From: Ensifer sesbaniae | GTDB lineage: Bacteria; Pseudomonadota; Alphaproteobacteria; Rhizobiales; Rhizobiaceae | NCBI RefSeq assembly: GCF_013283665.1 | Contig: NZ_JABEKU010000001.1 | Location: 186,001-250,000 of the forward strand | DNA length: 64,000 bases | Direction: 5' to 3' | The notes under the pieces: generated by a model | The model's database searches: none | Told to the model about the DNA's origin: nothing | The model's input: the letters and a program-made list of their open reading frames with translations, nothing else | Translations under genes and position numbers: made by a program | Shown here: positions 1-64,000 of the stretch, piece by piece | Position numbering within the stretch: position 1 is the first letter of the stretch | How the letters are laid out: every line of letters starts with the position of its first letter

Positions 1-359
1 AAATGGCCGACCGCTGCGTCGCCGCCGATCAGGATGAACTGCCGGGCTGTTGGGCTCATTCTGAACGCTTCGAGCAGCCAGAAGAGGCCCTTGACCGTCA
101 CGTCCATGACGTCGGCGGGTGTTTCCTTGCAGGTCGCGAGATGCACGACGTGGCTGACACCGGCAATCGCACCTTCTGCGACCGCGCGATCGGCTATGGA
201 GCCGCGGATGATGCCAAGCCGCTCGGTCGGAGCGAGCACGCGGTTGTGGCAAAGCGCGCGAATGCGCGCTTGCGAAAAACGTGGCCGATCAAGCAGCGTT
301 GCTATGAGGTGCCGCCCGACCTTGCCAGTTGCCCCGGTGACAAGGATAAGCATGCTCAT
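1..359 (-). CDS. NAD(P)-dependent epimerase/dehydratase-like SDR (5' part only)
   Basis: This is the first ~119 codons of a minus-strand gene that runs off the left edge. Translation from the ATG at 359 gives an N-terminal beta-strand followed by TGATGKVG, the glycine-rich dinucleotide-binding motif of extended short-chain dehydrogenases. Later come a conserved-looking HVVHLA strand and an FILIGGD strand, typical of the NAD-dependent epimerase/dehydratase family. A second in-frame ATG lies two codons downstream (353). The catalytic Tyr-Lys pair would lie beyond the edge, so the substrate cannot be inferred. It diverges from the sugar ABC genes that start at 559, which suggests a sugar or sugar-acid oxidoreductase; that is inference from context only. 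Confidence 0.75.
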   Translation of the reverse strand, partial: MSMLILVTGATGKVGRHLIATLLDRPRFSQARIRALCHNRVLAPTERLGIIRGSIADRAVAEGAIAGVSHVVHLATCKETPADVMDVTVKGLFWLLEAFRMSPTARQFILIGGDAAVGH

Positions 360-406
360 CTCCCAAGCACTAGCTAATATACGATTGCTTCGCCCGTCAA
401 TGTCTA

Positions 407-419
407 TTTGTCATACAAA
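407..419. promoter_or_regulatory. Dyad TTTGT-CAT-ACAAA between divergent genes, GntR-like operator candidate
   Basis: Perfect 5-base arms (TTTGT/ACAAA) flank a 3-base centre in the 199-base divergent spacer between the SDR gene and the ABC ATPase. FCD-type GntR proteins often bind T-G-T-N(3)-A-C-A dyads, so this is a plausible operator. No regulator gene lies next to it in the window. Confidence 0.35.
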
Positions 420-558
420 ACAGGTTTATCGGGTGAGAGATCATTGACGCGTTCATGACGATTTGCGTAAATAAGCAGCCGTTTGCTCGCGAGGAGGCGG
501 GCATACGGCGAGGCGTCCTGGCGGATTGGCGCGTCTTGGCGAGTCTGGAAGGCTGGTC

Positions 559-1296
559 GTGCTGCTAGAACTCAGCAATATTTCCAAGCACTTCGGGGCC
601 ATACAGGCCGTGAACGACATTTCGCTGTCGTTGGAGGCCGGTCAGGTTGTCGGCCTTATGGGCGACAATGGCGCCGGCAAATCGACGCTTGTCAAAATGA
701 TCGCAGGCAATTTCCGTCCGAGCCACGGAACCATGCGTCTCAACGGCAACGATATCGTCCTGCATCGCCCCATCGAGGCAAGGCAGTTCGGCATCGAGAT
801 CGTTCACCAGGATCTGGCTCTTTGTGACAACCTCTCCGCGGCCGCGAATGTCTTCCTCGGCCGCGAACTGAGGCGCGGTATCGGCCCCTTGCGCGTGCTA
901 GACTATAAGGCAATGTACCGCCGCGCCGGGGAGATCTTCAAGGAACTCCGCTCTGAGACCAGGCCACGCGACCTCGTGCGGCAGATGTCGGGTGGGCAGC
1001 GGCAAGCGGTGGCGATTGCGCGTACGATGATTTCGCAGGCGAAGATCGTCTTGATGGACGAGCCGACAGCGGCAATTTCCGTGCGCCAGGTGGCCGAAGT
1101 ACTGCATCTGATCCGGCAACTGCGCGATCGCGGCATCCTGGTGGTGCTCATCAGCCACCGTATGCCCGATGTCTTCGAGGTCGCCGATCGAGTCGTCGTC
1201 ATGCGCCGGGGCCGCAAGGTGGCGGACAAGCCGATCGCAGAGACCTCGCCGGAGGAGGTGACGGGGCTGATTACCGGCGCCATCGAGGGTGGATGA
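559..1296 (+). CDS. Sugar ABC transporter ATP-binding protein, FrcA-like
   Basis: Single-domain ATPase of the ribose/fructose (CUT2) ABC importer class. It shows Walker A GDNGAGKST, a Q-loop at VHQDL, the signature MSGGQRQAVAIAR, Walker B VLMDEPTAAISVRQ and the H-loop LISHR. The DEPTAAISVRQ form and the one-domain length (245 aa from this start) match FrcA-type proteins rather than the duplicated RbsA. I prefer the GTG at 559 because GGAAGG sits six bases upstream; an in-frame TTG at 526 would add eleven residues with a poorer ribosome site. The gene is followed after 46 bases by its permease. No periplasmic binding protein or sugar kinase flanks the pair, which is unusual for a frc/rbs operon. 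Confidence 0.88.
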   Translation: MLLELSNISKHFGAIQAVNDISLSLEAGQVVGLMGDNGAGKSTLVKMIAGNFRPSHGTMRLNGNDIVLHRPIEARQFGIEIVHQDLALCDNLSAAANVFLGRELRRGIGPLRVLDYKAMYRRAGEIFKELRSETRPRDLVRQMSGGQRQAVAIARTMISQAKIVLMDEPTAAISVRQVAEVLHLIRQLRDRGILVVLISHRMPDVFEVADRVVVMRRGRKVADKPIAETSPEEVTGLITGAIEGG

Positions 1297-1342
1297 GGGG
1301 AAGGCAAACTCAATCGTCTGCACCGGAGGAACGGGAGGAACG

Positions 1343-2338
1343 ATGGCAACGACGCTGGACCAGACGATCGCCCGCAGGCAGCGCACGCTCGGAGGAGCGA
1401 TCCTTGGCAATCAGACCTTCTGGGTTCTGGTTGCCGTCATCCTTGCCTGCATTTTTCTGTCCTTTGCCACCGACAGCTTCGCGACGGCAAAGAACCTCTA
1501 CAACATCACCCGCAACGTCACCTTCGTCGCAATCATCGCACTCGGTATGACGCTCGTCATCATCACTGGAGGGATCGACCTCTCGGTGGGCTCGGTCCTC
1601 TGCCTGTGCAGCATGGTGCTCGCGGTCACGATGCACGCGGGATACGGCATCGAGACGGGAATTGCCGTCTCTGTCGCAACGGCGCTGGTGATCGGCGCGT
1701 TCAATGGCATCCTCATTGCCTATCTCGGCTTTCCGCCCTTTGTCGTGACGCTCGGCATGCTCTCGATTGCCCGGAGCCTGGCGATGGTCGCGTCCAACAA
1801 TACCGTGGTCTTCCAGTTCGGCCCAGACCACGACAAGCTGCTGGCGCTCGGCGGCGGGTCCGTCTTCGGTATCGCCAACCCGGTGATCTACATGATCGTG
1901 CTGGCACTTTTGACCGGGTTCGTGCTGCGCTGGACGCGGATTGGCCGCTACATTTACGCCATTGGCGGCAACGAGCAGGCGGCCGTTGCGACGGGCCTCC
2001 CGGTACTGCCCATCAAGGTCTGTGTCTACATGGTCTCGGCGCTCTCGGCCGGCATCGCCGGTATCATCCAAACCGGCTGGCTCGGGGCGGTGACAACCAA
2101 TATCGGCGCCGGCATGGAGCTGCAGGTCATCGCCGCCGCCGTGATCGGCGGGGCGAATCTCGCCGGCGGCGTCGGCACTGCCTTCGGCGCGCTCGTCGGT
2201 GCAGCACTGATCGAGGTGATCCGCAACAGTCTTGGGCTTCTCGGCATCAGCGCCTTTTGGCAGGGCACGTTCATCGGCAGTGCGACGATTCTCGCGGTCC
2301 TTTTCGATCGCATCCGCAATTTCCGCCAGAGCGAGTAG
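1343..2338 (+). CDS. Sugar ABC transporter permease, FrcC/RbsC-like
   Basis: 331-residue inner-membrane permease of the CUT2 family. It has about ten hydrophobic segments, the family landmark TGGIDLSVGSVL after the second or third helix, the SNNTVVF periplasmic region, and GLPVLPIKVCVYMVSALSAG in the coupling region. The ATG at 1343 follows GGAGGAACG and matches the normal N-terminus; an in-frame ATG at 1289 overlaps the ATPase gene and would add an unlikely Gly/Thr-rich leader. It forms the translocation channel for the ATPase encoded just upstream. The imported sugar is unknown because the binding protein is not in the window. Confidence 0.88.
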   Translation: MATTLDQTIARRQRTLGGAILGNQTFWVLVAVILACIFLSFATDSFATAKNLYNITRNVTFVAIIALGMTLVIITGGIDLSVGSVLCLCSMVLAVTMHAGYGIETGIAVSVATALVIGAFNGILIAYLGFPPFVVTLGMLSIARSLAMVASNNTVVFQFGPDHDKLLALGGGSVFGIANPVIYMIVLALLTGFVLRWTRIGRYIYAIGGNEQAAVATGLPVLPIKVCVYMVSALSAGIAGIIQTGWLGAVTTNIGAGMELQVIAAAVIGGANLAGGVGTAFGALVGAALIEVIRNSLGLLGISAFWQGTFIGSATILAVLFDRIRNFRQSE

Positions 2339-2633
2339 CGCTCAGCCTTCCGGCGCAAGGGACCGCAAATTTGCGTGGGCTCATGAAATCGTCAGTTTTG
2401 GAGCGCGCGCAGACTGGCCAAGACGGAGGTCGTCCTGGCGGTCGCGCACCGGCAGATCGCCTATGGGAACCCGGCTTGGGCTCAGTGCGGCCCCATTGAA
2501 TTGTGTTGCCGACAATATTCTTGTGAAAAACCCTTCCCTAAGGCACAATTTATGAACGCAACTGAAGTGCGGCGCTATCTAAATTCCGGCCGTCACGCGC
2601 CGCAGAATGGTTCGCGCGGGAGAGGCTGCGTCA
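2339..2633. other. Intergenic region upstream of the nuo cluster
   Basis: These 295 bases separate the sugar permease from nuoJ. No convincing gene is visible. A dyad ATTGT-N7-ACAAT lies at 2500-2516, and GGGAGAGG at 2618-2625 is the ribosome site for nuoJ. The promoter of the J-K-L-M-N block must lie here, but I cannot place -35 and -10 boxes with confidence, and no FNR/FixK-type TTGAT-N4-ATCAA box is present. Confidence 0.4.
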
Positions 2634-3134
2634 ATGGGCCAGGGGTTCTTCCTTTTGTTTGCTGCGGGGGCCGTGATCACTGCCCTGACAGTCGTCCTGG
2701 CGCGCAACCCGGTTCATAGCGCATTGGCGCTGATGGCATGTTTCCTGCAAATCTCGGCAATCTTCGTTCTGCTCGAGGCACCGTTGCTCGCGGTTGTGCA
2801 GATCTTCGTCTATGTCGGCGCCATCATGGTCCTCTTCCTGTTCGTGATCATGATGATCGACGTGCGCGAAGCAATGCTGCAGCGGTTTCTGCCCGGGCGA
2901 AATCTGCCTGCATTGGTGCTGCTCCTCCTGCTTGGCGTCGAGATGCTTGCGCTGGTGTTCTGGAGTGGGCGCTTTTCGGCGGCTGAGCCGATCGCGCCAC
3001 GTGGCGGCGACCAAGTCAGGCAGCTCAGCACGACACTTTTCGCCGACTATCTCCTGCCGTTTGAAGTCGCCTCGATCATCCTTCTCGCGGCACTCGTCGG
3101 TGCCATCGTGCTGGCGCGCAAGGAGTCCGGGTGA
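2634..3134 (+). CDS. nuoJ: NADH-quinone oxidoreductase subunit J
   Basis: 166-residue membrane subunit of respiratory complex I with five hydrophobic helices. The stretch [20 protein letters not shown] is the hallmark NuoJ third helix (pi-bulge region) that links the quinone site to the proton channels. The start at ATG 2634 is supported by GGGAGAGG eight bases upstream; an in-frame ATG at 2607 lacks such a site. It is the first gene of the J-K-antiporter-L-M-N block, and its TGA overlaps the ATG of nuoK. Its length is at the short end for NuoJ. Confidence 0.93.
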
Positions 3135-3436
3135 TGGTTCCGCTCTGGTGGTACATTTCGCTCGCAGTGGTCCTGTTCGTGATCGGAGCCGCGGGTGTGC
3201 TGCTCAGGCGCAATATCCTGGTCGTGCTGATGTCGCTCGAGCTGCTGCTGAACTCCGTCAACATCAATTTCATTGCCTTCGGACGTTACTACGATGATTT
3301 TCGCGGACAGATATTCGCGATCTTCGTCATCGCCATCACCGCGGCGGAGGTTGCCGTCGCCCTCGGCATTCTGGTCGCCCTCGTGAGGAACAAGTCCACC
3401 CTCAAGATCGACGACGTGACGACGATGAAAGGATAG
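3134..3436 (+). CDS. nuoK: NADH-quinone oxidoreductase subunit K
   Basis: 100-residue, three-helix subunit, MrpC-related. It contains the signature [15 protein letters not shown] with the conserved membrane glutamate of helix 2, and a second conserved glutamate in [12 protein letters not shown] of helix 3; both are needed for proton transfer in the family. It starts at the ATG overlapping the nuoJ stop (TGATG); a GTG one codon earlier is an alternative. Four bases separate it from the next gene, which indicates translational coupling. Confidence 0.95.
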
Positions 3437-3440
3437 CGGC

Positions 3441-4904
3441 TTGGAACCGGTGCTGTCAGTCCGGCCGCTACTTGCCGTCGCCATCGCCGGGCTGGCGGCA
3501 CTTGCAGTTCTCCTTCTTAACAAGCATGAGAAAATCCGGGATGCCGTCTCGCCTCCGGCCGCGGTCGCCATGTTCGCGATCGTGATCTCGATGGCGCCCA
3601 CCGTGCTGGCGGGCCGCACCGTCGAACAGCGCCTGTTCGAGATCCTGCCGGGGATCGACTTTGCTTTCCGGGTCGATGCGCTCGGCATGGTGTTTGCCAC
3701 CGTCTCGTCGCTCCTTTGGATTGTCGCGGCAGTCTATTCCATCGGCTACATGCGGCACCTGAACGAGCACGCACAGACCCGCTTCTTCGCCTGCTTTGCC
3801 ACCAGTCTCGCGGCGGCAGTCGGTGGTGCTTTTGCCGCCAATCTCTTCACGCTGGTGATCTTCTACGAGGTGCTGAGCCTCGTGACCTATCCGCTCGTCT
3901 ATCACCATGAGGACGAAGAGGCCTGGGCGGGAAGCCGCAAGTACCTCGTCTACTTGATGGGGGCGTCAAAGAGCGTGCTTCTCGCCGCGCTGGCGCTGAC
4001 CTATCAAATTGCCGGATCGCTCGACTTTCTACCCGGCGGGTTGCTGGCGAGGGCCGATGCCTCGGCGCCGCTGCTGACGATTATCTATTTCTGCTACCTC
4101 TTTGGTTTCGCCAAGGCCGCAGTGATGCCGATGCATGCCTGGCTGCCCGCTGCGATGGTTGCACCGACGCCGGTCAGTGCGCTCTTGCATGCCGTGGCGG
4201 TGGTGAAGATGGGCGTGTTCTGCGTGCTGCGGGTCGTGTTCCATGTCTTCGGCGTGGATTTGGTCGGCAGGCTGGGGCTCGGAATTGCAACGGCCTATCT
4301 CGTCTCCTTCACCATCTTGATGGCGTCGATCTACGCACTGACGCGGGATGACCTCAAGGCGCGGCTCGCCTATTCGACCGTCAGCCAGCTTTCCTACGTG
4401 GTGCTAGGCGCGGTGCTTTTATCCCCCGTCGCGATGGTCGGCGGTATCATTCATATCGCGGTGCACGCCTTCTCCAAGATCACGCTGTTTTTCTGTGCCG
4501 GATCGATCTACTGCGCCTCGGGAAAACGAAACATCAGCGACATGGCCGGCATTGGCCGCCGGCTGCCCTGGACGATGGGGGCGTTCTTCGTCGCTTCACT
4601 CAGCATGATCGGCGTGCCGCCGACCGCCGGTTTCGTCAGCAAGTGGTATCTGACGCTCGGCTCGGTCGAAGCTGGCGAGATGGCTTTCCTGGCCGTCCTC
4701 TTGGCGAGTTCGGTCCTCAACGCCGCCTACTTCCTGCCGGTGAGCTATATCGCTTTTTTCAAAGCGGACGCGCCGGGAGCGGTGGAGCCGGTCCGTGAAA
4801 TTCCGCTGGTAACGATCCCGCTGGTCGCGACCGCGGCCTTGTCGGTGCTGATGGGTATCTTCCCCGGTTACTTCCTCGCCTTGGCGGAAGGAGTGGTCAG
4901 ATGA
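3441..4904 (+). CDS. Extra antiporter-like complex I subunit (MrpD/NuoM-like)
   Basis: 487-residue polytopic protein of the proton-conducting membrane transporter family (PF00361) shared by NuoL/M/N and Mrp antiporters. Conserved channel residues are visible: the glutamate in IFYEVLSLVTYPLV (helix 5), the lysine in AVAVVKMGVF (helix 7), RDDLKARLAYSTVSQLSY (helix 8 region) and the lysine in GFVSKWYL (helix 12). It has no C-terminal lateral helix, so it is NuoM/MrpD-like in size rather than NuoL-like. It starts with TTG at 3441, four bases after nuoK. As separate NuoL, NuoM and NuoN genes follow, this is a fourth antiporter-like subunit, one more than in canonical complex I. Automatic annotation may call it nuoL. 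Confidence 0.88.
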   Translation: MEPVLSVRPLLAVAIAGLAALAVLLLNKHEKIRDAVSPPAAVAMFAIVISMAPTVLAGRTVEQRLFEILPGIDFAFRVDALGMVFATVSSLLWIVAAVYSIGYMRHLNEHAQTRFFACFATSLAAAVGGAFAANLFTLVIFYEVLSLVTYPLVYHHEDEEAWAGSRKYLVYLMGASKSVLLAALALTYQIAGSLDFLPGGLLARADASAPLLTIIYFCYLFGFAKAAVMPMHAWLPAAMVAPTPVSALLHAVAVVKMGVFCVLRVVFHVFGVDLVGRLGLGIATAYLVSFTILMASIYALTRDDLKARLAYSTVSQLSYVVLGAVLLSPVAMVGGIIHIAVHAFSKITLFFCAGSIYCASGKRNISDMAGIGRRLPWTMGAFFVASLSMIGVPPTAGFVSKWYLTLGSVEAGEMAFLAVLLASSVLNAAYFLPVSYIAFFKADAPGAVEPVREIPLVTIPLVATAALSVLMGIFPGYFLALAEGVVR

Positions 4905-5155
4905 TCAAGCGTGTCGTCGATTTCTTTGGTGACGAGGGCCATGCGAGGTCGCGCCGCCGATTGTTCTATCTCATGCTCGTTCTGGTCGTTGTCGCCGATC
5001 TTCTGGTTGCGCGCGAACACGCCGAATATTTATGGGACCGTTTGCCTGGCTGGTCCGCCGCCTACGGCTTCGGCTCCTGTGTGCTGCTTATTTTCGTTTC
5101 CAAGTTCCTCGGCCATCAGGGCGGGCTCATGCGGCGCGAGGACTATTATGATTGA
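4901..5155 (+). CDS. Small two-helix membrane protein of the nuo cluster, unknown function
   Basis: 84-residue protein that overlaps the preceding stop (ATGA) and the following nuoL start (8 bases), so it is embedded in the operon. It has a basic N-terminus (RSRRR), a hydrophobic segment LFYLMLVLVVVADLLVA, a loop with WDRLPGWSAAYGF, a second hydrophobic segment VLLIFVSKFLG and a charged tail RREDYYD. It is not a NuoJ, NuoK or NuoA paralogue. Similar small proteins sit beside MrpD/NuoL-type genes in other bacteria as far as I recall, but I know no assigned role. Its position between the extra antiporter and NuoL suggests an accessory or assembly subunit for the longer membrane arm. Confidence 0.82.
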   Translation: MIKRVVDFFGDEGHARSRRRLFYLMLVLVVVADLLVAREHAEYLWDRLPGWSAAYGFGSCVLLIFVSKFLGHQGGLMRREDYYD

Positions 5156-6908
5156 CTTCGTCCATCCCGCACTTCTGTTCATTCTTGGCGCCGTGCCAAT
5201 CCCGTTCCTGAAGGGATCGATCCGCAAGGCCTACCTGGTGCTGGTTCCCGCTTTGGCGATCGTCGCGGTCCTCACGATGGAGCCAGGCAATCATGGCGCG
5301 GGGCAATTCATCGGGCAGGAAATCCTGTTTGCAAAGGTCGACAAGCTCAGCATCGTCTTTGCCACTGTTTTCACCATCATGGCGCTGATCGGCACGATCT
5401 ACGCGCTGCATCTGCCAACGGCGGGCCAGCATGTGGCCGCCTTCGTCTACGTTGGCGGCGCGCTCGGCGTGGTCTTCGCCGGCGATTACCTGACGCTCTA
5501 CCTCTTTTGGGAAGGCATGGCGCTCGCCTCGGCCTATCTGGTCTTCGCGCAAGGGGGCGAACAGGCGATCCGTGCCGCCTTCCGCTATCTGATGGTTCAT
5601 GTCACGGGTGGTGTCGTTCTGCTTGGCGGCATCGTGCTTCACGGGCTCGCCGCCGGCTCACTGCTCTTCGGCCCGATTGCGGGAACGATGGGTATCGGCG
5701 GCTATCTGATCCTTGCAGGCTTCCTCCTCAATGCCGCCGTGCCGCCGCTCAACGCCTGGCTGACCGACGCCTATCCTGAAGCGACCGTCACGGGGGCGGT
5801 GTTCATGAGCGCCTTCACGACGAAGACGGCCGTCTACGTGTTGGCGCGCGCGTTTCCGGGGACCGAGCTTCTTGTCTGGCTTGGCACGGTGATGGCGCTC
5901 TACGGCGTCATCTACGCGGTGCTGGAAAACGACTGTCGGCGGCTGCTCGCCTATCATATCGTCAGCCAGGTGGGTTACATGGTGGCGGGCATCGGTATCG
6001 GTACCGAAATGGCCGTGAACGGAGCCGCCAGCCACGCCTTCGCCCATATCCTCTACAAGGCGCTTCTTTTCATGGGAGCGGGAGCGGTGATCGAGGTCAC
6101 CGGGCGGCGCAAGCTCACCGAACTGGGCGGGCTCTACAAGACCATGCCGCTGACGGTTGCCCTCTACATGATCGGCGCCTTCGCGATCTCGGCCTTTCCG
6201 TTCTTTTCGGGTTTCGTCACCAAGTCGATGGTTATAGCTGCCGCCGGGCAGGACCACCGGGCGCTCGTGGTTCTGGCGCTCACGATGGCATCGTCGGGGA
6301 CGTTCCTGCACACCGGCCTCAAGCTGCCGTATTACATGTTTTTCGGAACCGATCGAAAGCTGGAAGGGCGCGAGCCGCCTCGCAACATGCTGGTTGCCAT
6401 GGCGATTGCGGCGGTGTTTTGCATCGTGATTGGCGTGTTCCCGGGGCCGCTCTACGCGCTCCTTCCCCATCCTGTCGCCTTCGAGCCCTATACGGACGCC
6501 CACGTCACCGAGAGCCTCGCTCTGCTGATGTTTACGGCGCTGGGCTTTGTCCTGTTCCTGAAAGCGCTCGATCCGGAAAACACTGTTAGCATCGACACGG
6601 ACTGGTTCTACCGAAAGGGCGCGCAGGCCTTCCTGTGGTTCGCCGAGAAGCCGCTGGCGCGCTATGAAAAGGCAGTGAGCAACGTGTCCGACTCCGTTGC
6701 GCTGCCGCTCCTGCACGGGACGGCGCGGGCCGGACTGCGGGTCGATCTCAATGGTGTCGATGCCGCCGTGAATGGCCTCGCCCGCGCGATCCTTGTTGGC
6801 GGTGGCGCGCTCCGGCGTCTGCAGACCGGCGTCGTCACTCACTACGCGCTCGCCATGATCGCCGGTGTGATCGCGGCGGTCGCCGTTTTTGCCGTCGTGT
6901 GGCAGTAG
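5148..6908 (+). CDS. nuoL: NADH-quinone oxidoreductase subunit L (distal antiporter subunit with lateral helix)
   Basis: 586 residues from the ATG at 5148 (GAGGACTAT upstream; upstream in-frame sequence only overlaps the small gene). The antiporter fold shows the helix-5 glutamate in YLFWEGMALAS, a helix-7 lysine in SAFTTKTAVYVLAR, NDCRRLLAYHIVSQVGYM, and a helix-12 lysine in SGFVTKSMVI. The C-terminus continues into an amphipathic segment, then LRRLQTGVVTHYALAM and a final helix, which resembles the lateral (HL) helix and last TM of NuoL. By hand count about 80 residues separate FYRKGAQ from the THY before the last helix, against roughly 60 in ordinary NuoL from memory. It is the expected distal end of the membrane arm. 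Confidence 0.85.
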   Translation: MIDFVHPALLFILGAVPIPFLKGSIRKAYLVLVPALAIVAVLTMEPGNHGAGQFIGQEILFAKVDKLSIVFATVFTIMALIGTIYALHLPTAGQHVAAFVYVGGALGVVFAGDYLTLYLFWEGMALASAYLVFAQGGEQAIRAAFRYLMVHVTGGVVLLGGIVLHGLAAGSLLFGPIAGTMGIGGYLILAGFLLNAAVPPLNAWLTDAYPEATVTGAVFMSAFTTKTAVYVLARAFPGTELLVWLGTVMALYGVIYAVLENDCRRLLAYHIVSQVGYMVAGIGIGTEMAVNGAASHAFAHILYKALLFMGAGAVIEVTGRRKLTELGGLYKTMPLTVALYMIGAFAISAFPFFSGFVTKSMVIAAAGQDHRALVVLALTMASSGTFLHTGLKLPYYMFFGTDRKLEGREPPRNMLVAMAIAAVFCIVIGVFPGPLYALLPHPVAFEPYTDAHVTESLALLMFTALGFVLFLKALDPENTVSIDTDWFYRKGAQAFLWFAEKPLARYEKAVSNVSDSVALPLLHGTARAGLRVDLNGVDAAVNGLARAILVGGGALRRLQTGVVTHYALAMIAGVIAAVAVFAVVWQ

Positions 6909-6916
6909 GAGGTGTG

Positions 6917-8392
6917 ATGGCGTTCCCTCTGCTCAGCCTGATCGTCCTCGTACCCGCCGCCGGGGCAGCGGTTGTGATGTTCCTGCGCAGCGACGATCTC
7001 GTGCGATGGGCGGCACTTACCGTCACTTTACTCGACCTGGCGCTCGCCATCGTGATGCTTGCCGGTTTCGACACCGGGACCTCCGGGATGCAATTCGTCG
7101 AGAGGCGCCCATGGGTGCCGGCGCTCGGCATTACCTTTGCGCTCGGCGTCGACGGGATCAGCGCGCTCTTCGTGTTTCTCACGGCGCTGCTGGGCTGGAT
7201 CTCGGTGCTCGCCTCATGGATCGCCATCGACCGCAAGGTGAAGCAGTTCACGATCAGCCTGCTGGCGATGCAGGCCCTGATGCTGGGTGTGTTCTCGGCG
7301 CTCGACCTCTTCCTGTTCTACGTTTGCTGGGAAGCGATGCTGATCCCGATGTATCTGATCATCGGCGTCTGGGGCGGCGACGGTCGGGTCTATGCGGCAT
7401 TCAAGTTCTTCCTCTACACCTTGGCGGGCAGCCTCCTGTTCCTGGTCGGGATCATCGTGCTGTACTTCGAGGGCGGCAGGACCTTCGACATCCTCGCCTT
7501 GATGGCGCTTGACCTGCCGTTCGAGGTTCAGTCCTGGCTGTTCTTCGCCTTCCTCGTGGCATTCGCAGTCAAGGTGCCGATGGTGCCGTTCCATACCTGG
7601 CTGCCGGACGCCCATGTGCAGGCTCCGACGGCGGGCAGCATCATCCTCGCCGGAGTGCTTCTGAAGATGGGCGCCTACGGCTTCCTGAGGTTCTCACTGC
7701 CAATGCTGCCGGAGGCTTCGGTATATTATTCGACCCTGATGATGGCGCTCTCGGCACTCGCGATCGTCTATGGCGGCCTGCTTGCGCTGGCGCAGGACGA
7801 TCTGAAGAAACTGGTGGCCTATTCCAGCATCAGCCACATGGGTTTCGTGACGCTTGGGATTTTTGCCCTCAACCCGCTCGGCCTCCAGGGCAGCATCCTG
7901 CAGATGTTCAATCACGGCGTGACGACCGGCGCGCTGTTTCTGTTCGTTGGCCTGATCTACGAGCGGACCCACACCCGCAGCATCGCCGACTATGGCGGAC
8001 TGATGAAGGTCGCGCCTGTCTACACCGGATTTCTGGCGCTGTTCGTGCTGTCCTCGATGGCACTGCCGGGGACGAATGCGTTCGTCGGCGAGTTGCTGGT
8101 GCTGTCGGGCGGGTTTGCGGCCAACCTTGCCCTTGGCGCGATCGCAGTTTTGGGGGCATTGTTGGGCGCGGCCTATTTGCTCGGCATGTATCGGAGAGTG
8201 GCGCTTGGCCCGGCGAACGTCGGTGCGCGGTTCAAGGTCCGCGATGTCAATGGCCGCGAGATGGCAGCGATCCTGCCGCTCGCCGTCTTCGTGCTCTGGG
8301 TCGGGCTCTACCCAAAGCCCTTTCTCGCCATCATCGATAGCTCGGCGATGCATCTCTTGCAGCAACTCCACGACAAGGGGAGCGGCCCATGA
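6917..8392 (+). CDS. nuoM: NADH-quinone oxidoreductase subunit M
   Basis: 491-residue antiporter-like subunit. NuoM hallmarks are TFALGVDGISALFVFLTALL, CWEAMLIPMYLIIGVWGG (helix-5 glutamate and the family signature), VKVPMVPFHTWLPDAHVQAP with the following lysine helix, and DDLKKLVAYSSISHMGF. The ATG at 6917 follows TAGGAGGT at an ideal distance; a GTG at 6899 overlaps nuoL and is less likely. Its last four bases (ATGA) overlap nuoN. Length is normal for the family, and it is the closest to canonical NuoM of the antiporter subunits in this cluster. Confidence 0.95.
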   Translation: MAFPLLSLIVLVPAAGAAVVMFLRSDDLVRWAALTVTLLDLALAIVMLAGFDTGTSGMQFVERRPWVPALGITFALGVDGISALFVFLTALLGWISVLASWIAIDRKVKQFTISLLAMQALMLGVFSALDLFLFYVCWEAMLIPMYLIIGVWGGDGRVYAAFKFFLYTLAGSLLFLVGIIVLYFEGGRTFDILALMALDLPFEVQSWLFFAFLVAFAVKVPMVPFHTWLPDAHVQAPTAGSIILAGVLLKMGAYGFLRFSLPMLPEASVYYSTLMMALSALAIVYGGLLALAQDDLKKLVAYSSISHMGFVTLGIFALNPLGLQGSILQMFNHGVTTGALFLFVGLIYERTHTRSIADYGGLMKVAPVYTGFLALFVLSSMALPGTNAFVGELLVLSGGFAANLALGAIAVLGALLGAAYLLGMYRRVALGPANVGARFKVRDVNGREMAAILPLAVFVLWVGLYPKPFLAIIDSSAMHLLQQLHDKGSGP

Positions 8393-9825
8393 CCGCCGCA
8401 GCGCTCCTTCCGTCGATCCTAGCGAGCCTGCCCGAAATCACCGTGGTTGCGGGAGCCTGCATCCTGCTGATCGTCGGACAGTTGGTGCCGAAGGGACAGG
8501 AAGCCATCATTGTCTGGGCCTCGGTCGCAGTCGTGCTCTTTGCCGCCCTGGCAACATTCACGCTGTCGGGTGGGCCGCCGGCCTATGCGGGCATGTTCGT
8601 GGCCGACCCGTTCTCCGTCTTCTTCAAGTCGCTGTTCTACCTGGCGGTCGTCCTGACGTTTCTGCTCTCGCGTAATTATGCCGACATTGAGGGGATCGGC
8701 GGCAGCGAATACTACGTGCTGTTGCTCCTTGCACTTTCCGGCATGATGATCATGGCCTCGGCCATCGATCTCCTGTCGATCTATGTCGGCCTCGAATTGA
8801 TGGTGCTCTGCACCTACGTGCTGACCGGCTTCCTGCGGCGTGAACAACGGTCAAACGAGGCGGCGTTGAAATACGTGATCCTCGGCGCGGTCTCGACCGG
8901 GATTTTCCTCTATGGCGTCTCGCTGGTCTACGGCCTCACCGGCACGACGCAACTGGACCGGATGGCGGCGGCCGTCACCGGCGATCCGCTCGATCCGGGC
9001 CTGCTGCTGGCGGTGGTCTTCATCGTCGCCGGACTGGTCTTCAAGATTGGCGCGGTACCGTTCCACATGTGGGTGCCGGATGTCTACGAGGGCGCACCGA
9101 CGACGATAACCGCCTTCATGTCTGTCGGGCCCAAGGCGGCGAGCTTCGCGGTGATCCTCAGAGTGTTCCTCAACCCCCTTGTTGCCGGCTCCAATGTCTG
9201 GATCATATTGGCCGTGATCGCGGTGGTGACGATGGCGCTCGGCAGTTTCGTGGCGCTGGTGCAGGATAATTTCAAGCGCCTGCTCGCCTATTCCAGCATC
9301 GCCCATGCTGGCTTTGCCATTTTCGGCATCGTAGCCGGCGGTGCCGACGGGATCGCCAGCGTGATGCTCTACCTGCTGATCTACACCTTCATGAATCTCG
9401 GTATCTTCGGTGCCGTCATCATGATGCGAAACGGCAATTTCTCGGGCGAGGTTATCGAGGAGTATGCGGGTTTCGCCAAGATGCATCCGGGGCTGGCATT
9501 GTTGATGTTGCTCTATCTGTTCTCGCTCGCGGGCATTCCGCCGACAGCCGGCTTTTTCGCCAAGTTCTATGTGCTGGTGGCGCTCGTCGAACGTGGTTTC
9601 GTCTTGCTGGCCGTGATCGCAGTGCTCTTGAGCGCTGTTGCCGCCTATTTCTACATCCGTATCGTCATGGTGATGTTCATGCGCGAGCCGGCGCGGGAGT
9701 TCGAGCCGGCGCTAACGCCCCTGGTCGGTGCTGCTCTCGCCGTCACTGCCGCCGGCACTGTCGGCATCGGTTTGTTTCCTGCGTGGTTTCTAAGGCTGGC
9801 GCAGCAGTCGGCCTTCGGCGGCTGA
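8389..9825 (+). CDS. nuoN: NADH-quinone oxidoreductase subunit N
   Basis: 478-residue antiporter-like subunit nearest the J/K end of the membrane arm in known complexes. NuoN features are the N-terminal LPSILASLPEITVVAG, the glutamate in IYVGLELMVLCTYVLTGF, KIGAVPFHMWVPDVYEGAPT with the helix-7 lysine, QDNFKRLLAYSSIAHAGF, and GIPPTAGFFAKFY with the helix-12 lysine. It overlaps nuoM by four bases. It closes the first block; 155 bases separate it from the preferred nuoA start. Confidence 0.95.
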   Translation: MTAAALLPSILASLPEITVVAGACILLIVGQLVPKGQEAIIVWASVAVVLFAALATFTLSGGPPAYAGMFVADPFSVFFKSLFYLAVVLTFLLSRNYADIEGIGGSEYYVLLLLALSGMMIMASAIDLLSIYVGLELMVLCTYVLTGFLRREQRSNEAALKYVILGAVSTGIFLYGVSLVYGLTGTTQLDRMAAAVTGDPLDPGLLLAVVFIVAGLVFKIGAVPFHMWVPDVYEGAPTTITAFMSVGPKAASFAVILRVFLNPLVAGSNVWIILAVIAVVTMALGSFVALVQDNFKRLLAYSSIAHAGFAIFGIVAGGADGIASVMLYLLIYTFMNLGIFGAVIMMRNGNFSGEVIEEYAGFAKMHPGLALLMLLYLFSLAGIPPTAGFFAKFYVLVALVERGFVLLAVIAVLLSAVAAYFYIRIVMVMFMREPAREFEPALTPLVGAALAVTAAGTVGIGLFPAWFLRLAQQSAFGG

Positions 9826-9980
9826 GCGATCGGATTTGCATTGGCCTATCCGACGGAATAAACTAGCAGTTTAGGAAAGGAATGCCCTTCGTCGCTTCCC
9901 TGGGGCGACCGCGTTACCGGCCTGAATGAGTCGATCGCGGCTTGTGCAACGCCCCCCGATAGGTGACAGGGCTGCGCGAT

Positions 9981-10346
9981 ATGTCTGCAGCGGATTTCCT
10001 GCCGGTACTTATCATGATCGCCGGAATTGTTCTGGTGGCGGGGGTGACGCTATTTGTTTCCTCGCTGTTGCGGCCGTCCAATCCTTACCCCGAAAAGAAC
10101 ATGCCCTATGAATGCGGCATGGACCCATCAGGCGAGGCAGCCGGCGGGCGGTTCAGGGTGCAGTTCTTCATCCTCGCGATCCTCTTGGTCGTCTTCGATG
10201 TCGAGGCGATGTTTCTCTTCCCCTGGGCCGTCGTCCTCAAAGAGATCGGTATCGTCGGCTATCTTGAGATGTTCGTCTTCATCGTGCTGCTTCTCGTGGG
10301 TTTCGCCTATGCCTGGCTGAAGGGAGCGCTGGAATGGGAGGAATAG
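9981..10346 (+). CDS. nuoA: NADH-quinone oxidoreductase subunit A
   Basis: 121-residue, three-helix subunit. The signature [12 protein letters not shown] lies in the loop that contacts the quinone channel, followed by [27 protein letters not shown], the most conserved part of NuoA. The start is ambiguous: ATG 9981 gives the usual [11 protein letters not shown]-terminus, and GTG 9963 would add six residues; neither has a strong ribosome site. The 155 bases upstream may carry a second promoter. TTGCAT at 9836 with AT-rich hexamers near 9856-9865 is the best but weak candidate. The gene overlaps nuoB by 13 bases. Confidence 0.93.
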
Positions 10347-10837
10347 GAAACACGATCCAGGATAGCGTCCTGTTCACCACGGCCGACAGCGTCATCAGTT
10401 GGAGCCGAAGATCGGCCCTGTGGCCCGAAACCTTCGGGATCGCCTGCTGCGCGATCGAAATGATCTCGGCGGGCTGCGCGCGCTATGATCTAGATCGGTT
10501 CGGCGTGGTGTTCCGCCCGTCGCCGCGGCAGTCCGACGTGATGATCATCGCCGGCACCGTCACCCGGAAATTCGCTCCTGTCGTGCGCCGGCTCTACGAC
10601 CAGATGCCCGAGCCGCGCTGGGTGATCGCCATGGGCACCTGTGCCATATCGGGCGGCGTCTACAACACCTATGCCGTCGTGCAAGGCTCTGAGACCTTCG
10701 TGCCGGTCGATGTGCACGTGCCTGGCTGTCCACCGCGCCCCGAGGCGCTGATGCACGGTTTCCTGCTGCTGCAAGAGAAGATCAAGAGGTCCCGCGCACT
10801 GGCCGGAACGCCTCTCGATCGGGCTGCGGCATCATGA
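10334..10837 (+). CDS. nuoB: NADH-quinone oxidoreductase subunit B (N2 cluster)
   Basis: 167-residue peripheral-arm subunit that carries [4Fe-4S] cluster N2, the electron donor to quinone. The ligands are visible: the tandem cysteines C38-C39 in [11 protein letters not shown]103 in [10 protein letters not shown] and C132 in [29 protein letters not shown] is the family block. A small insertion (ISAGCA) after the tandem cysteines differs from the usual MM-x-RYD spacing. It overlaps nuoA by 13 bases and nuoC by 4 bases (ATGA), so A-B-C are translationally coupled. Confidence 0.95.
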
Positions 10838-11370
10838 GTGTGGAGCCGTCTCTCAATCGCGCTCCAATCCTGGAGCGCTTCGGGCAAGCGATCGAGGATC
10901 TCGGCACCGCGCATGACATCGATGTCTTTGCCGTTCCGCCTGAAAAGATCGTCGAGTTCTGCCGTTTCCTGAAAGACCAGCCGGAGCTCCGGTTCAATTT
11001 CCTTTCCGACATCTGCGGGGTTGACCACTATCCCGAAACACCGCGCTTCGAGGCGGTGTACCACCTCTATTCACTGCCCAATCGTTGGCGGGTCCGCATC
11101 AAGTGTCGACTTGGCGATCCGCCCGAAGTCCCCTCTGTCACCGGGGTCTGGCGCACCGCCAACTGGCACGAGCGAGAGGCATGGGACATGTATGGCATCC
11201 GCTTTCTGGGACATCCCGATTTGCGCCGGATCTACATGTGGGAGGGCTTCGAGGGCTTTCCCCAGCGCAAGGATTTCCCGCTCAGGGGTTACAAGGACAA
11301 GCTGAACCCGTTTGGTGCCGAAGGTCCGCCGCCGACACAGCCCGACCTCGCCACCCGGGACATTCCATAG
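10834..11370 (+). CDS. nuoC: NADH-quinone oxidoreductase subunit C
   Basis: 178-residue hydrophilic subunit of the connecting module (30 kDa family). The C-terminal signature [20 protein letters not shown] and the following DFPLRGY are clear. It is a stand-alone NuoC, not fused to NuoD as in enterobacteria. It starts with the ATGA overlap of nuoB and ends 92 bases before nuoD; that gap contains a 24-codon reading frame with a strong ribosome site. Confidence 0.94.
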
Positions 11371-11386
11371 GGAGGGAGAAGGCAAG

Positions 11387-11461
11387 GTGCGCGCGGTTTT
11401 CCGTTCGGACGGATCCGAAATCATCGTGAACTACGCGGGCCGATCGACGCCGGAGAGTTGA
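11387..11461 (+). CDS. Candidate 24-codon leader reading frame before nuoD
   Basis: A GTG at 11387 is preceded by a purine-rich run containing AGGGAGGGAGAAGG and opens a 24-residue frame that ends one base before the nuoD ATG. The predicted peptide contains VFRSDGSEIIVNYAG. Its good ribosome site and tight spacing suggest a translated leader that couples nuoC to nuoD, or a relic. There is no homology evidence, so this is a candidate only. Confidence 0.3.
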   Translation: MRAVFRSDGSEIIVNYAGRSTPES

Positions 11462-11462
11462 G

Positions 11463-12677
11463 ATGACCGAAGTCACCGAGCTCACGAGACCGGAAGGTGA
11501 AGCGCTCAATAGCAAGGAAGTGCTTCTCAACCTCGGACCACAGCACCCCAGCACCCATGGGGTCCTCCGGCTCGTCCTCCAATTGGACGGCGAGTATGTC
11601 GAGCGCGTCGATCCCCATATCGGCTACCTGCATCGCGGCACCGAAAAACTGGCGGAGAGCTTTACCTATACCCAGATCTTCCCGCTGACCGATCGGCTCG
11701 ACTATCTCTGCCCACCGTCCAACAACCTGGCCTTCGCGCTCGCGGTCGAGAAACTGCTCGGCATCGAGGCGCCGATCCGGGCGCAATATATCCGCGTGAT
11801 GATGGCGGAACTCGCGCGCATCTCCGGTCATCTTTTGATCACCGGTGCGCTGCCGATGGATCTCGGCGCCATGACCGCACTGCTTTACGTCATGCGCGAG
11901 CGCGAAATGATCATGGATCTCCTGGAAATGATCACCGGCGCGCGCATGCACACCTCCTTCTGTCGGGTCGGCGGCGTGCGCGAGGACCTGCCTGACGGGT
12001 TCTTTGCGAAGATCAGGGAGTTTTGCGACATCTTCCCGAACCGGATTCGCGACTACGAGCGGCTTCTCGAGAAAAACCGGGTGTTCCTCAAGCGCACTCA
12101 GGGGATCGGGGTGATCGCTGCCGAGGACGCCATTGATCTCGGCCTGAGTGGCCCCAACCTGCGGGCTTCCGGCGTCGACTGGGACATCCGCCGCGACGAG
12201 CCTTACGAGATTTACGACCGGCTTGAATTCAATGTCGTCACCCGCGAGGAGGGCGATTGTTATGCGCGTTGGCGGTGCCGGGTCGATGAGATGCGTGAAA
12301 GCATCCGGATCATCGAACAATGCATCGAGCAGATGCCTGAGGGGCCGTTCCAGATCGACATGCCGACCGTCGCATTCCCCGTCGACAAGGAGCGCGTGCA
12401 TTGCTCGATGGAGGCGTTGATCCAGCATTTCGACCTGTCGGCCTATGGCTTCAACGTGCCGAAGGGCGAGGTCTATTCGGCAATCGAGGCGCCCAAGGGC
12501 GAGCTGGGCTTCTACATCATCAGCGACGGCTCGCCGAAGCCGTTCCGCATGAAGGTCAGGGCGCCCTCATTCGTCAACCTCCAGGCCGTCTTCGGGGTGA
12601 CGAACGCCCGTTATCTGGCGGACATGATCGCCGTGCTCGGCAGCCTTGATCCCGTGATGGCGGAGGTAGACAAGTAG
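11463..12677 (+). CDS. nuoD: NADH-quinone oxidoreductase subunit D (49 kDa, quinone site)
   Basis: 404-residue subunit that forms the quinone-binding pocket with NuoB. NLGPQHPSTHGVLRL carries the conserved quinone-site histidine, and TDRLDYLCPPSNNLAFALAVEKLLG carries the tyrosine that binds the headgroup; LDYLCPP differs slightly from the commoner LDYVSPM. The C-terminus GSLDPVMAEVDK matches the usual GSLDPVMGEVDR. The ATG at 11463 has GGAGAGTTGAG upstream. It is separated from nuoE by a short gap. Confidence 0.95.
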   Translation: MTEVTELTRPEGEALNSKEVLLNLGPQHPSTHGVLRLVLQLDGEYVERVDPHIGYLHRGTEKLAESFTYTQIFPLTDRLDYLCPPSNNLAFALAVEKLLGIEAPIRAQYIRVMMAELARISGHLLITGALPMDLGAMTALLYVMREREMIMDLLEMITGARMHTSFCRVGGVREDLPDGFFAKIREFCDIFPNRIRDYERLLEKNRVFLKRTQGIGVIAAEDAIDLGLSGPNLRASGVDWDIRRDEPYEIYDRLEFNVVTREEGDCYARWRCRVDEMRESIRIIEQCIEQMPEGPFQIDMPTVAFPVDKERVHCSMEALIQHFDLSAYGFNVPKGEVYSAIEAPKGELGFYIISDGSPKPFRMKVRAPSFVNLQAVFGVTNARYLADMIAVLGSLDPVMAEVDK

Positions 12678-12693
12678 CGGGGATTTGGACGTG

Positions 12694-13206
12694 ATGACGA
12701 TGCGCGAAAAGATCGAACAGGCGGCGGCGCGGTACCCCGATCGGCGGTCGGCGATCATGCCCGCGCTTCTGATCGCGCAGCGGCAACATGGCCATTTGCC
12801 TGGGCCGGTGCTGGAGGAGGTGGCAGAAATCCTCGGTGTCGAGCGGATCTGGGTCTACGAGCTTGCGACCTTCTACACGCTTTTCCACACCGAGCCGGTG
12901 GGGAAGTTTCATCTGCAGCTCTGCGACAATGTTTCCTGCATGCTGCGGCGATCGGAGGATCTGCTGAGGCATCTGGAGGACGTTCTCGGGATCGAGAAGG
13001 GCGGCACGACTGCGGATGGCCTGTTCACGCTCTCGACCGTCGAATGCCTGGGGGCCTGCGAGATGGCCCCGGTGATGCAGGTCGGCGACGACTATCACGG
13101 CAATCTCGACATTGCGCGGATAGATGCGCTCCTCGCACGGCTGCGCGCGACGGTGCCCCACTCGATCGGCGCCGATCTTGCGGCTGCGGAACCACCGGGG
13201 GAATAG
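12694..13206 (+). CDS. nuoE: NADH-quinone oxidoreductase subunit E (24 kDa, N1a)
   Basis: About 170-residue thioredoxin-like subunit carrying the [2Fe-2S] cluster N1a. Ligands are visible as two pairs, LCDNVSC and ECLGAC. The WVYELATFYTLFHTEPVG block is typical. The start is uncertain by a few codons: ATG 12694 is preferred, GTG 12691 and ATG 12700 are in frame, and GGGGA at 12679-12683 can serve any of them. Length is near the family norm. NuoF starts four bases after its stop. Confidence 0.94.
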   Translation: MTMREKIEQAAARYPDRRSAIMPALLIAQRQHGHLPGPVLEEVAEILGVERIWVYELATFYTLFHTEPVGKFHLQLCDNVSCMLRRSEDLLRHLEDVLGIEKGGTTADGLFTLSTVECLGACEMAPVMQVGDDYHGNLDIARIDALLARLRATVPHSIGADLAAAEPPGE

Positions 13207-13210
13207 CGCC

Positions 13211-14476
13211 ATGTTCGAGCCGGTTCTTTTGAAGAACGTGTACGTGCCGGATGGACATCTCATCGCCACCTATGAGGCTGGCGGCGGCTATCGGGCGCTT
13301 GAGAAAGCGCTCAAGGAATACACGCCCCACGACATCGTCGAGCTCGTAAAGAGATCGAACTTGCGCGGCCGCGGCGGAGCCGGGTTTCCGACGGGGATGA
13401 AATGGAGCTTCGTGCCGAAGCGGGCCGATAAGCCGAAATATCTCTGCTGCAACGCCGACGAAGGAGAGCCCGGAACCTTCAAGGATCGGATTATCATGGA
13501 GCGGGACCCGCATCAGCTGATCGAAGGCATGGCCATCAGCGCCTACGCGATCGGGGCCGAGGTCGCCTATGTCTACGTCCGCGGGGAGTACGTGCTGGCG
13601 ATCCGACGCCTGGAACAGGCGATCGCAGAGGCCGAGGCCAAGGGGTATCTCGGAGCGCGGATATTAGGCTCGGATTTCAATTTCGTCGTGCACGTCCACT
13701 GCGGCGCTGGCGCCTATATCTGCGGCGAGGAGACAGCGATGCTCGACTCGCTCGAGGGCAAGAGAGCGCAGCCGCGCCTGAAGCCGCCGTTCCCGGCGGT
13801 CGCGGGGCTCTATGCCAGCCCGACGGTCATCAACAATGTCGAGACCCTGGTCTGCGTGCCGCATATCGTGGCGCGCGGCGCCGATTGGTTCCGCGGCATC
13901 GGGCCGGAGAAGAGCCCCGGCCCGAAGCTTTATTGCGTCAGCGGGCATGTGCGCAAACCGGGGCTTTACGAACTGCCGATGGGAATTCCGCTTCGCGAGC
14001 TCATCGAGGATCATGCCGGCGGGCCGCCGACCGGGCGCAAGATCAAGGCGGTGATCCCAGGCGGTGTTTCCGCGCCGGTGATCCCGGAGCAGGGCCTGGA
14101 CGTCGGGATGGATTTCGACTCGCTTGCCGCCGTTGGCTCCATGCTCGGCTCGGCCGGGGTGATCGTCGTCGACGACACGACCTGCATGGTCAGGGTCGCC
14201 ACCCGGATCATCGAGTTCTTTCACCACGAGTCCTGCGGCAAGTGCACGCCCTGCCGCGAGGGCTTGAACTGGGTAGTGAAAGTGCTCCGCCGGATCGAGG
14301 CTGGCGAGGGCGCAGCCGGCGACATGGAGCAGCTGGACATGCTGTGCAAGGGCATTTTCGGCAATACCTTTTGTGCCCTGGGGGACGGCGCGGCTATGGG
14401 CTTGCGGGCCTCGCTGACGCACTTCCGCGATGAATTCGTCGCCCATATCGAGGAGCGGCGCTGCCCGTTTGTTTGA
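13211..14476 (+). CDS. nuoF: NADH-quinone oxidoreductase subunit F (NADH/FMN site)
   Basis: 421-residue subunit that oxidises NADH. The glycine-rich NADH/FMN loop LRGRGGAGFPTGMKWSF is followed by CNADEGEPGTFKDR, and later ICGEETAMLDSLEGKR. The [4Fe-4S] N3 ligands are ESCGKCTPCREG plus the cysteine in GNTFCALGDGAA. The ATG at 13211 gives the normal short N-terminus; an in-frame ATG at 13124 lies inside nuoE. It forms the NADH dehydrogenase module with NuoE and NuoG. Confidence 0.96.
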   Translation: MFEPVLLKNVYVPDGHLIATYEAGGGYRALEKALKEYTPHDIVELVKRSNLRGRGGAGFPTGMKWSFVPKRADKPKYLCCNADEGEPGTFKDRIIMERDPHQLIEGMAISAYAIGAEVAYVYVRGEYVLAIRRLEQAIAEAEAKGYLGARILGSDFNFVVHVHCGAGAYICGEETAMLDSLEGKRAQPRLKPPFPAVAGLYASPTVINNVETLVCVPHIVARGADWFRGIGPEKSPGPKLYCVSGHVRKPGLYELPMGIPLRELIEDHAGGPPTGRKIKAVIPGGVSAPVIPEQGLDVGMDFDSLAAVGSMLGSAGVIVVDDTTCMVRVATRIIEFFHHESCGKCTPCREGLNWVVKVLRRIEAGEGAAGDMEQLDMLCKGIFGNTFCALGDGAAMGLRASLTHFRDEFVAHIEERRCPFV

Positions 14477-14480
14477 GGGA

Positions 14481-14497
14481 CGCCCTCCGCGAGGGCG
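14481..14497 (+). other. Short intercistronic hairpin between nuoF and nuoG
   Basis: CGCCCTC-CGC-GAGGGCG forms a perfect 7-base-pair stem with a 3-base loop, ending ten bases before the nuoG start. It lacks a T-run, so it is not a classical terminator. It could modulate nuoG translation initiation or mRNA processing. Confidence 0.4.
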
Positions 14498-14507
14498 CGA
14501 GTAAGTC

Positions 14508-17081
14508 ATGGTAAGCGTTACGATCAATGGACAAACACTCGACGTTGATGCCGGCACGACGGTGCTGCAGGCCGCGCAGCGATTGGGCATCGAGATTCCG
14601 ACCTTCTGCTACCTGAAGCGCCTGCCGCCGCTTGCCTCCTGCCGCATGTGTCTTGTCGAGATCGAGGGACTGCGCCGGCTGCAGCCGTCCTGCGCCACCG
14701 CGGTCACGGACGGCATGGTCGTGCGAACCGACACGCCGCTGATTGATGAAACGCGTTCATCCATGCTCGACATGCTGCTCGCCAACCACCCGCTCGACTG
14801 TCCGATCTGCGACAAGGGCGGCGAATGCGAACTTCAGGACATGGTGATGGCCTATGGCCCGGGGAAAAGCCGCTTTCGTGATCCCAAGCGCGTCTTCCAC
14901 TCCCGCGACATTCGGCTGAGCCCAGTCGTCATCATGAATGTCAACCGCTGCATCCAGTGCCAGCGCTGTGTGCGGATGTGCGAGGAGGTCGTCGGCGCGG
15001 TCGCCCTTGGCACCGTCGAGAAAGGCATGGATACGGCCGTCACCGGGTTCGAGGGTAGTCTCGCCAGTTGCGACCAGTGCGGCAACTGCATCGAGGTCTG
15101 CCCGGTTGGCGCACTGATGAGCTTCCCCTATCGCTACAAGGCACGGCCCTGGGACCTCGCCGAGACCGACACCGTCTGCCCGCATTGCGGCACCGGCTGC
15201 CAGGTGACCGTCGGGGCGCGCAAAGGCGAGTTCATGCGGGTCCGCTCCAAGGAGGAGCACGGCGTCAACCGCGAAACGCTCTGCGTGCGTGGCCGCTTCG
15301 GCCTCGACTTCATCGAGGGACATGATCGGATCAAGCGACCGATGATCCGTCGCGATGGCGTCCTGGTTCCGGTTTCCTGGGATGAAGCAGGAGCCTATCT
15401 GCGTCGGCGGCTGGCAGCGGTCGAAAACAAGGCAGCTGGCGGAATTGTCTCGCCGCGCCTGCCGAACGAGGTGCTCTATCAGTTCCAGAAACTGATGCGC
15501 ACTGTCTTCGGAACCAATAACATCGACTGCTCGTCGCGCTGGTCTACTCCCTTCGATGCGCTCGGCCCGGTGATGGCGAACTACACGCGTGCGCCGCTGA
15601 AGGAGGTGATCGGCGTCGATCGCGTGCTCGTCATCGGTGGCAATGTGACGGAGGAAAACCCGGTTACCGAATATCTGCTGCGGGATGCCGCCCGGCGGCG
15701 GCGCACCGGATTGCTCATGCTCACGACGCGGCCGTCCCGTCTCGACGCCGATGCCGATGTCGTGGTTCGCGTGGCCCCCGGCGGGGAGGCCGCGAGCCTG
15801 GCGGCCGTGGTCGCTCGACTTGCGGTGGCGGCCGGTGAGAAACTGACGGTCGACGCTCTTGACGAGATGGGCGTGACAAACGGCGGGCCGGCGGGCAATG
15901 GCAGCGACGGACCGGATCGTCTGGCCGCCGCGCTCAACGAAGGCAGCACCGTCACCGTGCTTGTCAGTGTCGACCTCCTGAGGTCATCCGAAGCGCGCGC
16001 GTCGTTGCTGCAGCTCAGCAATCTGTTGCAACTTCTCCGCCTCCTCGGCAAGGCCCCGGCATTGCAGATCCTCTTCGACCGCGCCAACCAATTGGGCGCC
16101 TGGGACATGGGGGTCGCAGCGGGTGCCTTGCCGGGGCTGCAGGCGATCGCCGACGATACGGTGCGTGCCGCTCTTGCCCGGAACTTGGCGGCCGAAATCC
16201 GCCATGAGCCGGGCGCCGATCTCGACGGGATGCTGGATCTCTGCGCCGCTGGGCAGATGGGCGTGCTCTATCTCGTCGGAGCCGACCCGCTGATCGCCTA
16301 TCCGGACAGGGAGTTCGTGGCCCGGGCGCTCGGTGCCGTCGATCTGCTGATCGTGCAGGACAGTTTCCTGACTGAGACGGCGGGTCTCGCCGAAGTCGTC
16401 TTGCCGGCAGCGGGCTACGGTGAAGAAGCCGGCAGCTTTACCAACAATGAGGGACGCGTCCAACAGGTGCGCAAGTTCCGGGAACCGGTGTTCGAGGCGC
16501 GAGGCAATCTCGCGATCTTCGATCTTGTCGCAGCTTCGCGCGGCCAAACATTGCAGCATTCGACGCAGGTCGAGATTTTCGAAGAGATCGCCCGGCTGAT
16601 CCCGGCCTATCAGGCGTTGACTTGGGCCGGGCTTGGCGCCGACGGTGCCTTTACCAAGGCCGGTCCGACGCCGCCGGCGGGCGCTTTCCGCGCTCCGCCA
16701 CCTGTCTTACAGGCGAGCGACGGGCTCATGCTCGTCACGGGCAACTGCCTGTTCCACAATGGGTATCTTTCGGAGCGCTCGGAGGTCCTGAACACGGTCG
16801 CCAACGACCCCTATGTCGCTTTGAGTGCTGAGAATGCTGCGCAGCTCGGCCTTTCGGACGGCGATCAGGTGGTCGTTCGTTCGACCCGCGGGGCGCTGAC
16901 GGCGCGGCTCAAAGTCGAGAAGGCGTTTCCCAAGGGCCTCGTCTTCGTTCCCGAAAACTATCGGTCTTTGCGCCTCAACAGCCTGATGCGGCGAGGTGAA
17001 TACCCGTGTCCGGTCGAGGTTCAAAAGGCGCAAGCTGCGCACGAGATCGACGCCAGCGCCCGAATCTGGCGCGGAGCGTGA
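14508..17081 (+). CDS. nuoG: NADH-quinone oxidoreductase subunit G, long form with N7-type motif
   Basis: 857-residue iron-sulfur subunit. The N-terminal ferredoxin domain has [2Fe-2S] ligands C34, C45, C48 and C62; the N5 motif uses H94, C98, C101 and C107; two CxxCxxCxxxC sets follow (NRCIQCQRCVRMC and CDQCGNCIEVCP) for N4. Around residue 223 the molybdopterin-oxidoreductase-like domain opens with VCPHCGTGC and a fourth cysteine in ETLCVRGRFG, the N7 pattern known from E. coli, Thermus and formate dehydrogenases. The C-terminus has a MopB-type binding domain (SERSEVLNTVANDPYVALS). The active-site Cys/Sec of formate dehydrogenase is absent (IDCSSRWSTPF), so catalysis on formate is not expected. 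Mitochondrial-type alphaproteobacterial NuoG is shorter (about 690 aa) and lacks N7. Confidence 0.94.
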   Translation: MVSVTINGQTLDVDAGTTVLQAAQRLGIEIPTFCYLKRLPPLASCRMCLVEIEGLRRLQPSCATAVTDGMVVRTDTPLIDETRSSMLDMLLANHPLDCPICDKGGECELQDMVMAYGPGKSRFRDPKRVFHSRDIRLSPVVIMNVNRCIQCQRCVRMCEEVVGAVALGTVEKGMDTAVTGFEGSLASCDQCGNCIEVCPVGALMSFPYRYKARPWDLAETDTVCPHCGTGCQVTVGARKGEFMRVRSKEEHGVNRETLCVRGRFGLDFIEGHDRIKRPMIRRDGVLVPVSWDEAGAYLRRRLAAVENKAAGGIVSPRLPNEVLYQFQKLMRTVFGTNNIDCSSRWSTPFDALGPVMANYTRAPLKEVIGVDRVLVIGGNVTEENPVTEYLLRDAARRRRTGLLMLTTRPSRLDADADVVVRVAPGGEAASLAAVVARLAVAAGEKLTVDALDEMGVTNGGPAGNGSDGPDRLAAALNEGSTVTVLVSVDLLRSSEARASLLQLSNLLQLLRLLGKAPALQILFDRANQLGAWDMGVAAGALPGLQAIADDTVRAALARNLAAEIRHEPGADLDGMLDLCAAGQMGVLYLVGADPLIAYPDREFVARALGAVDLLIVQDSFLTETAGLAEVVLPAAGYGEEAGSFTNNEGRVQQVRKFREPVFEARGNLAIFDLVAASRGQTLQHSTQVEIFEEIARLIPAYQALTWAGLGADGAFTKAGPTPPAGAFRAPPPVLQASDGLMLVTGNCLFHNGYLSERSEVLNTVANDPYVALSAENAAQLGLSDGDQVVVRSTRGALTARLKVEKAFPKGLVFVPENYRSLRLNSLMRRGEYPCPVEVQKAQAAHEIDASARIWRGA

Positions 17082-17138
17082 GGATTGGGCACGAAACACT
17101 CGCAAGGCGTGGCGTTATCCAGCCGGCGCGAAGCGACA

Positions 17139-17579
17139 TCAATGATAACCAGCGCCAGCAATGTATTCGTGCAGATGCCGCTCCGTGCGCTGCGCCTCGT
17201 CCAGCCGATGCTTGACCACGTCACCGATGCTGACGACGCCGACAATGGCCTCCTCCTCCATCACCAGCACGTGACGCGTCCGCCGCTGGGTCATGATCGA
17301 CATCACCAGGGGCAGGCCATCCAGAGTGGAACAGATCGCTACATTGCGGTTCATGATGTCGGCAACCGGCATCAGCGCTGCCTCGGGACCGTATTCCGCA
17401 AGCGCGTTGCAGCAATCTCGTTCCGACAGCGTGCCGAGATACCTTCCTGGCGCGTGGCTGACGACCACGAAGCCGATGTTGTTGTCACGAAAGAGCCGCA
17501 GGACCTCCACCATCGTCTGGTCGGGAGCGACTGTGATCACCCCGACGCCCTTGTCCTTCACGATTTCACCGACAAACAT
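17139..17579 (-). CDS. Two-CBS-domain protein in the nuoH-nuoI transcript
   Basis: 146-residue cytosolic protein made of two CBS modules: about residues 8-65 (VITVAPDQTMVEVLRLF with GTLSERD) and about 75-130 (IMNRNVAICSTLDG with GVVSIGDVVKHRL). Pairs of this kind form Bateman dimers that bind AMP/ATP, S-adenosylmethionine or NAD-type ligands. AGGAGG lies just upstream of the ATG at 17579. It begins 36 bases after nuoI on the same strand and converges on nuoG. Such stand-alone CBS proteins are common in rhizobia, but the placement here suggests an energy-sensing role for this complex. The ligand is not predictable from the sequence. Confidence 0.88.
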   Translation of the reverse strand: MFVGEIVKDKGVGVITVAPDQTMVEVLRLFRDNNIGFVVVSHAPGRYLGTLSERDCCNALAEYGPEAALMPVADIMNRNVAICSTLDGLPLVMSIMTQRRTRHVLVMEEEAIVGVVSIGDVVKHRLDEAQRTERHLHEYIAGAGYH

Positions 17580-17615
17580 CTGAGCCTCCTATCTTCGCGC
17601 CCCGGTTTGATTCCT

Positions 17616-18182
17616 TCACGTTCGCCGGATGTTGCGCCACCAGTTGTAGCCATGCGGCTCGCTCGTCTCGACCAGCACATCCTGTTCCGTGTTCAGACGC
17701 GCAGCGACGACGCCACCGCCGGTCATTGCTTTTCCAGGTTTGCCAAGCAGATCATCACGTCCGATCACAAGGTCGCGTGACGAGAAACTCGAGAACTCAT
17801 ACTGCTGGCCAAGGGCGATGGCGTCCGCCGGGCAAGCGTCCTCGCACAGGCCGCAGAACAGGCACCGGGCCGTGTCGATCTCGAATTTTGCTGGGTGGCG
17901 GTTGCCGTTTTCGTCCTCATAGGGGACGACCTCAATGCAATCGCAGGGGCAGATGCGAGCGCAAAGTTCGCACGCGACGCATTTGATTTCGCCCTCTTCA
18001 TCCCGTTTCAGGAAGTGATGGCCGCGATAGCGCGAGTAGGGGAGCCATTTCTCCTTGTCCGGATACTGCATGGTCACGGGCCTGGAGAACATATAGCCAA
18101 AGGTCAGCATGAAAGCTTTTGCCAGATCGACAAAAAGCGCCCAGCCGATCCATGTTCCAGCTCTGTCGACTATGCGTGACAT
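17616..18182 (-). CDS. nuoI: NADH-quinone oxidoreductase subunit I (two [4Fe-4S])
   Basis: 188-residue peripheral subunit that bridges NuoG and NuoB. The N-terminus has an amphipathic anchor (FVDLAKAFMLTFGYMF) and YSRYRGHHFLKRDEEGEIKC, followed by two ferredoxin motifs, CVACELCARICP and CLFCGLCEDACP, for clusters N6a and N6b. It is encoded on the strand opposite to nuoJ-N and nuoA-G. A 128-base gap with a possible promoter separates it from nuoH. Confidence 0.95.
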   Translation of the reverse strand: MSRIVDRAGTWIGWALFVDLAKAFMLTFGYMFSRPVTMQYPDKEKWLPYSRYRGHHFLKRDEEGEIKCVACELCARICPCDCIEVVPYEDENGNRHPAKFEIDTARCLFCGLCEDACPADAIALGQQYEFSSFSSRDLVIGRDDLLGKPGKAMTGGGVVAARLNTEQDVLVETSEPHGYNWWRNIRRT

Positions 18183-18310
18183 CGTTGCGTCGTTCTACAG
18201 CGGCGTGCGTTCCACCGCAGGAGGGTCGCTGTAGTCCCTTCGATCGCTGCACGTTCTTTCCTGAGATCGACACCGATCCAGGGAAACACGTGGAGAAGCC
18301 GCCATGGCTC

Positions 18311-19297
18311 CTAAGTAAAAGCAATACCAGTAATAATTATGTTCGCCATCGACAGAGGAAGCAAGACCTTCCATCCGATCGCCATCAGTTGGTCATAACG
18401 ATAGCGGGGCAAGGTGAAGCGGAACCACATAAATACGTAAATGAAGAATGCTACCTTGAGCGCAAACCACAGAAGCGGCGGCAACGGGATCAAGACGCCG
18501 TTCCAGCCGCCAAAAAACAGGATGACCGAGAGGACCGATACCAAAAGCACGATGACATATTCGCTGACCATGAAGAACGCGAAACGGATACCGCTGTACT
18601 CGGTGTGGAACCCGGCGCCGAGATCCCCTTCCGCCTCGGCCAGGTCGAAGGGAATGCGTTGCGCTTCGGCCAATCCCGCGACGAAGAAGACGAAGAACCC
18701 GATCGGCTGATACACGATGTTCCAGAGGTCGCTCTGGGCGCGCACAATGTCCACGAGGCTCATCGACTGCGCCAGCATGACGACGCCGATGACCGCGAAA
18801 CCCATGGGGATTTCGTAGCTGATCATCTGCGCGCAGGTCCTGAGACTGCCCAGGACCGCGTATTTGCTGTTGGCGGCCCAGCCGCCGAAGATGACGCCAT
18901 AGACTTCCAGCCCGATCACCGCGAAGACGAAAAGCAGCGCCACGTTCAGGTTGGAAACGTAGAGGGTGATCTCGGCATTGAGCACTGAGATCGTCTCGCC
19001 GAAGGGAATGGCGACGAACACGACAAAGGGTGGCGCGAGCGCCAGGATTGGCGCCAGTTTGAACAGGAAACGGTCGGCCTCTGCGGGAATGTGGTCTTCC
19101 TTCGTCAGGAGCTTGATACCGTCGGCCACGGGCTGCAGCAGCCCATGCCACCCGACGCGCATGGGACCCATCCGCTGCTGCATGTGGCCGGCAATCTTGC
19201 GTTCCAGCCAGGTCAAAGGCAAAGGCAGGAGAAGCAGCATTGCGATCAGCAACGCGATCTTGATGGCGATCAGGCCAAGGGCGAAGAGAACTTCCAT
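18311..19297 (-). CDS. nuoH: NADH-quinone oxidoreductase subunit H
   Basis: 328-residue, eight-helix subunit that forms the quinone chamber with NuoB and NuoD. TWLERKIAGHMQQRMGPMRVGWHGLLQP is the strongest family block, with the E-R-K and RxGP features; EAEGDLGAGFHTEYSGIRFAFF is the acidic loop near the quinone entry, and FMWFRFTLPRYRYDQLM the C-terminal signature. The ATG at 19297 gives the normal N-terminus and follows AGGTGG; upstream in-frame codons read into a repeat element. It heads the divergently oriented nuoH-nuoI-CBS unit. Confidence 0.95.
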   Translation of the reverse strand: MEVLFALGLIAIKIALLIAMLLLLPLPLTWLERKIAGHMQQRMGPMRVGWHGLLQPVADGIKLLTKEDHIPAEADRFLFKLAPILALAPPFVVFVAIPFGETISVLNAEITLYVSNLNVALLFVFAVIGLEVYGVIFGGWAANSKYAVLGSLRTCAQMISYEIPMGFAVIGVVMLAQSMSLVDIVRAQSDLWNIVYQPIGFFVFFVAGLAEAQRIPFDLAEAEGDLGAGFHTEYSGIRFAFFMVSEYVIVLLVSVLSVILFFGGWNGVLIPLPPLLWFALKVAFFIYVFMWFRFTLPRYRYDQLMAIGWKVLLPLSMANIIITGIAFT

Positions 19298-19312
19298 GTT
19301 CCGCGGCCACCT

Positions 19313-19416
19313 AGAGCATGTCGCGCAACGTGTGCAACGGTTTTGCGCCCACGACATGCGGAATATCAAAAACCTAAAGCGCAAGAAGCGAACTTGAAGG
19401 ATCGCGACGCGCTCTA
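19313..19416. repeat. RIME1-like rhizobial intergenic mosaic element
   Basis: About 104 bases just upstream of nuoH match my recollection of RIME1 (Rhizobium-specific intergenic mosaic element, about 108 bp with two large palindromes). The first imperfect palindrome is bounded by GCATGTCG (19316-19323) and CGACATGC (19352-19359). The second is bounded by AGCGC near 19378 and GCGCT near 19411. It lies in the nuoH leader and extends any transcript from further upstream. Identification is from memory of the family, not from a search. Confidence 0.6.
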
Positions 19417-19426
19417 CTGTATGTTT

Positions 19427-19499
19427 CCTTTAATCGTACGCGATTAAAGGACAAAAACATGCAGCAATTCAAAATGCTACAGCGACCTTTGCGCGTCTA
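19427..19499. repeat. Perfect 10-bp stem hairpin plus conserved-looking rhizobial block
   Basis: CCTTTAATCG-TACG-CGATTAAAGG (19427-19450) is a perfect 10-base-pair stem with a 4-base loop. It is followed by a block starting ACATGCAGCAATTCAAAATG and running to the TCTAA at 19495-19499. I recall near-identical blocks scattered between genes in Sinorhizobium and Agrobacterium genomes, so this is likely a dispersed repeat that abuts the RIME1-like element. The remainder of the spacer up to 19814 shows no gene. Confidence 0.55.
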
Positions 19500-19814
19500 A
19501 TCAGAAGCGCGGCGCTGTCGACAACAGGCTGATACGCGACTGGAGTTGGCCCAACTTCCCGATTGAGGGCTTCGGGCAACTTCCAACTCAGTTCATTTTC
19601 TCACGAAACGGCGGCCGTGGACAAGCGGGCGTTTCCGGAAGTGTGCTTGACGGTGAAAGCCGACCGTCAAGCGAGCCTATTGCCTCGTTGCTATCATGCT
19701 TTTGGTGGGCCGCCGGCTTTGGTTTTTCTTCCTTTCACGACGCCCGCCTCGTCATAGGCATCAATCCCAGCGGCGACAGATACGTTCAAGGCCGGTCGGT
19801 TCGGTTCGTGGTGC

Positions 19815-19860
19815 TTGACAATGGCCATATACTTGGAATATTGGGTAATCGATAACCCAA
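19815..19860 (+). promoter_or_regulatory. lacI-operon promoter with overlapping LacI-family operator
   Basis: TTGACA at 19815-19820 is a consensus -35 box; an ATATTG hexamer starts 17 bases later (19838-19843). TTGGGTAATCGATAACCCAA at 19841-19860 is a near-perfect 20-base dyad centred on CG, the usual architecture of LacI-family operators, and overlaps the -10 and likely start site. Since it lies just before the lacI start (TTG 19875), it implies autorepression and control of the whole sugar operon. Assigning the dyad to this repressor is inference from position and symmetry. Confidence 0.75.
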
Positions 19861-19874
19861 CGGAAAGAGCCAAG

Positions 19875-20873
19875 TTGACAATCTCGCTTTCTGACATCGC
19901 GGAGCGTGCGGGCGTCTCGGTGAAGACGGTTTCCGGTGCATTGCATGGCGGCTCCGCCCGCATGTCGGATGAAACGCGCCAGAAGGTCAAGGCGATTGCC
20001 GAGGAACTTGGCTATGTCACGAACCTTGCCGCTCGTGGTGTCCGGCAGGGGTGGCTGCCGCTCGTCGGCGTCGTTTCCGATGGGCTGATTACCTCGCCGT
20101 TTGCCACTGAGATCGTTCGGGGATTGGACGGCGCGGCCCGCAGCGCCGGCATGGCCGTCTTCGCGGTCAATCACAGCACCGGACAGTCGATCGGCTCGGT
20201 GCTCGACGAAGTGCAGCAATTCCGGCCGCGCGCCGTTGCCTACGCCGCCATGTACCACAAGGACGTTGATTTACCCGGGACACTGGCCGGCGCAGTCGGC
20301 GTGATGATCAATTGCCGTGAGGCTGCCGGGCGGGTGACGTCACTGGTGCCCGACGAGGAGGGTGGGGCGCGCGAAATCATCCGCTACCTGTTGGCCGCCG
20401 GTCGACGCCGCATCGCCTTCATCAATCTACCGGGCATTCTCGCTGGCACGTTGCGCGAGAAGGGCTTTCGCGCTGCGCTTGAGGAGGCGAGCATTGAGCC
20501 ACTCGGCGTGTTCCCGGCGGTGCGCCGCAGCGTCTACAGCGACCGCGCGCCAAGTCTTGTCGCTTCGCATGTGGACGCGCTGCTCGCTTCCGGTCAAAAG
20601 CCGGACGCCATATTGTGCGGCAACGACCGCGTGGCAATGGAAGTCTATGCGGCGCTTGCCCGCGCTGGCTGTCGCATTCCTGACGATATTGCAGTGGCGA
20701 GTTTTGACAACCAGGTCGAACTTGCCTCCCGGCTGGATCCGCCATTGACCACGATGGCCCTGCCGCACCGCGCCATGGGGCGCCTCGCCATGGAGATCCT
20801 TCTGGCTGGGCAACCTGAACCGCCGCATCTGCGGAAATTGCCCTTCCACCTGGTCGAACGGGCATCAGTCTAG
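19875..20873 (+). CDS. LacI-family transcriptional repressor
   Basis: 332-residue regulator. The N-terminal helix-turn-helix LSDIAERAGVSVKTVSGALHGG is classical, with a hinge helix near LAARGVRQG and a periplasmic-binding-like sensor domain to the C-terminus (IAVASFDNQVELASRLDPP, then LTTMALPHRAMGRLAMEILL). I place the start at the TTG 19875: GGAAAGAG lies just upstream and the protein then begins at the usual point before the HTH. The longer in-frame version from 19815 would start inside the -35 box. The hinge-region S-G-A-L replaces the commoner S-R-A/V-L. It probably senses the imported sugar or a metabolite of it. Confidence 0.9.
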   Translation: MTISLSDIAERAGVSVKTVSGALHGGSARMSDETRQKVKAIAEELGYVTNLAARGVRQGWLPLVGVVSDGLITSPFATEIVRGLDGAARSAGMAVFAVNHSTGQSIGSVLDEVQQFRPRAVAYAAMYHKDVDLPGTLAGAVGVMINCREAAGRVTSLVPDEEGGAREIIRYLLAAGRRRIAFINLPGILAGTLREKGFRAALEEASIEPLGVFPAVRRSVYSDRAPSLVASHVDALLASGQKPDAILCGNDRVAMEVYAALARAGCRIPDDIAVASFDNQVELASRLDPPLTTMALPHRAMGRLAMEILLAGQPEPPHLRKLPFHLVERASV

Positions 20874-20912
20874 GAATCAGTTTCAATCGCATTCAAACGG
20901 AGGAGAACTTTC

Positions 20913-22217
20913 ATGACTGCGCAATTGGGTAATCGTTTACTTCGCACACTTCTTGCCACTGCAGCGCTCCTTGGGGCTGCCGGTATGGCCGAGGCAAAGA
21001 CTGTCGTTCATGTCATGCACCAGGGGGATCCGGGCTGGGTGAAAGCCTACGGCGATGTCGCCAAACGTTTCGAGGAGGCAAACCCGGATATTGACGTCGA
21101 GATGATCTACGCACCGCACGACGCCTATAACGAAAAGTTCAGCGCTGCGGTGATGGCCAAGCAGCTTCCGGACGTAATGGAACTCGACGCGCCGTTCCTG
21201 GCAAACTACGTCTGGTCTGGCTACCTGCAGCCGATCAAGCCGCTCGTTGATCAGGATCTCCTCGATGACATGACGAGCTCGAACATCTCGCAGGGCACCT
21301 ATCCGATCGACAAGGACCTCTATGCGATCGGCCTCACCGATTCCTCGGTCGTCCTCTATGGCAACAAGAAATACCTCGAGGCCATCGGCGCGCGCATTCC
21401 AAAATCCGTCGATGACGCTTGGACGCGCGAGGAGTTCGAAGGTTATCTCGAAAAGCTCTCCAAGCTCGAAGGCGTGAAGTGGCCGATCGACACGTTTCGC
21501 GGTTACGGCATCAAGACGGAATGGATCACCTATGCTTACGGCCCGCTCCTCGAAAGCGCCGGCTGCGATCTGATCGATCGCAAGACCTGGACTGCGAGCG
21601 GCACGCTCGATAGCGAAGCCTGCGTCAAGGCGCTCACCATGATGCAAACCTGGGTGAAAAATGGCTGGGTCGTCCCCACGTCGTCCGGCACCAACCAGTT
21701 CTATGCCGAAGGTCAGCCGGCCGCACTCGCGATGGGCGGGCACTGGTTCTACGCGGAGGCCGCCGCGGCGATGAAGGACGATATCGTCGTCATGCCGCTG
21801 CCGAAGATCGGCGAGAGGGGCGTTAGCCCCAATGGTACCTGGATCTGGGGCATTTCGGCGACATCCGAGAACCCTGAGGCCGCCGGCAAGTATCTGAGTT
21901 TCCTCTTGAAGGACAAGGAATACCGCGAATACGCCAAGACCCAGTCGGCCTATCCGGGCCTCAAGAGCTTCGCGGCGGAATCGCCGCTCTACGCAGAAGG
22001 CGGGCCGCTTGCCGTGGCCTTCGAACAGGCCTCGAAGACGGCGGTCGCGCGTCCGCCGCACCCGGCCTACCCGACGATTACCTCGGCCTTCATGCAGGCG
22101 GTCGACAAGATCTTCAACGGTGGCGACGCACAGGAAGCCCTGACGGCTGCAGCCAAGAAAATCGACCAGGATATCGAGGACAACGCTGGCTATCCGCCCT
22201 TCGACGAACAGCACTAA
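20913..22217 (+). CDS. Sugar ABC transporter substrate-binding protein (family 1)
   Basis: 434 residues. A cleavable signal peptide (LLRTLLATAALLGAAGMAEA) is followed by the mature domain starting KTVVHVMHQGDPGW. The fold is that of family 1 (MalE/UgpB-like) carbohydrate-binding proteins, with RFEEANPDIDVEMIY near the start and GHWFYAEAAAAM and WIWGISATSENPEAAGKYLS in the second lobe. The ribosome site ACGGAGGAG precedes the ATG at 20913. It is the first structural gene after lacI, and a strong hairpin follows its stop. The downstream GH32 enzyme suggests a beta-fructoside or sucrose-like ligand. Confidence 0.92.
   Translation: MTAQLGNRLLRTLLATAALLGAAGMAEAKTVVHVMHQGDPGWVKAYGDVAKRFEEANPDIDVEMIYAPHDAYNEKFSAAVMAKQLPDVMELDAPFLANYVWSGYLQPIKPLVDQDLLDDMTSSNISQGTYPIDKDLYAIGLTDSSVVLYGNKKYLEAIGARIPKSVDDAWTREEFEGYLEKLSKLEGVKWPIDTFRGYGIKTEWITYAYGPLLESAGCDLIDRKTWTASGTLDSEACVKALTMMQTWVKNGWVVPTSSGTNQFYAEGQPAALAMGGHWFYAEAAAAMKDDIVVMPLPKIGERGVSPNGTWIWGISATSENPEAAGKYLSFLLKDKEYREYAKTQSAYPGLKSFAAESPLYAEGGPLAVAFEQASKTAVARPPHPAYPTITSAFMQAVDKIFNGGDAQEALTAAAKKIDQDIEDNAGYPPFDEQH
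20925..20942 (+). promoter_or_regulatory. Second LacI-type operator-like site inside the binding-protein gene
   Basis: TTGGGTAATCG at 20925-20935 repeats the first eleven bases of the operator at 19841 exactly, followed by TTTACTT, giving an imperfect dyad around the CG. It lies in codons 5-10 of the substrate-binding-protein gene, about 1.08 kb from the first site. It could be an auxiliary operator for DNA looping or a chance partial match. Confidence 0.35.
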
Positions 22218-22226
22218 GGCGCTTTT

Positions 22227-22254
22227 GCGGGGCCGGTGAGTTGGCCGGCCCCGC
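22227..22254 (+). other. Intercistronic hairpin after the binding-protein gene
   Basis: GCGGGGCCGG (22227-22236) pairs perfectly with CCGGCCCCGC (22245-22254) around an 8-base loop, ten bases after the binding-protein stop. There is no T-run, so read-through into the permeases is expected. Hairpins at this position in ABC operons typically stabilise the upstream binding-protein mRNA. Confidence 0.65.
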
Positions 22255-22289
22255 AGCCACTCGGGAGGATGAGCGATGAGGAGGAGACC

Positions 22290-23222
22290 ATGACTTTGCA
22301 ACAGACGTCCGCGCCGGCCATTCCGCGCTCGGGCAGGCGGCACGACCGGCAGCGGTTCTGGCAGGAAGTTGCCATGATCGCGCCCGCCGTACTGCTGCTC
22401 GCAACCTTCCTGATCACGCCGTTCCTTCTGTCCTTCTGGACGGCGATGACCAACCAACCGCTCGTGCCGCGCCCGACGCCGGTGCGTTTCGTCGGCCTCC
22501 TGAACTTTCAGCGGGTCTTCACCGACCCGTTGTTCTGGACGTCGCTCTGGAACGTCACGCGTTTCACGGTCTGGGTGCTGCCCGTTCAATGCGGCCTTGC
22601 TTTCCTGACGGCGCTGCTGCTCCACCAGAAGCTGCCGATGCGCAATCTTTTACGCGGCATGTTCTTCCTGCCGGCGATCACCTCCATGGTAGTGGTCTGC
22701 GTGATCTGGGGCACGCTGTTCCAGTATCCGAGCGGTCCTCTCAATCAGATCGTTGGTTTCCTTTCCGCCGGTGCGATCCAGCCGATCGATTGGCTTGGCG
22801 ACCCGAATTGGGCGATGTTCTCGATCGTGTTGCTCTCCGCCTGGCAGGCCTATGGCTTCCAGATGATCATCTACCTCGCAGGCCTGCAGGGTATTCCTGA
22901 GGAGCTTTACGACGCCGCCCGCATTGACGGGGCAAGCGCGCTCCGCCGGTTCTGGCACGTCACCATGCCGGGGCTGCGCCCCACCCATGTTTTCGTGCTA
23001 GTCATCACCACGATCCAGGCCTTCAAGCTCTACACCCAGGTGGCGATCCTCACCCAGGGTGGGCCGAAGGAAAGCACGGAGACCGTGGTGCACTACATGG
23101 TGCGCGCCGGTTTCGAGGAACAGAAGCTCGGTTACGCGTCCGCCGTCTCCGTCATCCTGTTCGTCATCGTTCTCCTGATCGCGCTTCTCCAGCGCAAACT
23201 CCTGAGGCGCTTCGATGTCTGA
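22290..23222 (+). CDS. Sugar ABC transporter permease 1 (MalF-type)
   Basis: 310 residues with six predicted membrane helices. The cytoplasmic coupling motif EELYDAARIDGASALRRFWHVTMPG (EAA loop) is a clear CUT1-family mark. The ATG at 22290 follows GAGGAGGAG at good distance; an in-frame ATG at 22269 would add seven residues. It pairs with the next permease, whose start overlaps its stop by eight bases. Confidence 0.92.
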   Translation: MTLQQTSAPAIPRSGRRHDRQRFWQEVAMIAPAVLLLATFLITPFLLSFWTAMTNQPLVPRPTPVRFVGLLNFQRVFTDPLFWTSLWNVTRFTVWVLPVQCGLAFLTALLLHQKLPMRNLLRGMFFLPAITSMVVVCVIWGTLFQYPSGPLNQIVGFLSAGAIQPIDWLGDPNWAMFSIVLLSAWQAYGFQMIIYLAGLQGIPEELYDAARIDGASALRRFWHVTMPGLRPTHVFVLVITTIQAFKLYTQVAILTQGGPKESTETVVHYMVRAGFEEQKLGYASAVSVILFVIVLLIALLQRKLLRRFDV

Positions 23223-24108
23223 TCTCGTGCTCAGCCAGCCCGCCCCGCTGGCCATATCCCGGGGCAACAGCAAGACCGGCCTGCGTATCGTCCAGACCGT
23301 TTGCATCTTCATTATCGCGCTGGTGATGATCTCGCCGCTCTTCATGCTGCTCATCGCCAGCCTCAAGGATGATCGCTTCCGCATCCTCGCCGACATGGGC
23401 AGCTTCCGAGCCTTCTGGGTGAATGATCCGACGCTCTCGAACTATAGGGAGATCGCCAATTTCTCCGGCGAACTCGCCTATGGCCGCTATCTCTTCAATT
23501 CATTGGTGATCCTCGTCGTCACAGTCGTTTCCGGACTGATCATCAATTCCATGGCAGGCTTCGTGCTGGCTTGGGGCTCACTGCGCGGCAAAGCCATCCT
23601 GCTTGCGCTCGTCGTCGCGCTCTATGTCATCCCGCAGGAGAGCATCATCATGCCCCTCGTCGTCATGATGTCTCGGGCGGGTTTGACGGATACCTTCGCC
23701 GTACAGATTCTGCCCTGGGTGGCGAGCCCGCTCTACGTCTTCCTTTTCTATCAGTTCTTCGCGCAACTGCCGAAGGAACTCTACGAAGCCGCAGAAATGG
23801 ATGGGGCCTCGATCTTTCGCATCTATCGATCGATCTACATGCCGCTCAGTCTGCCGGCGCTTGCGACGGTTTCGATCCTCATGGGGATCGAAAGCTGGAA
23901 CCAGTATCTCTGGCCGACGCTCGTCACCCAGACCGATTATGCAAGGCCGATTGCCGTCGCGATCGCGACCTTCTTCGGACAGGACAGCATCTACTGGGAC
24001 CGCGCCATGGCCGCGTCTGTCCTGATGATGATCCCCGTCCTCATCCTCTACCTCGCATTCCAGCGTTGGTTCGTAAGCTCGTTCGTCGGCTCTGCCGTGA
24101 AAGGTTGA
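23215..24108 (+). CDS. Sugar ABC transporter permease 2 (MalG-type)
   Basis: 297 residues, six predicted helices, EAA loop KELYEAAEMDGASIFRIYRS. The C-terminal FQRWFVSSFVGSAVKG is typical of CUT1 MalG-type permeases. It overlaps the first permease by eight bases and ends two bases before the GH32 gene, so the operon is tightly packed. Confidence 0.92.
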   Translation: MSDLVLSQPAPLAISRGNSKTGLRIVQTVCIFIIALVMISPLFMLLIASLKDDRFRILADMGSFRAFWVNDPTLSNYREIANFSGELAYGRYLFNSLVILVVTVVSGLIINSMAGFVLAWGSLRGKAILLALVVALYVIPQESIIMPLVVMMSRAGLTDTFAVQILPWVASPLYVFLFYQFFAQLPKELYEAAEMDGASIFRIYRSIYMPLSLPALATVSILMGIESWNQYLWPTLVTQTDYARPIAVAIATFFGQDSIYWDRAMAASVLMMIPVLILYLAFQRWFVSSFVGSAVKG

Positions 24109-24110
24109 CT

Positions 24111-25817
24111 ATGACTCTCCAAGCAAAACCTGTGAACGCCGCACTTGAAATCATAGAGACCGACCTTCCTGCCGGGACGGTGTTGCATCTCTGGTTGAAG
24201 GCGCGCTCGGCTGGCAGCGAAGCGAAGCTCTTCGTCACCGTTGGCGGCAATGATCTTGCCTCTCCGTCGACCCATCGCGCAGCGGAGTTCGAATTCTTCG
24301 CGGTCGCTCTGGAGGCAGGCGGGCGCACGGTGCTCGCCTGCGACGCGACCACAACGGCGGTTTCCGTCGCCTATGCCTTTCATCCGCAGATGGTACTGGA
24401 GGAGGGGATCCATGTGCTCTTCTGCGATACCCGCACGGCACCGCCGCAACTGCCGGCCGGATATCACTTCCGGCCGCCCTTCGGTTGGATGAACGACCCG
24501 AACGGTTTTGGTCGATTTGCCGGCCGCGGTCATCTTTTCTACCAGCACTATCCGCACGGCCTGCGCTGGAACACCATGCACTGGGGCCATGCCGTCTCAA
24601 AGGATTTCATCCGCTGGACGCACCTGCCGATGTTCCTCTTCCCGGCAGACCATCTTTGCGAGACGGACGACGGCCGCGGCGGCGCCTTCTCCGGATCGGC
24701 CATCCCCATTTCCGGCTCGAAGGGGGAGGAGATCCGCGTCTTCTATACCGAGCATGTCCGTGACCGCGAGCCGGAAGAACAGATCCAGCTTTCCGCCCTC
24801 AGCCGCGACGGTATCGTCGCCGGTCAATCAGAGGTGGTCCTGCCAGTGCGTCCGGATGGCCTGAACCTCACCACCGATTTCCGCGACCCTTATGTGTTCA
24901 AGGGCCCGGACGGCCGCTGGAAGATGCTGCTCGGCAGCCGCGACAGGGCGGGCGGCGTCGTCCTGCTCTATGAGACGACGGACCCTGACGGTGCCACCGG
25001 CTGGACGTTCCTTGGCATCATTCATCGCGAGGACCGTTTCGGTATGACCGCAGCGGAATGCCCCTGCATGGTGCCGGTCGGCGGCAGGGCCGAAGACCCG
25101 GATACCCGCTGGGCGCTGATCTTCGGGTTGCTCACGAGCCGCGACCCCGCCACCGGGCGCCGCAACCTCACCTCCGTCACCGTCGGCCGCTTCGATGGCC
25201 GCGCTTTCACGGCGCAGTTCGAGCAGGAACTGGATTTCGGCTCCGACGCCTATGCCTTCCAGGCCTTCGTCGATGGCGACGAGCCGGTCGGCATTGCCTG
25301 GCTCGCCAACTGGACGGACTTTTCCAAGAAGGACGATTTTCCGACGGCCATGACCCTGCCGCGTCGTGTGCTTCTCGATGGGGACGCTGTCCTGACGCCG
25401 CCTGTCGCAGCAGCCGAGAGCCTCCGCCACGTGCTGCTCGATGAAACGGCGCTTGGCGCCGGCGAGACGGTTCCGCTCGGCAACGGCGCGGTCGAGATCG
25501 CGCTCTCGTTACCCAAGCCCGGTACCGCGTTTGCGCTCACTTTCGATCATCCGGACGTCGAGCTCGGCGTGAAGCTTGATGGCGATGGCCTGGCGATCGT
25601 CTTCGATGCCGGTACTGGGAAAGCGCCTCCGCGCTACCTCGCGTGCGGCGCCAAACCTTCGGAACTGCGCATCTTCCTCGACGCCGGCTCCATCGAAGTT
25701 TTCGCCGACAATGGGCGCTGGACGGGCACCAAGCGCATCCCCGGATTTTCCGCGGCGCGTTCGGCAACGCTGACCGCTGCCGAGGTGAGCGCAAAAATCT
25801 GGCAACTCAAGCTTTGA
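24111..25817 (+). CDS. GH32 beta-fructosidase-like glycoside hydrolase, cytosolic
   Basis: 568 residues without a signal peptide, so it should act on imported sugar in the cytosol. The five-bladed propeller begins near residue 118: FRPPFGWMNDPNG carries the nucleophile D129, TDFRDPYVF the transition-state stabiliser D259, and MTAAECPC the acid/base E316. All three catalytic residues of GH32 (invertase, levanase, fructosidase) are present. A C-terminal beta-sandwich follows (ELRIFLDAGSIEVFADNG). About 110 residues precede the propeller and form an additional N-terminal domain, not usual in sucrose-6-phosphate hydrolases. Context (LacI, CUT1 importer, ATPase) supports uptake and cleavage of a fructoside. 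An in-frame start at 23571 reads through the permease and is rejected. Confidence 0.92.
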   Translation: MTLQAKPVNAALEIIETDLPAGTVLHLWLKARSAGSEAKLFVTVGGNDLASPSTHRAAEFEFFAVALEAGGRTVLACDATTTAVSVAYAFHPQMVLEEGIHVLFCDTRTAPPQLPAGYHFRPPFGWMNDPNGFGRFAGRGHLFYQHYPHGLRWNTMHWGHAVSKDFIRWTHLPMFLFPADHLCETDDGRGGAFSGSAIPISGSKGEEIRVFYTEHVRDREPEEQIQLSALSRDGIVAGQSEVVLPVRPDGLNLTTDFRDPYVFKGPDGRWKMLLGSRDRAGGVVLLYETTDPDGATGWTFLGIIHREDRFGMTAAECPCMVPVGGRAEDPDTRWALIFGLLTSRDPATGRRNLTSVTVGRFDGRAFTAQFEQELDFGSDAYAFQAFVDGDEPVGIAWLANWTDFSKKDDFPTAMTLPRRVLLDGDAVLTPPVAAAESLRHVLLDETALGAGETVPLGNGAVEIALSLPKPGTAFALTFDHPDVELGVKLDGDGLAIVFDAGTGKAPPRYLACGAKPSELRIFLDAGSIEVFADNGRWTGTKRIPGFSAARSATLTAAEVSAKIWQLKL

Positions 25818-25829
25818 GGGAGGAAGAAA

Positions 25830-26876
25830 ATGGCATCGGTAGCGATCGATCGCATTCTGAAACAATTTGGCGCAGCGTCCGTCATCCACGGCGTTTCCGT
25901 GGATATCGAGGACGGCGAGTTCGTCACGCTCGTTGGACCCTCGGGATGCGGCAAGTCCACGCTTCTGCGCATGCTGGCCGGCCTGGAAGACATCAGCGGC
26001 GGTGAGATCCGTATCGACGGGCGCGTCGTCAACGAGGTGGCGCCAAAGGAACGGGACATAGCCATGGTGTTCCAGAGCTACGCGCTCTATCCACATATGA
26101 CGGTCGCCGAGAACATGGGTTTCGCCCTGAAACTCCAAGGCCGCGACAAGGCGACGATCGACAAGCTCGTGAACGAGGCGGCCGGCATCCTGGCCCTCGA
26201 ACCGTTGCTCGACCGTCTGCCGAAACAGCTTTCCGGCGGCCAGCGCCAGCGCGTCGCCATGGGGCGCGCCATCGTGCGTCATCCCAAGGTGTTTCTGTTC
26301 GACGAGCCACTGTCGAACCTCGATGCGAAGCTGCGTGTAACCATGCGCAGCGAAATCAAGGACCTGCACCGACGGTTGGGGACTACCATCGTCTACGTCA
26401 CGCACGATCAGATCGAGGCGATGACCATGGCCGACAAGATCGTCGTCATGCGCGCCGGCCGCATCGAGCAGGTCGGCAAGCCGCTCGAGCTTTATGATCG
26501 CCCTGGCAATACCTTCGTTGCCACCTTCATCGGTTCACCAGCGATGAACCTCTTTGACGGCGCGATAAGCGACGATGGCTTCCGCATCGAGGGTGGACTC
26601 TTTCTGCCGCTGCCGGCTGCCATCGGCCACAGCGCGGCCCGCACCTACGGCATCCGTCCGGAAGACCTCGATCTCGCCGAAACGGGCGTCCCGGCAACGG
26701 TGCTCACCGTCGAACCGACGGGGGCGGAAACTCATCTTTCGGTGCGGGTCGGTACACAGACAGCTGGGATCGTACTGCATCGCCGGGTGGACCTCGAACC
26801 CGATCAGCAGATCCACATCGCTCCAAAGACGGACAAGATCCATCTGTTCGCCGCCGATGGCACGCGGGTCAATTGA
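25830..26876 (+). CDS. Sugar ABC transporter ATPase (MsmX/UgpC-type)
   Basis: 348 residues. Walker [11 protein letters not shown]-loop [14 protein letters not shown], signature [15 protein letters not shown], Walker [17 protein letters not shown] and the H-loop YVTHDQIEAMTMAD are intact. A C-terminal OB-type regulatory domain follows (YGIRPEDLDLAETG). It completes the lacI-SBP-permease-permease-GH32-ATPase operon, twelve bases after GH32. Confidence 0.93.
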   Translation: MASVAIDRILKQFGAASVIHGVSVDIEDGEFVTLVGPSGCGKSTLLRMLAGLEDISGGEIRIDGRVVNEVAPKERDIAMVFQSYALYPHMTVAENMGFALKLQGRDKATIDKLVNEAAGILALEPLLDRLPKQLSGGQRQRVAMGRAIVRHPKVFLFDEPLSNLDAKLRVTMRSEIKDLHRRLGTTIVYVTHDQIEAMTMADKIVVMRAGRIEQVGKPLELYDRPGNTFVATFIGSPAMNLFDGAISDDGFRIEGGLFLPLPAAIGHSAARTYGIRPEDLDLAETGVPATVLTVEPTGAETHLSVRVGTQTAGIVLHRRVDLEPDQQIHIAPKTDKIHLFAADGTRVN

Positions 26877-26992
26877 TCCGCCGGGACGAGGTGCGGTTCC
26901 GGCTCAATGCCTTCAATGGCGTGGGCGGCAGGCGCGCAGGGAGAGAACCTGTAGCAATCGTCGCCACCCGTGTGGTCGCGACCAGTTGCGGC

Positions 26993-27241
26993 TTAGGATG
27001 GAACGTCGTCGTCCGAGACCGGGAACGACGATTCGATGGCTGCGCCAATGAAGGCTTTCCGCGAGAGCTGAAGCTCGTCGCCGCGCTCCAAGGCAGCATG
27101 GCAGCGATTTCTTGCCCGCTCGTAGAACCATCCGCCTTGCGGCATTTCGCTGAGATATTGCAGCGCATCCTGTGGCCCGTTGATGTAGCGCTCGCCTTTC
27201 TCGCCAACCCTGACGGGGCGATCCCAAATCATAGCTTGCAT
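26993..27241 (-). CDS. DUF982 small protein
   Basis: 82 residues from the ATG at 27241, preceded by GGAGG eight bases upstream. The sequence has the DUF982 layout common in Rhizobiales: an N-terminal PVRVGEKGERY, an alpha segment around PQDALQYLSEMPQG, then ARNRCHAAL and a C-terminal AFIGAAIESSF helix. The function of the family is unknown. It converges with the ABC ATPase and diverges from the GST gene. Confidence 0.8.
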   Translation of the reverse strand: MQAMIWDRPVRVGEKGERYINGPQDALQYLSEMPQGGWFYERARNRCHAALERGDELQLSRKAFIGAAIESSFPVSDDDVPS

Positions 27242-27426
27242 TTGCGTGACCTCCGGTTCGGCGCAGAACGCCTGGCCTGGAAATTTGTTCCGTTGGCGCG
27301 GAGAGGTTCAATGGCGACCGCTCCTGATCCCAATCCTGGCGTGCGCCGATGTGTGAGCCGGATTTTCTGGCACAACCTTGCGGGGTAGCGATCAAACTGG
27401 CACCTTGCGCTGTGAGGAAAATAACG

Positions 27427-28071
27427 ATGGCCGATACGCAAGCACATTACCGCCTCTACGGCGTTCCGGGCTGGGGCTCCGTTCTTGTCGAAGCGGTGCT
27501 GGTGCGCGCGCGGCTGCCCTATACGCTCGAGGACGTCACGGGGTTCGATAGGCCCGGACCGGCCCGGGACCGTCTTCTCGCCGTCAACCCGCTCGCACAG
27601 GTGCCGGTGCTCGTCCTTCCCGATGGCACGGTGATGACGGAGAGCGCGGCCATACTCCTTCATCTTGCGGAGACCTATCCGGAAGCCGGACTTGCACCGC
27701 CGGTAGGGGACCCGCTTCGCCCCGTCTTTCTCCGTCGTCTGATCTGGCTCGTGACTGCCCTGTACGGGACGTTCACCTACGCTGACTACCCGGAACGCTG
27801 GGCTCCGAGCATGCCTGACGAGCTGCGGGGCAGAGTGCTCGGACGTCGCATGGACCTGTGGCGACAGTGGGAGGACGAGATTGCACCTGCGCCGTGGGCG
27901 CTCGGAGAGCCGTTCTCGGCGCTTGACATCTGGATCGCAGCGATGACGCGCTGGCGACCGGGACGTGACTGGCTGGCGGCAAATTGCCCAAAGCTGCTCG
28001 GTATCGCGCTGCGTGTCGACGCGGATCCCGACCTGCGCGAACTATGGGCGCGCAACTTCAGCACGATTTAA
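27427..28071 (+). CDS. Glutathione S-transferase family protein
   Basis: 214 residues. The N-terminal thioredoxin-like domain reads YRLYGVPGWGSVLVEAVLVRARLPY, with the cis-proline region NPLAQVPVLVLPDG and the glutathione-binding MTESAAILLHLAETYPE. The helical C-terminal domain contains PFSALDIWIAAMTRW. The ATG at 27427 follows GAGGAAA. It is cytosolic and probably acts in detoxification or ring/ether cleavage; the substrate is unknown. Confidence 0.88.
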   Translation: MADTQAHYRLYGVPGWGSVLVEAVLVRARLPYTLEDVTGFDRPGPARDRLLAVNPLAQVPVLVLPDGTVMTESAAILLHLAETYPEAGLAPPVGDPLRPVFLRRLIWLVTALYGTFTYADYPERWAPSMPDELRGRVLGRRMDLWRQWEDEIAPAPWALGEPFSALDIWIAAMTRWRPGRDWLAANCPKLLGIALRVDADPDLRELWARNFSTI

Positions 28072-28143
28072 GTCAGCGAGCGCGCTGAGAGGGTGCGCCA
28101 GGCCCGTCGGTCATCGACATTGATACGCGACAAAGAACGCCTC

Positions 28144-28172
28144 TTGCAAAGATACCGACCGCGCGGTATGTT
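28144..28172 (+). promoter_or_regulatory. Promoter with TetR-type operator for the SMR-TetR pair
   Basis: TTGCAA (28144-28149) and TATGTT (28167-28172) are spaced by 17 bases. Between and partly over them lies the dyad ATACCGACCGCGCGGTAT (28152-28169), whose arms ATACCG/CGGTAT are perfect and whose core ACCGCGCGGT is itself a perfect palindrome. This is the expected position for repression by the TetR encoded two genes downstream. Linking dyad and regulator is inference. Confidence 0.65.
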
Positions 28173-28203
28173 TACGGCTGTCGGGTTAGAAAAAGGGAAA
28201 GCC

Positions 28204-28548
28204 ATGAACTCCGCCGTCTTCGCCTATGCGGCTTTGGGGCTCGCAATCATCTTGGAGGTCGCAGGATCTGTATTCTTGCAGAAGTCCGTCCAGTTCACGC
28301 GCCTGTGGCCGACACTTGCCATGGTGGCGCTCTATGCGGGGTCGTTCTATTCCCTGACCCACGCAATCAAGGCAATCCCGCTGAGCATTGCTTACGCCAT
28401 CTGGGGCGGGGCAGGCATCATCCTGACGGCGACGGCCAGCTATCTGATATTCAGACAGGCTCTCGACTTCGCCGCGATCGTCGGCATCGCCTTGATCGTC
28501 TCTGGCGTTTTCGTGATCAACCTGTTCTCGCAGACGGCGGTGCACTAG
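28204..28548 (+). CDS. Small multidrug resistance (EmrE-type) efflux protein
   Basis: 114 residues, four hydrophobic helices. Helix 1 carries the essential glutamate in AIILEVAGSVFLQKS; helix 3 has the family motif SIAYAIWGGAG. It is a proton-coupled antiporter for cationic drugs or polyamines in the inner membrane. The ATG at 28204 is chosen because upstream in-frame codons enter the promoter/operator region. It ends three bases before the TetR gene, with which it is probably co-transcribed. Confidence 0.92.
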   Translation: MNSAVFAYAALGLAIILEVAGSVFLQKSVQFTRLWPTLAMVALYAGSFYSLTHAIKAIPLSIAYAIWGGAGIILTATASYLIFRQALDFAAIVGIALIVSGVFVINLFSQTAVH

Positions 28549-28551
28549 GCG

Positions 28552-29112
28552 ATGAGCTACAGTCGAAAGAAGCAGCCGGAACAGGTACAGCGTGCCTTGC
28601 TCGAATGCGCTGCGAAGATCGCTGCGGATCAGGGAATTTCCGGCGTCACGGTGCAGGCTGTCGCCGATAGTGCCGGGGTCACGAAGGGAGGGCTGTTCCA
28701 CCATTTCCCGTCGAAACAGGCGCTGCTGGACGGTATGGTCGACGCGCTGCTCGAGAAACTCGACGCGGAAATAGATTCGTCCATCGCAGAAGACCCTGTC
28801 CCTTACGGAAGCTTCACGCGCGCCTATGTGAAATCCGTGTTTGTCGGGAAGGCATTTGGCTTCGAAACCCCGTGGTCGACCCTGTTTGTGGCGGTGATCG
28901 GCGATTCGGTGCTGCGCCGCCGATGGGGTGAATGGTTCGGCGAAAGATTGGAACGGCACAGAGCCACGGATGACGACCTAACACTTAACGTGGTCCGGCT
29001 GGCGGCCGACGGGGCATGGCTCTCCTACGTGACCGCCGATTCAAAAGTCGGCGGGCTCGAGCTTGATGCGTTGAGGGCGCACTTGCTGTCGCTGACCGTC
29101 AAGCCCCGCTGA
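28552..29112 (+). CDS. TetR-family regulator of the SMR gene
   Basis: 186 residues. The N-terminal DNA-binding domain contains VQAVADSAGVTKGGLFHHFPSKQALLDGM, a textbook TetR helix-turn-helix. The C-terminal ligand domain (about residues 70-186) resembles the C-terminal domain of TetR regulators beside efflux pumps. Its start three bases after the SMR stop and the dyad in the shared promoter indicate local autoregulation and drug-induced efflux. Confidence 0.92.
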   Translation: MSYSRKKQPEQVQRALLECAAKIAADQGISGVTVQAVADSAGVTKGGLFHHFPSKQALLDGMVDALLEKLDAEIDSSIAEDPVPYGSFTRAYVKSVFVGKAFGFETPWSTLFVAVIGDSVLRRRWGEWFGERLERHRATDDDLTLNVVRLAADGAWLSYVTADSKVGGLELDALRAHLLSLTVKPR

Positions 29113-29401
29113 TCCCACTGGAGTTCCCAGTCCGCCATTCGTCCTGACGCGTCGGCTGCTCCCAGGGCGCGCGGTCCAGGCAAAGGGCGAAAATTACTGG
29201 AGCTGCCGGCGTTCCCAACGATCGCGTTGAAGCGCCCCGGGCAGAAACTGCGGCTTTAGCCGGGTGAGCGCCGCCTCTTCAGCAATCCCAACCGCGAGCC
29301 GCGAGTTTGGACACCGCGGAGTATCGAAGTGAAGGGCTGAACCGCCAAAGCTCATCAGGCCATCCGTCCACGCACGAGGACGCTTGTGATTTGCTGCTTG
29401 T

Positions 29402-29632
29402 TTACCCGGCACCTTGGGAAACATTTGGGAGCCAAATGCCCTCGGCTCCACGCCATCCGGCAGCCGGGATGTCGCATTTTTGATCGAACTGGCCGATGGG
29501 CGCCCGGCGTTCGCAATTCTCCGCGGTTTTGAATTTGTGGCCCGCAATCTGCACAGCATCCGTTTCCGCATGGGCAATGCCACATGTGGAGAGGGTCAGC
29601 GCCGTTAAGACGCACAGAGTACTCTTCGGCAT
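29402..29632 (-). CDS. Small secreted protein, unknown
   Basis: 76 residues from the ATG at 29632, which has AGGAGGAG just upstream. The N-terminus is a clear signal peptide (MPKSTLCVLTALTLSTCGIA, cleaved after AHA). The mature part begins ETDAVQIAGHKFKTAENC and has two cysteines (AENCERR, DQKCDIP) that could form a disulfide. It is probably periplasmic. I recognise no family. Good codon pattern and ribosome site support a real gene. The 289 bases between its stop and the TetR gene show no other convincing gene. Confidence 0.6.
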   Translation of the reverse strand: MPKSTLCVLTALTLSTCGIAHAETDAVQIAGHKFKTAENCERRAPIGQFDQKCDIPAAGWRGAEGIWLPNVSQGAG

Positions 29633-29935
29633 ATCGCACTCCTCCTGTTTTTTAGGGAATCCTGATTCTACATCAGGTAGAGGAGGCTGGTCTTTAATCA
29701 TTCCGAAGTAGCGAGGAGGGGTCATGCGCCTCGCCGGTGCAATACATGTAACATCCACCGCAATCGATGGAGAAATCGTGCCCGGCCTTCAGGGATAGTT
29801 ATATTGTTCGGCATCCTGACCGAAGTGGATCATGCCGATCCCGAGCGTAGCATTCAGGCGAAGGCAGGCGCGACCCTCCCGGGCCCTTGAAGCTCCCGGG
29901 GAGATGTCTGCTTCCGATCCAGCACTGGGAAGGTG
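29633..29935. other. Intergenic region between the FabMG-like gene and the small secreted gene
   Basis: About 300 bases without a supported gene. It must hold the promoter of the small secreted protein (minus strand). CTCCCGGG (29876-29883) can pair with CCCGGGGAG (29895-29903, one bulge) and may serve as the 3' terminator of the upstream FabMG-like gene, though there is no T-run. Confidence 0.35.
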
Positions 29936-31315
29936 TTAGGCCACCTCGACCTGAGTATCCTTCGTCGCTTGCGCAATCGACGGAGCCGGAGGCTCCCATT
30001 GCAGGTGGGAAGCATTGAGCCGGCGCGCCACGATATCGTGGTTAAGCCATTGGACGGGACCGGACGGTTCTGAAGACGCGCCGAAGATCAGCTGCCCCGT
30101 CGCCTCCACCACGAGAGCACTCAGGTGGTCGCTGATCATCACCTTGCTGTCGCGATGCATCTGTGTGATCTCGTTGGACGTGCCGATGGTCAGGTCGGAC
30201 TGTGCCTGACTGTTCGCCATGGGCCACGCCGAGAAGTCGTAGAACGGACGCATGACCTCGTTGGCCTGCATATCGGTAATCTTCTGGAACACATCCTTCA
30301 TCGTGAAGCCATCTGCCAGAAGCTGCTGGCAGGCCTGCCACTGGTACTCCGCCCATTGGCCGCCGTTCTCCTTCTTCAACGCAAGCAGCAGCGGTATCAA
30401 GGGAAGCTCGATGCCCGTGAAGACGTCGGACGAATTGGTCCGGATCTCGGGGCAGTTGTAGACGGTTGCCTTGATACCCGCCTCCCAGGCTTCCTGCGCG
30501 ATGCCTTCGAGCCGCATCTTGGCGTAGCCTTGCGTGTAGTTGGTGTAGGTCTGCCAACGGTAGCTCCCGTCAATCAGGACGGCCGTTCCGTGGTAGCCGT
30601 AGGCCGTATAGCGGACCTGGCCGCCCGATGCCTCGATGCGCTGCCGGATCGCCGTGCTGAAGTCGATGAGATGCCGGAAGGTGATTGCGGAGACTTCGTC
30701 GAAATTCTGCAGGATGAGCTTGCCCATGTCGCTGTCGAGCAGGGCTTGCGACGACATGTGGCGGGCACCGCGACCCTTGTAGATTCGATTGGCAATGACC
30801 AGGAAGACCTTCGCTTTCGGGATGCCTCCGGCCATCGTATGGGCGAAAAAGACGTTACGGCCGTCGGCAATCATTCCGTCGAGGACGGCCATGACCTGTT
30901 TGAGCGAATTCGTGAACCGCTCGGTGGCGATATTGCGGCACTGTTCGAGGTAGTCCCAGTCGAGCCTGTCGTCTTGCCAGCTCTCCAGCGTCATGTTCGC
31001 CAGGAGATCGGTCGCAGTAGGGCCGCCTGCCGGAGCGTCGAGGTCGAAGCCGGCCATCAGGGGTATGTTGATGATCTTGCCGCCGAGTCGGCCTTCGGCG
31101 GCAGAGAGTTCCTCGGCGTTAAGAGGACGCAGCGCATTGTTCTCGTCGCGCCGTCCGACCGTGATTCCCACGATCTCCATTCCAACCCGCCGGGCTTCGT
31201 CGAGCAAGCCAGTCGCGTATCCGCGACCGAACAACTCGCCGAAGAGGACGAAAACATCTCCTTTGCGAAAGACGTTGTTTTCGGCAAGGCGGTTGAATGC
31301 GATCGGGTTTTCCAT
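29936..31315 (-). CDS. Putative enoyl-ACP reductase, FabMG-like
   Basis: 459 residues. The N-terminal RKGDVFVLFGELFGRGYATG and VGMEIVGITVGRRDENNALRPL suggest a Rossmann-like nucleotide-binding start. Long conserved-looking blocks follow (FFAHTMAGGIPKAKVFL, NCPEIRTNSSDVFTG, DYSAWPMANSQAQ-like and TIGTSNEITQMHRDSK). I recall this family being named for FabMG, a metagenomic triclosan-tolerant enoyl-ACP reductase, with members in rhizobia; that naming is from memory and the function is therefore tentative. It does not resemble FabI, FabK, FabL or FabV closely. TetR-type dyads sit about 90 bases upstream. The start is the ATG at 31315. Confidence 0.6.
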   Translation of the reverse strand: MENPIAFNRLAENNVFRKGDVFVLFGELFGRGYATGLLDEARRVGMEIVGITVGRRDENNALRPLNAEELSAAEGRLGGKIINIPLMAGFDLDAPAGGPTATDLLANMTLESWQDDRLDWDYLEQCRNIATERFTNSLKQVMAVLDGMIADGRNVFFAHTMAGGIPKAKVFLVIANRIYKGRGARHMSSQALLDSDMGKLILQNFDEVSAITFRHLIDFSTAIRQRIEASGGQVRYTAYGYHGTAVLIDGSYRWQTYTNYTQGYAKMRLEGIAQEAWEAGIKATVYNCPEIRTNSSDVFTGIELPLIPLLLALKKENGGQWAEYQWQACQQLLADGFTMKDVFQKITDMQANEVMRPFYDFSAWPMANSQAQSDLTIGTSNEITQMHRDSKVMISDHLSALVVEATGQLIFGASSEPSGPVQWLNHDIVARRLNASHLQWEPPAPSIAQATKDTQVEVA

Positions 31316-31403
31316 GCGGTCAGCTCTTCGGTCCGTTGGTCGTCGAGCGGTGGCTCAGACGAACTTTGATCGTCACATGACCACAATGGCTCGCAATGGG
31401 AAG

Positions 31404-31426
31404 TCATTTTAAATGACCGTTCATTT
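31404..31426. promoter_or_regulatory. Overlapping TetR-type dyads upstream of the FabMG-like gene
   Basis: TCATTT-T-AAATGA (31404-31416) is a perfect odd palindrome, and AAATGA-CCGT-TCATTT (31411-31426) is a second perfect-armed dyad that shares its middle arm. The second has the size and GxC/CGT core common to TetR-family operators. They lie between the FabMG-like gene (minus) and the PhnA-like gene (plus). No regulator gene is adjacent. Confidence 0.5.
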
Positions 31427-31588
31427 CAAAACGTGAAGTCGCGTAAAGGCCTCTCGGTATCTGACGCCAACTCGGCCGAGATTTGCCTCGGCGCTGCATT
31501 CGATATAGAGGCACTCATTGGCCGCTCCGGTTGGAGCCGTCCGCATGACCAAGAGTCACGGCGCAATTCGATACGATGCAGGGAAGAA

Positions 31589-31891
31589 ATGAGCGATCAG
31601 AACGACGACTATGTGTATGACGAGGCAACAGGCGAGTGGCGACCCGCCTCCGAAATCGCTGCAGAAAAGGCAAAAGCCGCCGAGGTGCGCGATGCATCGG
31701 GCAACGTTCTCGCAGACGGCGACTCCGTCGTCCTGATCAAGGACCTGAAGGTCAAGGGCGCCGGTCAGACTCTCAAGCAGGGAACGGTCATCAAGTCGAT
31801 CCGCCTCACGGACAATCCGGAAGAGGTCGACTGCCGCCACGATACGATCAAGGGCCTGGTGCTGCGTACCGAGTTCGTCCGCAAGCGCTGA
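31589..31891 (+). CDS. PhnA/YjdM-domain protein
   Basis: 100 residues. The C-terminal two thirds match the PhnA (YjdM) SH3-like domain: VRDASGNVLADGDSVVLIKDLKVKG, QTLKQGTVIKSIRL, and KGLVLRTEFVRKR. The N-terminal zinc ribbon of full-length YjdM is replaced here by a short charged segment (YVYDEATGEWRPASEI). The biochemical role of the family is unclear despite the historical alkylphosphonate name. GGGAAG lies upstream of the ATG at 31589; a longer in-frame version from 31433 has no support. Confidence 0.85.
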   Translation: MSDQNDDYVYDEATGEWRPASEIAAEKAKAAEVRDASGNVLADGDSVVLIKDLKVKGAGQTLKQGTVIKSIRLTDNPEEVDCRHDTIKGLVLRTEFVRKR

Positions 31892-31942
31892 GCCATGGCC
31901 CTTCGGCGTTTTGTTGTCCCGTGACGGCGGCGCCGCTTTGGC

Positions 31943-32003
31943 TGCAACCGACCGGTTGCATCCAATCTGCCGCCGAATGCCGGCGCTCGTCGTGCGAGCG
32001 CCG
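31943..32003. repeat. Two adjacent palindromes after the PhnA-like gene
   Basis: TGCAACCG-AC-CGGTTGCA (31943-31960) and CGGCGCTCG-TCGTG-CGAGCGCCG (31981-32003) are both perfect-armed. They lie in the 257-base spacer between convergent genes and could act as bidirectional transcription barriers. Neither is followed by a T-run. Confidence 0.45.
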
Positions 32004-32148
32004 CGACGCGGTCGTTTGGATTGGCTATCTGGACATCGACCGGCAGGGTGGAGTTCTCACTCTCGAACTGGATAGGCGGACCGAAGGGCGGCTCGTCGCC
32101 AGCGCTCAGCCCCTCTGTCCTTTCGATAGAATGAAGCCCCACCTTGGC

Positions 32149-34254
32149 CTAGCGAATCCCAATCTCGCCAGGTCTGTCGTGAAGGGTCGCAATGTCTTCG
32201 CGCCGGAAGGGGACCATGTCCCTGTCGACGTGCTCCTGATAGGTTCGGGCATATTCGTGACCCGAATAGACGGCGGCAGCGATGAGGCCGGGTGCCAGGC
32301 AGTCGCCTAGCCGGACAACGGTCTTGATGCCGGCATCGGCCCATTCCGCTTCCCGTGCTTTCAGCTCATGCCACAAGGTTTCGTCGGGTAGCCGTGCCGT
32401 GACCGGAACGAGTGTGCCGCAGTCGATCTGTCGCGTCTTTGCGCTATAGATGCAGGAGAGCTCGAGCCGATCCTTCGTGCGGCCGGCAAGCGCCATGGCG
32501 GGGATGATGTCCACGCCGAGCTCGATGAGACGCCGTTGCACGCGTCCCTGTTCCAGCGTGTTCTTGCTCCACGGTGACACCTGAGATTCGGGCGTCACGA
32601 AGGTTACGGTTCGGCCAGCCCTGGCCAGCAGCTCAGCAAGCACACTGCCCATGTAGAAGCAATCGTCATCGAAGATTACGACCGGACCGTCGACGGATAC
32701 GGCCGCGACGCCGTCGGCAAGAAGGGCATCGGGCGAAACGAGAGCGCCCTGCGAAATGAAGTCGAGGGGCTGCCGGTGCGTGCGGCCGACGCCGTCGCAT
32801 CGCCAGCGCGCGCCGGTCGCAATCGCGACGTGAGGCATGCCGTATTGCAGAACGTCGTCGGCGCTCAACGGGCTGTGCAGGTAGAGTTGGGCATTCACCT
32901 GCGTGCTTAGCTGACCGACGCGCCAGTCGCGCACACGGCCCCAGGTCGCAAGCCCCGGCAGGCGACATTCGCGCGCGACCCGACCACCCCATTCTCCGCT
33001 TCCTTCCGCGAGCACGACGTCGACGCCGCGCTGGGCAAGAGCACGCGCCGCTTCGAGGCCGGCCGGACCGCCACCGATGATGAGCGCCGGCTCGGGCGCC
33101 CGTGATGGTGCCATGATTTCCGGATGCCAGCCCTTGCGCCACTCTTCGCCGATCGTCGGGTTCTGCGTGCAGCGCATCGGTACGTTGGTATTGTCGCCGG
33201 ACGCACAGATGTTGCAGCCGATGCATTCGCGGATGTCGTCGATGCGTCCCTCCTCGATCTTCTTCGGCAGGTAAGGATCGGCGATCGACGGCCTTGCCGC
33301 GCCGATGAAGTCGAGAATGCCCTGGCGGATCACCCGCACCATGCTGTCCGGCGAGGTATAGCGCCCGACGCCGACCACCGGCCTGGTCGTGACGGATTTG
33401 ACGAAACGCGTATAGGGCTCCTGGTAACCTTCCTCGGAGAAGCGCGCTGTTTGGCTGTCGTTGGACCAGTCGGAAAGGTTGACGTCCCAGAGGTCGGGAA
33501 GATCGGCGAGCGCCGAGATGATGTCCTTGCCTTCTCCTTCGCTGGTGATGCCGGAAGGCCCCATCAGCTCGTCGACTGCGAGGCGCACGGCGAGCGCACA
33601 GGTATCGCCGACCGCTTCGCGCGTGTCCTCCATAATCTCCCGGAACAGCCGCAGCCGGTTCTCGAAGGAGCCGCCATACTCGTCACTGCGCTGGTTGTGG
33701 CGGCGCGACAGAAAGTGCTGCAGCACGCTCATGTCGTGACCGGCATAGACATAGATGATGTCGAAACCGGCTCTCTTGGCACGCAATGCGGCGTTGCGAT
33801 ACCAGCGGCGCATGTCTGCAATATCGGTCTTATCCATGGCGCGCGCCTGGACGGGGTCGAGGCTGTCCGTGATGGCATGCGACGGGGCAAGCGGGATCAT
33901 CCGGCTGAAACGGTTGGCGACATGCAAACCGTTATGCACGAGCTGGATGGCCGCTAAGCTTCCGTGGTGATGGATGCGCTCGGTGACTGCGGAGAGTGCG
34001 GGCAGATCGCCCTCGTCCCAAAGGCGCGCTTCGTTGGCCGGCGTCAGGTCCGAGGTTGGATGGATTTCCGCCTCCTGGGTAGAGACGACCGCCCAGCCAC
34101 CCTCGGCCTTCATGCCGCGCAGTTGCGCCTCTGCGTTCGGATACCGGTAGCCCATGCCGGAACAGTGCGGCACCTGGTAGAAGCGGTTGCGCGCCGTGAC
34201 GGGGCCGATCTTGACGGGTTCAAAGAGAATGTCGAAGCGGGGGTCTCGGGACAT
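32149..34254 (-). CDS. Trimethylamine-dehydrogenase-like FMN/[4Fe-4S]/dinucleotide oxidoreductase
   Basis: 701 residues. The N-terminal old-yellow-enzyme barrel begins RDPRFDILFEPVKIGP and RNRFYQVPHC, the same as trimethylamine dehydrogenase; C31 corresponds to the cysteine that binds FMN covalently (6-S-cysteinyl-FMN). YVYAGHDMS supplies the Tyr/His pair of the active site. The cluster motif CIGCNIC...CTQNPTIGEE (CxxCxxC plus C) is intact. The C-terminal half has a GGGPAGLEAARAL dinucleotide motif. Relatives oxidise methylated amines such as trimethylamine, dimethylamine, dimethylglycine or N-methylproline; the substrate here is not decided. The start is ATG 34254, matching the family N-terminus; upstream in-frame sequence crosses a palindromic promoter. 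Confidence 0.88.
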   Translation of the reverse strand: MSRDPRFDILFEPVKIGPVTARNRFYQVPHCSGMGYRYPNAEAQLRGMKAEGGWAVVSTQEAEIHPTSDLTPANEARLWDEGDLPALSAVTERIHHHGSLAAIQLVHNGLHVANRFSRMIPLAPSHAITDSLDPVQARAMDKTDIADMRRWYRNAALRAKRAGFDIIYVYAGHDMSVLQHFLSRRHNQRSDEYGGSFENRLRLFREIMEDTREAVGDTCALAVRLAVDELMGPSGITSEGEGKDIISALADLPDLWDVNLSDWSNDSQTARFSEEGYQEPYTRFVKSVTTRPVVGVGRYTSPDSMVRVIRQGILDFIGAARPSIADPYLPKKIEEGRIDDIRECIGCNICASGDNTNVPMRCTQNPTIGEEWRKGWHPEIMAPSRAPEPALIIGGGPAGLEAARALAQRGVDVVLAEGSGEWGGRVARECRLPGLATWGRVRDWRVGQLSTQVNAQLYLHSPLSADDVLQYGMPHVAIATGARWRCDGVGRTHRQPLDFISQGALVSPDALLADGVAAVSVDGPVVIFDDDCFYMGSVLAELLARAGRTVTFVTPESQVSPWSKNTLEQGRVQRRLIELGVDIIPAMALAGRTKDRLELSCIYSAKTRQIDCGTLVPVTARLPDETLWHELKAREAEWADAGIKTVVRLGDCLAPGLIAAAVYSGHEYARTYQEHVDRDMVPFRREDIATLHDRPGEIGIR

Positions 34255-34616
34255 CGTCACTACCATGAATAAGAATTTGTTTTCGGCGGCCAGCCGCAAC
34301 GCGTGGCGAGCCCAGATTAACCGGGCACGGCCGCCTCGCAAGATCATTGCTATACAATTGTATAGTTTCTTCAATGGCAAATTGTTTTGATGTCATTTCG
34401 CTTCGTCATGATCCCGGCAGTGGCGAGAGTGAGGCTTCGCCTGCGGGCGGCGCGCTCTTCTTTCGTATCCACGACGATGCCGACCTAATGGCGCGTTTGC
34501 GCGAGCGTGGGTCGAACGCCCGCTGCCGCGTGTGATCCCCCGGTTGCCAAAAAACCATAATTGTTTCACCAAGATTGGCATCTACACTCGGCATTTGAGA
34601 ATTGGGTTAACGCTGA
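34255..34616. other. Divergent promoter region, dehydrogenase gene / prc
   Basis: These 362 bases hold no supported gene. They contain the perfect 16-base palindrome described separately at 34350-34365. A possible prc promoter is TTGTTT (34561-34566) and TACACT (34583-34588), spaced by 16 bases. The leftward promoter of the dehydrogenase gene should lie near the palindrome. Confidence 0.4.
34350..34365. promoter_or_regulatory. Perfect 16-base palindrome CTATACAATTGTATAG
   Basis: The sequence is fully self-complementary and lies about 96 bases upstream of the dehydrogenase start. A/T-rich palindromes with TATAC/GTATA arms are typical for GntR- and MarR-type repressors. It is a strong operator candidate for the methylamine-type dehydrogenase, but the cognate regulator is not identifiable here. 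Confidence 0.5.
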
Positions 34617-36710
34617 ATGCGCATATCACACGTCTTCCTTGGTGCATTTCTTGCACTCGTGCACTCCGCCTATGCCGAAGTTGCGCCTCCGCCCGTTTTG
34701 GAGCCGGTCAAGCAACAGGCACAAGCTGCCCAACTGAGTGCAAAATTTCTTACGCGTTTCAGCTACAAGCCCGTTGCGCTCGACGACGCCTTGTCGGCCA
34801 CGATCATGGATCGGTTCATCAAATCACTCGATCCAGACCGCGTGCTCTTCCTGCAAGCGGACATCGACAGGTTCATGTCTGAGCGCAGCGAGATCGACGA
34901 CGCCATCAAGCAGAAAGATCTGTCGATCCCGTTTGAGATCTTCAACGCCTATGGGAAGCGCGTCGTCGACCGCATGAGCTACGCGCGCGACTTGCTTAAG
35001 CAGGACTTCGATTTCCGCGCGCAGGAGAGCTATTCCGTGCTGCGCGACACCGCGCCTTGGCCGCAATCGGAAGCCGAGAGCAATGAGCTTTGGCGCAAAC
35101 GCGTAAAAAGCGACTGGTTGCGGTTGAAACTGGGCGGCAAGAACGATGCGGCTATTCGCGAGACGCTCGCCAAACGATACACAAACGCTCTCGAGCGCGC
35201 CTACAAGTACAAGAGCGATGACGTTTTCCAGTCGTTCATGAACGCCTACACAACGTCGGTCGACCCGCACACGGACTACTTCGGCACCGCCGCCTCGGCC
35301 GACTTCAATATCGCCATGAAGCTTTCGCTGGTCGGTATCGGTGCGGTTCTGCAGGAACGCGACGATTACACGACCATCCGTGAACTCGTGCCTGGCGGGC
35401 CGGCGCAATTGTCCGGCAAGCTTGCGGTCGGAGACCGCATTACCGGCGTTGGCCAGGGCAAGGATGGGCCGATAAAAGAAGTAGTGGGCACGCGCCTTGA
35501 TGAAGTCGTGCAAATGATACGCGGGAAAAAGGGATCCGTCGTACGCTTGGACATTCTGCCGGCGGATGCCGGAGCAGATGCCACCCATCGCGTGGTGACC
35601 CTGGTGCGTGACAAAATCAGCCTCGAAAAACAGGCGGCCCAGAAGCGGGTGCTGTCTGTGAAAGTGGGCGAAACCACGCGCAAGATCGGGGTGATCACTC
35701 TGCCAGCATTCTACGAGGATTTTGAAGCCCGGCGCAAAGGAGACAAGAATTTTAGAAGCGCAAGCCGCGATGTCGGAAAGCTTCTCGACGAACTGAAGTA
35801 CGAAAAAGTCGACAGCGTTCTTGTCGACGTGCGCAACAATGGCGGCGGCTCACTGGACGAGGCCATTGAATTGACCGGCCTGTTCATCGGCAAGGGGCCG
35901 GTCGTTCAGCAGCGTGGCAGCGACGGAAAGGTCGCTGTAACAAGTGCAGACTTTCCGGCGCCCGTCTGGACAGGCCCTGTAGGCGTTCTGATCAACCGCG
36001 GGTCGGCGTCGGCTTCGGAGATTTTTGCCGCGGCCATACAGGATTACGGTCGAGGCGTGATCATAGGCGAACCCAGTTTCGGCAAGGGCACCGTTCAAAC
36101 TGTCGTGGACCTCGACCAGCTCGTCCGCAACAGCAAACCCGAATTCGGCCAGCTGAAAGTGACAATTGCCCAGTTTTTCCGGATCGACGGCGGTACAACG
36201 CAGTTGCGCGGTGTGACGCCTGACATCAACTTGCCGGGACTTTCTGATCCGACACGCTTTGGCGAGACTAGCTACGACAATGCTTTGCCGTGGACGCAGA
36301 TCAAGCCCGCGAAATATGCGCCCGCAGACAGTGTAGCGACGCTGCTTCCGAAACTGCAAAGCCGCCATGACGCACGGGTCGAGAGCAATCCAGACTTCCA
36401 ACGCCTGTTGAAAGACATTGCGGACATGAAGGCGCAACGCGAGAAAGGGACTATCTCCCTCAACGAGGCCGAACGCCGCAAAGAAATGACCGCCCGAGAA
36501 AATCGGTTCAAGTCTCGAGCGCAAGCAAGCGATGGCGGCGACGCCGGCGAAGACGATGGCCTCAATGCAAACGAGCGCAGCCTGAGTGCTGAGCTTGCCA
36601 TTGAGAATGCCCGCAAGAACGCAAAGGATGTCTTGCTGGACGAGGCTGCCGCCATTCTTGCCGATGAGGCGGATTTGCGGGAAGGAAGGCTGAAGGCAGC
36701 CACCAAATAA
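34617..36710 (+). CDS. prc: Carboxy-terminal (tail-specific) protease, Prc-type S41
   Basis: 697 residues with an N-terminal signal peptide (VFLGAFLALVHSAYA), so it is periplasmic. The N-terminal helical domain is followed by a PDZ domain near residues 230-320 (GIGAVLQERDDYTTIRELVPGGPA) and the S41 catalytic core. SASASEIF and PSFGKGTVQ give the Ser-Lys dyad; S465 and K490 are 25 residues apart, as in E. coli Prc. The long C-terminal helical domain matches Prc rather than the shorter CtpA usually found in rhizobia. It likely trims lipoproteins, penicillin-binding proteins or cell-wall hydrolases. The RlpA-like lipoprotein gene downstream fits an envelope role. Confidence 0.88.
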   Translation: MRISHVFLGAFLALVHSAYAEVAPPPVLEPVKQQAQAAQLSAKFLTRFSYKPVALDDALSATIMDRFIKSLDPDRVLFLQADIDRFMSERSEIDDAIKQKDLSIPFEIFNAYGKRVVDRMSYARDLLKQDFDFRAQESYSVLRDTAPWPQSEAESNELWRKRVKSDWLRLKLGGKNDAAIRETLAKRYTNALERAYKYKSDDVFQSFMNAYTTSVDPHTDYFGTAASADFNIAMKLSLVGIGAVLQERDDYTTIRELVPGGPAQLSGKLAVGDRITGVGQGKDGPIKEVVGTRLDEVVQMIRGKKGSVVRLDILPADAGADATHRVVTLVRDKISLEKQAAQKRVLSVKVGETTRKIGVITLPAFYEDFEARRKGDKNFRSASRDVGKLLDELKYEKVDSVLVDVRNNGGGSLDEAIELTGLFIGKGPVVQQRGSDGKVAVTSADFPAPVWTGPVGVLINRGSASASEIFAAAIQDYGRGVIIGEPSFGKGTVQTVVDLDQLVRNSKPEFGQLKVTIAQFFRIDGGTTQLRGVTPDINLPGLSDPTRFGETSYDNALPWTQIKPAKYAPADSVATLLPKLQSRHDARVESNPDFQRLLKDIADMKAQREKGTISLNEAERRKEMTARENRFKSRAQASDGGDAGEDDGLNANERSLSAELAIENARKNAKDVLLDEAAAILADEADLREGRLKAATK

Positions 36711-37227
36711 TCGGGAAATGCAGTCGGGAAATAGTCAGACCGGCCCGCGCAAAGGCAATGCTCGGGTTGGGATCCTGTCTTCGCTCTTTGTAGTAGCCTG
36801 GAGCATTTCAAGGCGGCGAGAGGTGCGCCGCCTTCGCTGCGGCAGGATCGTCCAAAACAGCGGAGGGTGAGCGGCCGCCCCGTCAACGAGGCCCAGGCTT
36901 GCTTTTTACAAGCGGTCGCAGGCGAAACGTACCAAGCCTTTCAACCGGCGAACCAGTCTCGCGCCATGGCAGCCGGCTTTTGCGGTCGGGTGAAAGTGCA
37001 GTCGCATAGGCGGCCGGCGTTCCCGGCTGCCATCCAGGCAACAGGACGGCGCAAAATTCGTGCGTCCCAATGGAACTTTCGCCCTCAGACCCGATTTGGC
37101 GACCGTATCAAGGATGGAGCGAATCAATGGCGCGCTCCCGGATTCGGCAATGCGTCGACGCATGCTTCGGCTGCCTTTCAGTCTGTCGCTCGATCTGGCT
37201 TCGAGCGTGCAATCAGCATGAACCTTC
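36711..37227. other. Intergenic region between prc and the RlpA-like gene
   Basis: 517 bases without a convincing gene. AAGGCGGC-N9-GCCGCCTT (36810-36834) forms an 8-base-pair hairpin about 100 bases after the prc stop and may be its terminator, though no T-run follows. Several long overlapping frames on both strands show no codon pattern or recognisable motif and are treated as non-coding. Confidence 0.35.
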
Positions 37228-38475
37228 GTGTCGAGAGATCTCGCGGATGCGCGAAAGGCCGTCGCCAGCGTAGGAAAGATGGTTATCGATGTCGGTAAGG
37301 CCGTCAGAGGCGCGCGATGCCTGGCGATCGTAATGGTCTGCGCCTGCTGCGCCAGCTGCACGATCACACAAGCTCCGGGCGGCTACCACATCAAGGAATA
37401 TTCCGAGAAGGCCCACGGCGTGAAGGCGGGCCTCCGAGCCCCCCACAGCAAGCACATTCGCAAGAGCGGTGGTCGCTACATTATCGGCAAGCCCTATCGG
37501 ATGAAAGGCACGCGCTATTTTCCGAAGGAAGATCCAACCTACGACAAGAATGGATTCGCCTCCTGGTACGGCTCGGCCTTTCGTGGGCGCTTGACCGCAA
37601 ACGGCGAGGTTTATAACCCGGGTCAACTTTCCGCGGCGCACCCGACCCTTCCCTTGCCCAGCTACGTGCGGGTGACCAATCTCGACAACGGTTCTTCGCT
37701 CATCCTGCGCGTCAACGATCGTGGTCCGTTTCATCAGGGCCGCATCATCGACGTTTCCAGGAGGGCAGCGGAGATGCTGGACCTGAAACACCGTGGGACC
37801 GCCCCGGTTCGGGTGCAGTATATGGGCCGCGCCCGCTTGGACGGACATGATGCGCGCTACCTCATGGCCTCCTACGTCAGGAAACACGATCACTTCCCCG
37901 ACATTCATCGCAACCTCCCGAACGCAACCGGCATGATGGTGGCCTCGATGAGGTCTGCGGGCGACCATTGGCAGAGACATGGCCGATCGCTCTGGTCTGC
38001 AAAGACGGACCTCGTCGGCAATAGGCCGAGCCCCTCCTACGGAGCAGGGATCGACGTCGCATCTGCATCCCAGACATCCGCGCAATTCGTGATGTTCGCG
38101 AAGATCGGCCACACGATCTCTGAGCGGCCGTCGAGCGGCGTTGCAAGCGTTCGCGACGTGGTGACGTTCGATGTCAGATATTGCCTGGAGGAGCAAGAGA
38201 GCAGTAACGCCGTGCGCGACAAGTGCGGGGTTCTCCCGCTGCCGGCGGGCAATCGCAACGAGCGCCTGGTCGGCGTGATTTCCAGAAAGCACCCGCTCAG
38301 CGGCTACCGCTGGCGAGGGAAGCCATCCTATTCACGAAGCGGGTCTTTCCAGGCGCTAGAAAGGAGGCAGCGCATGTGGACGGGTTCGGCGTATACGGCT
38401 TGCCCGGCGACCCTGTCCGCGCTGACCCGTACAAGGCCCGCAGGCAAAAACTCTGCAAATTGTGGCGAAAACTAG
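37228..38475 (+). CDS. RlpA-like septal/peptidoglycan lipoprotein
   Basis: 415 residues as read. A lipobox-like stretch (CACCASC) suggests lipid attachment. The double-psi beta-barrel domain is clear: GFASWYGSAFRGRLTANGE, SAAHPTLPLPSYVRVTNLDNG and LRVNDRGPFHQGRIIDVSRRAAEML, the conserved RlpA core. RlpA proteins act on naked glycan strands at the septum or bind them. The start at GTG 37228 is uncertain; ATG 37279 is also in frame. The last about 45 codons look poor, and a neighbouring frame after about 38340 reads better (VDGFGVYGLPGDPVRADPYK), which suggests a frameshift near the 3' end. Confidence 0.82.
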   Translation: MSRDLADARKAVASVGKMVIDVGKAVRGARCLAIVMVCACCASCTITQAPGGYHIKEYSEKAHGVKAGLRAPHSKHIRKSGGRYIIGKPYRMKGTRYFPKEDPTYDKNGFASWYGSAFRGRLTANGEVYNPGQLSAAHPTLPLPSYVRVTNLDNGSSLILRVNDRGPFHQGRIIDVSRRAAEMLDLKHRGTAPVRVQYMGRARLDGHDARYLMASYVRKHDHFPDIHRNLPNATGMMVASMRSAGDHWQRHGRSLWSAKTDLVGNRPSPSYGAGIDVASASQTSAQFVMFAKIGHTISERPSSGVASVRDVVTFDVRYCLEEQESSNAVRDKCGVLPLPAGNRNERLVGVISRKHPLSGYRWRGKPSYSRSGSFQALERRQRMWTGSAYTACPATLSALTRTRPAGKNSANCGEN

Positions 38476-38574
38476 ACGGAATTTCTAAGGCCTTGCACAA
38501 CCAAGGTGCTCGCTCCCTCGCGCGACAACACGCACGCCGATAGGTTTTCAGGGAAAACAACACCGGAGAATTGC

Positions 38575-39561
38575 ATGAAACGCCTCCTCATTCTCGGCGC
38601 TACCCTTGCCGCGCACTTCGTGACTCCTGCGCTGGCCGAGGAGCCTACGAAGCTCCTCAACGCCTCCTACGACGTTTCGCGAGAGCTTTTCGTCGCCGAG
38701 AACGAGGCGTTCATCAAGCAGCATCCGGGCGTGACGATCGACCAATCGCACGCCGGCACCTCGAAGCAGGCCCGCTCGATCCTCGAAGGTCTCGAGGCCG
38801 ACGTCGTGACCTTCAACCAGACCACTGACATCGAGTTCCTGGCCAAGAACGGGTTCGTGGCCAAGGACTGGGCCAAGGCCTTCCCGAACAACGCCTCGCC
38901 GTTCTATTCTTTCCCGTCGTTCCTGGTGCGCACCGGCAATCCGAAGAACATCAAGGACTGGAGCGATCTGGCGCGCGACGATGTTCATGCCGTCTTCCCC
39001 AATCCGAAGACTTCCGGCAACGCCCGCTACACCTATCTCGCCGCTTACGCCTGGGCCAAGGAGGCCTACGAGGGCGACGAAGCGAAGATCGAAGCCTACA
39101 TCACCAAGATCTTCGACAACGTACCGGTCTTCGACACCGGCGGCCGCGCCTCCACGACGACCTTTGTCGAGCGCGAGACCGGCGATGTCTTGATCACGTT
39201 TGAGGCCGAGACCCGCAGCATCGTCAAGCAGTACGGTGCCGACAAGGTCGAGAGCGTCATCCCATCGGTTAGCCTGCTCGCCGAATTCCCCGTCGCCGTC
39301 GTCGAAAAGGTCGCTGAGAAGCACGGCACCGAAGCCCTGTCCAAGACCTATCTCGATTTCCTCTACACCGAAGAAGGCCAGCGCATCGCCGCTGAATTCG
39401 GCCATCGCGTCCGCAACGAGAAGGTGGCCGGCGCGTTCAAGGATCAGTTTCCGGCAATCCGCCTGGTGAACGTCGACGACGTCTTTGGCGGATGGGGCAA
39501 AATCCAGACCGAACACTTCGCCTCCGGCGGCGTCCTGGACAAGCTCTACGGCAGCCGCTAA
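38575..39561 (+). CDS. Sulfate/thiosulfate ABC transporter binding protein (CysP/Sbp)
   Basis: 328 residues with a signal peptide (MKRLLILGATLAAHFVTPAL, cleaved near ALAEE). The mature protein begins LLNASYDVSRELFVAENEAF, the near-universal start of CysP/Sbp. DQSHAGTSKQARSILEGLEADVVT is the sulfate-binding block, and NPKTSGNARYTYLAAYAWAK and FDTGGRASTTTF are further family blocks. It delivers sulfate or thiosulfate to CysT/CysW. A modest hairpin (CCCGGC/GCCGGG, 39589-39613) separates it from cysT. Confidence 0.95.
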   Translation: MKRLLILGATLAAHFVTPALAEEPTKLLNASYDVSRELFVAENEAFIKQHPGVTIDQSHAGTSKQARSILEGLEADVVTFNQTTDIEFLAKNGFVAKDWAKAFPNNASPFYSFPSFLVRTGNPKNIKDWSDLARDDVHAVFPNPKTSGNARYTYLAAYAWAKEAYEGDEAKIEAYITKIFDNVPVFDTGGRASTTTFVERETGDVLITFEAETRSIVKQYGADKVESVIPSVSLLAEFPVAVVEKVAEKHGTEALSKTYLDFLYTEEGQRIAAEFGHRVRNEKVAGAFKDQFPAIRLVNVDDVFGGWGKIQTEHFASGGVLDKLYGSR

Positions 39562-39639
39562 GCGCCACCCGATTTCGCTTTCAGCCAGCCCGGCGGACGA
39601 ACCGTTTGCCGGGTTTCACCATGACAAGGAAGTGGCCGT

Positions 39640-40461
39640 TTGAGACGCAATGTCCTGCCCGGATTACGCCTGTCGCTGGGTGTGACGCTGCTCTATGTGA
39701 GCTTGATCGTCGTCCTGCCGCTGGCAGCACTCGTGTTCAAGGCGGCGAGCCTTGGCCCTGCCGATTACTGGCAGATCGTCTCGTCGTCGCGGGCTCTCGC
39801 GAGCTATCGCGTCACAGTGCTCGCCGCTCTTGCCGCGACCTTCTTCAATCTTTTTTTGGGCCTGGCGCTCGCCTGGACCCTGGTGCGCTATCGCTTTCCG
39901 GGAAGGCGCATCGTTGATGCGATGGTCGATCTGCCGTTTGCGTTGCCCACCGCAGTCGCCGGCATTTCGCTGACGGCTCTTTTCACGACGAACGGCTTGT
40001 TCGGCTCCATCCTCAGCGATTTTGGCATCAAGGTTGCCTACACTCCGCTCGGCATCATGATCGCCATGTGCTTCACTTCGCTGCCCTTCATCGTGCGCAC
40101 GGTGCAGCCGGTGCTGGAAGATCTCGACCCGTCGCTGGAAGAGGCGGCCCAGTCGCTTGGCGGCTCGGACTGGGCGATTTTCCGCAAGGTCATTCTTCCG
40201 CTCCTCACGCCAGCGCTTCTGGCGGGCGTGTCGCTCTCCTTTGCCCGTTGCCTCGGCGAATTCGGCGCGATCATCTTCATCGCCGGCAACCAGCCGATGT
40301 CGACCGAAATTACCGCCCTGCTGATCTTCATTCGGCTGGAGGAATACGATTATCAGGCCGCGGCAGCGATCGCCTCCGTCCTGTTGTTTACAGCCTTCTT
40401 GATGCTCGGCATCACGAATTGGCTGCAGGCAAGAGCGCTGCGCTACACGCTGAGGACCTGA
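39640..40461 (+). CDS. cysT: Sulfate ABC transporter permease CysT (CysU)
   Basis: 273 residues with six predicted helices, starting with TTG at 39640. [16 protein letters not shown] and [24 protein letters not shown] (EAA loop) are CysT marks; [17 protein letters not shown] gives the conserved late loop. It pairs with CysW, encoded two bases after its stop. Confidence 0.95.
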
Positions 40462-40463
40462 CC

Positions 40464-41336
40464 GTGAGAAAACGAACCGGCTGCACTCCGCCCCGCGTCG
40501 GCGACGGACCCTTCTTCCGTCGCATGCTGATCAGCATCGTCCTTGTCGTCGGTGCCTTCCTCATCCTCGCACCCCTCTTGATCATTGGCGTCGAAGCCTT
40601 TGCCAAGGGGTGGCAGGTTTATCGCGACACGATCCTTCATCCCGACACCCGGCACGCGATCATGCTGACAGTGCTCGCTGCGCTCGTTGCCGTTCCGGTC
40701 AATACCGCCTTCGGTATCGCCGCGGCTTGGGCCATCACCAAATTCGACTTCCGCGGCAAAGCCTTCCTGCTGGTCGTCATCGAAATCCCGTTCTCGGTCT
40801 CGCCGATCGTTGCGGGTGTCGCCTACCTCTTCGTCTACGGGCTGCAAGGCATATTCGGCCCGACGCTCGACGCCCACGGCATCAAGATCCTTTTCGCCAT
40901 CCCCGGCATCATCCTGGCCTCGATGTTCGTCACAGCGCCGTTCGTCGCTCGCGAACTCATTCCGCTCATGCAGGCCCAGGGCAGGGATCTCGAAGAGGCC
41001 GCGACTTCGCTCGGGGCATCCGGTTGGCGCACCTTCTTCTCCGTTACGCTGCCAAACATCAAATGGGCGCTGCTTTATGGCGTCGTTCTTTGCAATGCTC
41101 GCGTCATGGGCGAGTTCGGCGCGGTATCGGTTGTTTCGGGCAATATCCGCGGCCAAACCAACACGCTGCCGCTCCATATCGAGCTGCTTTACCACGACTA
41201 CCAGGCGGCAGGCGCCTTCGCGTCCGCGTCCATTCTGGCGCTCATCGCCGTCTTCACCATCATTGCCAAGCTGGCGCTGGAGCGCCGCGGTGCGGGCCGT
41301 GTCCGTCCGGCAGTCAATCCTGCGGAGAAAGCATAA
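40464..41336 (+). CDS. cysW: Sulfate ABC transporter permease CysW
   Basis: 290 residues from the GTG at 40464, two bases after cys[36 protein letters not shown] and [22 protein letters not shown] (EAA loop) are CysW marks. Its TAA overlaps the ATG of cysA (TAATG). An in-frame sequence running back to 40068 is only the shadow of cysT. Confidence 0.94.
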
Positions 41337-42355
41337 TGAAAATCCGCCTTGATCACGTCGTCAAGATTTTCGAAACCTTTCGTGCCGTCAAGGACGTCTC
41401 CCTGGAGGTCGAAAGCGGCGAGCTCGTCGCGCTGCTTGGGCCGTCCGGTTCCGGCAAGACGACCATCCTGCGCATGGTTGCAGGCCTCGAATTCGCCGAT
41501 AGCGGCAACATCTATTTCGGCGATCAGGATGCGACCGACATCCCGGTGCGCGACCGCGGCGTGGGCTTCGTGTTCCAGCACTATGCACTTTTCCCACATA
41601 TGACCGTTGCGGAAAACATTGCCTTCGGCATGGACGTGTCGAAGGTGAAACGCGAGAAGGCCGCGATCCGTGCGCGGGTGAAGGAGCTCTTGCGGCTGGT
41701 ACGCCTCGAAGGGCTGGGTGACCGGTTTCCGGCGCAGATCTCAGGAGGACAGCGTCAACGTGTGGCGCTTGCGCGTGCGCTCGCGGTCGATCCAAAAGTG
41801 CTTCTCCTCGATGAACCTTTTGGCGCGCTTGACGCCAACGTCCGGCGCGAGCTTCGCCGCTGGCTGCGCGAGATCCACACCACGCTCGGCATCACGACGC
41901 TTTTCGTCACCCATGACCAGGAAGAGGCTCTCGACCTCGCCGATCGCGTCGTGATCTTGAAGGATGGCCACATCGTCCAACAGGGAACGCCGGAGGCGGT
42001 CTGCCGCGATCCCAAGTCGGCATTTGTCATGAAGTTCCTGGGCGATGCCAACATGCTCGCCGCCGACGTGCGCGACGGCAAGGCCTATGCCGATGGCGCG
42101 GTGATCGACGCGGCGGGTTTGGCAGATGGCAAGGCCGAACTCTACGCCCGTCCTGGCGATCTCGACTGGGCGCCGCAAGGGGCAGGCATCGCGGCCACGA
42201 TCAGTCGGGTCATGGACCGGCCGGGCGGTCGCCGGGTGATTGCGACCACTCGCGACGGCGTGCATCTGGAACTCGACCTGGAACCGGAACGCGCCGTGAC
42301 ATCCGGCGACAATGGTTTCGTTACGCTGCGCCGTGCCAAGGTCTTTGCCGCCTAG
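41336..42355 (+). CDS. cysA: Sulfate ABC transporter ATPase CysA
   Basis: 339 residues. Walker [24 protein letters not shown], the signature [15 protein letters not shown], Walker [20 protein letters not shown] and [15 protein letters not shown] are intact. [16 protein letters not shown] is the usual CysA form. A C-terminal regulatory domain of about 100 residues follows. It ends the cysP/sbp-T-W-A operon. Confidence 0.95.
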
Positions 42356-42594
42356 ACGCTGAGATTGCACGATTCTGATGGTTCGAGCCGGCGTGCGGAA
42401 CTTTGGTGACGGCAATTGCGAGAGCCTCACTGCCTGCCTGCCGCGCATTCGCTGACCGCCGTTATGTGATGGATATCCAGTTCCGGCTGCTGATCGCGAT
42501 TGGGCAACGAACCGGCACCCCGGATAAAGGGCGGGCGCGGATAGGGGCGTTGTGCGGAGCGGTATTTTCGGCACCTCCGGGACCATCGAGGCAG

Positions 42595-42861
42595 TTACAG
42601 AGCTCCCGGTTTGAGCGGCTCTGTCAGCCGCGTCAGCAGCGCTACCACTTCGGCCTGCAGATCCAGGCAGGTTTGCTGATGCTCCCATACCTGCTTCTCG
42701 CGGCGTGGAAGTTCCCGCAAAAGGTTGTCGAGTGTCATCGACTCGCGGGCATAGGCCTCGAACAGACCGTAGAGTTCATGGTTCTTTGTGATGCGCAGAA
42801 GTTCGCGATGCCGTGGAAGCACCAGCGCAAGGCGAGCCCGGCCGAGTTGTACCAAACCCAT
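42595..42861 (-). CDS. Hypothetical protein, 88 aa
   Basis: Reads MGLVQLGRARLALVLPRHRE, then HELYGLFEAYARESMTLDNL and helical, charged sequence to the end. It is strongly amphipathic and may be all-helical with a coiled-coil part around LLRELPRREKQVWEHQQTC. No family is recognised. The coding call rests on codon pattern and helix periodicity; the ribosome site is weak (GAGACG). The 239 bases between cysA and this gene show nothing else. Confidence 0.5.
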   Translation of the reverse strand: MGLVQLGRARLALVLPRHRELLRITKNHELYGLFEAYARESMTLDNLLRELPRREKQVWEHQQTCLDLQAEVVALLTRLTEPLKPGAL

Positions 42862-43306
42862 ATCGTCTCATGTCCTTTGCTCTGACCTGTGGTCCGTCTG
42901 GTACCTCGCCCAGGTCATCTCCTGCGGTCCGGCGCGTGAAAGCACCGGAAAAACAGGAAACGCTGCAAGACGAGAACGGGTTCCCGACGATCGATGGTCG
43001 CTGCCGAACGACACCCGAGACACGCCAGGAGCCGCGATCGATGGCACTCGTGGATGCGGATGTCACGCACGAGACTTGCTGCCGGCGGCGACAGACGACG
43101 ACGGTGTCGGCGAGAGTTCTGCCCTTCGCCGACGGAGCGCTGCCCTTGGATAAATAACTGAAATATAAAGGCGACTTGGCCCGGCCAGTGGAGCGTGGTC
43201 GGCAAACTCCCGTTCGAAGGTAGAGGCGACGTCGGTCTGAAAAGGACTACCTGTGTGATCCGGATGGGATAAATATGCGTAGGACTTCCAGATTCAGGAT
43301 GAACCA
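42862..43306. other. Intergenic region upstream of the amidotransferase gene
   Basis: 445 bases with no supported gene. AT content rises toward the 3' end (around 43145-43175 and 43260-43300), where the promoter of the class I amidotransferase probably lies. No strong repeat or palindrome was noticed. Confidence 0.35.
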
Positions 43307-44011
43307 ATGAGCCGCATGCCGAAGATCGCCGTGATCATGGACGAAAACACCAGCTCAGGGGGCGGACGCTATGATATCTCGAAGAATTACTTCTCTGCGC
43401 TGCGCCACGCGGGCGCCTTCGCCTTCGGTATTCCGTACATCCCTGACATGGTCGGCCAGGTCATCGAGGAGTTCGACGGGTTCCTGAGCGTCGGCGGCCG
43501 TATCAACTTTCCGAAAGATTGGTACGTCGAAGGGGACCAATCCCGGTACCCGCCCTCGGATCGTCTTGCCGTCGATATGGCATTGATGGAAGGGTTTCTT
43601 GCGCGTGACAAGCCTGTGCTTGGCATCTGCAATGGCATGCAAATGCTTGGATGCCTGAACGGCTGCCGGATGGTTTCGGATGTCCACTCTTCGTGGCCGG
43701 AAGCCCTCATTCACGACCAGGGAAATCTGTCACATGAGGTGCGCGCCGTCGCCGGCACGAGAATGGCCGATATCTTCGGCGCCGAAACGTTCGCCGTGAA
43801 CACGTTTCATAGAGAGGCCATTGTGGAGGTGCCCAATACAGTGACCGTTACGGCTCGAGCACCGGATGGAGTCGTCGAAGCGATCGAGATCAGCTCGCAG
43901 TCTTTTGCCATGGGGCTTCAATGGCACCCGGAACTGCTGGATGCCGAAAGCCATCCGGGCGCCCGCGTATTTGACGCGTTTGTAGAAGCTGCAAGCTCCC
44001 GTTCGGCTTGA
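43307..44011 (+). CDS. Class I glutamine amidotransferase-like (gamma-glutamyl hydrolase type, PuuD-like)
   Basis: 234 residues. The catalytic elbow GICNGMQMLG carries the nucleophilic cysteine, and GLQWHPELLD the His-Glu pair, so the triad is complete. FDGFLSVGGRINFPKDWYVE is the family block before the elbow. The closest known functions are gamma-glutamyl-GABA hydrolase (PuuD) and related gamma-glutamyl hydrolases of amine catabolism. It is unaccompanied by a synthetase partner here. AGGA precedes the ATG at 43307. It opens the nitrogen-compound region to the right. Confidence 0.85.
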   Translation: MSRMPKIAVIMDENTSSGGGRYDISKNYFSALRHAGAFAFGIPYIPDMVGQVIEEFDGFLSVGGRINFPKDWYVEGDQSRYPPSDRLAVDMALMEGFLARDKPVLGICNGMQMLGCLNGCRMVSDVHSSWPEALIHDQGNLSHEVRAVAGTRMADIFGAETFAVNTFHREAIVEVPNTVTVTARAPDGVVEAIEISSQSFAMGLQWHPELLDAESHPGARVFDAFVEAASSRSA

Positions 44012-44147
44012 AAAACGGCATGAAGGCTGAGTGCATCGCTTCTCCAACAGAAGCTCGCCCTCGTGATGGTTGGCGGGCTCCGTTCTGGAGGCCGCTGTAG
44101 CGCAGCAACTCCGGAACGCGCAGAGAACTTTTGCCTTTGCATGCAGG

Positions 44148-44157
44148 TTGTATACAA
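44148..44157. promoter_or_regulatory. Perfect palindrome TTGTATACAA upstream of the LysR gene
   Basis: Ten self-complementary bases in the 270-base spacer between the amidotransferase and LysR genes. The T-TGT-AT-ACA-A form is common for GntR-type sites. It is about 125 bases upstream of the LysR start. Confidence 0.35.
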
Positions 44158-44281
44158 GATAATAAATTCAGTGCATTCAATCTTGGTGTTACGCGTGAAC
44201 TGGCCTGCCTGGGAATCGCACGGCGCGGCGATTGGCTGACGAGCCCTCGCCCAACCGGCTCCAGCGCATTCGGGGGGACGA

Positions 44282-45142
44282 ATGAACCGTTATCCCATGT
44301 TCAATCCCCAGCTGTTGCTCAGCTTTGTCGCCATTTGTGAAAGCAACAGCTTCACCCGCGCTGCCGAGCGGGTAAACCTTTCCCAATCGACAGTCAGCCA
44401 GCAAATTCGCCGACTGGAAGACATGCTCGGGAAAGCGCTTTTCGAGCGCTCATCGCATCTGGTGCAACTGACGGAAGAGGGCGTCAAGTTGCTGAGCTAT
44501 GCACGGCGCATCATCGCGTTGAACGAAGAGGCGCATGATGCCTTGGCTGGTCCCTGGCGTGACGGCGTGCTCCGGTTGGGAATGCCTGAGGATTTCACGG
44601 TACCGACGGTCGACTTGCTGGCGTCGTTCAACAGCCAGCATCCACACTTGCGATTGGATGTCACCAGCGGCCTGAGCGCGGATCTGCAACTTGCCTACCG
44701 GGAGGGAGAGCTCGATCTCATCCTCGTCAAGCAGCGCCGCAAGCAATTGCCGCGCGCCGCCAGACCCGAACCCCTGCTGTGGTTGGACAGCGTCGTGCGT
44801 CCGGCGATCGAACAATTGCCGGTGCCGCTGGCAGTGTTTCCGCTCAACGGCCTCTATCGCGAGGAATTGTGCCAGGCGCTCGACAGCCTGGGTATACGCT
44901 GGCGCATTAGCTACTGCAGCGCCAGTCTCGCGGCCCTGGCCGCCGCTTCCGCTGCCGGTCTTGGCGTCAGTCTGTTGCCCGCCAGCTGCAGGCTGCCGTC
45001 CCATCGCGTGCTGGGTGCCGCCGAGCGCCTGCCGCCTGTCGATGACTTCGAGCTGGCTCTCTTTTATCGCGACAACGCCAGTGCCGCCACGCTCGCGCTG
45101 GCGGAGCGCCTTATCGAGTATTGTGGCCTGAGGCGGTCATAG
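44282..45142 (+). CDS. LysR-family regulator
   Basis: 286 residues. The N-terminal winged HTH reads LLLSFVAICESNSFTRAAER and NLSQSTVSQQIRRLEDMLGKALFERSS, a standard LysR start. The C-terminal co-inducer domain (about 95-286) includes LRLGMPEDFTVPTVDLLASF. It resembles the LrhA/HexA branch. It is upstream of and co-directional with the Tat-exported amidohydrolase, whose upstream region carries two direct repeats that may be its binding sites. Confidence 0.92.
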   Translation: MNRYPMFNPQLLLSFVAICESNSFTRAAERVNLSQSTVSQQIRRLEDMLGKALFERSSHLVQLTEEGVKLLSYARRIIALNEEAHDALAGPWRDGVLRLGMPEDFTVPTVDLLASFNSQHPHLRLDVTSGLSADLQLAYREGELDLILVKQRRKQLPRAARPEPLLWLDSVVRPAIEQLPVPLAVFPLNGLYREELCQALDSLGIRWRISYCSASLAALAAASAAGLGVSLLPASCRLPSHRVLGAAERLPPVDDFELALFYRDNASAATLALAERLIEYCGLRRS

Positions 45143-45195
45143 ACGGAAGCGTCTCCCTCGCTTGTCATTGACTATCACTACGAAGCTGGCCGCAT

Positions 45196-45229
45196 GCATT
45201 GGCAAATCGAATAGCCAGCATTGGCAAAT
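45196..45229. promoter_or_regulatory. Tandem direct repeat GCATTGGCAAAT, 22-base period
   Basis: Two exact 12-base copies, 45196-45207 and 45218-45229, start 22 bases apart, i.e. about two helical turns, so both face the same side of the DNA. They lie 65 bases upstream of the Tat-amidohydrolase gene. Tandem sites with this spacing suit a dimeric activator such as the adjacent LysR protein. Confidence 0.5.
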
Positions 45230-45293
45230 GTCGCTGCCATGCCTTGGCGCCGTTCGGTAGATTGCCGGCTCTAATACTATCCATGATGAGGCA

Positions 45294-46694
45294 ATGATGT
45301 TGGAACAGATGCTACCGCAAAGCCGCAGGACCTTTCTCAGCCGGACCGGGATGCTCACCACCGCTTGCGCTGTCGCTGGCTTTGCTGGCGGAGCGGTTCG
45401 CGAGGCATCGGCCAGCGCCGGTGACGGTGCCGGCGAGACAAATACCAAGACGCTCGCGGATCGCCACTACGTTTTGACCGGCGTGCGATTGGAGGAGGGG
45501 TTTGAGCGCGACGGCGATATCGTCGTCGCCACGCGGACTGCGCTCTACGCGTTGGAGATCAAGGACGGCGCGATCGTTGCCTTGCATCCGGAAAAGGCGA
45601 CCTTGCCCGGAAGTGTGCCGCAGTATCAGGCTCATGGCCAGCTTCTGTTGCCGGCGATGCGCGACATGCACATCCATCTGGACAAGACGTTCTATGGCGG
45701 CCCTTGGCAGGCGCCGCGCCCGCGTCAGGGCAAAACCATCATGGATATGATCGCGCTCGAGGAGAAGCTGCTTCCTCAGTTGCTGCCGACCTCGCGAGAG
45801 CGGGCCGAGGGGCTGATCGCCCTCCTGCAGTCCAAGGGAACAACCGTCGCGCGTAGCCATTGCAACATCGACCCCGTTAGTGGCCTCAAGAGCCTCGAGC
45901 ACCTGCAGCAGGCATTGGAGAACCATCGTGACGATTTCGTGTGCGAGATCGTCGCCTTCCCCCAGCACGGCCTGCTTCACTCCAAGGTCGACGGTCTGAT
46001 GCGCGAAGCGATGCAGATGGGCGTTCAGTATGTCGGCGGCCTGGACCCGACGAATGTCGACGGCGCCATTGAAAAGTCACTCGATGCCATGTTCCAGATC
46101 GCCCTGGACAACGGCAAAGGGGTCGACATTCATCTGCACGAAACGAGCCCTGCTGGTGTTGCGGCGGTCAATTACATGATCGAGACCGTTGAAAAGAACC
46201 CGGCTCTGCGTGGCAAAGTCACGATCAGCCACGCCTTCGCATTGACCACACTTGCTCCGGAAGCCTTGGAGGAGACAGCCTCGCGCCTCGCGGAACAGAA
46301 GATCTCGATTGCCTCGACGGTGCCGATCGGAGCGCTGATGATGCCCTTGCCGCAACTGTCTGAGAAGGGGGTCTTCGTCATGACCGGAACCGATAGCGTC
46401 ATCGACCACTGGTCGCCATTCGGCAGCGGGGACATGTTGGAAAAGGCGTATCTCTATGCGCAGCTTTATCGTGGGTCGGACGAATTCCGCCTCTCGCGGT
46501 CCATGTCGATCGCCACCGGCGGCATCCTGCCCCTCGACCACGAGGGCAAACGGGCCTGGCCAAATGTCGGCGACGAGGCCTCATTCACGCTTGTCGGGGC
46601 GAGCTGCTCGGCAGAGGCAGTGGCCCGCGTGCCGGCGAGGTCCGCGACCTTCCACAAAGGGCGCCTGGTGTCGGGCGGGCTCGGCGAGGCCTGA
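45294..46694 (+). CDS. Tat-exported cytosine-deaminase-like amidohydrolase
   Basis: 466 residues. The N-terminus has the twin-arginine motif SRRTFLS followed by a hydrophobic stretch (GMLTTACAVAGFAGGAV), so it is probably exported folded to the periplasm. The amidohydrolase barrel contains MHIHLDKTF (first metal site), RSHCNIDP, VDIHLHET, ISHAFAL and the late aspartate in VMTGTDSVIDHW. This layout matches cytosine-deaminase-like metal-dependent hydrolases. It is homologous to the cytosolic enzyme at 56044 (shared VAFPQ-G-L, VGG-DP and DIHLHE blocks). Export of such a deaminase is unusual; the substrate is unknown. It converges with a GntR gene. Confidence 0.85.
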   Translation: MMLEQMLPQSRRTFLSRTGMLTTACAVAGFAGGAVREASASAGDGAGETNTKTLADRHYVLTGVRLEEGFERDGDIVVATRTALYALEIKDGAIVALHPEKATLPGSVPQYQAHGQLLLPAMRDMHIHLDKTFYGGPWQAPRPRQGKTIMDMIALEEKLLPQLLPTSRERAEGLIALLQSKGTTVARSHCNIDPVSGLKSLEHLQQALENHRDDFVCEIVAFPQHGLLHSKVDGLMREAMQMGVQYVGGLDPTNVDGAIEKSLDAMFQIALDNGKGVDIHLHETSPAGVAAVNYMIETVEKNPALRGKVTISHAFALTTLAPEALEETASRLAEQKISIASTVPIGALMMPLPQLSEKGVFVMTGTDSVIDHWSPFGSGDMLEKAYLYAQLYRGSDEFRLSRSMSIATGGILPLDHEGKRAWPNVGDEASFTLVGASCSAEAVARVPARSATFHKGRLVSGGLGEA

Positions 46695-46838
46695 TAAAGC
46701 TCAGGGTTTCCCTGTGACCACTTCGACGTTCGTCATCGCGGAGCCGGGCAGCGTCTGCCCCTTGCCGAATGACGAAGTGGGCCAGGGGCCGATGCCGCGG
46801 ATGTCCAAGGAAAGGCTCGCGCGCCGACTGCCGCATAA

Positions 46839-46865
46839 GGCTCCCGGATATCTTCCGGGAGCGCC
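46839..46865. terminator. Bidirectional hairpin between convergent genes
   Basis: GGCTCCCGG (46839-46847) pairs with CCGGGAGC(G)CC (46855-46865) around the loop ATATCTT. It lies between the convergent Tat-amidohydrolase and GntR genes and is a plausible terminator on both strands; the T-richness after it (GCGTTTCGTCT) is modest. Confidence 0.55.
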
Positions 46866-46874
46866 GCGTTTCGT

Positions 46875-47579
46875 CTAGGCAAGGCCCTCCGCCACAGCGT
46901 AGGCGGAGAGCACCTCCTTGATGTTTCTGTCCCCGTCGGTCGGAAGCAACGCACGCGTCGTCACGGAGTCGAGGTGATGTGCCATGAGGGCTGCCGCCTC
47001 GTCGGTCTTGCCGGCGATCAATTTGTCCAGAAGCTCCTGGTGCTCCGATACGGCGCATTCCGAAGAATGCGGCCGCCCATAGAGTGCAAGGATCAGGGAA
47101 CTGCGCGCGACCAGTTCGTTCACGTAGCGGATGAGGCTGGCGTTGTTCGTCATCTGAGCAAGGAGTGTGTGGAATTCGCCCGCCAGGCGGATCGATTGAG
47201 CGCGCTCCTTCTTCGCGGCTTCCTCGGCTTCAATATGAGACGAGAGAATGCCGATTTGCTCTTGCGTCAGTTTTCCGGAAAGCGTCTCTACCACAAGACG
47301 TTCCAGCGCCATTCGGGTAAGGAACAGATTGCGTCCTTCCTCAAGGGTTGGCCGCGCAACCACTGCTCCCCTGTTTGGCCTGAGCTCTACCAGCCCTTCC
47401 TCGCTCAGGCGAACCAGCGCCTCGCGCACCAGGGTTCTGCTGACCCCCAGCCTTTCGCCGATTGAATCTTCCGGCAGCTTCGATCCTGGAGACAGCGCCT
47501 GATCAAGGATTGCCCGCTTCAGGACGCGATGAACGGCCTGAGCGCGGCCACCGCCCGTTTCGTTCTCTTTCTTTGCCAT
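46875..47579 (-). CDS. GntR-family (FCD) regulator 1
   Basis: 234 residues from the ATG at 47579 (GGAG upstream). The winged HTH includes LKRAILDQALSPGSKLPEDS, IGERLGVSRTLVREALVRLSEEG and LVELRPNRGAVV. The FCD sensor domain follows with GEFHTLLAQMTNNASL and the late YGRPHSSECAVSEH, where the histidines are probable metal ligands. It is a close paralogue of the regulator at 57277. Both have an ATTGCATACAA motif nearby (here 37 bases upstream of its start). It is presumably a repressor of the deaminase/transport genes and of itself. Confidence 0.92.
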   Translation of the reverse strand: MAKKENETGGGRAQAVHRVLKRAILDQALSPGSKLPEDSIGERLGVSRTLVREALVRLSEEGLVELRPNRGAVVARPTLEEGRNLFLTRMALERLVVETLSGKLTQEQIGILSSHIEAEEAAKKERAQSIRLAGEFHTLLAQMTNNASLIRYVNELVARSSLILALYGRPHSSECAVSEHQELLDKLIAGKTDEAAALMAHHLDSVTTRALLPTDGDRNIKEVLSAYAVAEGLA

Positions 47580-47615
47580 ACTGGTCACTCCGAGCCGTCG
47601 CAATTATCTCTTCGA

Positions 47616-47626
47616 ATTGCATACAA
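47616..47626. promoter_or_regulatory. GntR-type motif ATTGCATACAA, site A
   Basis: Lies just upstream of the GntR1 start, in its promoter. The same 11 bases occur on the opposite strand at 58063-58073, and a related form (ATTGGATACGAAT) occurs at 54514-54526. Autoregulation is inferred. Confidence 0.5.
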
Positions 47627-47753
47627 AACGGCGACATGTCTAGTGTATTGGTCTCGTCCGCCACCGGTATCCGCGGGAACCGCAAGAGCCGCCGCCCGGA
47701 AAGTCTCGTCGACTGCCCGAGCGCGGCCAAAGCCTTTGAGAGCAAGACGTCGC

Positions 47754-48950
47754 TCAGATGGGTGACTGCATGGCCTGCGCGTAGCGCGATGGGTTGAAGC
47801 GCGTGTAGAGGAAGAACACGCTGACGACGCAGGCAAGGTGCAGCGTCCAGCCAGCGGCGAAGCTGCCGCTGACATCGTGCAGAAATGCCGTGGCAAACGG
47901 GCCGAGGGACGCGATCAGGAAACCACCGCCCTGCATCAATGCCACCAGCACGCCGGCCTCTTCCGGCCGCGGCAGATGGTCGAGGGCGGTGACGATCGCC
48001 AACGAGAAGCTGCTGCCAAGGCCGGCGCCGCACAGGCCAACCCAGACCGCGGGCGCTGCCTGGGGCAGGAACGCGAGGCCGGCAAAACCGATCGCCTGCA
48101 TCGCCAGCGTCAAGCGCAGAAACGCGCGGCGATCGATACTGCGGCGAGCCAAAATCGGCAGGGCGAGGGCCGCCGCCGCCTGACAGATCGCCATCAGCGC
48201 CACGAGATTGCCGCTATCTCCGCTGCTCCAACCGAGGGACTGGTAATAGGAGGCGAGCCAGGCGACGGCGGAAGAGTAACCGGCGTTGACCAGGCCGAAG
48301 GCGAGAATAAGTGTCCAGGTCCGTGGTCGGCGGAGCAGCCGGCCGGTGAGCGCCTTGTCCGGACGATCGCTACGTGAGTCCGACAGGATCAGCCAGGCGG
48401 CACCGAGAGCAACGAACGCTGGCGCCGCGAGCCAGGCGAGGGCCGGGCGCCAGCCGGAACCGTGATTGACGAGAAATGGCGTCAGCCGCGCGCCCAACGC
48501 TCCGCCACCCATCAGAACCGCGGAATAGAGCCCGGTGACCACCGGTATGCTCCGGGGAAACTCCGCCTTGATGATGCCGGGGAAAGCCGCCTGGATGAAA
48601 GCGACGCCGGCGCCGCAAAGGGCAGCCGTCAGCACCAATGCTGCGCCGCCCGGCGCGACGAGGCGGAGCAGCGAGCCGGCCGCCAGCACAAACAGGGCGA
48701 TGAGAATGCCGCGCCGCGTGCCGATCAAGGCCTGCACAGAAGGAGACACGAAGGCGCCCACACCCATCAGCATCATCGGCAACAATGTCAGCAGGGCCAG
48801 GCTGCCATATCCCATGCCGGTATCGGCGACGATCTCGGACAGCACGGGCCCGGGAGCGGTGAGAAATGGCCGCAGGTTGACGGCGACCAGCACGACGAGA
48901 ATGAGCAGCATCCATTGGCGGCCCGTCGTGGGCTTTGATGAATTGGGCAT
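47754..48950 (-). CDS. MFS transporter, CynX/NimT-like
   Basis: 398 residues with about twelve predicted helices. The N-terminal NLRPFLTAPGPVLSEIVADT and the PMMLMGVGAFVSP-like region are typical of the CynX/NimT branch (cyanate and nitroimidazole transport-like). The gene is on the same strand as the peptide-type ABC genes, 211 bases after the fused ATPase, so they may share a transcript. Direction and substrate are unknown. The start is ATG 48950. Confidence 0.85.
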   Translation of the reverse strand: MPNSSKPTTGRQWMLLILVVLVAVNLRPFLTAPGPVLSEIVADTGMGYGSLALLTLLPMMLMGVGAFVSPSVQALIGTRRGILIALFVLAAGSLLRLVAPGGAALVLTAALCGAGVAFIQAAFPGIIKAEFPRSIPVVTGLYSAVLMGGGALGARLTPFLVNHGSGWRPALAWLAAPAFVALGAAWLILSDSRSDRPDKALTGRLLRRPRTWTLILAFGLVNAGYSSAVAWLASYYQSLGWSSGDSGNLVALMAICQAAAALALPILARRSIDRRAFLRLTLAMQAIGFAGLAFLPQAAPAVWVGLCGAGLGSSFSLAIVTALDHLPRPEEAGVLVALMQGGGFLIASLGPFATAFLHDVSGSFAAGWTLHLACVVSVFFLYTRFNPSRYAQAMQSPI

Positions 48951-49161
48951 GATTGGGTATTTCCTTACGTCTTCTTCTTGTTTTGTGGCCCGAAGGGGTA
49001 CTTGCGCGCTGGCGCGTCAATCGTTGGCGATTGCGCAAAAGCGGCCGGCGCAAGCCGCGGAAGCGGCGGGCGAATGAGGATGCTGGCGACAGGTTCCCGA
49101 CCGCGCCGACTTTGGCCGGCGAAGCGCAGGGGCGGGAGTATCGGTCTTTGGTTCTCCAGGC

Positions 49162-50874
<1,713 letters not shown>

Positions 50875-50875
50875 C

Positions 50876-51772
50876 TCATGTCGCCATCAGTTTCGGGTTG
50901 AAGTGGTCGCGCAGGTAGTCGCCGATCACATTGACGGCCAGCACGAGGATGACCAGCACCGTCGCGGGCATCACCGCGATCCACCAGAGACCGGAGAACA
51001 GGAACTGGTTGCCGATGCGGATCAGCGTGCCGAGCGAAGGATAGGTCGGCGGCATGCCCGCGCCGAGGAACGAGAGCGTCGCTTCCGTCAGGATTGCGCC
51101 GGCGAGGTTGATCGTGGCGATGACCATCACCGAACTCATGATGTTCGGCAGGATGTGGCGGGCCATGATGCGGGGCGACGGCAGGCCGATGACCTTGGCG
51201 GCGCGCACATAGTCCCGCGCGATCTCCACCATGGTCGAGGCGCGCACGGTCCGCGCGTATTGGACCCATTCGTTGATGGCGATGGAGAAGATCAGCACCA
51301 GCGGCGCCCAGGCAAGCATCGCATCGGCGCTAAGCTGTGCGCGGGCGATGCCGCTGATGAGCAATGCAACGAGGATGGTCGGGAAGCTCACGAATATATC
51401 GGCGACGCGCATCACGATGCCGTCGACCATGCCGCCGAAGAAGCCGGCAATGAGGCCAAGCACGACGCCGAGCATGGCCGCAAAGACCACGGCGCCGAGG
51501 CCGATGACGACGGAGATCCTCAGCCCGAACAGAATGACGGAGACGAGGTCGCGTCCCTGGTTGTCCGTGCCGAGCAGGAAGCGGGAATCGCCGCCCTCCA
51601 TGAACACTGGCGGAATTTCCATGTCCATCAGCGAGTAGGAGGCGACGTCGCGCGGGTCCATCGGCGCGATCAGCGGTGCGAAGATGACGAGGATCAGCAT
51701 GATGGCGAGCACCAGGCTGGCGATGACAACGGAAACCGGCGGAAGCCGGCGCATCAGGGATTGCGTAGCCAT
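50876..51772 (-). CDS. Peptide-type ABC permease (DppC-like)
   Basis: 298 residues with a cytoplasmic N-terminal helix, then the DppC core: FLLGTDNQGRDLVSVILFGLRISVVIG and DYVRAAKVIGLPSPRIMARHILPN (EAA loop). It begins where DppB ends (1-base overlap at 51772) and ends one base before the ATPase start. Confidence 0.94.
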   Translation of the reverse strand: MATQSLMRRLPPVSVVIASLVLAIMLILVIFAPLIAPMDPRDVASYSLMDMEIPPVFMEGGDSRFLLGTDNQGRDLVSVILFGLRISVVIGLGAVVFAAMLGVVLGLIAGFFGGMVDGIVMRVADIFVSFPTILVALLISGIARAQLSADAMLAWAPLVLIFSIAINEWVQYARTVRASTMVEIARDYVRAAKVIGLPSPRIMARHILPNIMSSVMVIATINLAGAILTEATLSFLGAGMPPTYPSLGTLIRIGNQFLFSGLWWIAVMPATVLVILVLAVNVIGDYLRDHFNPKLMAT

Positions 51773-52737
51773 TATCGTGTCCTCAGCCGCGGATCGATGA
51801 AGGTGTAGAGAATGTCGACGATCATGTTGATCATGACGAAGAGGAAGCCCACGAAGAGAAGGTAGGCCGCCAGCACCGGTACGTCAGGATAGCCGACCGC
51901 GTTGGTGAACAGCAGGCCCATGCCCGGCCATTGGAACACCGTCTCGGTGACGATCGCGAAGGCGATGAGCTGGCCGATCTGCAGCCCTGTGACCGTGACA
52001 ACCGGCATCAATGCGTTGCGCAGGGCAAGCTGCCCATAGATGTAGGTTCGCGGCAGGCCGCGTGCGAAGGCGAAGCGGATGTAATCCGACGACAAGACGT
52101 CGATCATCTCCGAGCGCACCAACCGCATGATCAGAGTGAGCTGGAACAATGCCAGCGTGATCGACGGCAGGATCAATGACTTCAGGCCTGAAAGCGAGAG
52201 GAAGCCGGTCTGCCAGAGCCCGATATCGACGAGATCTCCGCGTCCTGAGGATGGCAACCATCGCAGGTTTACCGCGAAAATCAGGATCAGCAGTAGGCCG
52301 GTGACGAAGGTGGGCATGGAAATGCCGACGAGTGTCGCAGACTGGGTCAGCCGTGAGAAAAAGGCGTGCGGCTTCAGCGCGCAGAGCACCCCGAGCGGAA
52401 TGCCGAGCGACAGCGCCAGCACGGTGGCAACGATCACCAGCTCCAGCGTGGCAGGAAGGCGGCTGAGCAACAGGCTCGTCACGGGCTGCTGGTAGCGGTA
52501 GCTCGTGCCGAGATCGCCGGTCACCACCTGGCCGAGGAAATTGACGAACTGAGCCAGGACCGGCTTATCGAGGCCGAGGGCGACGCGTACGGCGTCCTTT
52601 TCCGCCTGGGTCGCGCCTTCGCGCACCATTGAGGCGACGGGATCGCCGACGAAACGAAACATGACGAAGGCGATGGCGGTCACCGCAACCATCACGAGGA
52701 TGGCCTGAAGCAGCCTGACTGAAAGGAGTCTGATCAT
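51772..52737 (-). CDS. Peptide-type ABC permease (DppB-like)
   Basis: 321 residues with six predicted helices. VGDPVASMVREGATQAEKDA, DLGTSYRYQQPV and IRFAFARGLPRTYIYGQLALRNAL (EAA loop) are DppB marks. It overlaps DppC by one base and is separated from the binding-protein gene by 163 bases that contain a strong hairpin. Confidence 0.94.
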   Translation of the reverse strand: MIRLLSVRLLQAILVMVAVTAIAFVMFRFVGDPVASMVREGATQAEKDAVRVALGLDKPVLAQFVNFLGQVVTGDLGTSYRYQQPVTSLLLSRLPATLELVIVATVLALSLGIPLGVLCALKPHAFFSRLTQSATLVGISMPTFVTGLLLILIFAVNLRWLPSSGRGDLVDIGLWQTGFLSLSGLKSLILPSITLALFQLTLIMRLVRSEMIDVLSSDYIRFAFARGLPRTYIYGQLALRNALMPVVTVTGLQIGQLIAFAIVTETVFQWPGMGLLFTNAVGYPDVPVLAAYLLFVGFLFVMINMIVDILYTFIDPRLRTR

Positions 52738-52846
52738 CGGATAGTCCTTACGGGGAGCGATGTTGCCCGAAGGGGGCGGCTACCGGGTCGTACGCTCCCG
52801 CTTCCTCCGTGCCGTCGCCGGTCATGGAGGGGTTAACCCGGTTTGC

Positions 52847-52885
52847 GGCCCAGTCCCGGCTTGCTTTCGCTCGCCAGGACTGGCC
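52847..52885 (-). other. Intercistronic hairpin after the family 5 binding-protein gene
   Basis: GGCC-AGTCC-GGC arms (52847-52860 and 52873-52885) pair with only single-base bulges. It lies just downstream of the binding-protein stop (minus strand). A T-run is lacking, so it is probably an mRNA-stabilising or partially terminating structure that lowers permease expression. Confidence 0.55.
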
Positions 52886-52900
52886 TTGGGAGAATCCCGA

Positions 52901-54475
52901 CTACTTCCTTATTTGCGCGAACCACGGACGCACGTACTCGTCCGGGAACTGCGGCATGTCGACCTTGCTGCTCATCGCCCAGGCGACCGGCTGCTGGTGC
53001 AGCGGCAGATAGAGGACCTCGTCATGCGTAATACGGAAGGCCTGCTTCAGATCCTCGATGCGCTTGGCTTCGTCGAGTTCCGTCGAAGCGGCATAGGCCA
53101 GCTTGTCGATCTCGGGATTGGAAAGCCCATCGGCGTTGCTGCCGCCGAAGGTGCCGTCATTCGTCGCCAGGAGCGCTTGCAGCGGGCTAAAGCCATCCAT
53201 CGGCGGTAGCGAGGCCCAGCCGAGAAGGTAGATGTCGAACTCCCCCTTGTCGGTACGCGGGAAATAGGTCGTCTTGCTCTCGACACTCACGTTGGCTTGG
53301 ACCCCGATCTGCGCCCACATGGAAGCGACCGCAAGGCAGATCTGTTCGTCGGCGATATAGCGGTCGTTGGGGCAGGCGAGCCCGGTCTTGAAGCCATCCG
53401 GATAGCCGGCCTCGGCCAGCAGCGCCTTGGCCTTGGCGACATCGTAAGGCAGGGGCACATCGATGTCTTCATCGTAACCGGTCACCGCCGGTGCGACCAG
53501 CATGCCGGCTGTACGGGACTTGCCGCGCATCAGGCGCTTCTGGATCGTGTTGGTATCGATCGCTTGCCACAATGCCTGGCGCACGCGCACATCGCGCAGC
53601 GGGTTCGGTTGGCCCGGAGTTGCATGCAGTTCCGGCCGGTAGCTGAATACGAAGAAGATGGTGCGAAGCGACGGGTTTTCGACAACCTTCAGGCCGTCGG
53701 TGGCCGCAATGCGGTCGATGTCCTGCAGCGGAACCGGTGCAATCATGTCGACTTCACCCGACATCAGCGCCGCGACGCGGGTTGCGTCGGAGGCGATCGG
53801 ACGGAATTCGACCTCGTCCAGATTATGCTGCGGCTTGTCCCACCACTCCTTGTTCACTTCGAAGACCGAGCGCGAGTCCGGCTCGTAGCTTTTCAGCTTG
53901 AAGGCGCCCGTGCCGTTGGCATGGTTGCTGGCATAGGTGACGACGCCGGTGGACGCATTGCCCGGCTTGAGCGCGTCATGCTCCTCCATCCACGGCTTGC
54001 TCATGATGTAGATGGCGGCAAGATCGTTGAGGAGCAGCGGGTAAGGGCCGCGCAGGATAAGGTCGACGGTATAGTCGTCCACCTTCTCGACGCCGACGAC
54101 GGTGGAAAGGTTCTCGCGGTTGCGGGCGCCGGGGTCGATCTGGCGCTGGATCGTCGCCACGACATCGTCGGCGTTGAAGGGCTGGCCTTCATGAAATTTC
54201 ACGCCCTGGCGCAGCTTGAAGCGCCAGCGCTTGGGCTCGATGACCTCCCAGGACGTGGCGAGCGCCGGCTCGAGCTTCAGATCCTTGTTACGGCGCACCA
54301 GCGGATCGAAAACCATGTGATGAACGCTCTGGGTGAAGCTGTCGACCTGGGCGTTCGGGTCGTAGGAAATGACATCGCCGGATGAGGCCCAGCGCAGCGT
54401 TTCGGCAAATGCCGGCGCAGACAGCGGCGTAAGCAGGGCGAGCCCTGCCAAGAGGGTCTTTATAGAGGTCTTCAC
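52901..54475 (-). CDS. Peptide/oligopeptide-type substrate-binding protein (family 5)
   Basis: 524 residues with a signal peptide (SIKTLLAGLALLTPLSAPAF, cleaved before ETLRW). Family 5 marks are ALATSWEVIEPKRWRFKLRQGVKFHEG near residue 70, DVRVRQALWQAID in the hinge region and LPLHQQPVAWAM near the C-terminus. Family 5 proteins bind peptides, nickel, opines or small amides; the neighbouring amidohydrolases suggest an amide or heterocycle ligand (inference). It is divergent from the TRZ/ATZ-like gene at 54641. Confidence 0.93.
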   Translation of the reverse strand: MKTSIKTLLAGLALLTPLSAPAFAETLRWASSGDVISYDPNAQVDSFTQSVHHMVFDPLVRRNKDLKLEPALATSWEVIEPKRWRFKLRQGVKFHEGQPFNADDVVATIQRQIDPGARNRENLSTVVGVEKVDDYTVDLILRGPYPLLLNDLAAIYIMSKPWMEEHDALKPGNASTGVVTYASNHANGTGAFKLKSYEPDSRSVFEVNKEWWDKPQHNLDEVEFRPIASDATRVAALMSGEVDMIAPVPLQDIDRIAATDGLKVVENPSLRTIFFVFSYRPELHATPGQPNPLRDVRVRQALWQAIDTNTIQKRLMRGKSRTAGMLVAPAVTGYDEDIDVPLPYDVAKAKALLAEAGYPDGFKTGLACPNDRYIADEQICLAVASMWAQIGVQANVSVESKTTYFPRTDKGEFDIYLLGWASLPPMDGFSPLQALLATNDGTFGGSNADGLSNPEIDKLAYAASTELDEAKRIEDLKQAFRITHDEVLYLPLHQQPVAWAMSSKVDMPQFPDEYVRPWFAQIRK

Positions 54476-54513
54476 TGGTTTCTCCCGTTTAACGTATACA
54501 TATTGTCTTTGCT

Positions 54514-54526
54514 ATTGGATACGAAT
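54514..54526. promoter_or_regulatory. GntR-type motif ATTGGATACGAAT, site B
   Basis: Imperfect dyad (ATT-G-C-AAT) in the 165-base divergent spacer between the binding-protein gene and the TRZ/ATZ-like gene. It differs from site A by two bases over the first eleven. A GTATAC also lies at 54494-54499. One regulator could thus control both directions. Confidence 0.4.
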
Positions 54527-54640
54527 GGTCCCATAAATAGTGTACATCTGCTGCAAACAAGATCAAGATGGCGAAGGTCGTTTTGGCGCCGCTTTGTCAA
54601 AAAAGAACGCCAAAGCCAGCAGCCGGAGAGGGAACCTGCC

Positions 54641-56017
54641 ATGACGAACGCACTACTGATTGAAAATGCCACGATCATCACGATGGACCCGGACCGGCGC
54701 ATCATCGAGCGCGGCCATATTCTGGTCGAGAATGGGCGCATCGCCGCCATAGGTGAGGAAGATTTCGCCGGAGATCGGCAGGCCGAGCGCATCGAAGCCG
54801 CCGGCATGGTCGCGATGCCGGGATTGATCGATACGCACGCCCATGCCGGACATATGCTGACCAAGGGGCTTGGCAGTGAGGCCGAGGATTGGATGTCCGT
54901 GACCGGCCGTATCTACGCAACCGCGACCGATCCTGAATTCTGGGCGGCGGAGGCGGCGCTGTCGGCGGCCGAGAGGATCAAATGCGGCACGACGACCGCG
55001 GCGCTGCTGTTCGGCGGCGGCCCGGATATCATGCGCAGCGAGGCGCCGGAGGCCGCGGAGGCCCACCTTGCCTCGGTTGCCGCTATGGGCGTGCGGGAGG
55101 TTCTGGCGGTGGGGCCGAACCGGCCCGGGCACCGGCATGTTTATCGCCACTATACATCGACAGCGCACGACGACATCGTCGTCTCCCCAGACCGGCAAAT
55201 TGACGTGGCCACGGAATTGGTCGACGCCTGGGCTGGGCGCGACGATCGCCTGCAGGTTGTCTTTTCTCTGCCCGTTTTCGACGAGCAGGAACTCAGGGAT
55301 GAAACGGTATACAGGATCGCATGCAAGGTCCGTGATCGGGCGCGTGAGAGACGCGGCCTCCTGGTCCAGGACGGCCATCGCGACGGATCCATTGCCGCCA
55401 ATGATGCGCGTCTCGGCCTCTTTGACGAGCGATCGCTCCTTGCCCATTGCATAGACCTCACCGAGGCCGATCGTGCCGTTCTCAAACGGACGGGTGCCAA
55501 GGTTGCACACAATCCCAGTGCATTGATGTCGGTCTATGGCCGCTGCCCGGCGCCGGAATTGATGGAGGATGGCATAACGGTGTCGCTCGGCACCGATGCC
55601 GCGGCACCCGATCGGCCCTTCGACATGTTTCGCAACCTGTTCCAGGCGCATCGTTACCACGCGCGTCATTTCGCAGACGATGCCGTGTTGCCGCCCCAGC
55701 GGCTGCTGGAGATGGCAACGATCGAGGGTGCACGCGCACTGATGATGGAGGATGAACTCGGCTCGCTCGAAGCCGGCAAGCGCGCTGATATCCTGCTCAT
55801 GAACATGCGTCAGCCGCATCTCTGGCCGCCGCACGATCCGGTGCAACGCCTCGCGCGGTTCGCCAACGGGGCGGACGTGGATACGACCATTGTCGGGGGA
55901 CGAATTCTGATGCGCGGGCGGCGCCTCGTGGCCCAGGACGAAGGCGCAATACTGGATCGCGCCTTGCGTGCCTTTCATCTCGCGATCGCCCGCGCCGGGC
56001 CAAGCGCTCGTACCTAA
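54641..56017 (+). CDS. TRZ/ATZ-family amidohydrolase
   Basis: 458 residues, no signal peptide. The N-terminal beta sandwich (ENATIITMDPDRRIIERGHI) is followed by the barrel: GLIDTHAHAGHMLTKGLG (HxH metal site), HCIDLTEADRAVLKRTG (third histidine), HNPSALMSVYG and SLGTDAAAPDRPFDMF (catalytic aspartate). This is the layout of the chlorohydrolase/8-oxoguanine-deaminase/SsnA branch. An ATG at 54641 after GGAGAGGGA is preferred; upstream in-frame codons lie in the promoter spacer. It is followed 26 bases later by a second amidohydrolase, so the two probably act in the same pathway. Confidence 0.9.
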   Translation: MTNALLIENATIITMDPDRRIIERGHILVENGRIAAIGEEDFAGDRQAERIEAAGMVAMPGLIDTHAHAGHMLTKGLGSEAEDWMSVTGRIYATATDPEFWAAEAALSAAERIKCGTTTAALLFGGGPDIMRSEAPEAAEAHLASVAAMGVREVLAVGPNRPGHRHVYRHYTSTAHDDIVVSPDRQIDVATELVDAWAGRDDRLQVVFSLPVFDEQELRDETVYRIACKVRDRARERRGLLVQDGHRDGSIAANDARLGLFDERSLLAHCIDLTEADRAVLKRTGAKVAHNPSALMSVYGRCPAPELMEDGITVSLGTDAAAPDRPFDMFRNLFQAHRYHARHFADDAVLPPQRLLEMATIEGARALMMEDELGSLEAGKRADILLMNMRQPHLWPPHDPVQRLARFANGADVDTTIVGGRILMRGRRLVAQDEGAILDRALRAFHLAIARAGPSART

Positions 56018-56043
56018 GCATTGCGACACGAGAGGATCTCAAG

Positions 56044-57240
56044 GTGACTGCAGACCTAATCATCCGCAATGCCCGTCCCTTCGGCGGGCCCTCAGAAGAC
56101 CTTTTCATCCGTGACGGCCGGTTCGTCGCGGCAGACCGCGTCCATGCTGCGGTTGAGATCGACGCGGCCGGACATATCGCGCTGCCGGGGTTTGTCGAGG
56201 CCCATACGCATCTCGACAAGACGCTCATCGGCATGGACTGGTTCGAAAATCGGGTTGGCCCGACTCGCAATGACCGGATCCTCGCCGATCGCAACGCCAA
56301 GCGCGAACTTGGCATCGACGCCCGCCGGCAGTCTGCCCGCCAGATCATGCAGACGCTGGCCTTCGGCGTTTTGAGCATTCGCAGCCATGTCGATGTCGAC
56401 ACCGAGATCGGCATTGCCAATATCGAAGGCGTGCTCGAAACGCGCGAGGCGCTGCGCGATCTGGTCGACGTGCAGATCGTGGCCTTTCCGCAGAGCGGCA
56501 TGCTGCCGCGCGCGGGTACGCTCGAGTTGATGGATGCGGCCTTGAAGGCCGGTGCCGACATTGTTGGCGGTATCGACCCCGCCTCCATCGAGCGCGATCC
56601 GGTGCGTCATCTCGATGCTATCTTCGCCCTTGCAGATCGTCATGGAAAACCGGTCGACATCCACCTGCACGAACCCGGCGACCTCGGAGCATTTTGCCTT
56701 GAACTCATCGTCGAGCGTACCCGCGCCTTGTCGTTGCAAGGGCGGGTCATGGTCAGCCATGCCTATTGCCTCGGGACGCTCGATACCTCCCGGCAAACGG
56801 GGCTCATTGACCAGCTGGCTGCCGAACGTATCGCGGTCATGACCGTAGGGAGTCCGTCGGCGCCCGCATTGCCGCTGAGATTGATGCGCCGGAGCGGTCT
56901 CACCGTAGCCTCCGGTTCCGACGGCATTCAGGGAACCTGGGAGCCGTACGGGAACGGCGACATGCTGGAGCGGGCGAAGTACCTGGCGCAACGCAACGGA
57001 ATGGCCAACGATGCCGATCTCGAAGATGTCGCCCGCATCTGCACCTTCGGTGGCGCTGAAGGCATCGGACTTGGCGGCTATGGGCTCTCCGAAGGTTGCT
57101 TCGCTGATCTGGTGCTGGTACCGGCGCGCACGCTGGCGGAAGCCGTCGCCCTGACGCCGCAAAGGCGCACCGTCATCCGGCGCGGCCGCATGCTCGTGAA
57201 GGGCGGCGAACCGGCTGGTGACCTGCCGACCATCGAATGA
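56044..57240 (+). CDS. Cytosine-deaminase-like amidohydrolase, cytosolic
   Basis: 398 residues, starting with GTG 56044. HTHLDKTLIGMDW is the first metal motif of the CodA-like branch; SHVDVDTEIGI, VDIHLHEPGD, MVSHAYCLGTLD and ASGSDGIQGTWEPYG supply the remaining metal and active-site positions. It has no export signal. It is homologous to the Tat-exported enzyme at 45294. Relatives include cytosine, isocytosine/creatinine and N-substituted formamide deaminases; the substrate is open. Its stop is 36 bases before the GntR2 gene. Confidence 0.9.
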   Translation: MTADLIIRNARPFGGPSEDLFIRDGRFVAADRVHAAVEIDAAGHIALPGFVEAHTHLDKTLIGMDWFENRVGPTRNDRILADRNAKRELGIDARRQSARQIMQTLAFGVLSIRSHVDVDTEIGIANIEGVLETREALRDLVDVQIVAFPQSGMLPRAGTLELMDAALKAGADIVGGIDPASIERDPVRHLDAIFALADRHGKPVDIHLHEPGDLGAFCLELIVERTRALSLQGRVMVSHAYCLGTLDTSRQTGLIDQLAAERIAVMTVGSPSAPALPLRLMRRSGLTVASGSDGIQGTWEPYGNGDMLERAKYLAQRNGMANDADLEDVARICTFGGAEGIGLGGYGLSEGCFADLVLVPARTLAEAVALTPQRRTVIRRGRMLVKGGEPAGDLPTIE

Positions 57241-57276
57241 TCGCATGATCCGTGCCTCGCCGTCTTCAGGTTCGTC

Positions 57277-57993
57277 ATGATGCCCAAACCCAGCGCCGCC
57301 AATCAAAATCCCTCGGTCCCCAAGTCGGACGTGGTCTATCGCATCTTGAAGCGCGCCATCCTCGATCAGGCGTTCGCTGCGGGAACGAAGCTTCCGGAGG
57401 ATTCGATCGGCGAACGGCTCGGCGTCAGTCGCACGATTGTCCGGCAGGCTCTGGCCCGCCTGAACGGTGAGGGGTTGGTCGAATTGCGTCCGAACAGGGG
57501 CGCCTGCGTCAGCCATCCCAGTGTCGAGGACGGACACGACATTTTTGTTGTGCGGCGGGCACTGGAGACGTTGGTCGTTGACAGCCTGATCGGCAGGCTG
57601 ACGCCGCCGAAGATCGAGGCGCTCGAAGCGCATCTCGATGCCGAGGACAAGGCCAGGGTCGGTGATCCTTCGACCTCGATTCATCTCGCCGGCGAGTTTC
57701 ACGTCCTGCTCGCAAGACTGACGGAGAACGCGATTCTCTCACGATACGTCACGGAACTGGTCTCGCGCTCGTCTATGATACTGTCGCTCTACGGACGCCC
57801 CCATTCTTCCGATTGCGCCGTATCCGAGCATCGCACCCTGATTGCTGCCCTCGCGCGGAATGATCGCGAAAAAGCACGTGAATTGATGGGCCATCACATC
57901 GAAGCCATAACGGTCCGAGCCCTGTTGAAAAGCAAAGGTGAAGACGATCTGGCTCACCTCCTTGCCGCTTACGCAAGAGAAGAAGGTCTTTAG
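57277..57993 (+). CDS. GntR-family (FCD) regulator 2, paralogue of regulator 1
   Basis: 238 residues. The winged HTH ILKRAILDQAFAAGTKLPED and IGERLGVSRTIVRQALARLNGEG and the FCD domain (GEFHVLLARLTENAIL; YGRPHSSDCAVSEH) match regulator 1 almost block for block. ATG 57277 and ATG 57280 are both possible starts. It is co-directional with the deaminase-like genes and probably the last gene of their transcript. Confidence 0.92.
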   Translation: MMPKPSAANQNPSVPKSDVVYRILKRAILDQAFAAGTKLPEDSIGERLGVSRTIVRQALARLNGEGLVELRPNRGACVSHPSVEDGHDIFVVRRALETLVVDSLIGRLTPPKIEALEAHLDAEDKARVGDPSTSIHLAGEFHVLLARLTENAILSRYVTELVSRSSMILSLYGRPHSSDCAVSEHRTLIAALARNDREKARELMGHHIEAITVRALLKSKGEDDLAHLLAAYAREEGL

Positions 57994-58592
57994 GCCGCAA
58001 CGCCTTCCGGTTCGTTGTTGAAGCTGGGGCGTTCAAAGATGCGATTTCGATGATCGAGCGCATTGTATGCAATCTTTTGAAGGTTTAATCGGAAGACGTC
58101 GCCAGTGTTTCGGCTCACGGGAGCGGGCACGTTTCCCACTCCACGCGTCTCCTGCTATTGCTTGATTCGGTAATGGCCTGATTTCTTTCTATATAGTTCT
58201 GACCGTTTTTAGGGTGGCGGTTTGTTTTCCTGCAGGTGATGGCCATATCGTTCGCCGTTTTGCGCTAATTTGATATAGCAATGGGATACGATATTGACAG
58301 TGTAATGGATGCAATATAGCTCTGTATCGGCGATTGGCACTGTCGGGGGAGGGCAGCATGCGCAACGTACCCGTTGCCGGCCGGAGGGCCGGCGATGCTT
58401 TCCTGAGAACCTATCGTTCCTGCCGAAAGATGTATGCCGATGCTGGCCGTGTCTGCGCGCTCGAGCGATCAATGCTCCTGGCCGCGCTTTGCCGTGCGCC
58501 GGCGTCGTTCCCCAATGTGGCCGACGGTGGGGTGCGCGCTGTTTCCGCGCTGCCGCGATGAATTCTTGAACCAGCAAGCAGGAGATCCGGAC
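57994..58592. other. Intergenic region upstream of the flavin reductase, AT-rich with GntR-type sites
   Basis: 599 bases without a supported gene. TTGTATGCAAT at 58063-58073 (site C) is the reverse complement of site A (47616). GGATACGA at 58284-58291 (site D) repeats the core of site B. TTGACA at 58294-58299 with TATAGC at 58315-58320 is a possible promoter with a short 15-base spacer, leaving a leader of about 270 bases. The leader contains a 75-codon frame (58334-58561) without a ribosome site or homology that I treat as non-coding. Confidence 0.45.
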
Positions 58593-59249
58593 ATGAATAT
58601 AGATTTCACCACGCTTCCGCCTCCCGATCGCTATCGGCTGCTGACCAACTTCATCGGCCCGCGCCCCATCGCGCTTGTTGGTACGCGATCGTCAGCCGGA
58701 CACAACAATGCAGCGCCCATGAGCTTCTTCAACGTGTTCTCCCACGAACCGCCATTGGTCGTGCTCGGCATCCAGAACCGAGGCAATGGCGACGAGAAGG
58801 ACACCGTCGCGAACATCCGCCGAACCGGCGAATTCGTCGTCAACATGGTCGACATGGCGCTCGCCGACGCGATGATCGTCTGTGGCGTCAATTTCGCCTC
58901 AGAAGTCGATGAGCTCGATTTCGCCCGCCTGACGCCGATAGCGTGCGACCAGATCGACGCCGCCCGCATTGCCGAAAGTCCCTGCAGCTTCGAATGCAGG
59001 GTCGAGCAGATCCTCGATTATCACAAACGCGTGCTGGTCATCGGCAGAGTGGTGCACATGCATATCCAGGACCGGTGCCTTGATGCGCAGGGGCGTTATG
59101 CGAATCCCGAGACCTATCAGCCGATCGCTCGGCTGCATGCCGACAACTACATCACCTCAGATCGACAGTTCGAGCTCAAGAAGCCGGAGGAGCTATTGCC
59201 CTTCGAGCAGGCACAAGTGAACCCCACGGCCGAAAAGGCCACTCGATGA
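58593..59249 (+). CDS. Flavin reductase-like FMN-binding protein
   Basis: 218 residues. YRLLTNFIGPRPIALVGTRS, NAAPMSFFNVFSHEPPLVVLGI and TGEFVVNMVD are marks of the flavin reductase/DIM6-NTAB split-barrel family. The ATG at 58593 follows GCAGGAG. Such proteins supply FMNH2 to a monooxygenase or act as stand-alone flavoproteins; no oxygenase partner is in the window. It lies downstream of the GntR-type sites and may belong to the same regulon. Confidence 0.9.
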   Translation: MNIDFTTLPPPDRYRLLTNFIGPRPIALVGTRSSAGHNNAAPMSFFNVFSHEPPLVVLGIQNRGNGDEKDTVANIRRTGEFVVNMVDMALADAMIVCGVNFASEVDELDFARLTPIACDQIDAARIAESPCSFECRVEQILDYHKRVLVIGRVVHMHIQDRCLDAQGRYANPETYQPIARLHADNYITSDRQFELKKPEELLPFEQAQVNPTAEKATR

Positions 59250-59472
59250 TTCGCATACACGTCGTCAACCCCACTCGACGGCGTCCATGACCGATCACCT
59301 CGTACGTGCGGCCGAGGCTGTGCGATTGGAGGGCTTCGTCATCGATGCCGAAACGGCCATGGGCACGCCGGCTTCGATCGACTCCGACGAAGTGGGCGGC
59401 TTTGGCCGCATCCCATATTGACCGTCCTATCGCAAGGCGTCGCCGAAATGCACGCCTTGAGCTGGATGCGAT

Positions 59473-59509
59473 CCGGGTTGCTCCACCGCGTCTGCGATGG
59501 AGCAACCGG
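59473..59509. terminator. Bidirectional hairpin between convergent genes
   Basis: GGTTGCTCCA (59476-59485) pairs with TGGAGCAACC (59498-59507) around a 12-base loop, extended by two further pairs with one bulge. It lies just beyond the stop of the minus-strand isomerase-like gene and 220 bases after the flavin reductase. It lacks T-runs but is the strongest structure in this 265-base spacer. Confidence 0.55.
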
Positions 59510-59514
59510 AAACA

Positions 59515-60432
59515 TCATGCGGCGGAACGCTGTCCAACCGCTGCGGCAAGGCGCCTTGCGCGCTCGAGGCAGGCCGGTTGCTGATCGGCAAAGCGCTCGG
59601 CGCCGATTTCCATGATCAGCGTCGTATCCGGAAGGAAGGTCAGCTCGGAAAAGATGTCGTCCCAGGCAATGTCGCCCCAGCCGATCGGCAGATGCAGGTC
59701 GCCGATGCCGAGTGCCGTCGCCTCGGCCGGATGATAGAAGCGGTTCATGGAATAGGGCAGGCCGAAACTGTCGTGCACATGCAGGTGACCCGTCACCGGG
59801 GCCATGGCCCGCAGCTCGTCACGGAAATCCAACCCACGATGCGTGGCCTCGATATAGGCATGCGAGAAGTCGATGAGCGCGACGACGTTGCTGGAGCCGA
59901 TCGCCCGCACCGTTTCTGCGACCTGGCTCGGGGTTTGCCGGTACTGGCCGCTTTCCGTCGTGAAGATGTTCTCGAGCGCGATGCGGACGCCGTATCCCTT
60001 TGCGATCTCCGCCATCTCTGCAAGGGCGTCGCGTTCCATCCTGTCGAGATCCGCGGCGTTCTCTCCGGGAACAAGCTGTGCTGCGCCGGAATGATGCACG
60101 AGGATCCCCGCGCCGAGCCGGTCGCACAGTTCGAGCATCGCCCTTACGACCTTCTTCTGCAGATGATGGTGCTGGCGATCCATGAAGTTGGATACGATCT
60201 GGCCGTGCAGCGAAAGCTTGTTGAAGGTGTACTTTTTGGTGATCTCGGCGACGCGCTGGACACGGTCTTCGATGATGCGGCCGCCACTGACGATTTCTTC
60301 GCCGTAGATTCCGATCTCGCAGGCGTCGGCGCCCGTCTCGGCAACTTCACGCAAGGAGGCATCAAGGCTCGAAAGATCGCCCTTGCCCGTCCGGTTGCAG
60401 AATCCTACGGCGGAAATGATGTCGTTCATCAC
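59515..60432 (-). CDS. Sugar-phosphate isomerase/epimerase-like TIM barrel protein
   Basis: 305 residues of the xylose-isomerase-like TIM barrel (AP endonuclease family 2 fold). ISAVGFCNRTGKG starts the barrel; NKLSLHGQIVSNFM, GVRIALENIFTTESG, VALIDFSHAYIEA and TGHLHVHDSFG carry the Glu/Asp/His positions typical of the divalent metal site. It is the last gene of the Ugp-like operon, 27 bases after the ATPase, where a phosphodiesterase (ugpQ) would be expected in a true glycerol-phosphate system. It probably processes the imported sugar. Confidence 0.86.
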   Translation of the reverse strand: MMNDIISAVGFCNRTGKGDLSSLDASLREVAETGADACEIGIYGEEIVSGGRIIEDRVQRVAEITKKYTFNKLSLHGQIVSNFMDRQHHHLQKKVVRAMLELCDRLGAGILVHHSGAAQLVPGENAADLDRMERDALAEMAEIAKGYGVRIALENIFTTESGQYRQTPSQVAETVRAIGSSNVVALIDFSHAYIEATHRGLDFRDELRAMAPVTGHLHVHDSFGLPYSMNRFYHPAEATALGIGDLHLPIGWGDIAWDDIFSELTFLPDTTLIMEIGAERFADQQPACLERARRLAAAVGQRSAA

Positions 60433-60459
60433 GGTGTCTCCTGATGTATTGATTTGTGA

Positions 60460-61581
60460 TCAGACTGCTTGGAGTGTCGGTTGACTGGCGGAACTGCGGA
60501 TGGCGCGCGGCGCCAGATCGATCTCGATCCGTCGGCCGGTCTCCCGGTCGAAGAGATGAAGGTGCGCCAGTGGCAGTTCCAGGGTGATCCGATCGCCGGG
60601 CCGCACGCGCGTATGCTCGTCGACGCTCGCGGCGAAGGGGTAGCCGTTCAGTTCCGAGTGGATGACGCGGCCGGAGCCGAGCTCCTCGATGAAATCCACC
60701 TTTAGCGACACGCCCTCAGGCGCAACGGCACATTGTTCCGGGCGGATGCCGACCGTGATCTGCCTTGCGCCCAGTCGCGTCGCAAGGCCTCTGTCGATCG
60801 GCATCTTCGTGCCGCCGAATGTGAGACAGGCATTGTCGACGTCGACAGCGGCGTCGAACAGGTTCATCGCCGGCGAACCGATGAAGGATGCGACGAAGAT
60901 GCTTGCCGGACGGTGGTAGATATCGAGCGGCTGGCCCACCTGTTCGACCACACCCTTGTTCATTACGACCAGCTTGTCCGCCAGCGTCATTGCTTCCACC
61001 TGATCGTGGGTGACGAAGATGGAGGTTGCCGAGAGACGCTGATGCAGCTTGCGGATCTCCGCCCGCATGGTGACGCGCAGCTTGGCGTCCAGGTTGGACA
61101 GCGGTTCGTCGAAAAGAAAGACGTTTGGTTCGCGAATGATCGCGCGCGCCATGGCGACGCGCTGCCGCTGACCACCGGAAAGCGCCGCCGGCTTGCGATC
61201 GAGATAATCGGAAAGCCCGACGATCTTCGCCGTTTCCTCGATCCGGCGCAGGCGCTCCGCCTTCGGGACGCCTGCCACCTTCAGAGCGTAGCCGATGTTT
61301 CCTGCAACGGTCATGTGCGGATAGAGGGCGTAGTTCTGGAACACCATGGCGCAGCCGCGTTCGCGCGGCTCGAGCCTGTTCACGACCTTCCCGTTGATCG
61401 CGATCTCACCGGAAGTGATCTCCTCCAGCCCTGCGATCATCCGCAGAAGCGTTGATTTTCCGCAGCCGGAAGGGCCGAGGATCACGACGAATTCTCCCGA
61501 TGCGAAGGCGAGGTCGATGCCATGCAGGGTGGGGTTCTTTCCGTAGGATTTACGCACGGCGCGAATTGTGATGTCAGCCAT
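60460..61581 (-). CDS. ugpC: Ugp-like ABC ATPase
   Basis: 373 residues. Walker [57 protein letters not shown] and [14 protein letters not shown] are intact. A C-terminal regulatory domain follows ([14 protein letters not shown]). The symbol rests on the Ugp-like permeases upstream; sequence alone only supports a CUT1 carbohydrate ATPase. Confidence 0.88.
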
Positions 61582-61623
61582 GAGCGCGGACCTCTCTGTC
61601 TGTTCTGTTTGGGGAAAGCGGGG

Positions 61624-62511
61624 TCATTTTTCCGTGGCCACGAGGCCGCGCACGAACCACCGCTGCAGGACGGCAACGACGATGAGCGGGGGCAGCATGA
61701 TGATCAGCGATCCGGCCAGCGTCACGTTCCAGTCCGGAGTGCCATTGTCGGCCGGAAGGAGCGCAACCAGCGACATCATCGTGGTCTTGTATTGGGGGTC
61801 CGTCACCATCAGGAGAGGCCAGAGATACTGGTTCCATCCATAGACGAACATGATCGTCGTCAGCGCCAGCATGTTGGTGCGCGAAAGCGGCAAGAGCATA
61901 TCGATGAAGAAGCGGATCGCGCCCGACCCGTCCATGCGCGCGGCTTCTGCCAGTTCGTCGGGCAGGGTCAGGTAGAACTGGCGATAGAGGAAGGTCCCGG
62001 TCGCGGTCGCGATCAGCGGCAGTGTAAGGCCGGCATAGGAATTGAGAAGGTTCCAGTCGACCGAGACCTCGAGGCCGGTGACGGTGGAAATCAGAAGTCG
62101 AACCGGCTGGAACAGATCGGCGGCGACCGCATAGGTCGGCACAACACGCACCTCGAGCGGCAGCATCAGGGTGATGAACACCATCCAGAAGAAGAAGCCT
62201 TTCAGCGGCGTCCGGAAGAATACGATGGCAAAGGCCGTCAGCGCCGACAGCGCCACCTTGCCGACCGTGACGAGGCTCGCCATCACGAAGCTGTTCAGCA
62301 TCGCCGTTCCGAGGTTGGCGCGCGACCAGGCGGCGCCCATGTTCTCGAACAGGCGATCCTGCGGCACGAAGCTGAAGGGTATGGCGTTGACCTGCTGGAA
62401 TGTCTGGCTGGCGCCCGCCAGGATGACGATGAACGGGCCGATCAGCAGCAGGAAGCCGAAGATCATGACACCGTAGGTCAGCGCGTTGGCGAAAGGGGTC
62501 CGCTGGATCAT
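61624..62511 (-). CDS. ugpE: Ugp-like ABC permease (UgpE)
   Basis: 295 residues, six predicted helices. MLPLEVRVVPTYAV, SYAGLTLPLIATATGTFLYR and LPDELAEAARMDGSGAIRFF (EAA loop) follow UgpE closely, as does the terminal FVRGLVATEK. It starts seven bases after the other permease. Paralogous Ugp-type systems are frequent in rhizobia, so the ligand may not be glycerol 3-phosphate. Confidence 0.85.
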   Translation of the reverse strand: MIQRTPFANALTYGVMIFGFLLLIGPFIVILAGASQTFQQVNAIPFSFVPQDRLFENMGAAWSRANLGTAMLNSFVMASLVTVGKVALSALTAFAIVFFRTPLKGFFFWMVFITLMLPLEVRVVPTYAVAADLFQPVRLLISTVTGLEVSVDWNLLNSYAGLTLPLIATATGTFLYRQFYLTLPDELAEAARMDGSGAIRFFIDMLLPLSRTNMLALTTIMFVYGWNQYLWPLLMVTDPQYKTTMMSLVALLPADNGTPDWNVTLAGSLIIMLPPLIVVAVLQRWFVRGLVATEK

Positions 62512-62518
62512 GGGAGCC

Positions 62519-63409
62519 TCACTTGTAATGGACCTGGCGCTCGATGAAGCGGAACTGAATGAAGGTGAAGATCATGATGAGGCCGATGAGCACGAGGCTC
62601 TGGGCCGACGCGCCGGAGTAGTTCAAGCCGCGAAACGCCTCCTCGACGATGCGATAGACCATCACGTCCGTGCCGTGGTTCGGGCCGCCATCGGTCGTGC
62701 GGGCGACGATGCCGTAGGTATCGGCACCGACGAAACCTTCGGTCATCATGATGACCAGCAGGAAGAAGAGCGTTGGCGCGAGCAGCGGTATCTGGATATC
62801 GACCGCGCGGCGGATCGGGCCGCAGCCGTCCATCGCGGCAGCCTCGATGAGCGAGCGCGGAACCGATTGCAGGCCGGCGAGAAGGAAGATGAAGGTATAG
62901 CCCGCCCATTTCCAGGCGAAGACGATGATGACGAGGATCAGGGCGTGACTGCCGTACTTGGCCGGGTTCCAGAAGTCGGGAAAGGCGGCGTTGGCCGACG
63001 CCATCAGCCCGCGCTCCGGCGACAGGATGAAACGGAAGGCCATGCCGGCCGCAGGTCCGGCGATCGCGTAGGGCAGAATGTAGAGGAACCGGAACGGGGC
63101 GGAGCCCGGTAATTGCCGGTCGACCGCAAGGGCAAGAACGAGGCCGATGAAAATGGTGGCAAGTGTGCCGCAAAGGGCGAATGCCAGGCTGATGCCGACG
63201 GAGTTCCAGTAGAGCGGATCGGCGAACACCTCCTGGAAGTTGGTGAAACCGACGAATTCCGCAGCGCCCCCGAATGGCGGCTCCAGCGTGAAGGCCCATC
63301 GCAGCACGGCGACTGCCGGCCAATAGAAGAAGAGCAGGATCAGAATGATCTGCGGCAGGGCGAATAGGCTGGGCAGCCACCAGCTGCGAAAGGCCGCACG
63401 CTTGTCCAT
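62519..63409 (-). CDS. ugpA: Ugp-like ABC permease (UgpA)
   Basis: 296 residues. SVPRSLIEAAAMDGCGPIRR (EAA loop) and the C-terminal FTFIQFRFIERQVHYK match UgpA. RFLYILPYAIAGPAAGMAFR and SPERGLMAS are further UgpA features. It is separated from the binding-protein gene by 74 bases that contain a perfect 12-base-pair hairpin. Confidence 0.85.
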   Translation of the reverse strand: MDKRAAFRSWWLPSLFALPQIILILLFFYWPAVAVLRWAFTLEPPFGGAAEFVGFTNFQEVFADPLYWNSVGISLAFALCGTLATIFIGLVLALAVDRQLPGSAPFRFLYILPYAIAGPAAGMAFRFILSPERGLMASANAAFPDFWNPAKYGSHALILVIIVFAWKWAGYTFIFLLAGLQSVPRSLIEAAAMDGCGPIRRAVDIQIPLLAPTLFFLLVIMMTEGFVGADTYGIVARTTDGGPNHGTDVMVYRIVEEAFRGLNYSGASAQSLVLIGLIMIFTFIQFRFIERQVHYK

Positions 63410-63439
63410 GTCGAATTTCCGATGCGCAAGAATAGAAAT

Positions 63440-63469
63440 CGGAGCCTGCCGATGCTGCGGCAGGCTCCG
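63440..63469 (-). terminator. Strong intercistronic hairpin, ugpB-like/ugpA-like
   Basis: CGGAGCCTGCCG (63440-63451) and CGGCAGGCTCCG (63458-63469) pair perfectly over 12 bases around a 6-base loop. On the minus strand it is followed by a T-rich ATTTCTATTCTT, so it resembles a partial rho-independent terminator. It should raise binding-protein mRNA relative to the permeases. Confidence 0.75.
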
Positions 63470-63483
63470 GACGGATCAGATTT

Positions 63484-64000
63484 TTAGTTCAGCGTCTGTC
63501 CGGCGTAGGTCTTCTCGAAGCGACGCAGAACGGCGTTGCCGCGTTCAACCGTCTTGTCGAGCTCGGCCTGCACGTCTGCGTTCTGCATGAAGATCGCTTC
63601 GAGGGCGGTCGCGAATTCCTTGCGGATCTGCGTGAAGCCGCCGAGGCGAATGCCGCGGGTGTTTTCCGAAGTCGGGGTGAAGGACAGGCTCTGGATGGCG
63701 AGTTCACGCCCCTTGTACGGTGCCTTGTCGTAGAAGCCATTGGCCTTCATGGCGTCGAAGCCGGTCTTGGTGACCGGGATGTAGCCCGTCACCGTCGACC
63801 ACCATTCGGCCATTTCCGGCGTGGCAAGATAGTTGAGGAAGGCGGCAGCACCCTTGTATTCCGCTTCCGGACGACCGGCGAGCACCCAGAGCGATGCGCC
63901 GCCGACGAGCGAGTTCTGGCGTTCGGTGCCCTTCCATACGGGCAACATGGCGACTTCCCACTTCACACCCTCGGGAAGGGTCTTGCCGATCGTGCCATGG
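63484..64000 (-). CDS. ugpB: Ugp-like substrate-binding protein (3' part only)
   Basis: The last ~172 codons of a binding protein whose start lies beyond the right edge. SLVGGASLWVLAGRPEAEYKG, WWSTVTGYIPVTKTGFDAM and EFATALEAIFMQNADVQAEL match the C-terminal lobe of UgpB-type family 1 proteins. Signal peptide and N-terminal lobe are not visible. It is the first gene of the operon, followed by the hairpin and ugpA-like gene. The ligand is glycerol 3-phosphate or a related compound by family analogy only. Confidence 0.85.
   Translation of the reverse strand, partial: HGTIGKTLPEGVKWEVAMLPVWKGTERQNSLVGGASLWVLAGRPEAEYKGAAAFLNYLATPEMAEWWSTVTGYIPVTKTGFDAMKANGFYDKAPYKGRELAIQSLSFTPTSENTRGIRLGGFTQIRKEFATALEAIFMQNADVQAELDKTVERGNAVLRRFEKTYAGQTLN

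Follow-up and report, generated by a model that had tools for sequence, protein, structure and literature searches.

The 64,000-nucleotide stretch of Ensifer sesbaniae DNA analysed here (the window) carries at positions 2634-19297 an intact complex I gene cluster. The enzyme to which it belongs has already been published as the rhizobial green complex I. The cluster very probably encodes a second NADH:quinone oxidoreductase, which the cell has in addition to the canonical one and in which a cassette of three genes, X-s-L', brought in from an Mrp-like source, stands at the nuoL position and gives the membrane arm four antiporter-like subunits. In the green complex I of Degli Esposti and Martinez-Romero (2016), as described in the available portions of PMC9040806 and PMC7415380, two MrpD-like subunits replace NuoL. 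The former source ascribes a fourth pumping subunit to this enzyme; the latter speaks of two complex I operons in about 70 Alphaproteobacteria and states that the green operon is upregulated in symbiosis in strains possessing it. An additional 4Fe-4S cluster in green NuoG is mentioned in a figure legend of PMC4967309. The window's cluster agrees with these descriptions in its two MrpD-like subunits in place of NuoL, in forming a second operon beside a canonical nuo operon, in its rearranged gene order and in its Sinorhizobium/Rhizobium hosts. The enzyme itself is therefore known, and what is added here concerns the 84-aa protein s, the helix-7 Asn of L', the L' tail, its 73-residue spacer and the CBS-domain neighbour. 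No prior report of the L' tail, the spacer or the small gene was found in the titles and abstract beginnings that were searched, a scope to which the 2016 original and that of Chadwick et al. (2018) do not belong.

On the plus strand the genes run nuoJ, nuoK, X, s, L', nuoM, nuoN and nuoA to nuoG; nuoH, nuoI and the gene of a CBS-domain protein converge on them from the minus strand (Table 1). This order is rearranged and is identical in S. meliloti, against which, and not against the order given in the 2016 paper, it was judged. The annotated gene set and order on plasmid pB of S. meliloti LMB1 match those of the window, whose copy differs in sharing a 3.71-Mb contig with the canonical nuo operon; no other difference between the two was found. 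Both the ORF analysis and the S. meliloti annotation indicate that L' likely starts at the ATG at 5148, within the ORF 4911-6908.

Table 1. Genes of the complex I cluster, with positions in the window and the matches on which the assignments rest
Product	Positions	Strand	Remarks	Evidence
NuoJ	2634..3134	+	ORF from 2607; from start 2634, as long as the S. meliloti gene	best NCBIfam NuoJ model 131 bits, below that model's cut-off of 154; S. meliloti annotation
NuoK	3131..3436	+		NF004320 112 bits, cut-off 57
X, MrpD-like antiporter subunit	3441..4904	+	487 aa, TTG start	NF006236 829.7 bits, cut-off 663; PF00361 172.8 bits; residues; tree
s, small protein	4901..5155	+	84 aa, C-terminal YYD, overlaps X and L'	'hypothetical protein' in S. 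meliloti
L', second MrpD-like subunit	5148..6908	+	586 aa, lateral helix, NuoL-like C-terminal tail (by profile)	NF009310 779 bits, cut-off 564
NuoM	6917..8392	+	ORF from 6899	NDH_I_M 630 bits, cut-off 263.8
NuoN	8389..9825	+		NDH_I_N 503 bits, cut-off 332.6
NuoA	9981..10346	+	ORF from 9963	109 bits with the best NCBIfam NuoA model (cut-off 163, not reached); S. meliloti annotation and gene position
NuoB	10334..10837	+		NF005012 244 bits, cut-off 116
NuoC	10834..11370	+		TIGR01961 161 bits, cut-off 122
NuoD	11463..12677	+		TIGR01962 624 bits
NuoE	12685..13206	+		TIGR01958 190 bits
NuoF	13211..14476	+	ORF from 13124; start set by S. meliloti length	TIGR01959 656 bits
NuoG	14508..17081	+	857 aa, Molybdop_Fe4S4 domain	TIGR01973 495 bits, cut-off 470; PF04879 at residues 219-270
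CBS-domain protein	17139..17579	-	146 aa, adjoins nuoI-nuoH	PF00571, two stretches
NuoI	17616..18182	-		TIGR01971 167 bits, cut-off 113
NuoH	18311..19297	-		NF004741 360 bits, cut-off 305

A search of a genome collection returned 171 stretches encoding a relative, the best 80 of which were kept as named loci and are called green below. Since L' is kept at 83-93% identity across these 80, the cluster is more than a chance arrangement. The named loci belong to Sinorhizobium/Ensifer, Rhizobium, Mesorhizobium, Phyllobacterium, Microvirga and other hosts. Among these best 80 of 171 relatives, L', M and N were found in all 80, X in 78 and s in 79, the missing cases being contig-cut loci that begin at s or inside L'. 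In every named locus that is not contig-cut, X-s-L' lies between nuoK and nuoM. A more distant form occurs in a genus of the same class but not of the same order (g63), whose X and L' show 71-74% identity; two genomes together give its gene order as H I J K X s L' M N A B C D E F G.

The assignment of X and L' was based on family profiles and on a tree. The best models for the two proteins, NF006236 for X and NF009310 for L', are both named for subunit D of a cation/H+ antiporter. L' scored 779 bits against the latter ('Na(+)/H(+) antiporter subunit D') and 150 bits against the NuoL model NDH_I_L, whose cut-off is 407.5; this rules out L' as a canonical NuoL, and by the same family scores no canonical nuoL is encoded in the window's cluster. 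The statement of the earlier note that all fourteen canonical subunits are present thus holds for J, K, M, N, A-G, H and I, but not for the protein that it had read as NuoL. Its other statements on the membrane arm, namely an extra 487-aa antiporter-like protein (borne out by PF00361) and four antiporter-like subunits in all (X, L', M and N), were confirmed.

The tree comprised 126 antiporter-like proteins and was a quick maximum-likelihood tree, drawn midpoint, whose deep joins are unreliable by the program's own warning. It included every tenth X (8 of 78) and L' (8 of 80) and every twentieth NuoM and NuoN (4 of 80 each) of the named loci, together with every second X2 (the third partner in Mrp-like operons) and every fourth canonical NuoL; sequences shorter than 400 aa were left out (the L' of locus L043), and the Mrp loci of the E. 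sesbaniae genome itself were represented by MrpA1 only, MrpD1 being a fragment. NuoL, NuoM, NuoN and X2 formed one group each. X grouped with the Mrp-like X and L' with the Mrp-like L', both outside the NuoL, NuoM and NuoN groups, which rules out X as an extra NuoM. The green and g63 X proteins together were sister to 29 of the 31 Mrp-like X, and the green and g63 L' joined a Mrp-like L' (from genome G740) with a support of 97. X and L' group with Mrp-like homologues, so the pair would have been recruited from such antiporters or would share a direct ancestor with them.

The Mrp-like X2-X-s-L' operons of Alphaproteobacteria have homologues of X, s and L' side by side, as in the window; unlike the window, they show no nuo genes alongside in the fetched stretches, and they have a 54-residue spacer and a different L' tail. 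Two annotated records also place Mrp E, F and G genes and a DUF4040 gene in such operons. 'Stand-alone Mrp-like' here means that there was no other nuo match in the fetched stretch (8-19.5 kb, some contig-cut), in addition to these two annotated records; two loci so called (L062 and L208) had one NuoN-like best match each.

Key residues of helices 5, 7, 8 and 12 have functional roles in the antiporter-like subunits of complex I. Their positions were located by alignment with E144, K229, H254 and K399 of E. coli NuoL and K265 of NuoM. In this alignment the helix-5 Glu, the helix-7 Lys, a helix-8 Lys and a Lys or Glu in helix 12 are all found in X, M and N; X also has a helix-8 His, and its helix-12 residue is Lys. 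The earlier note's claim that each of the four has a helix-5 Glu and a helix-7 Lys therefore stands for X, M and N and fails for L', which keeps the helix-5 Glu, the helix-8 Lys and the helix-12 Lys but has Asn in helix 7. This Asn is found in 80 of 80 green L' (the best 80 of 171 relatives) and in both g63 relatives; Mrp-like L' (n=18) are divided at this position, with 8 Asn and 10 Lys.

The length of the lateral helix of L' was estimated from a spacer running from the D of DxxYD/DWxYR to xQTG. In canonical NuoL this spacer is 49 residues in 29 of 31 sequences (44 in E. coli; one unmeasurable), and in MrpA 21 residues in 10 of 11 and 22 in one, as read from an alignment in which 7 of the 11 are without the QTG motif (13 regions fetched, 2 of which yielded no MrpA). 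The Mrp-like L' of three-subunit systems have 54 residues in 14 of 18 cases and 55 in one, three being unmeasurable. For green L' the spacer is 73 residues in all of the best 80 of 171 relatives (76 of these loci read by pattern, the other four separately), and the g63 L' of locus L044 also gives 73. When anchored on a Trp instead, it measured 52 in 29 of 31 NuoL, 72 in 71 of 80 green L' (nine missed by the pattern) and, for Mrp-like L', 53 in 25 of 30 and 52 in two, with three missed. The gain of L' over NuoL is thus 24 residues, or 20 if measured from the Trp. With a rise of 1.5 A per residue, this gain amounts to 30-36 A, which is about one antiporter-like subunit.

The distance between the hydropathy peaks of TM15 and TM16 gave a smaller difference. 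It is 111 in 65 of the 80 green L' (best 80 of 171 relatives), 99-109 in the 13 of 31 canonical NuoL in which both peaks were found (99 in E. coli) and 88-95 in 9 of 30 Mrp-like L', the peak having been missed or a different one taken elsewhere. The net gain of L' is about 20 over Mrp-like L' and just 2-12 over NuoL, because L' is shorter ahead of the first anchor. The long spacer of L' would be fitting for an arm of four subunits, though its whole TM15-TM16 distance exceeds that of NuoL by only 2-12. AlphaFold models of L' reached a mean pLDDT of 40.1 from the single sequence and 57.9 with 49 green sequences, and the lateral helix, below 50, was modelled too poorly to be judged.

The C-terminal tail of L' was compared with profiles of both possible sources. 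Its last ~45 residues matched a profile of 30 canonical NuoL tails, all from Pseudomonadota, with 37.7 bits (E 8e-12); a profile of 27 Mrp-like L' tails gave 8.3 bits (E 0.018), over the first 32 residues after DWFYR. The hhalign probability was 98.0% (E 1.5e-13) for the NuoL tails and 81.1% (E 1.2e-5) for those of Mrp-like L', whose profile was also placed, more weakly, on the final part of the L' tail (columns 53-82). By these scores the tail is clearly nearer to NuoL; the link of the stretch preceding it to Mrp-like L' is marginal by itself, but the tree shows the body in its entirety to be Mrp-like. L' can thus be described as a putative composite whose body is MrpD-like and whose C-terminal tail resembles that of NuoL.

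In 79 of the 80 green loci (best 80 of 171 relatives) X and L' have the small protein s between them, with 71-90% identity; the 80th locus starts at residue 8 of L'. An ORF ending in YYD or similar fills the X-L' gap in 21 of 31 Mrp-like loci, and of the other 10, seven lack the motif in a gap that is about as large, two are almost gapless and one is without a detected L'. No match of s was found in Pfam or NCBIfam, and the best match among solved structures (PDB) had an E value of 0.81. Two hydrophobic stretches were recognized by eye, and s may be a subunit of the complex.

Taken at the level of the genes, the cluster has nuoM and nuoN, and the nuoL position is occupied by a three-gene cassette whose members are also adjacent in Mrp-like operons. 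The NuoL-like tail and the seat of the cassette point to a simplest history in which a Mrp-like X-s-L' cassette would have entered nuoL, leaving the last ~45 residues of NuoL fused to L', and the two part-helices would have added up to a longer lateral helix. X, s and L' would then belong to one putative complex, and the membrane arm probably contains four proton-channel-like subunits in the predicted order [H-A-J-K]-N-M-X-L', with L' at the far end, where its lengthened lateral helix would brace the arm. Quinone reduction would power the movement of protons through N, M and X by the usual mechanism. L' might add a fifth proton per NADH, a possibility that the lack of the helix-7 Lys in L' leaves in doubt.

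Three other explanations were weighed against the rhizobial green complex I with its recruited cassette. In the two-NuoM (2M) complex I of Nitrospira (Chadwick et al. 2018, by way of PMC6606698 and PMC9040806), NuoM is duplicated and NuoL lengthened; PMC6606698 and PMC7419157 describe this form and mention four-subunit enzymes. As far as these accounts go, it shares with the window four antiporter-like subunits and a longer lateral helix, which in the window shows as the long spacer but as a gain of only 2-12 in the TM15-TM16 distance; unlike the window, it keeps a NuoL, in lengthened form, and has gained a second NuoM. In the tree only one of the window's four proteins groups with NuoM, X and L' falling outside, and canonical NuoL is absent from the cluster by family scores, so that the 2M reading is already refuted and is given next to no weight. 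The window's enzyme is not of the two-NuoM type, and its four antiporter-like subunits stand; the rhizobial precedent mentioned in the earlier note does exist, but it is the green complex I. According to a second explanation, X, s and L' are an Mrp-type antiporter of their own and have only the operon in common with complex I, which would be without a distal pump or would borrow the chromosomal NuoL. The Mrp-like type of X and L' in the tree and the occurrence of X-s-L' homologues together outside nuo clusters agree with it. However, Mrp B, C, E, F and G subunits were absent from the 17 gene products of the cluster, all of which were scanned and gave only Nuo subunits, X, s, L' and the CBS protein; X2, the third Mrp-like partner, is missing too; X-s-L' sits between nuoK and nuoM wherever the locus is not contig-cut; and L' has a tail resembling that of NuoL and a spacer longer than that of Mrp-like L'. 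We regard this explanation as unlikely. The same evidence bears on the earlier note, which had taken a grouping of X with stand-alone Mrp antiporters as an argument against its place in complex I. X does group with Mrp-like antiporters, yet it has its seat in the nuo operon in 78 of 80 loci, the other two being contig-cut; because of this seat and of the long L' spacer, we read the grouping as probable recruitment and not as a refutation.

The third explanation keeps the four antiporter-like subunits and makes L' a merely structural end cap, with about 4 protons per NADH. It is favoured by the helix-7 Asn, invariant in the green L' and shared by both g63 relatives, whereas the window's L' speaks against it by retaining the helix-5 Glu, helix-8 Lys and helix-12 Lys; moreover, with Asn in 8 of 18 Mrp-like L', the helix-7 Lys may be dispensable in this family. 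The end cap is a serious contender, to which we give somewhat less than an even chance. An extension of the recruited-cassette reading, a little more doubtful still, would make the lateral-helix spacer a ruler to which each antiporter-like subunit adds about 25 residues (from 21 through 49-54 to 73, with a further 26 reported); the fourth subunit would have been gained in one step by insertion of the cassette into nuoL, the part-helices fusing to the right length, while s would be an extra subunit, not described before, where X and L' meet, and the CBS protein would act as a regulator that senses nucleotides. The further 26 residues come from Complex_I_3 of Candidatus Manganitrophaceae, considered here by its description in the available portion of PMC9040806. 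It has two MrpD-like subunits, reported to be nearest to the rhizobial ones, and unlike the green enzyme it has two NuoM, hence five pumping subunits, and a further 26-residue insert in the lateral helix; this insert is stated there to be absent from the rhizobial subunits, in a comparison of those two enzymes only.

Complex I variants that carry additional antiporter-like subunits lend themselves to testing how many protons each subunit moves. Since rhizobia with the green form can be cultivated and have the ordinary enzyme as well, the two can be compared in one cell; a subunit without the helix-7 Lys, a small gene that has no name and a helix spacer that lengthens in steps offer testable handles on the mechanism. 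In the E. sesbaniae genome, the co-occurrence envisaged in the earlier note was found: a canonical nuo operon, A-N, lies at about C1:1,556,589-1,572,771 (NuoL 933 bits), on one 3.71-Mb contig with the window's cluster. Two more Mrp-type antiporter-like gene pairs are on contigs C1 and C3, and nodA and nifH are on other contigs.

A role in the nodule, suggested in the earlier note, was followed through the distribution of nodA. Of 247 genomes sampled from the family, 15 had green L', as did 11 of 16 from the genus (at least 84% identity); an order-wide sample of 297 contained 5 (at least 85%). In the family sample nodA was found in 8 of the 15 genomes with green L' and in 6 of the 232 without it, a weak match in one of these six (Fisher p ~5e-8, kinship ignored). 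Within the genus, 2 of 11 green-positive genomes had nodA and 9 of 11 were without it, so the link between green complex I and nodulation is a tendency, not a rule. Low-oxygen control by FixK was unsupported: no FixK-type box (TTGAYNNNNRTCAA, at most one mismatch) was found at 2340-2634, upstream of nuoJ, and the 7 matches in the window compare with an expected 4.25 (14 of 100 shuffles had at least 7). One match, at 19260-19273, is inside nuoH. The idea of a nodule role thus retains the nodA and nifH of the strain and the family-wide association, but neither the genus as a whole nor the region upstream of nuoJ follows it.

The earlier note was silent on two genes, the 84-aa gene at 4901-5155 and the CBS-domain gene at 17139-17579. 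No CBS match was found in the g63 stretches fetched. Among the relatives, 16 regions were fetched for the CBS gene, two of which (L222 and L223) were without any cluster gene; in all of the remaining 14 the CBS gene lies beside nuoI-nuoH, as it does in S. meliloti, which makes 15 of 15.

The closest relative found outside nuo clusters is locus L202 (G740:C65), an Mrp-like operon with the gene order X2-X-s-L'. Its L' shares about 60% identity with the window protein L' (the second MrpD-like subunit of the green complex I) over positions 1-493. In Mrp-like operons, an ORF resembling the small protein s is present at the equivalent position.

A green-type complex I was also observed outside the order of the window's host, at loci L043, L044, L235 and L236 of genus g63. 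There, the cluster is collinear (H I J K X s L' M N A-G), an arrangement which is perhaps closer to the ancestral one.

The CBS-domain protein is a possible nucleotide-sensing partner of the green complex I. Judged by family scores, the flanking sugar-transport and regulator genes are unrelated to the complex I cluster.

Features in and around the complex I cluster
Feature	Window position	Strand	Remarks
s	4901-5155	+	84 aa; conserved; two hydrophobic stretches; no family name; encoded in the green complex I cluster
CBS-domain protein gene	17139-17579	-	Adjoins nuoI-nuoH of green complex I; conserved there
Cluster flanks	526-2338, 19815-22217		Sugar ABC transporter genes, LacI-type regulator, substrate-binding protein
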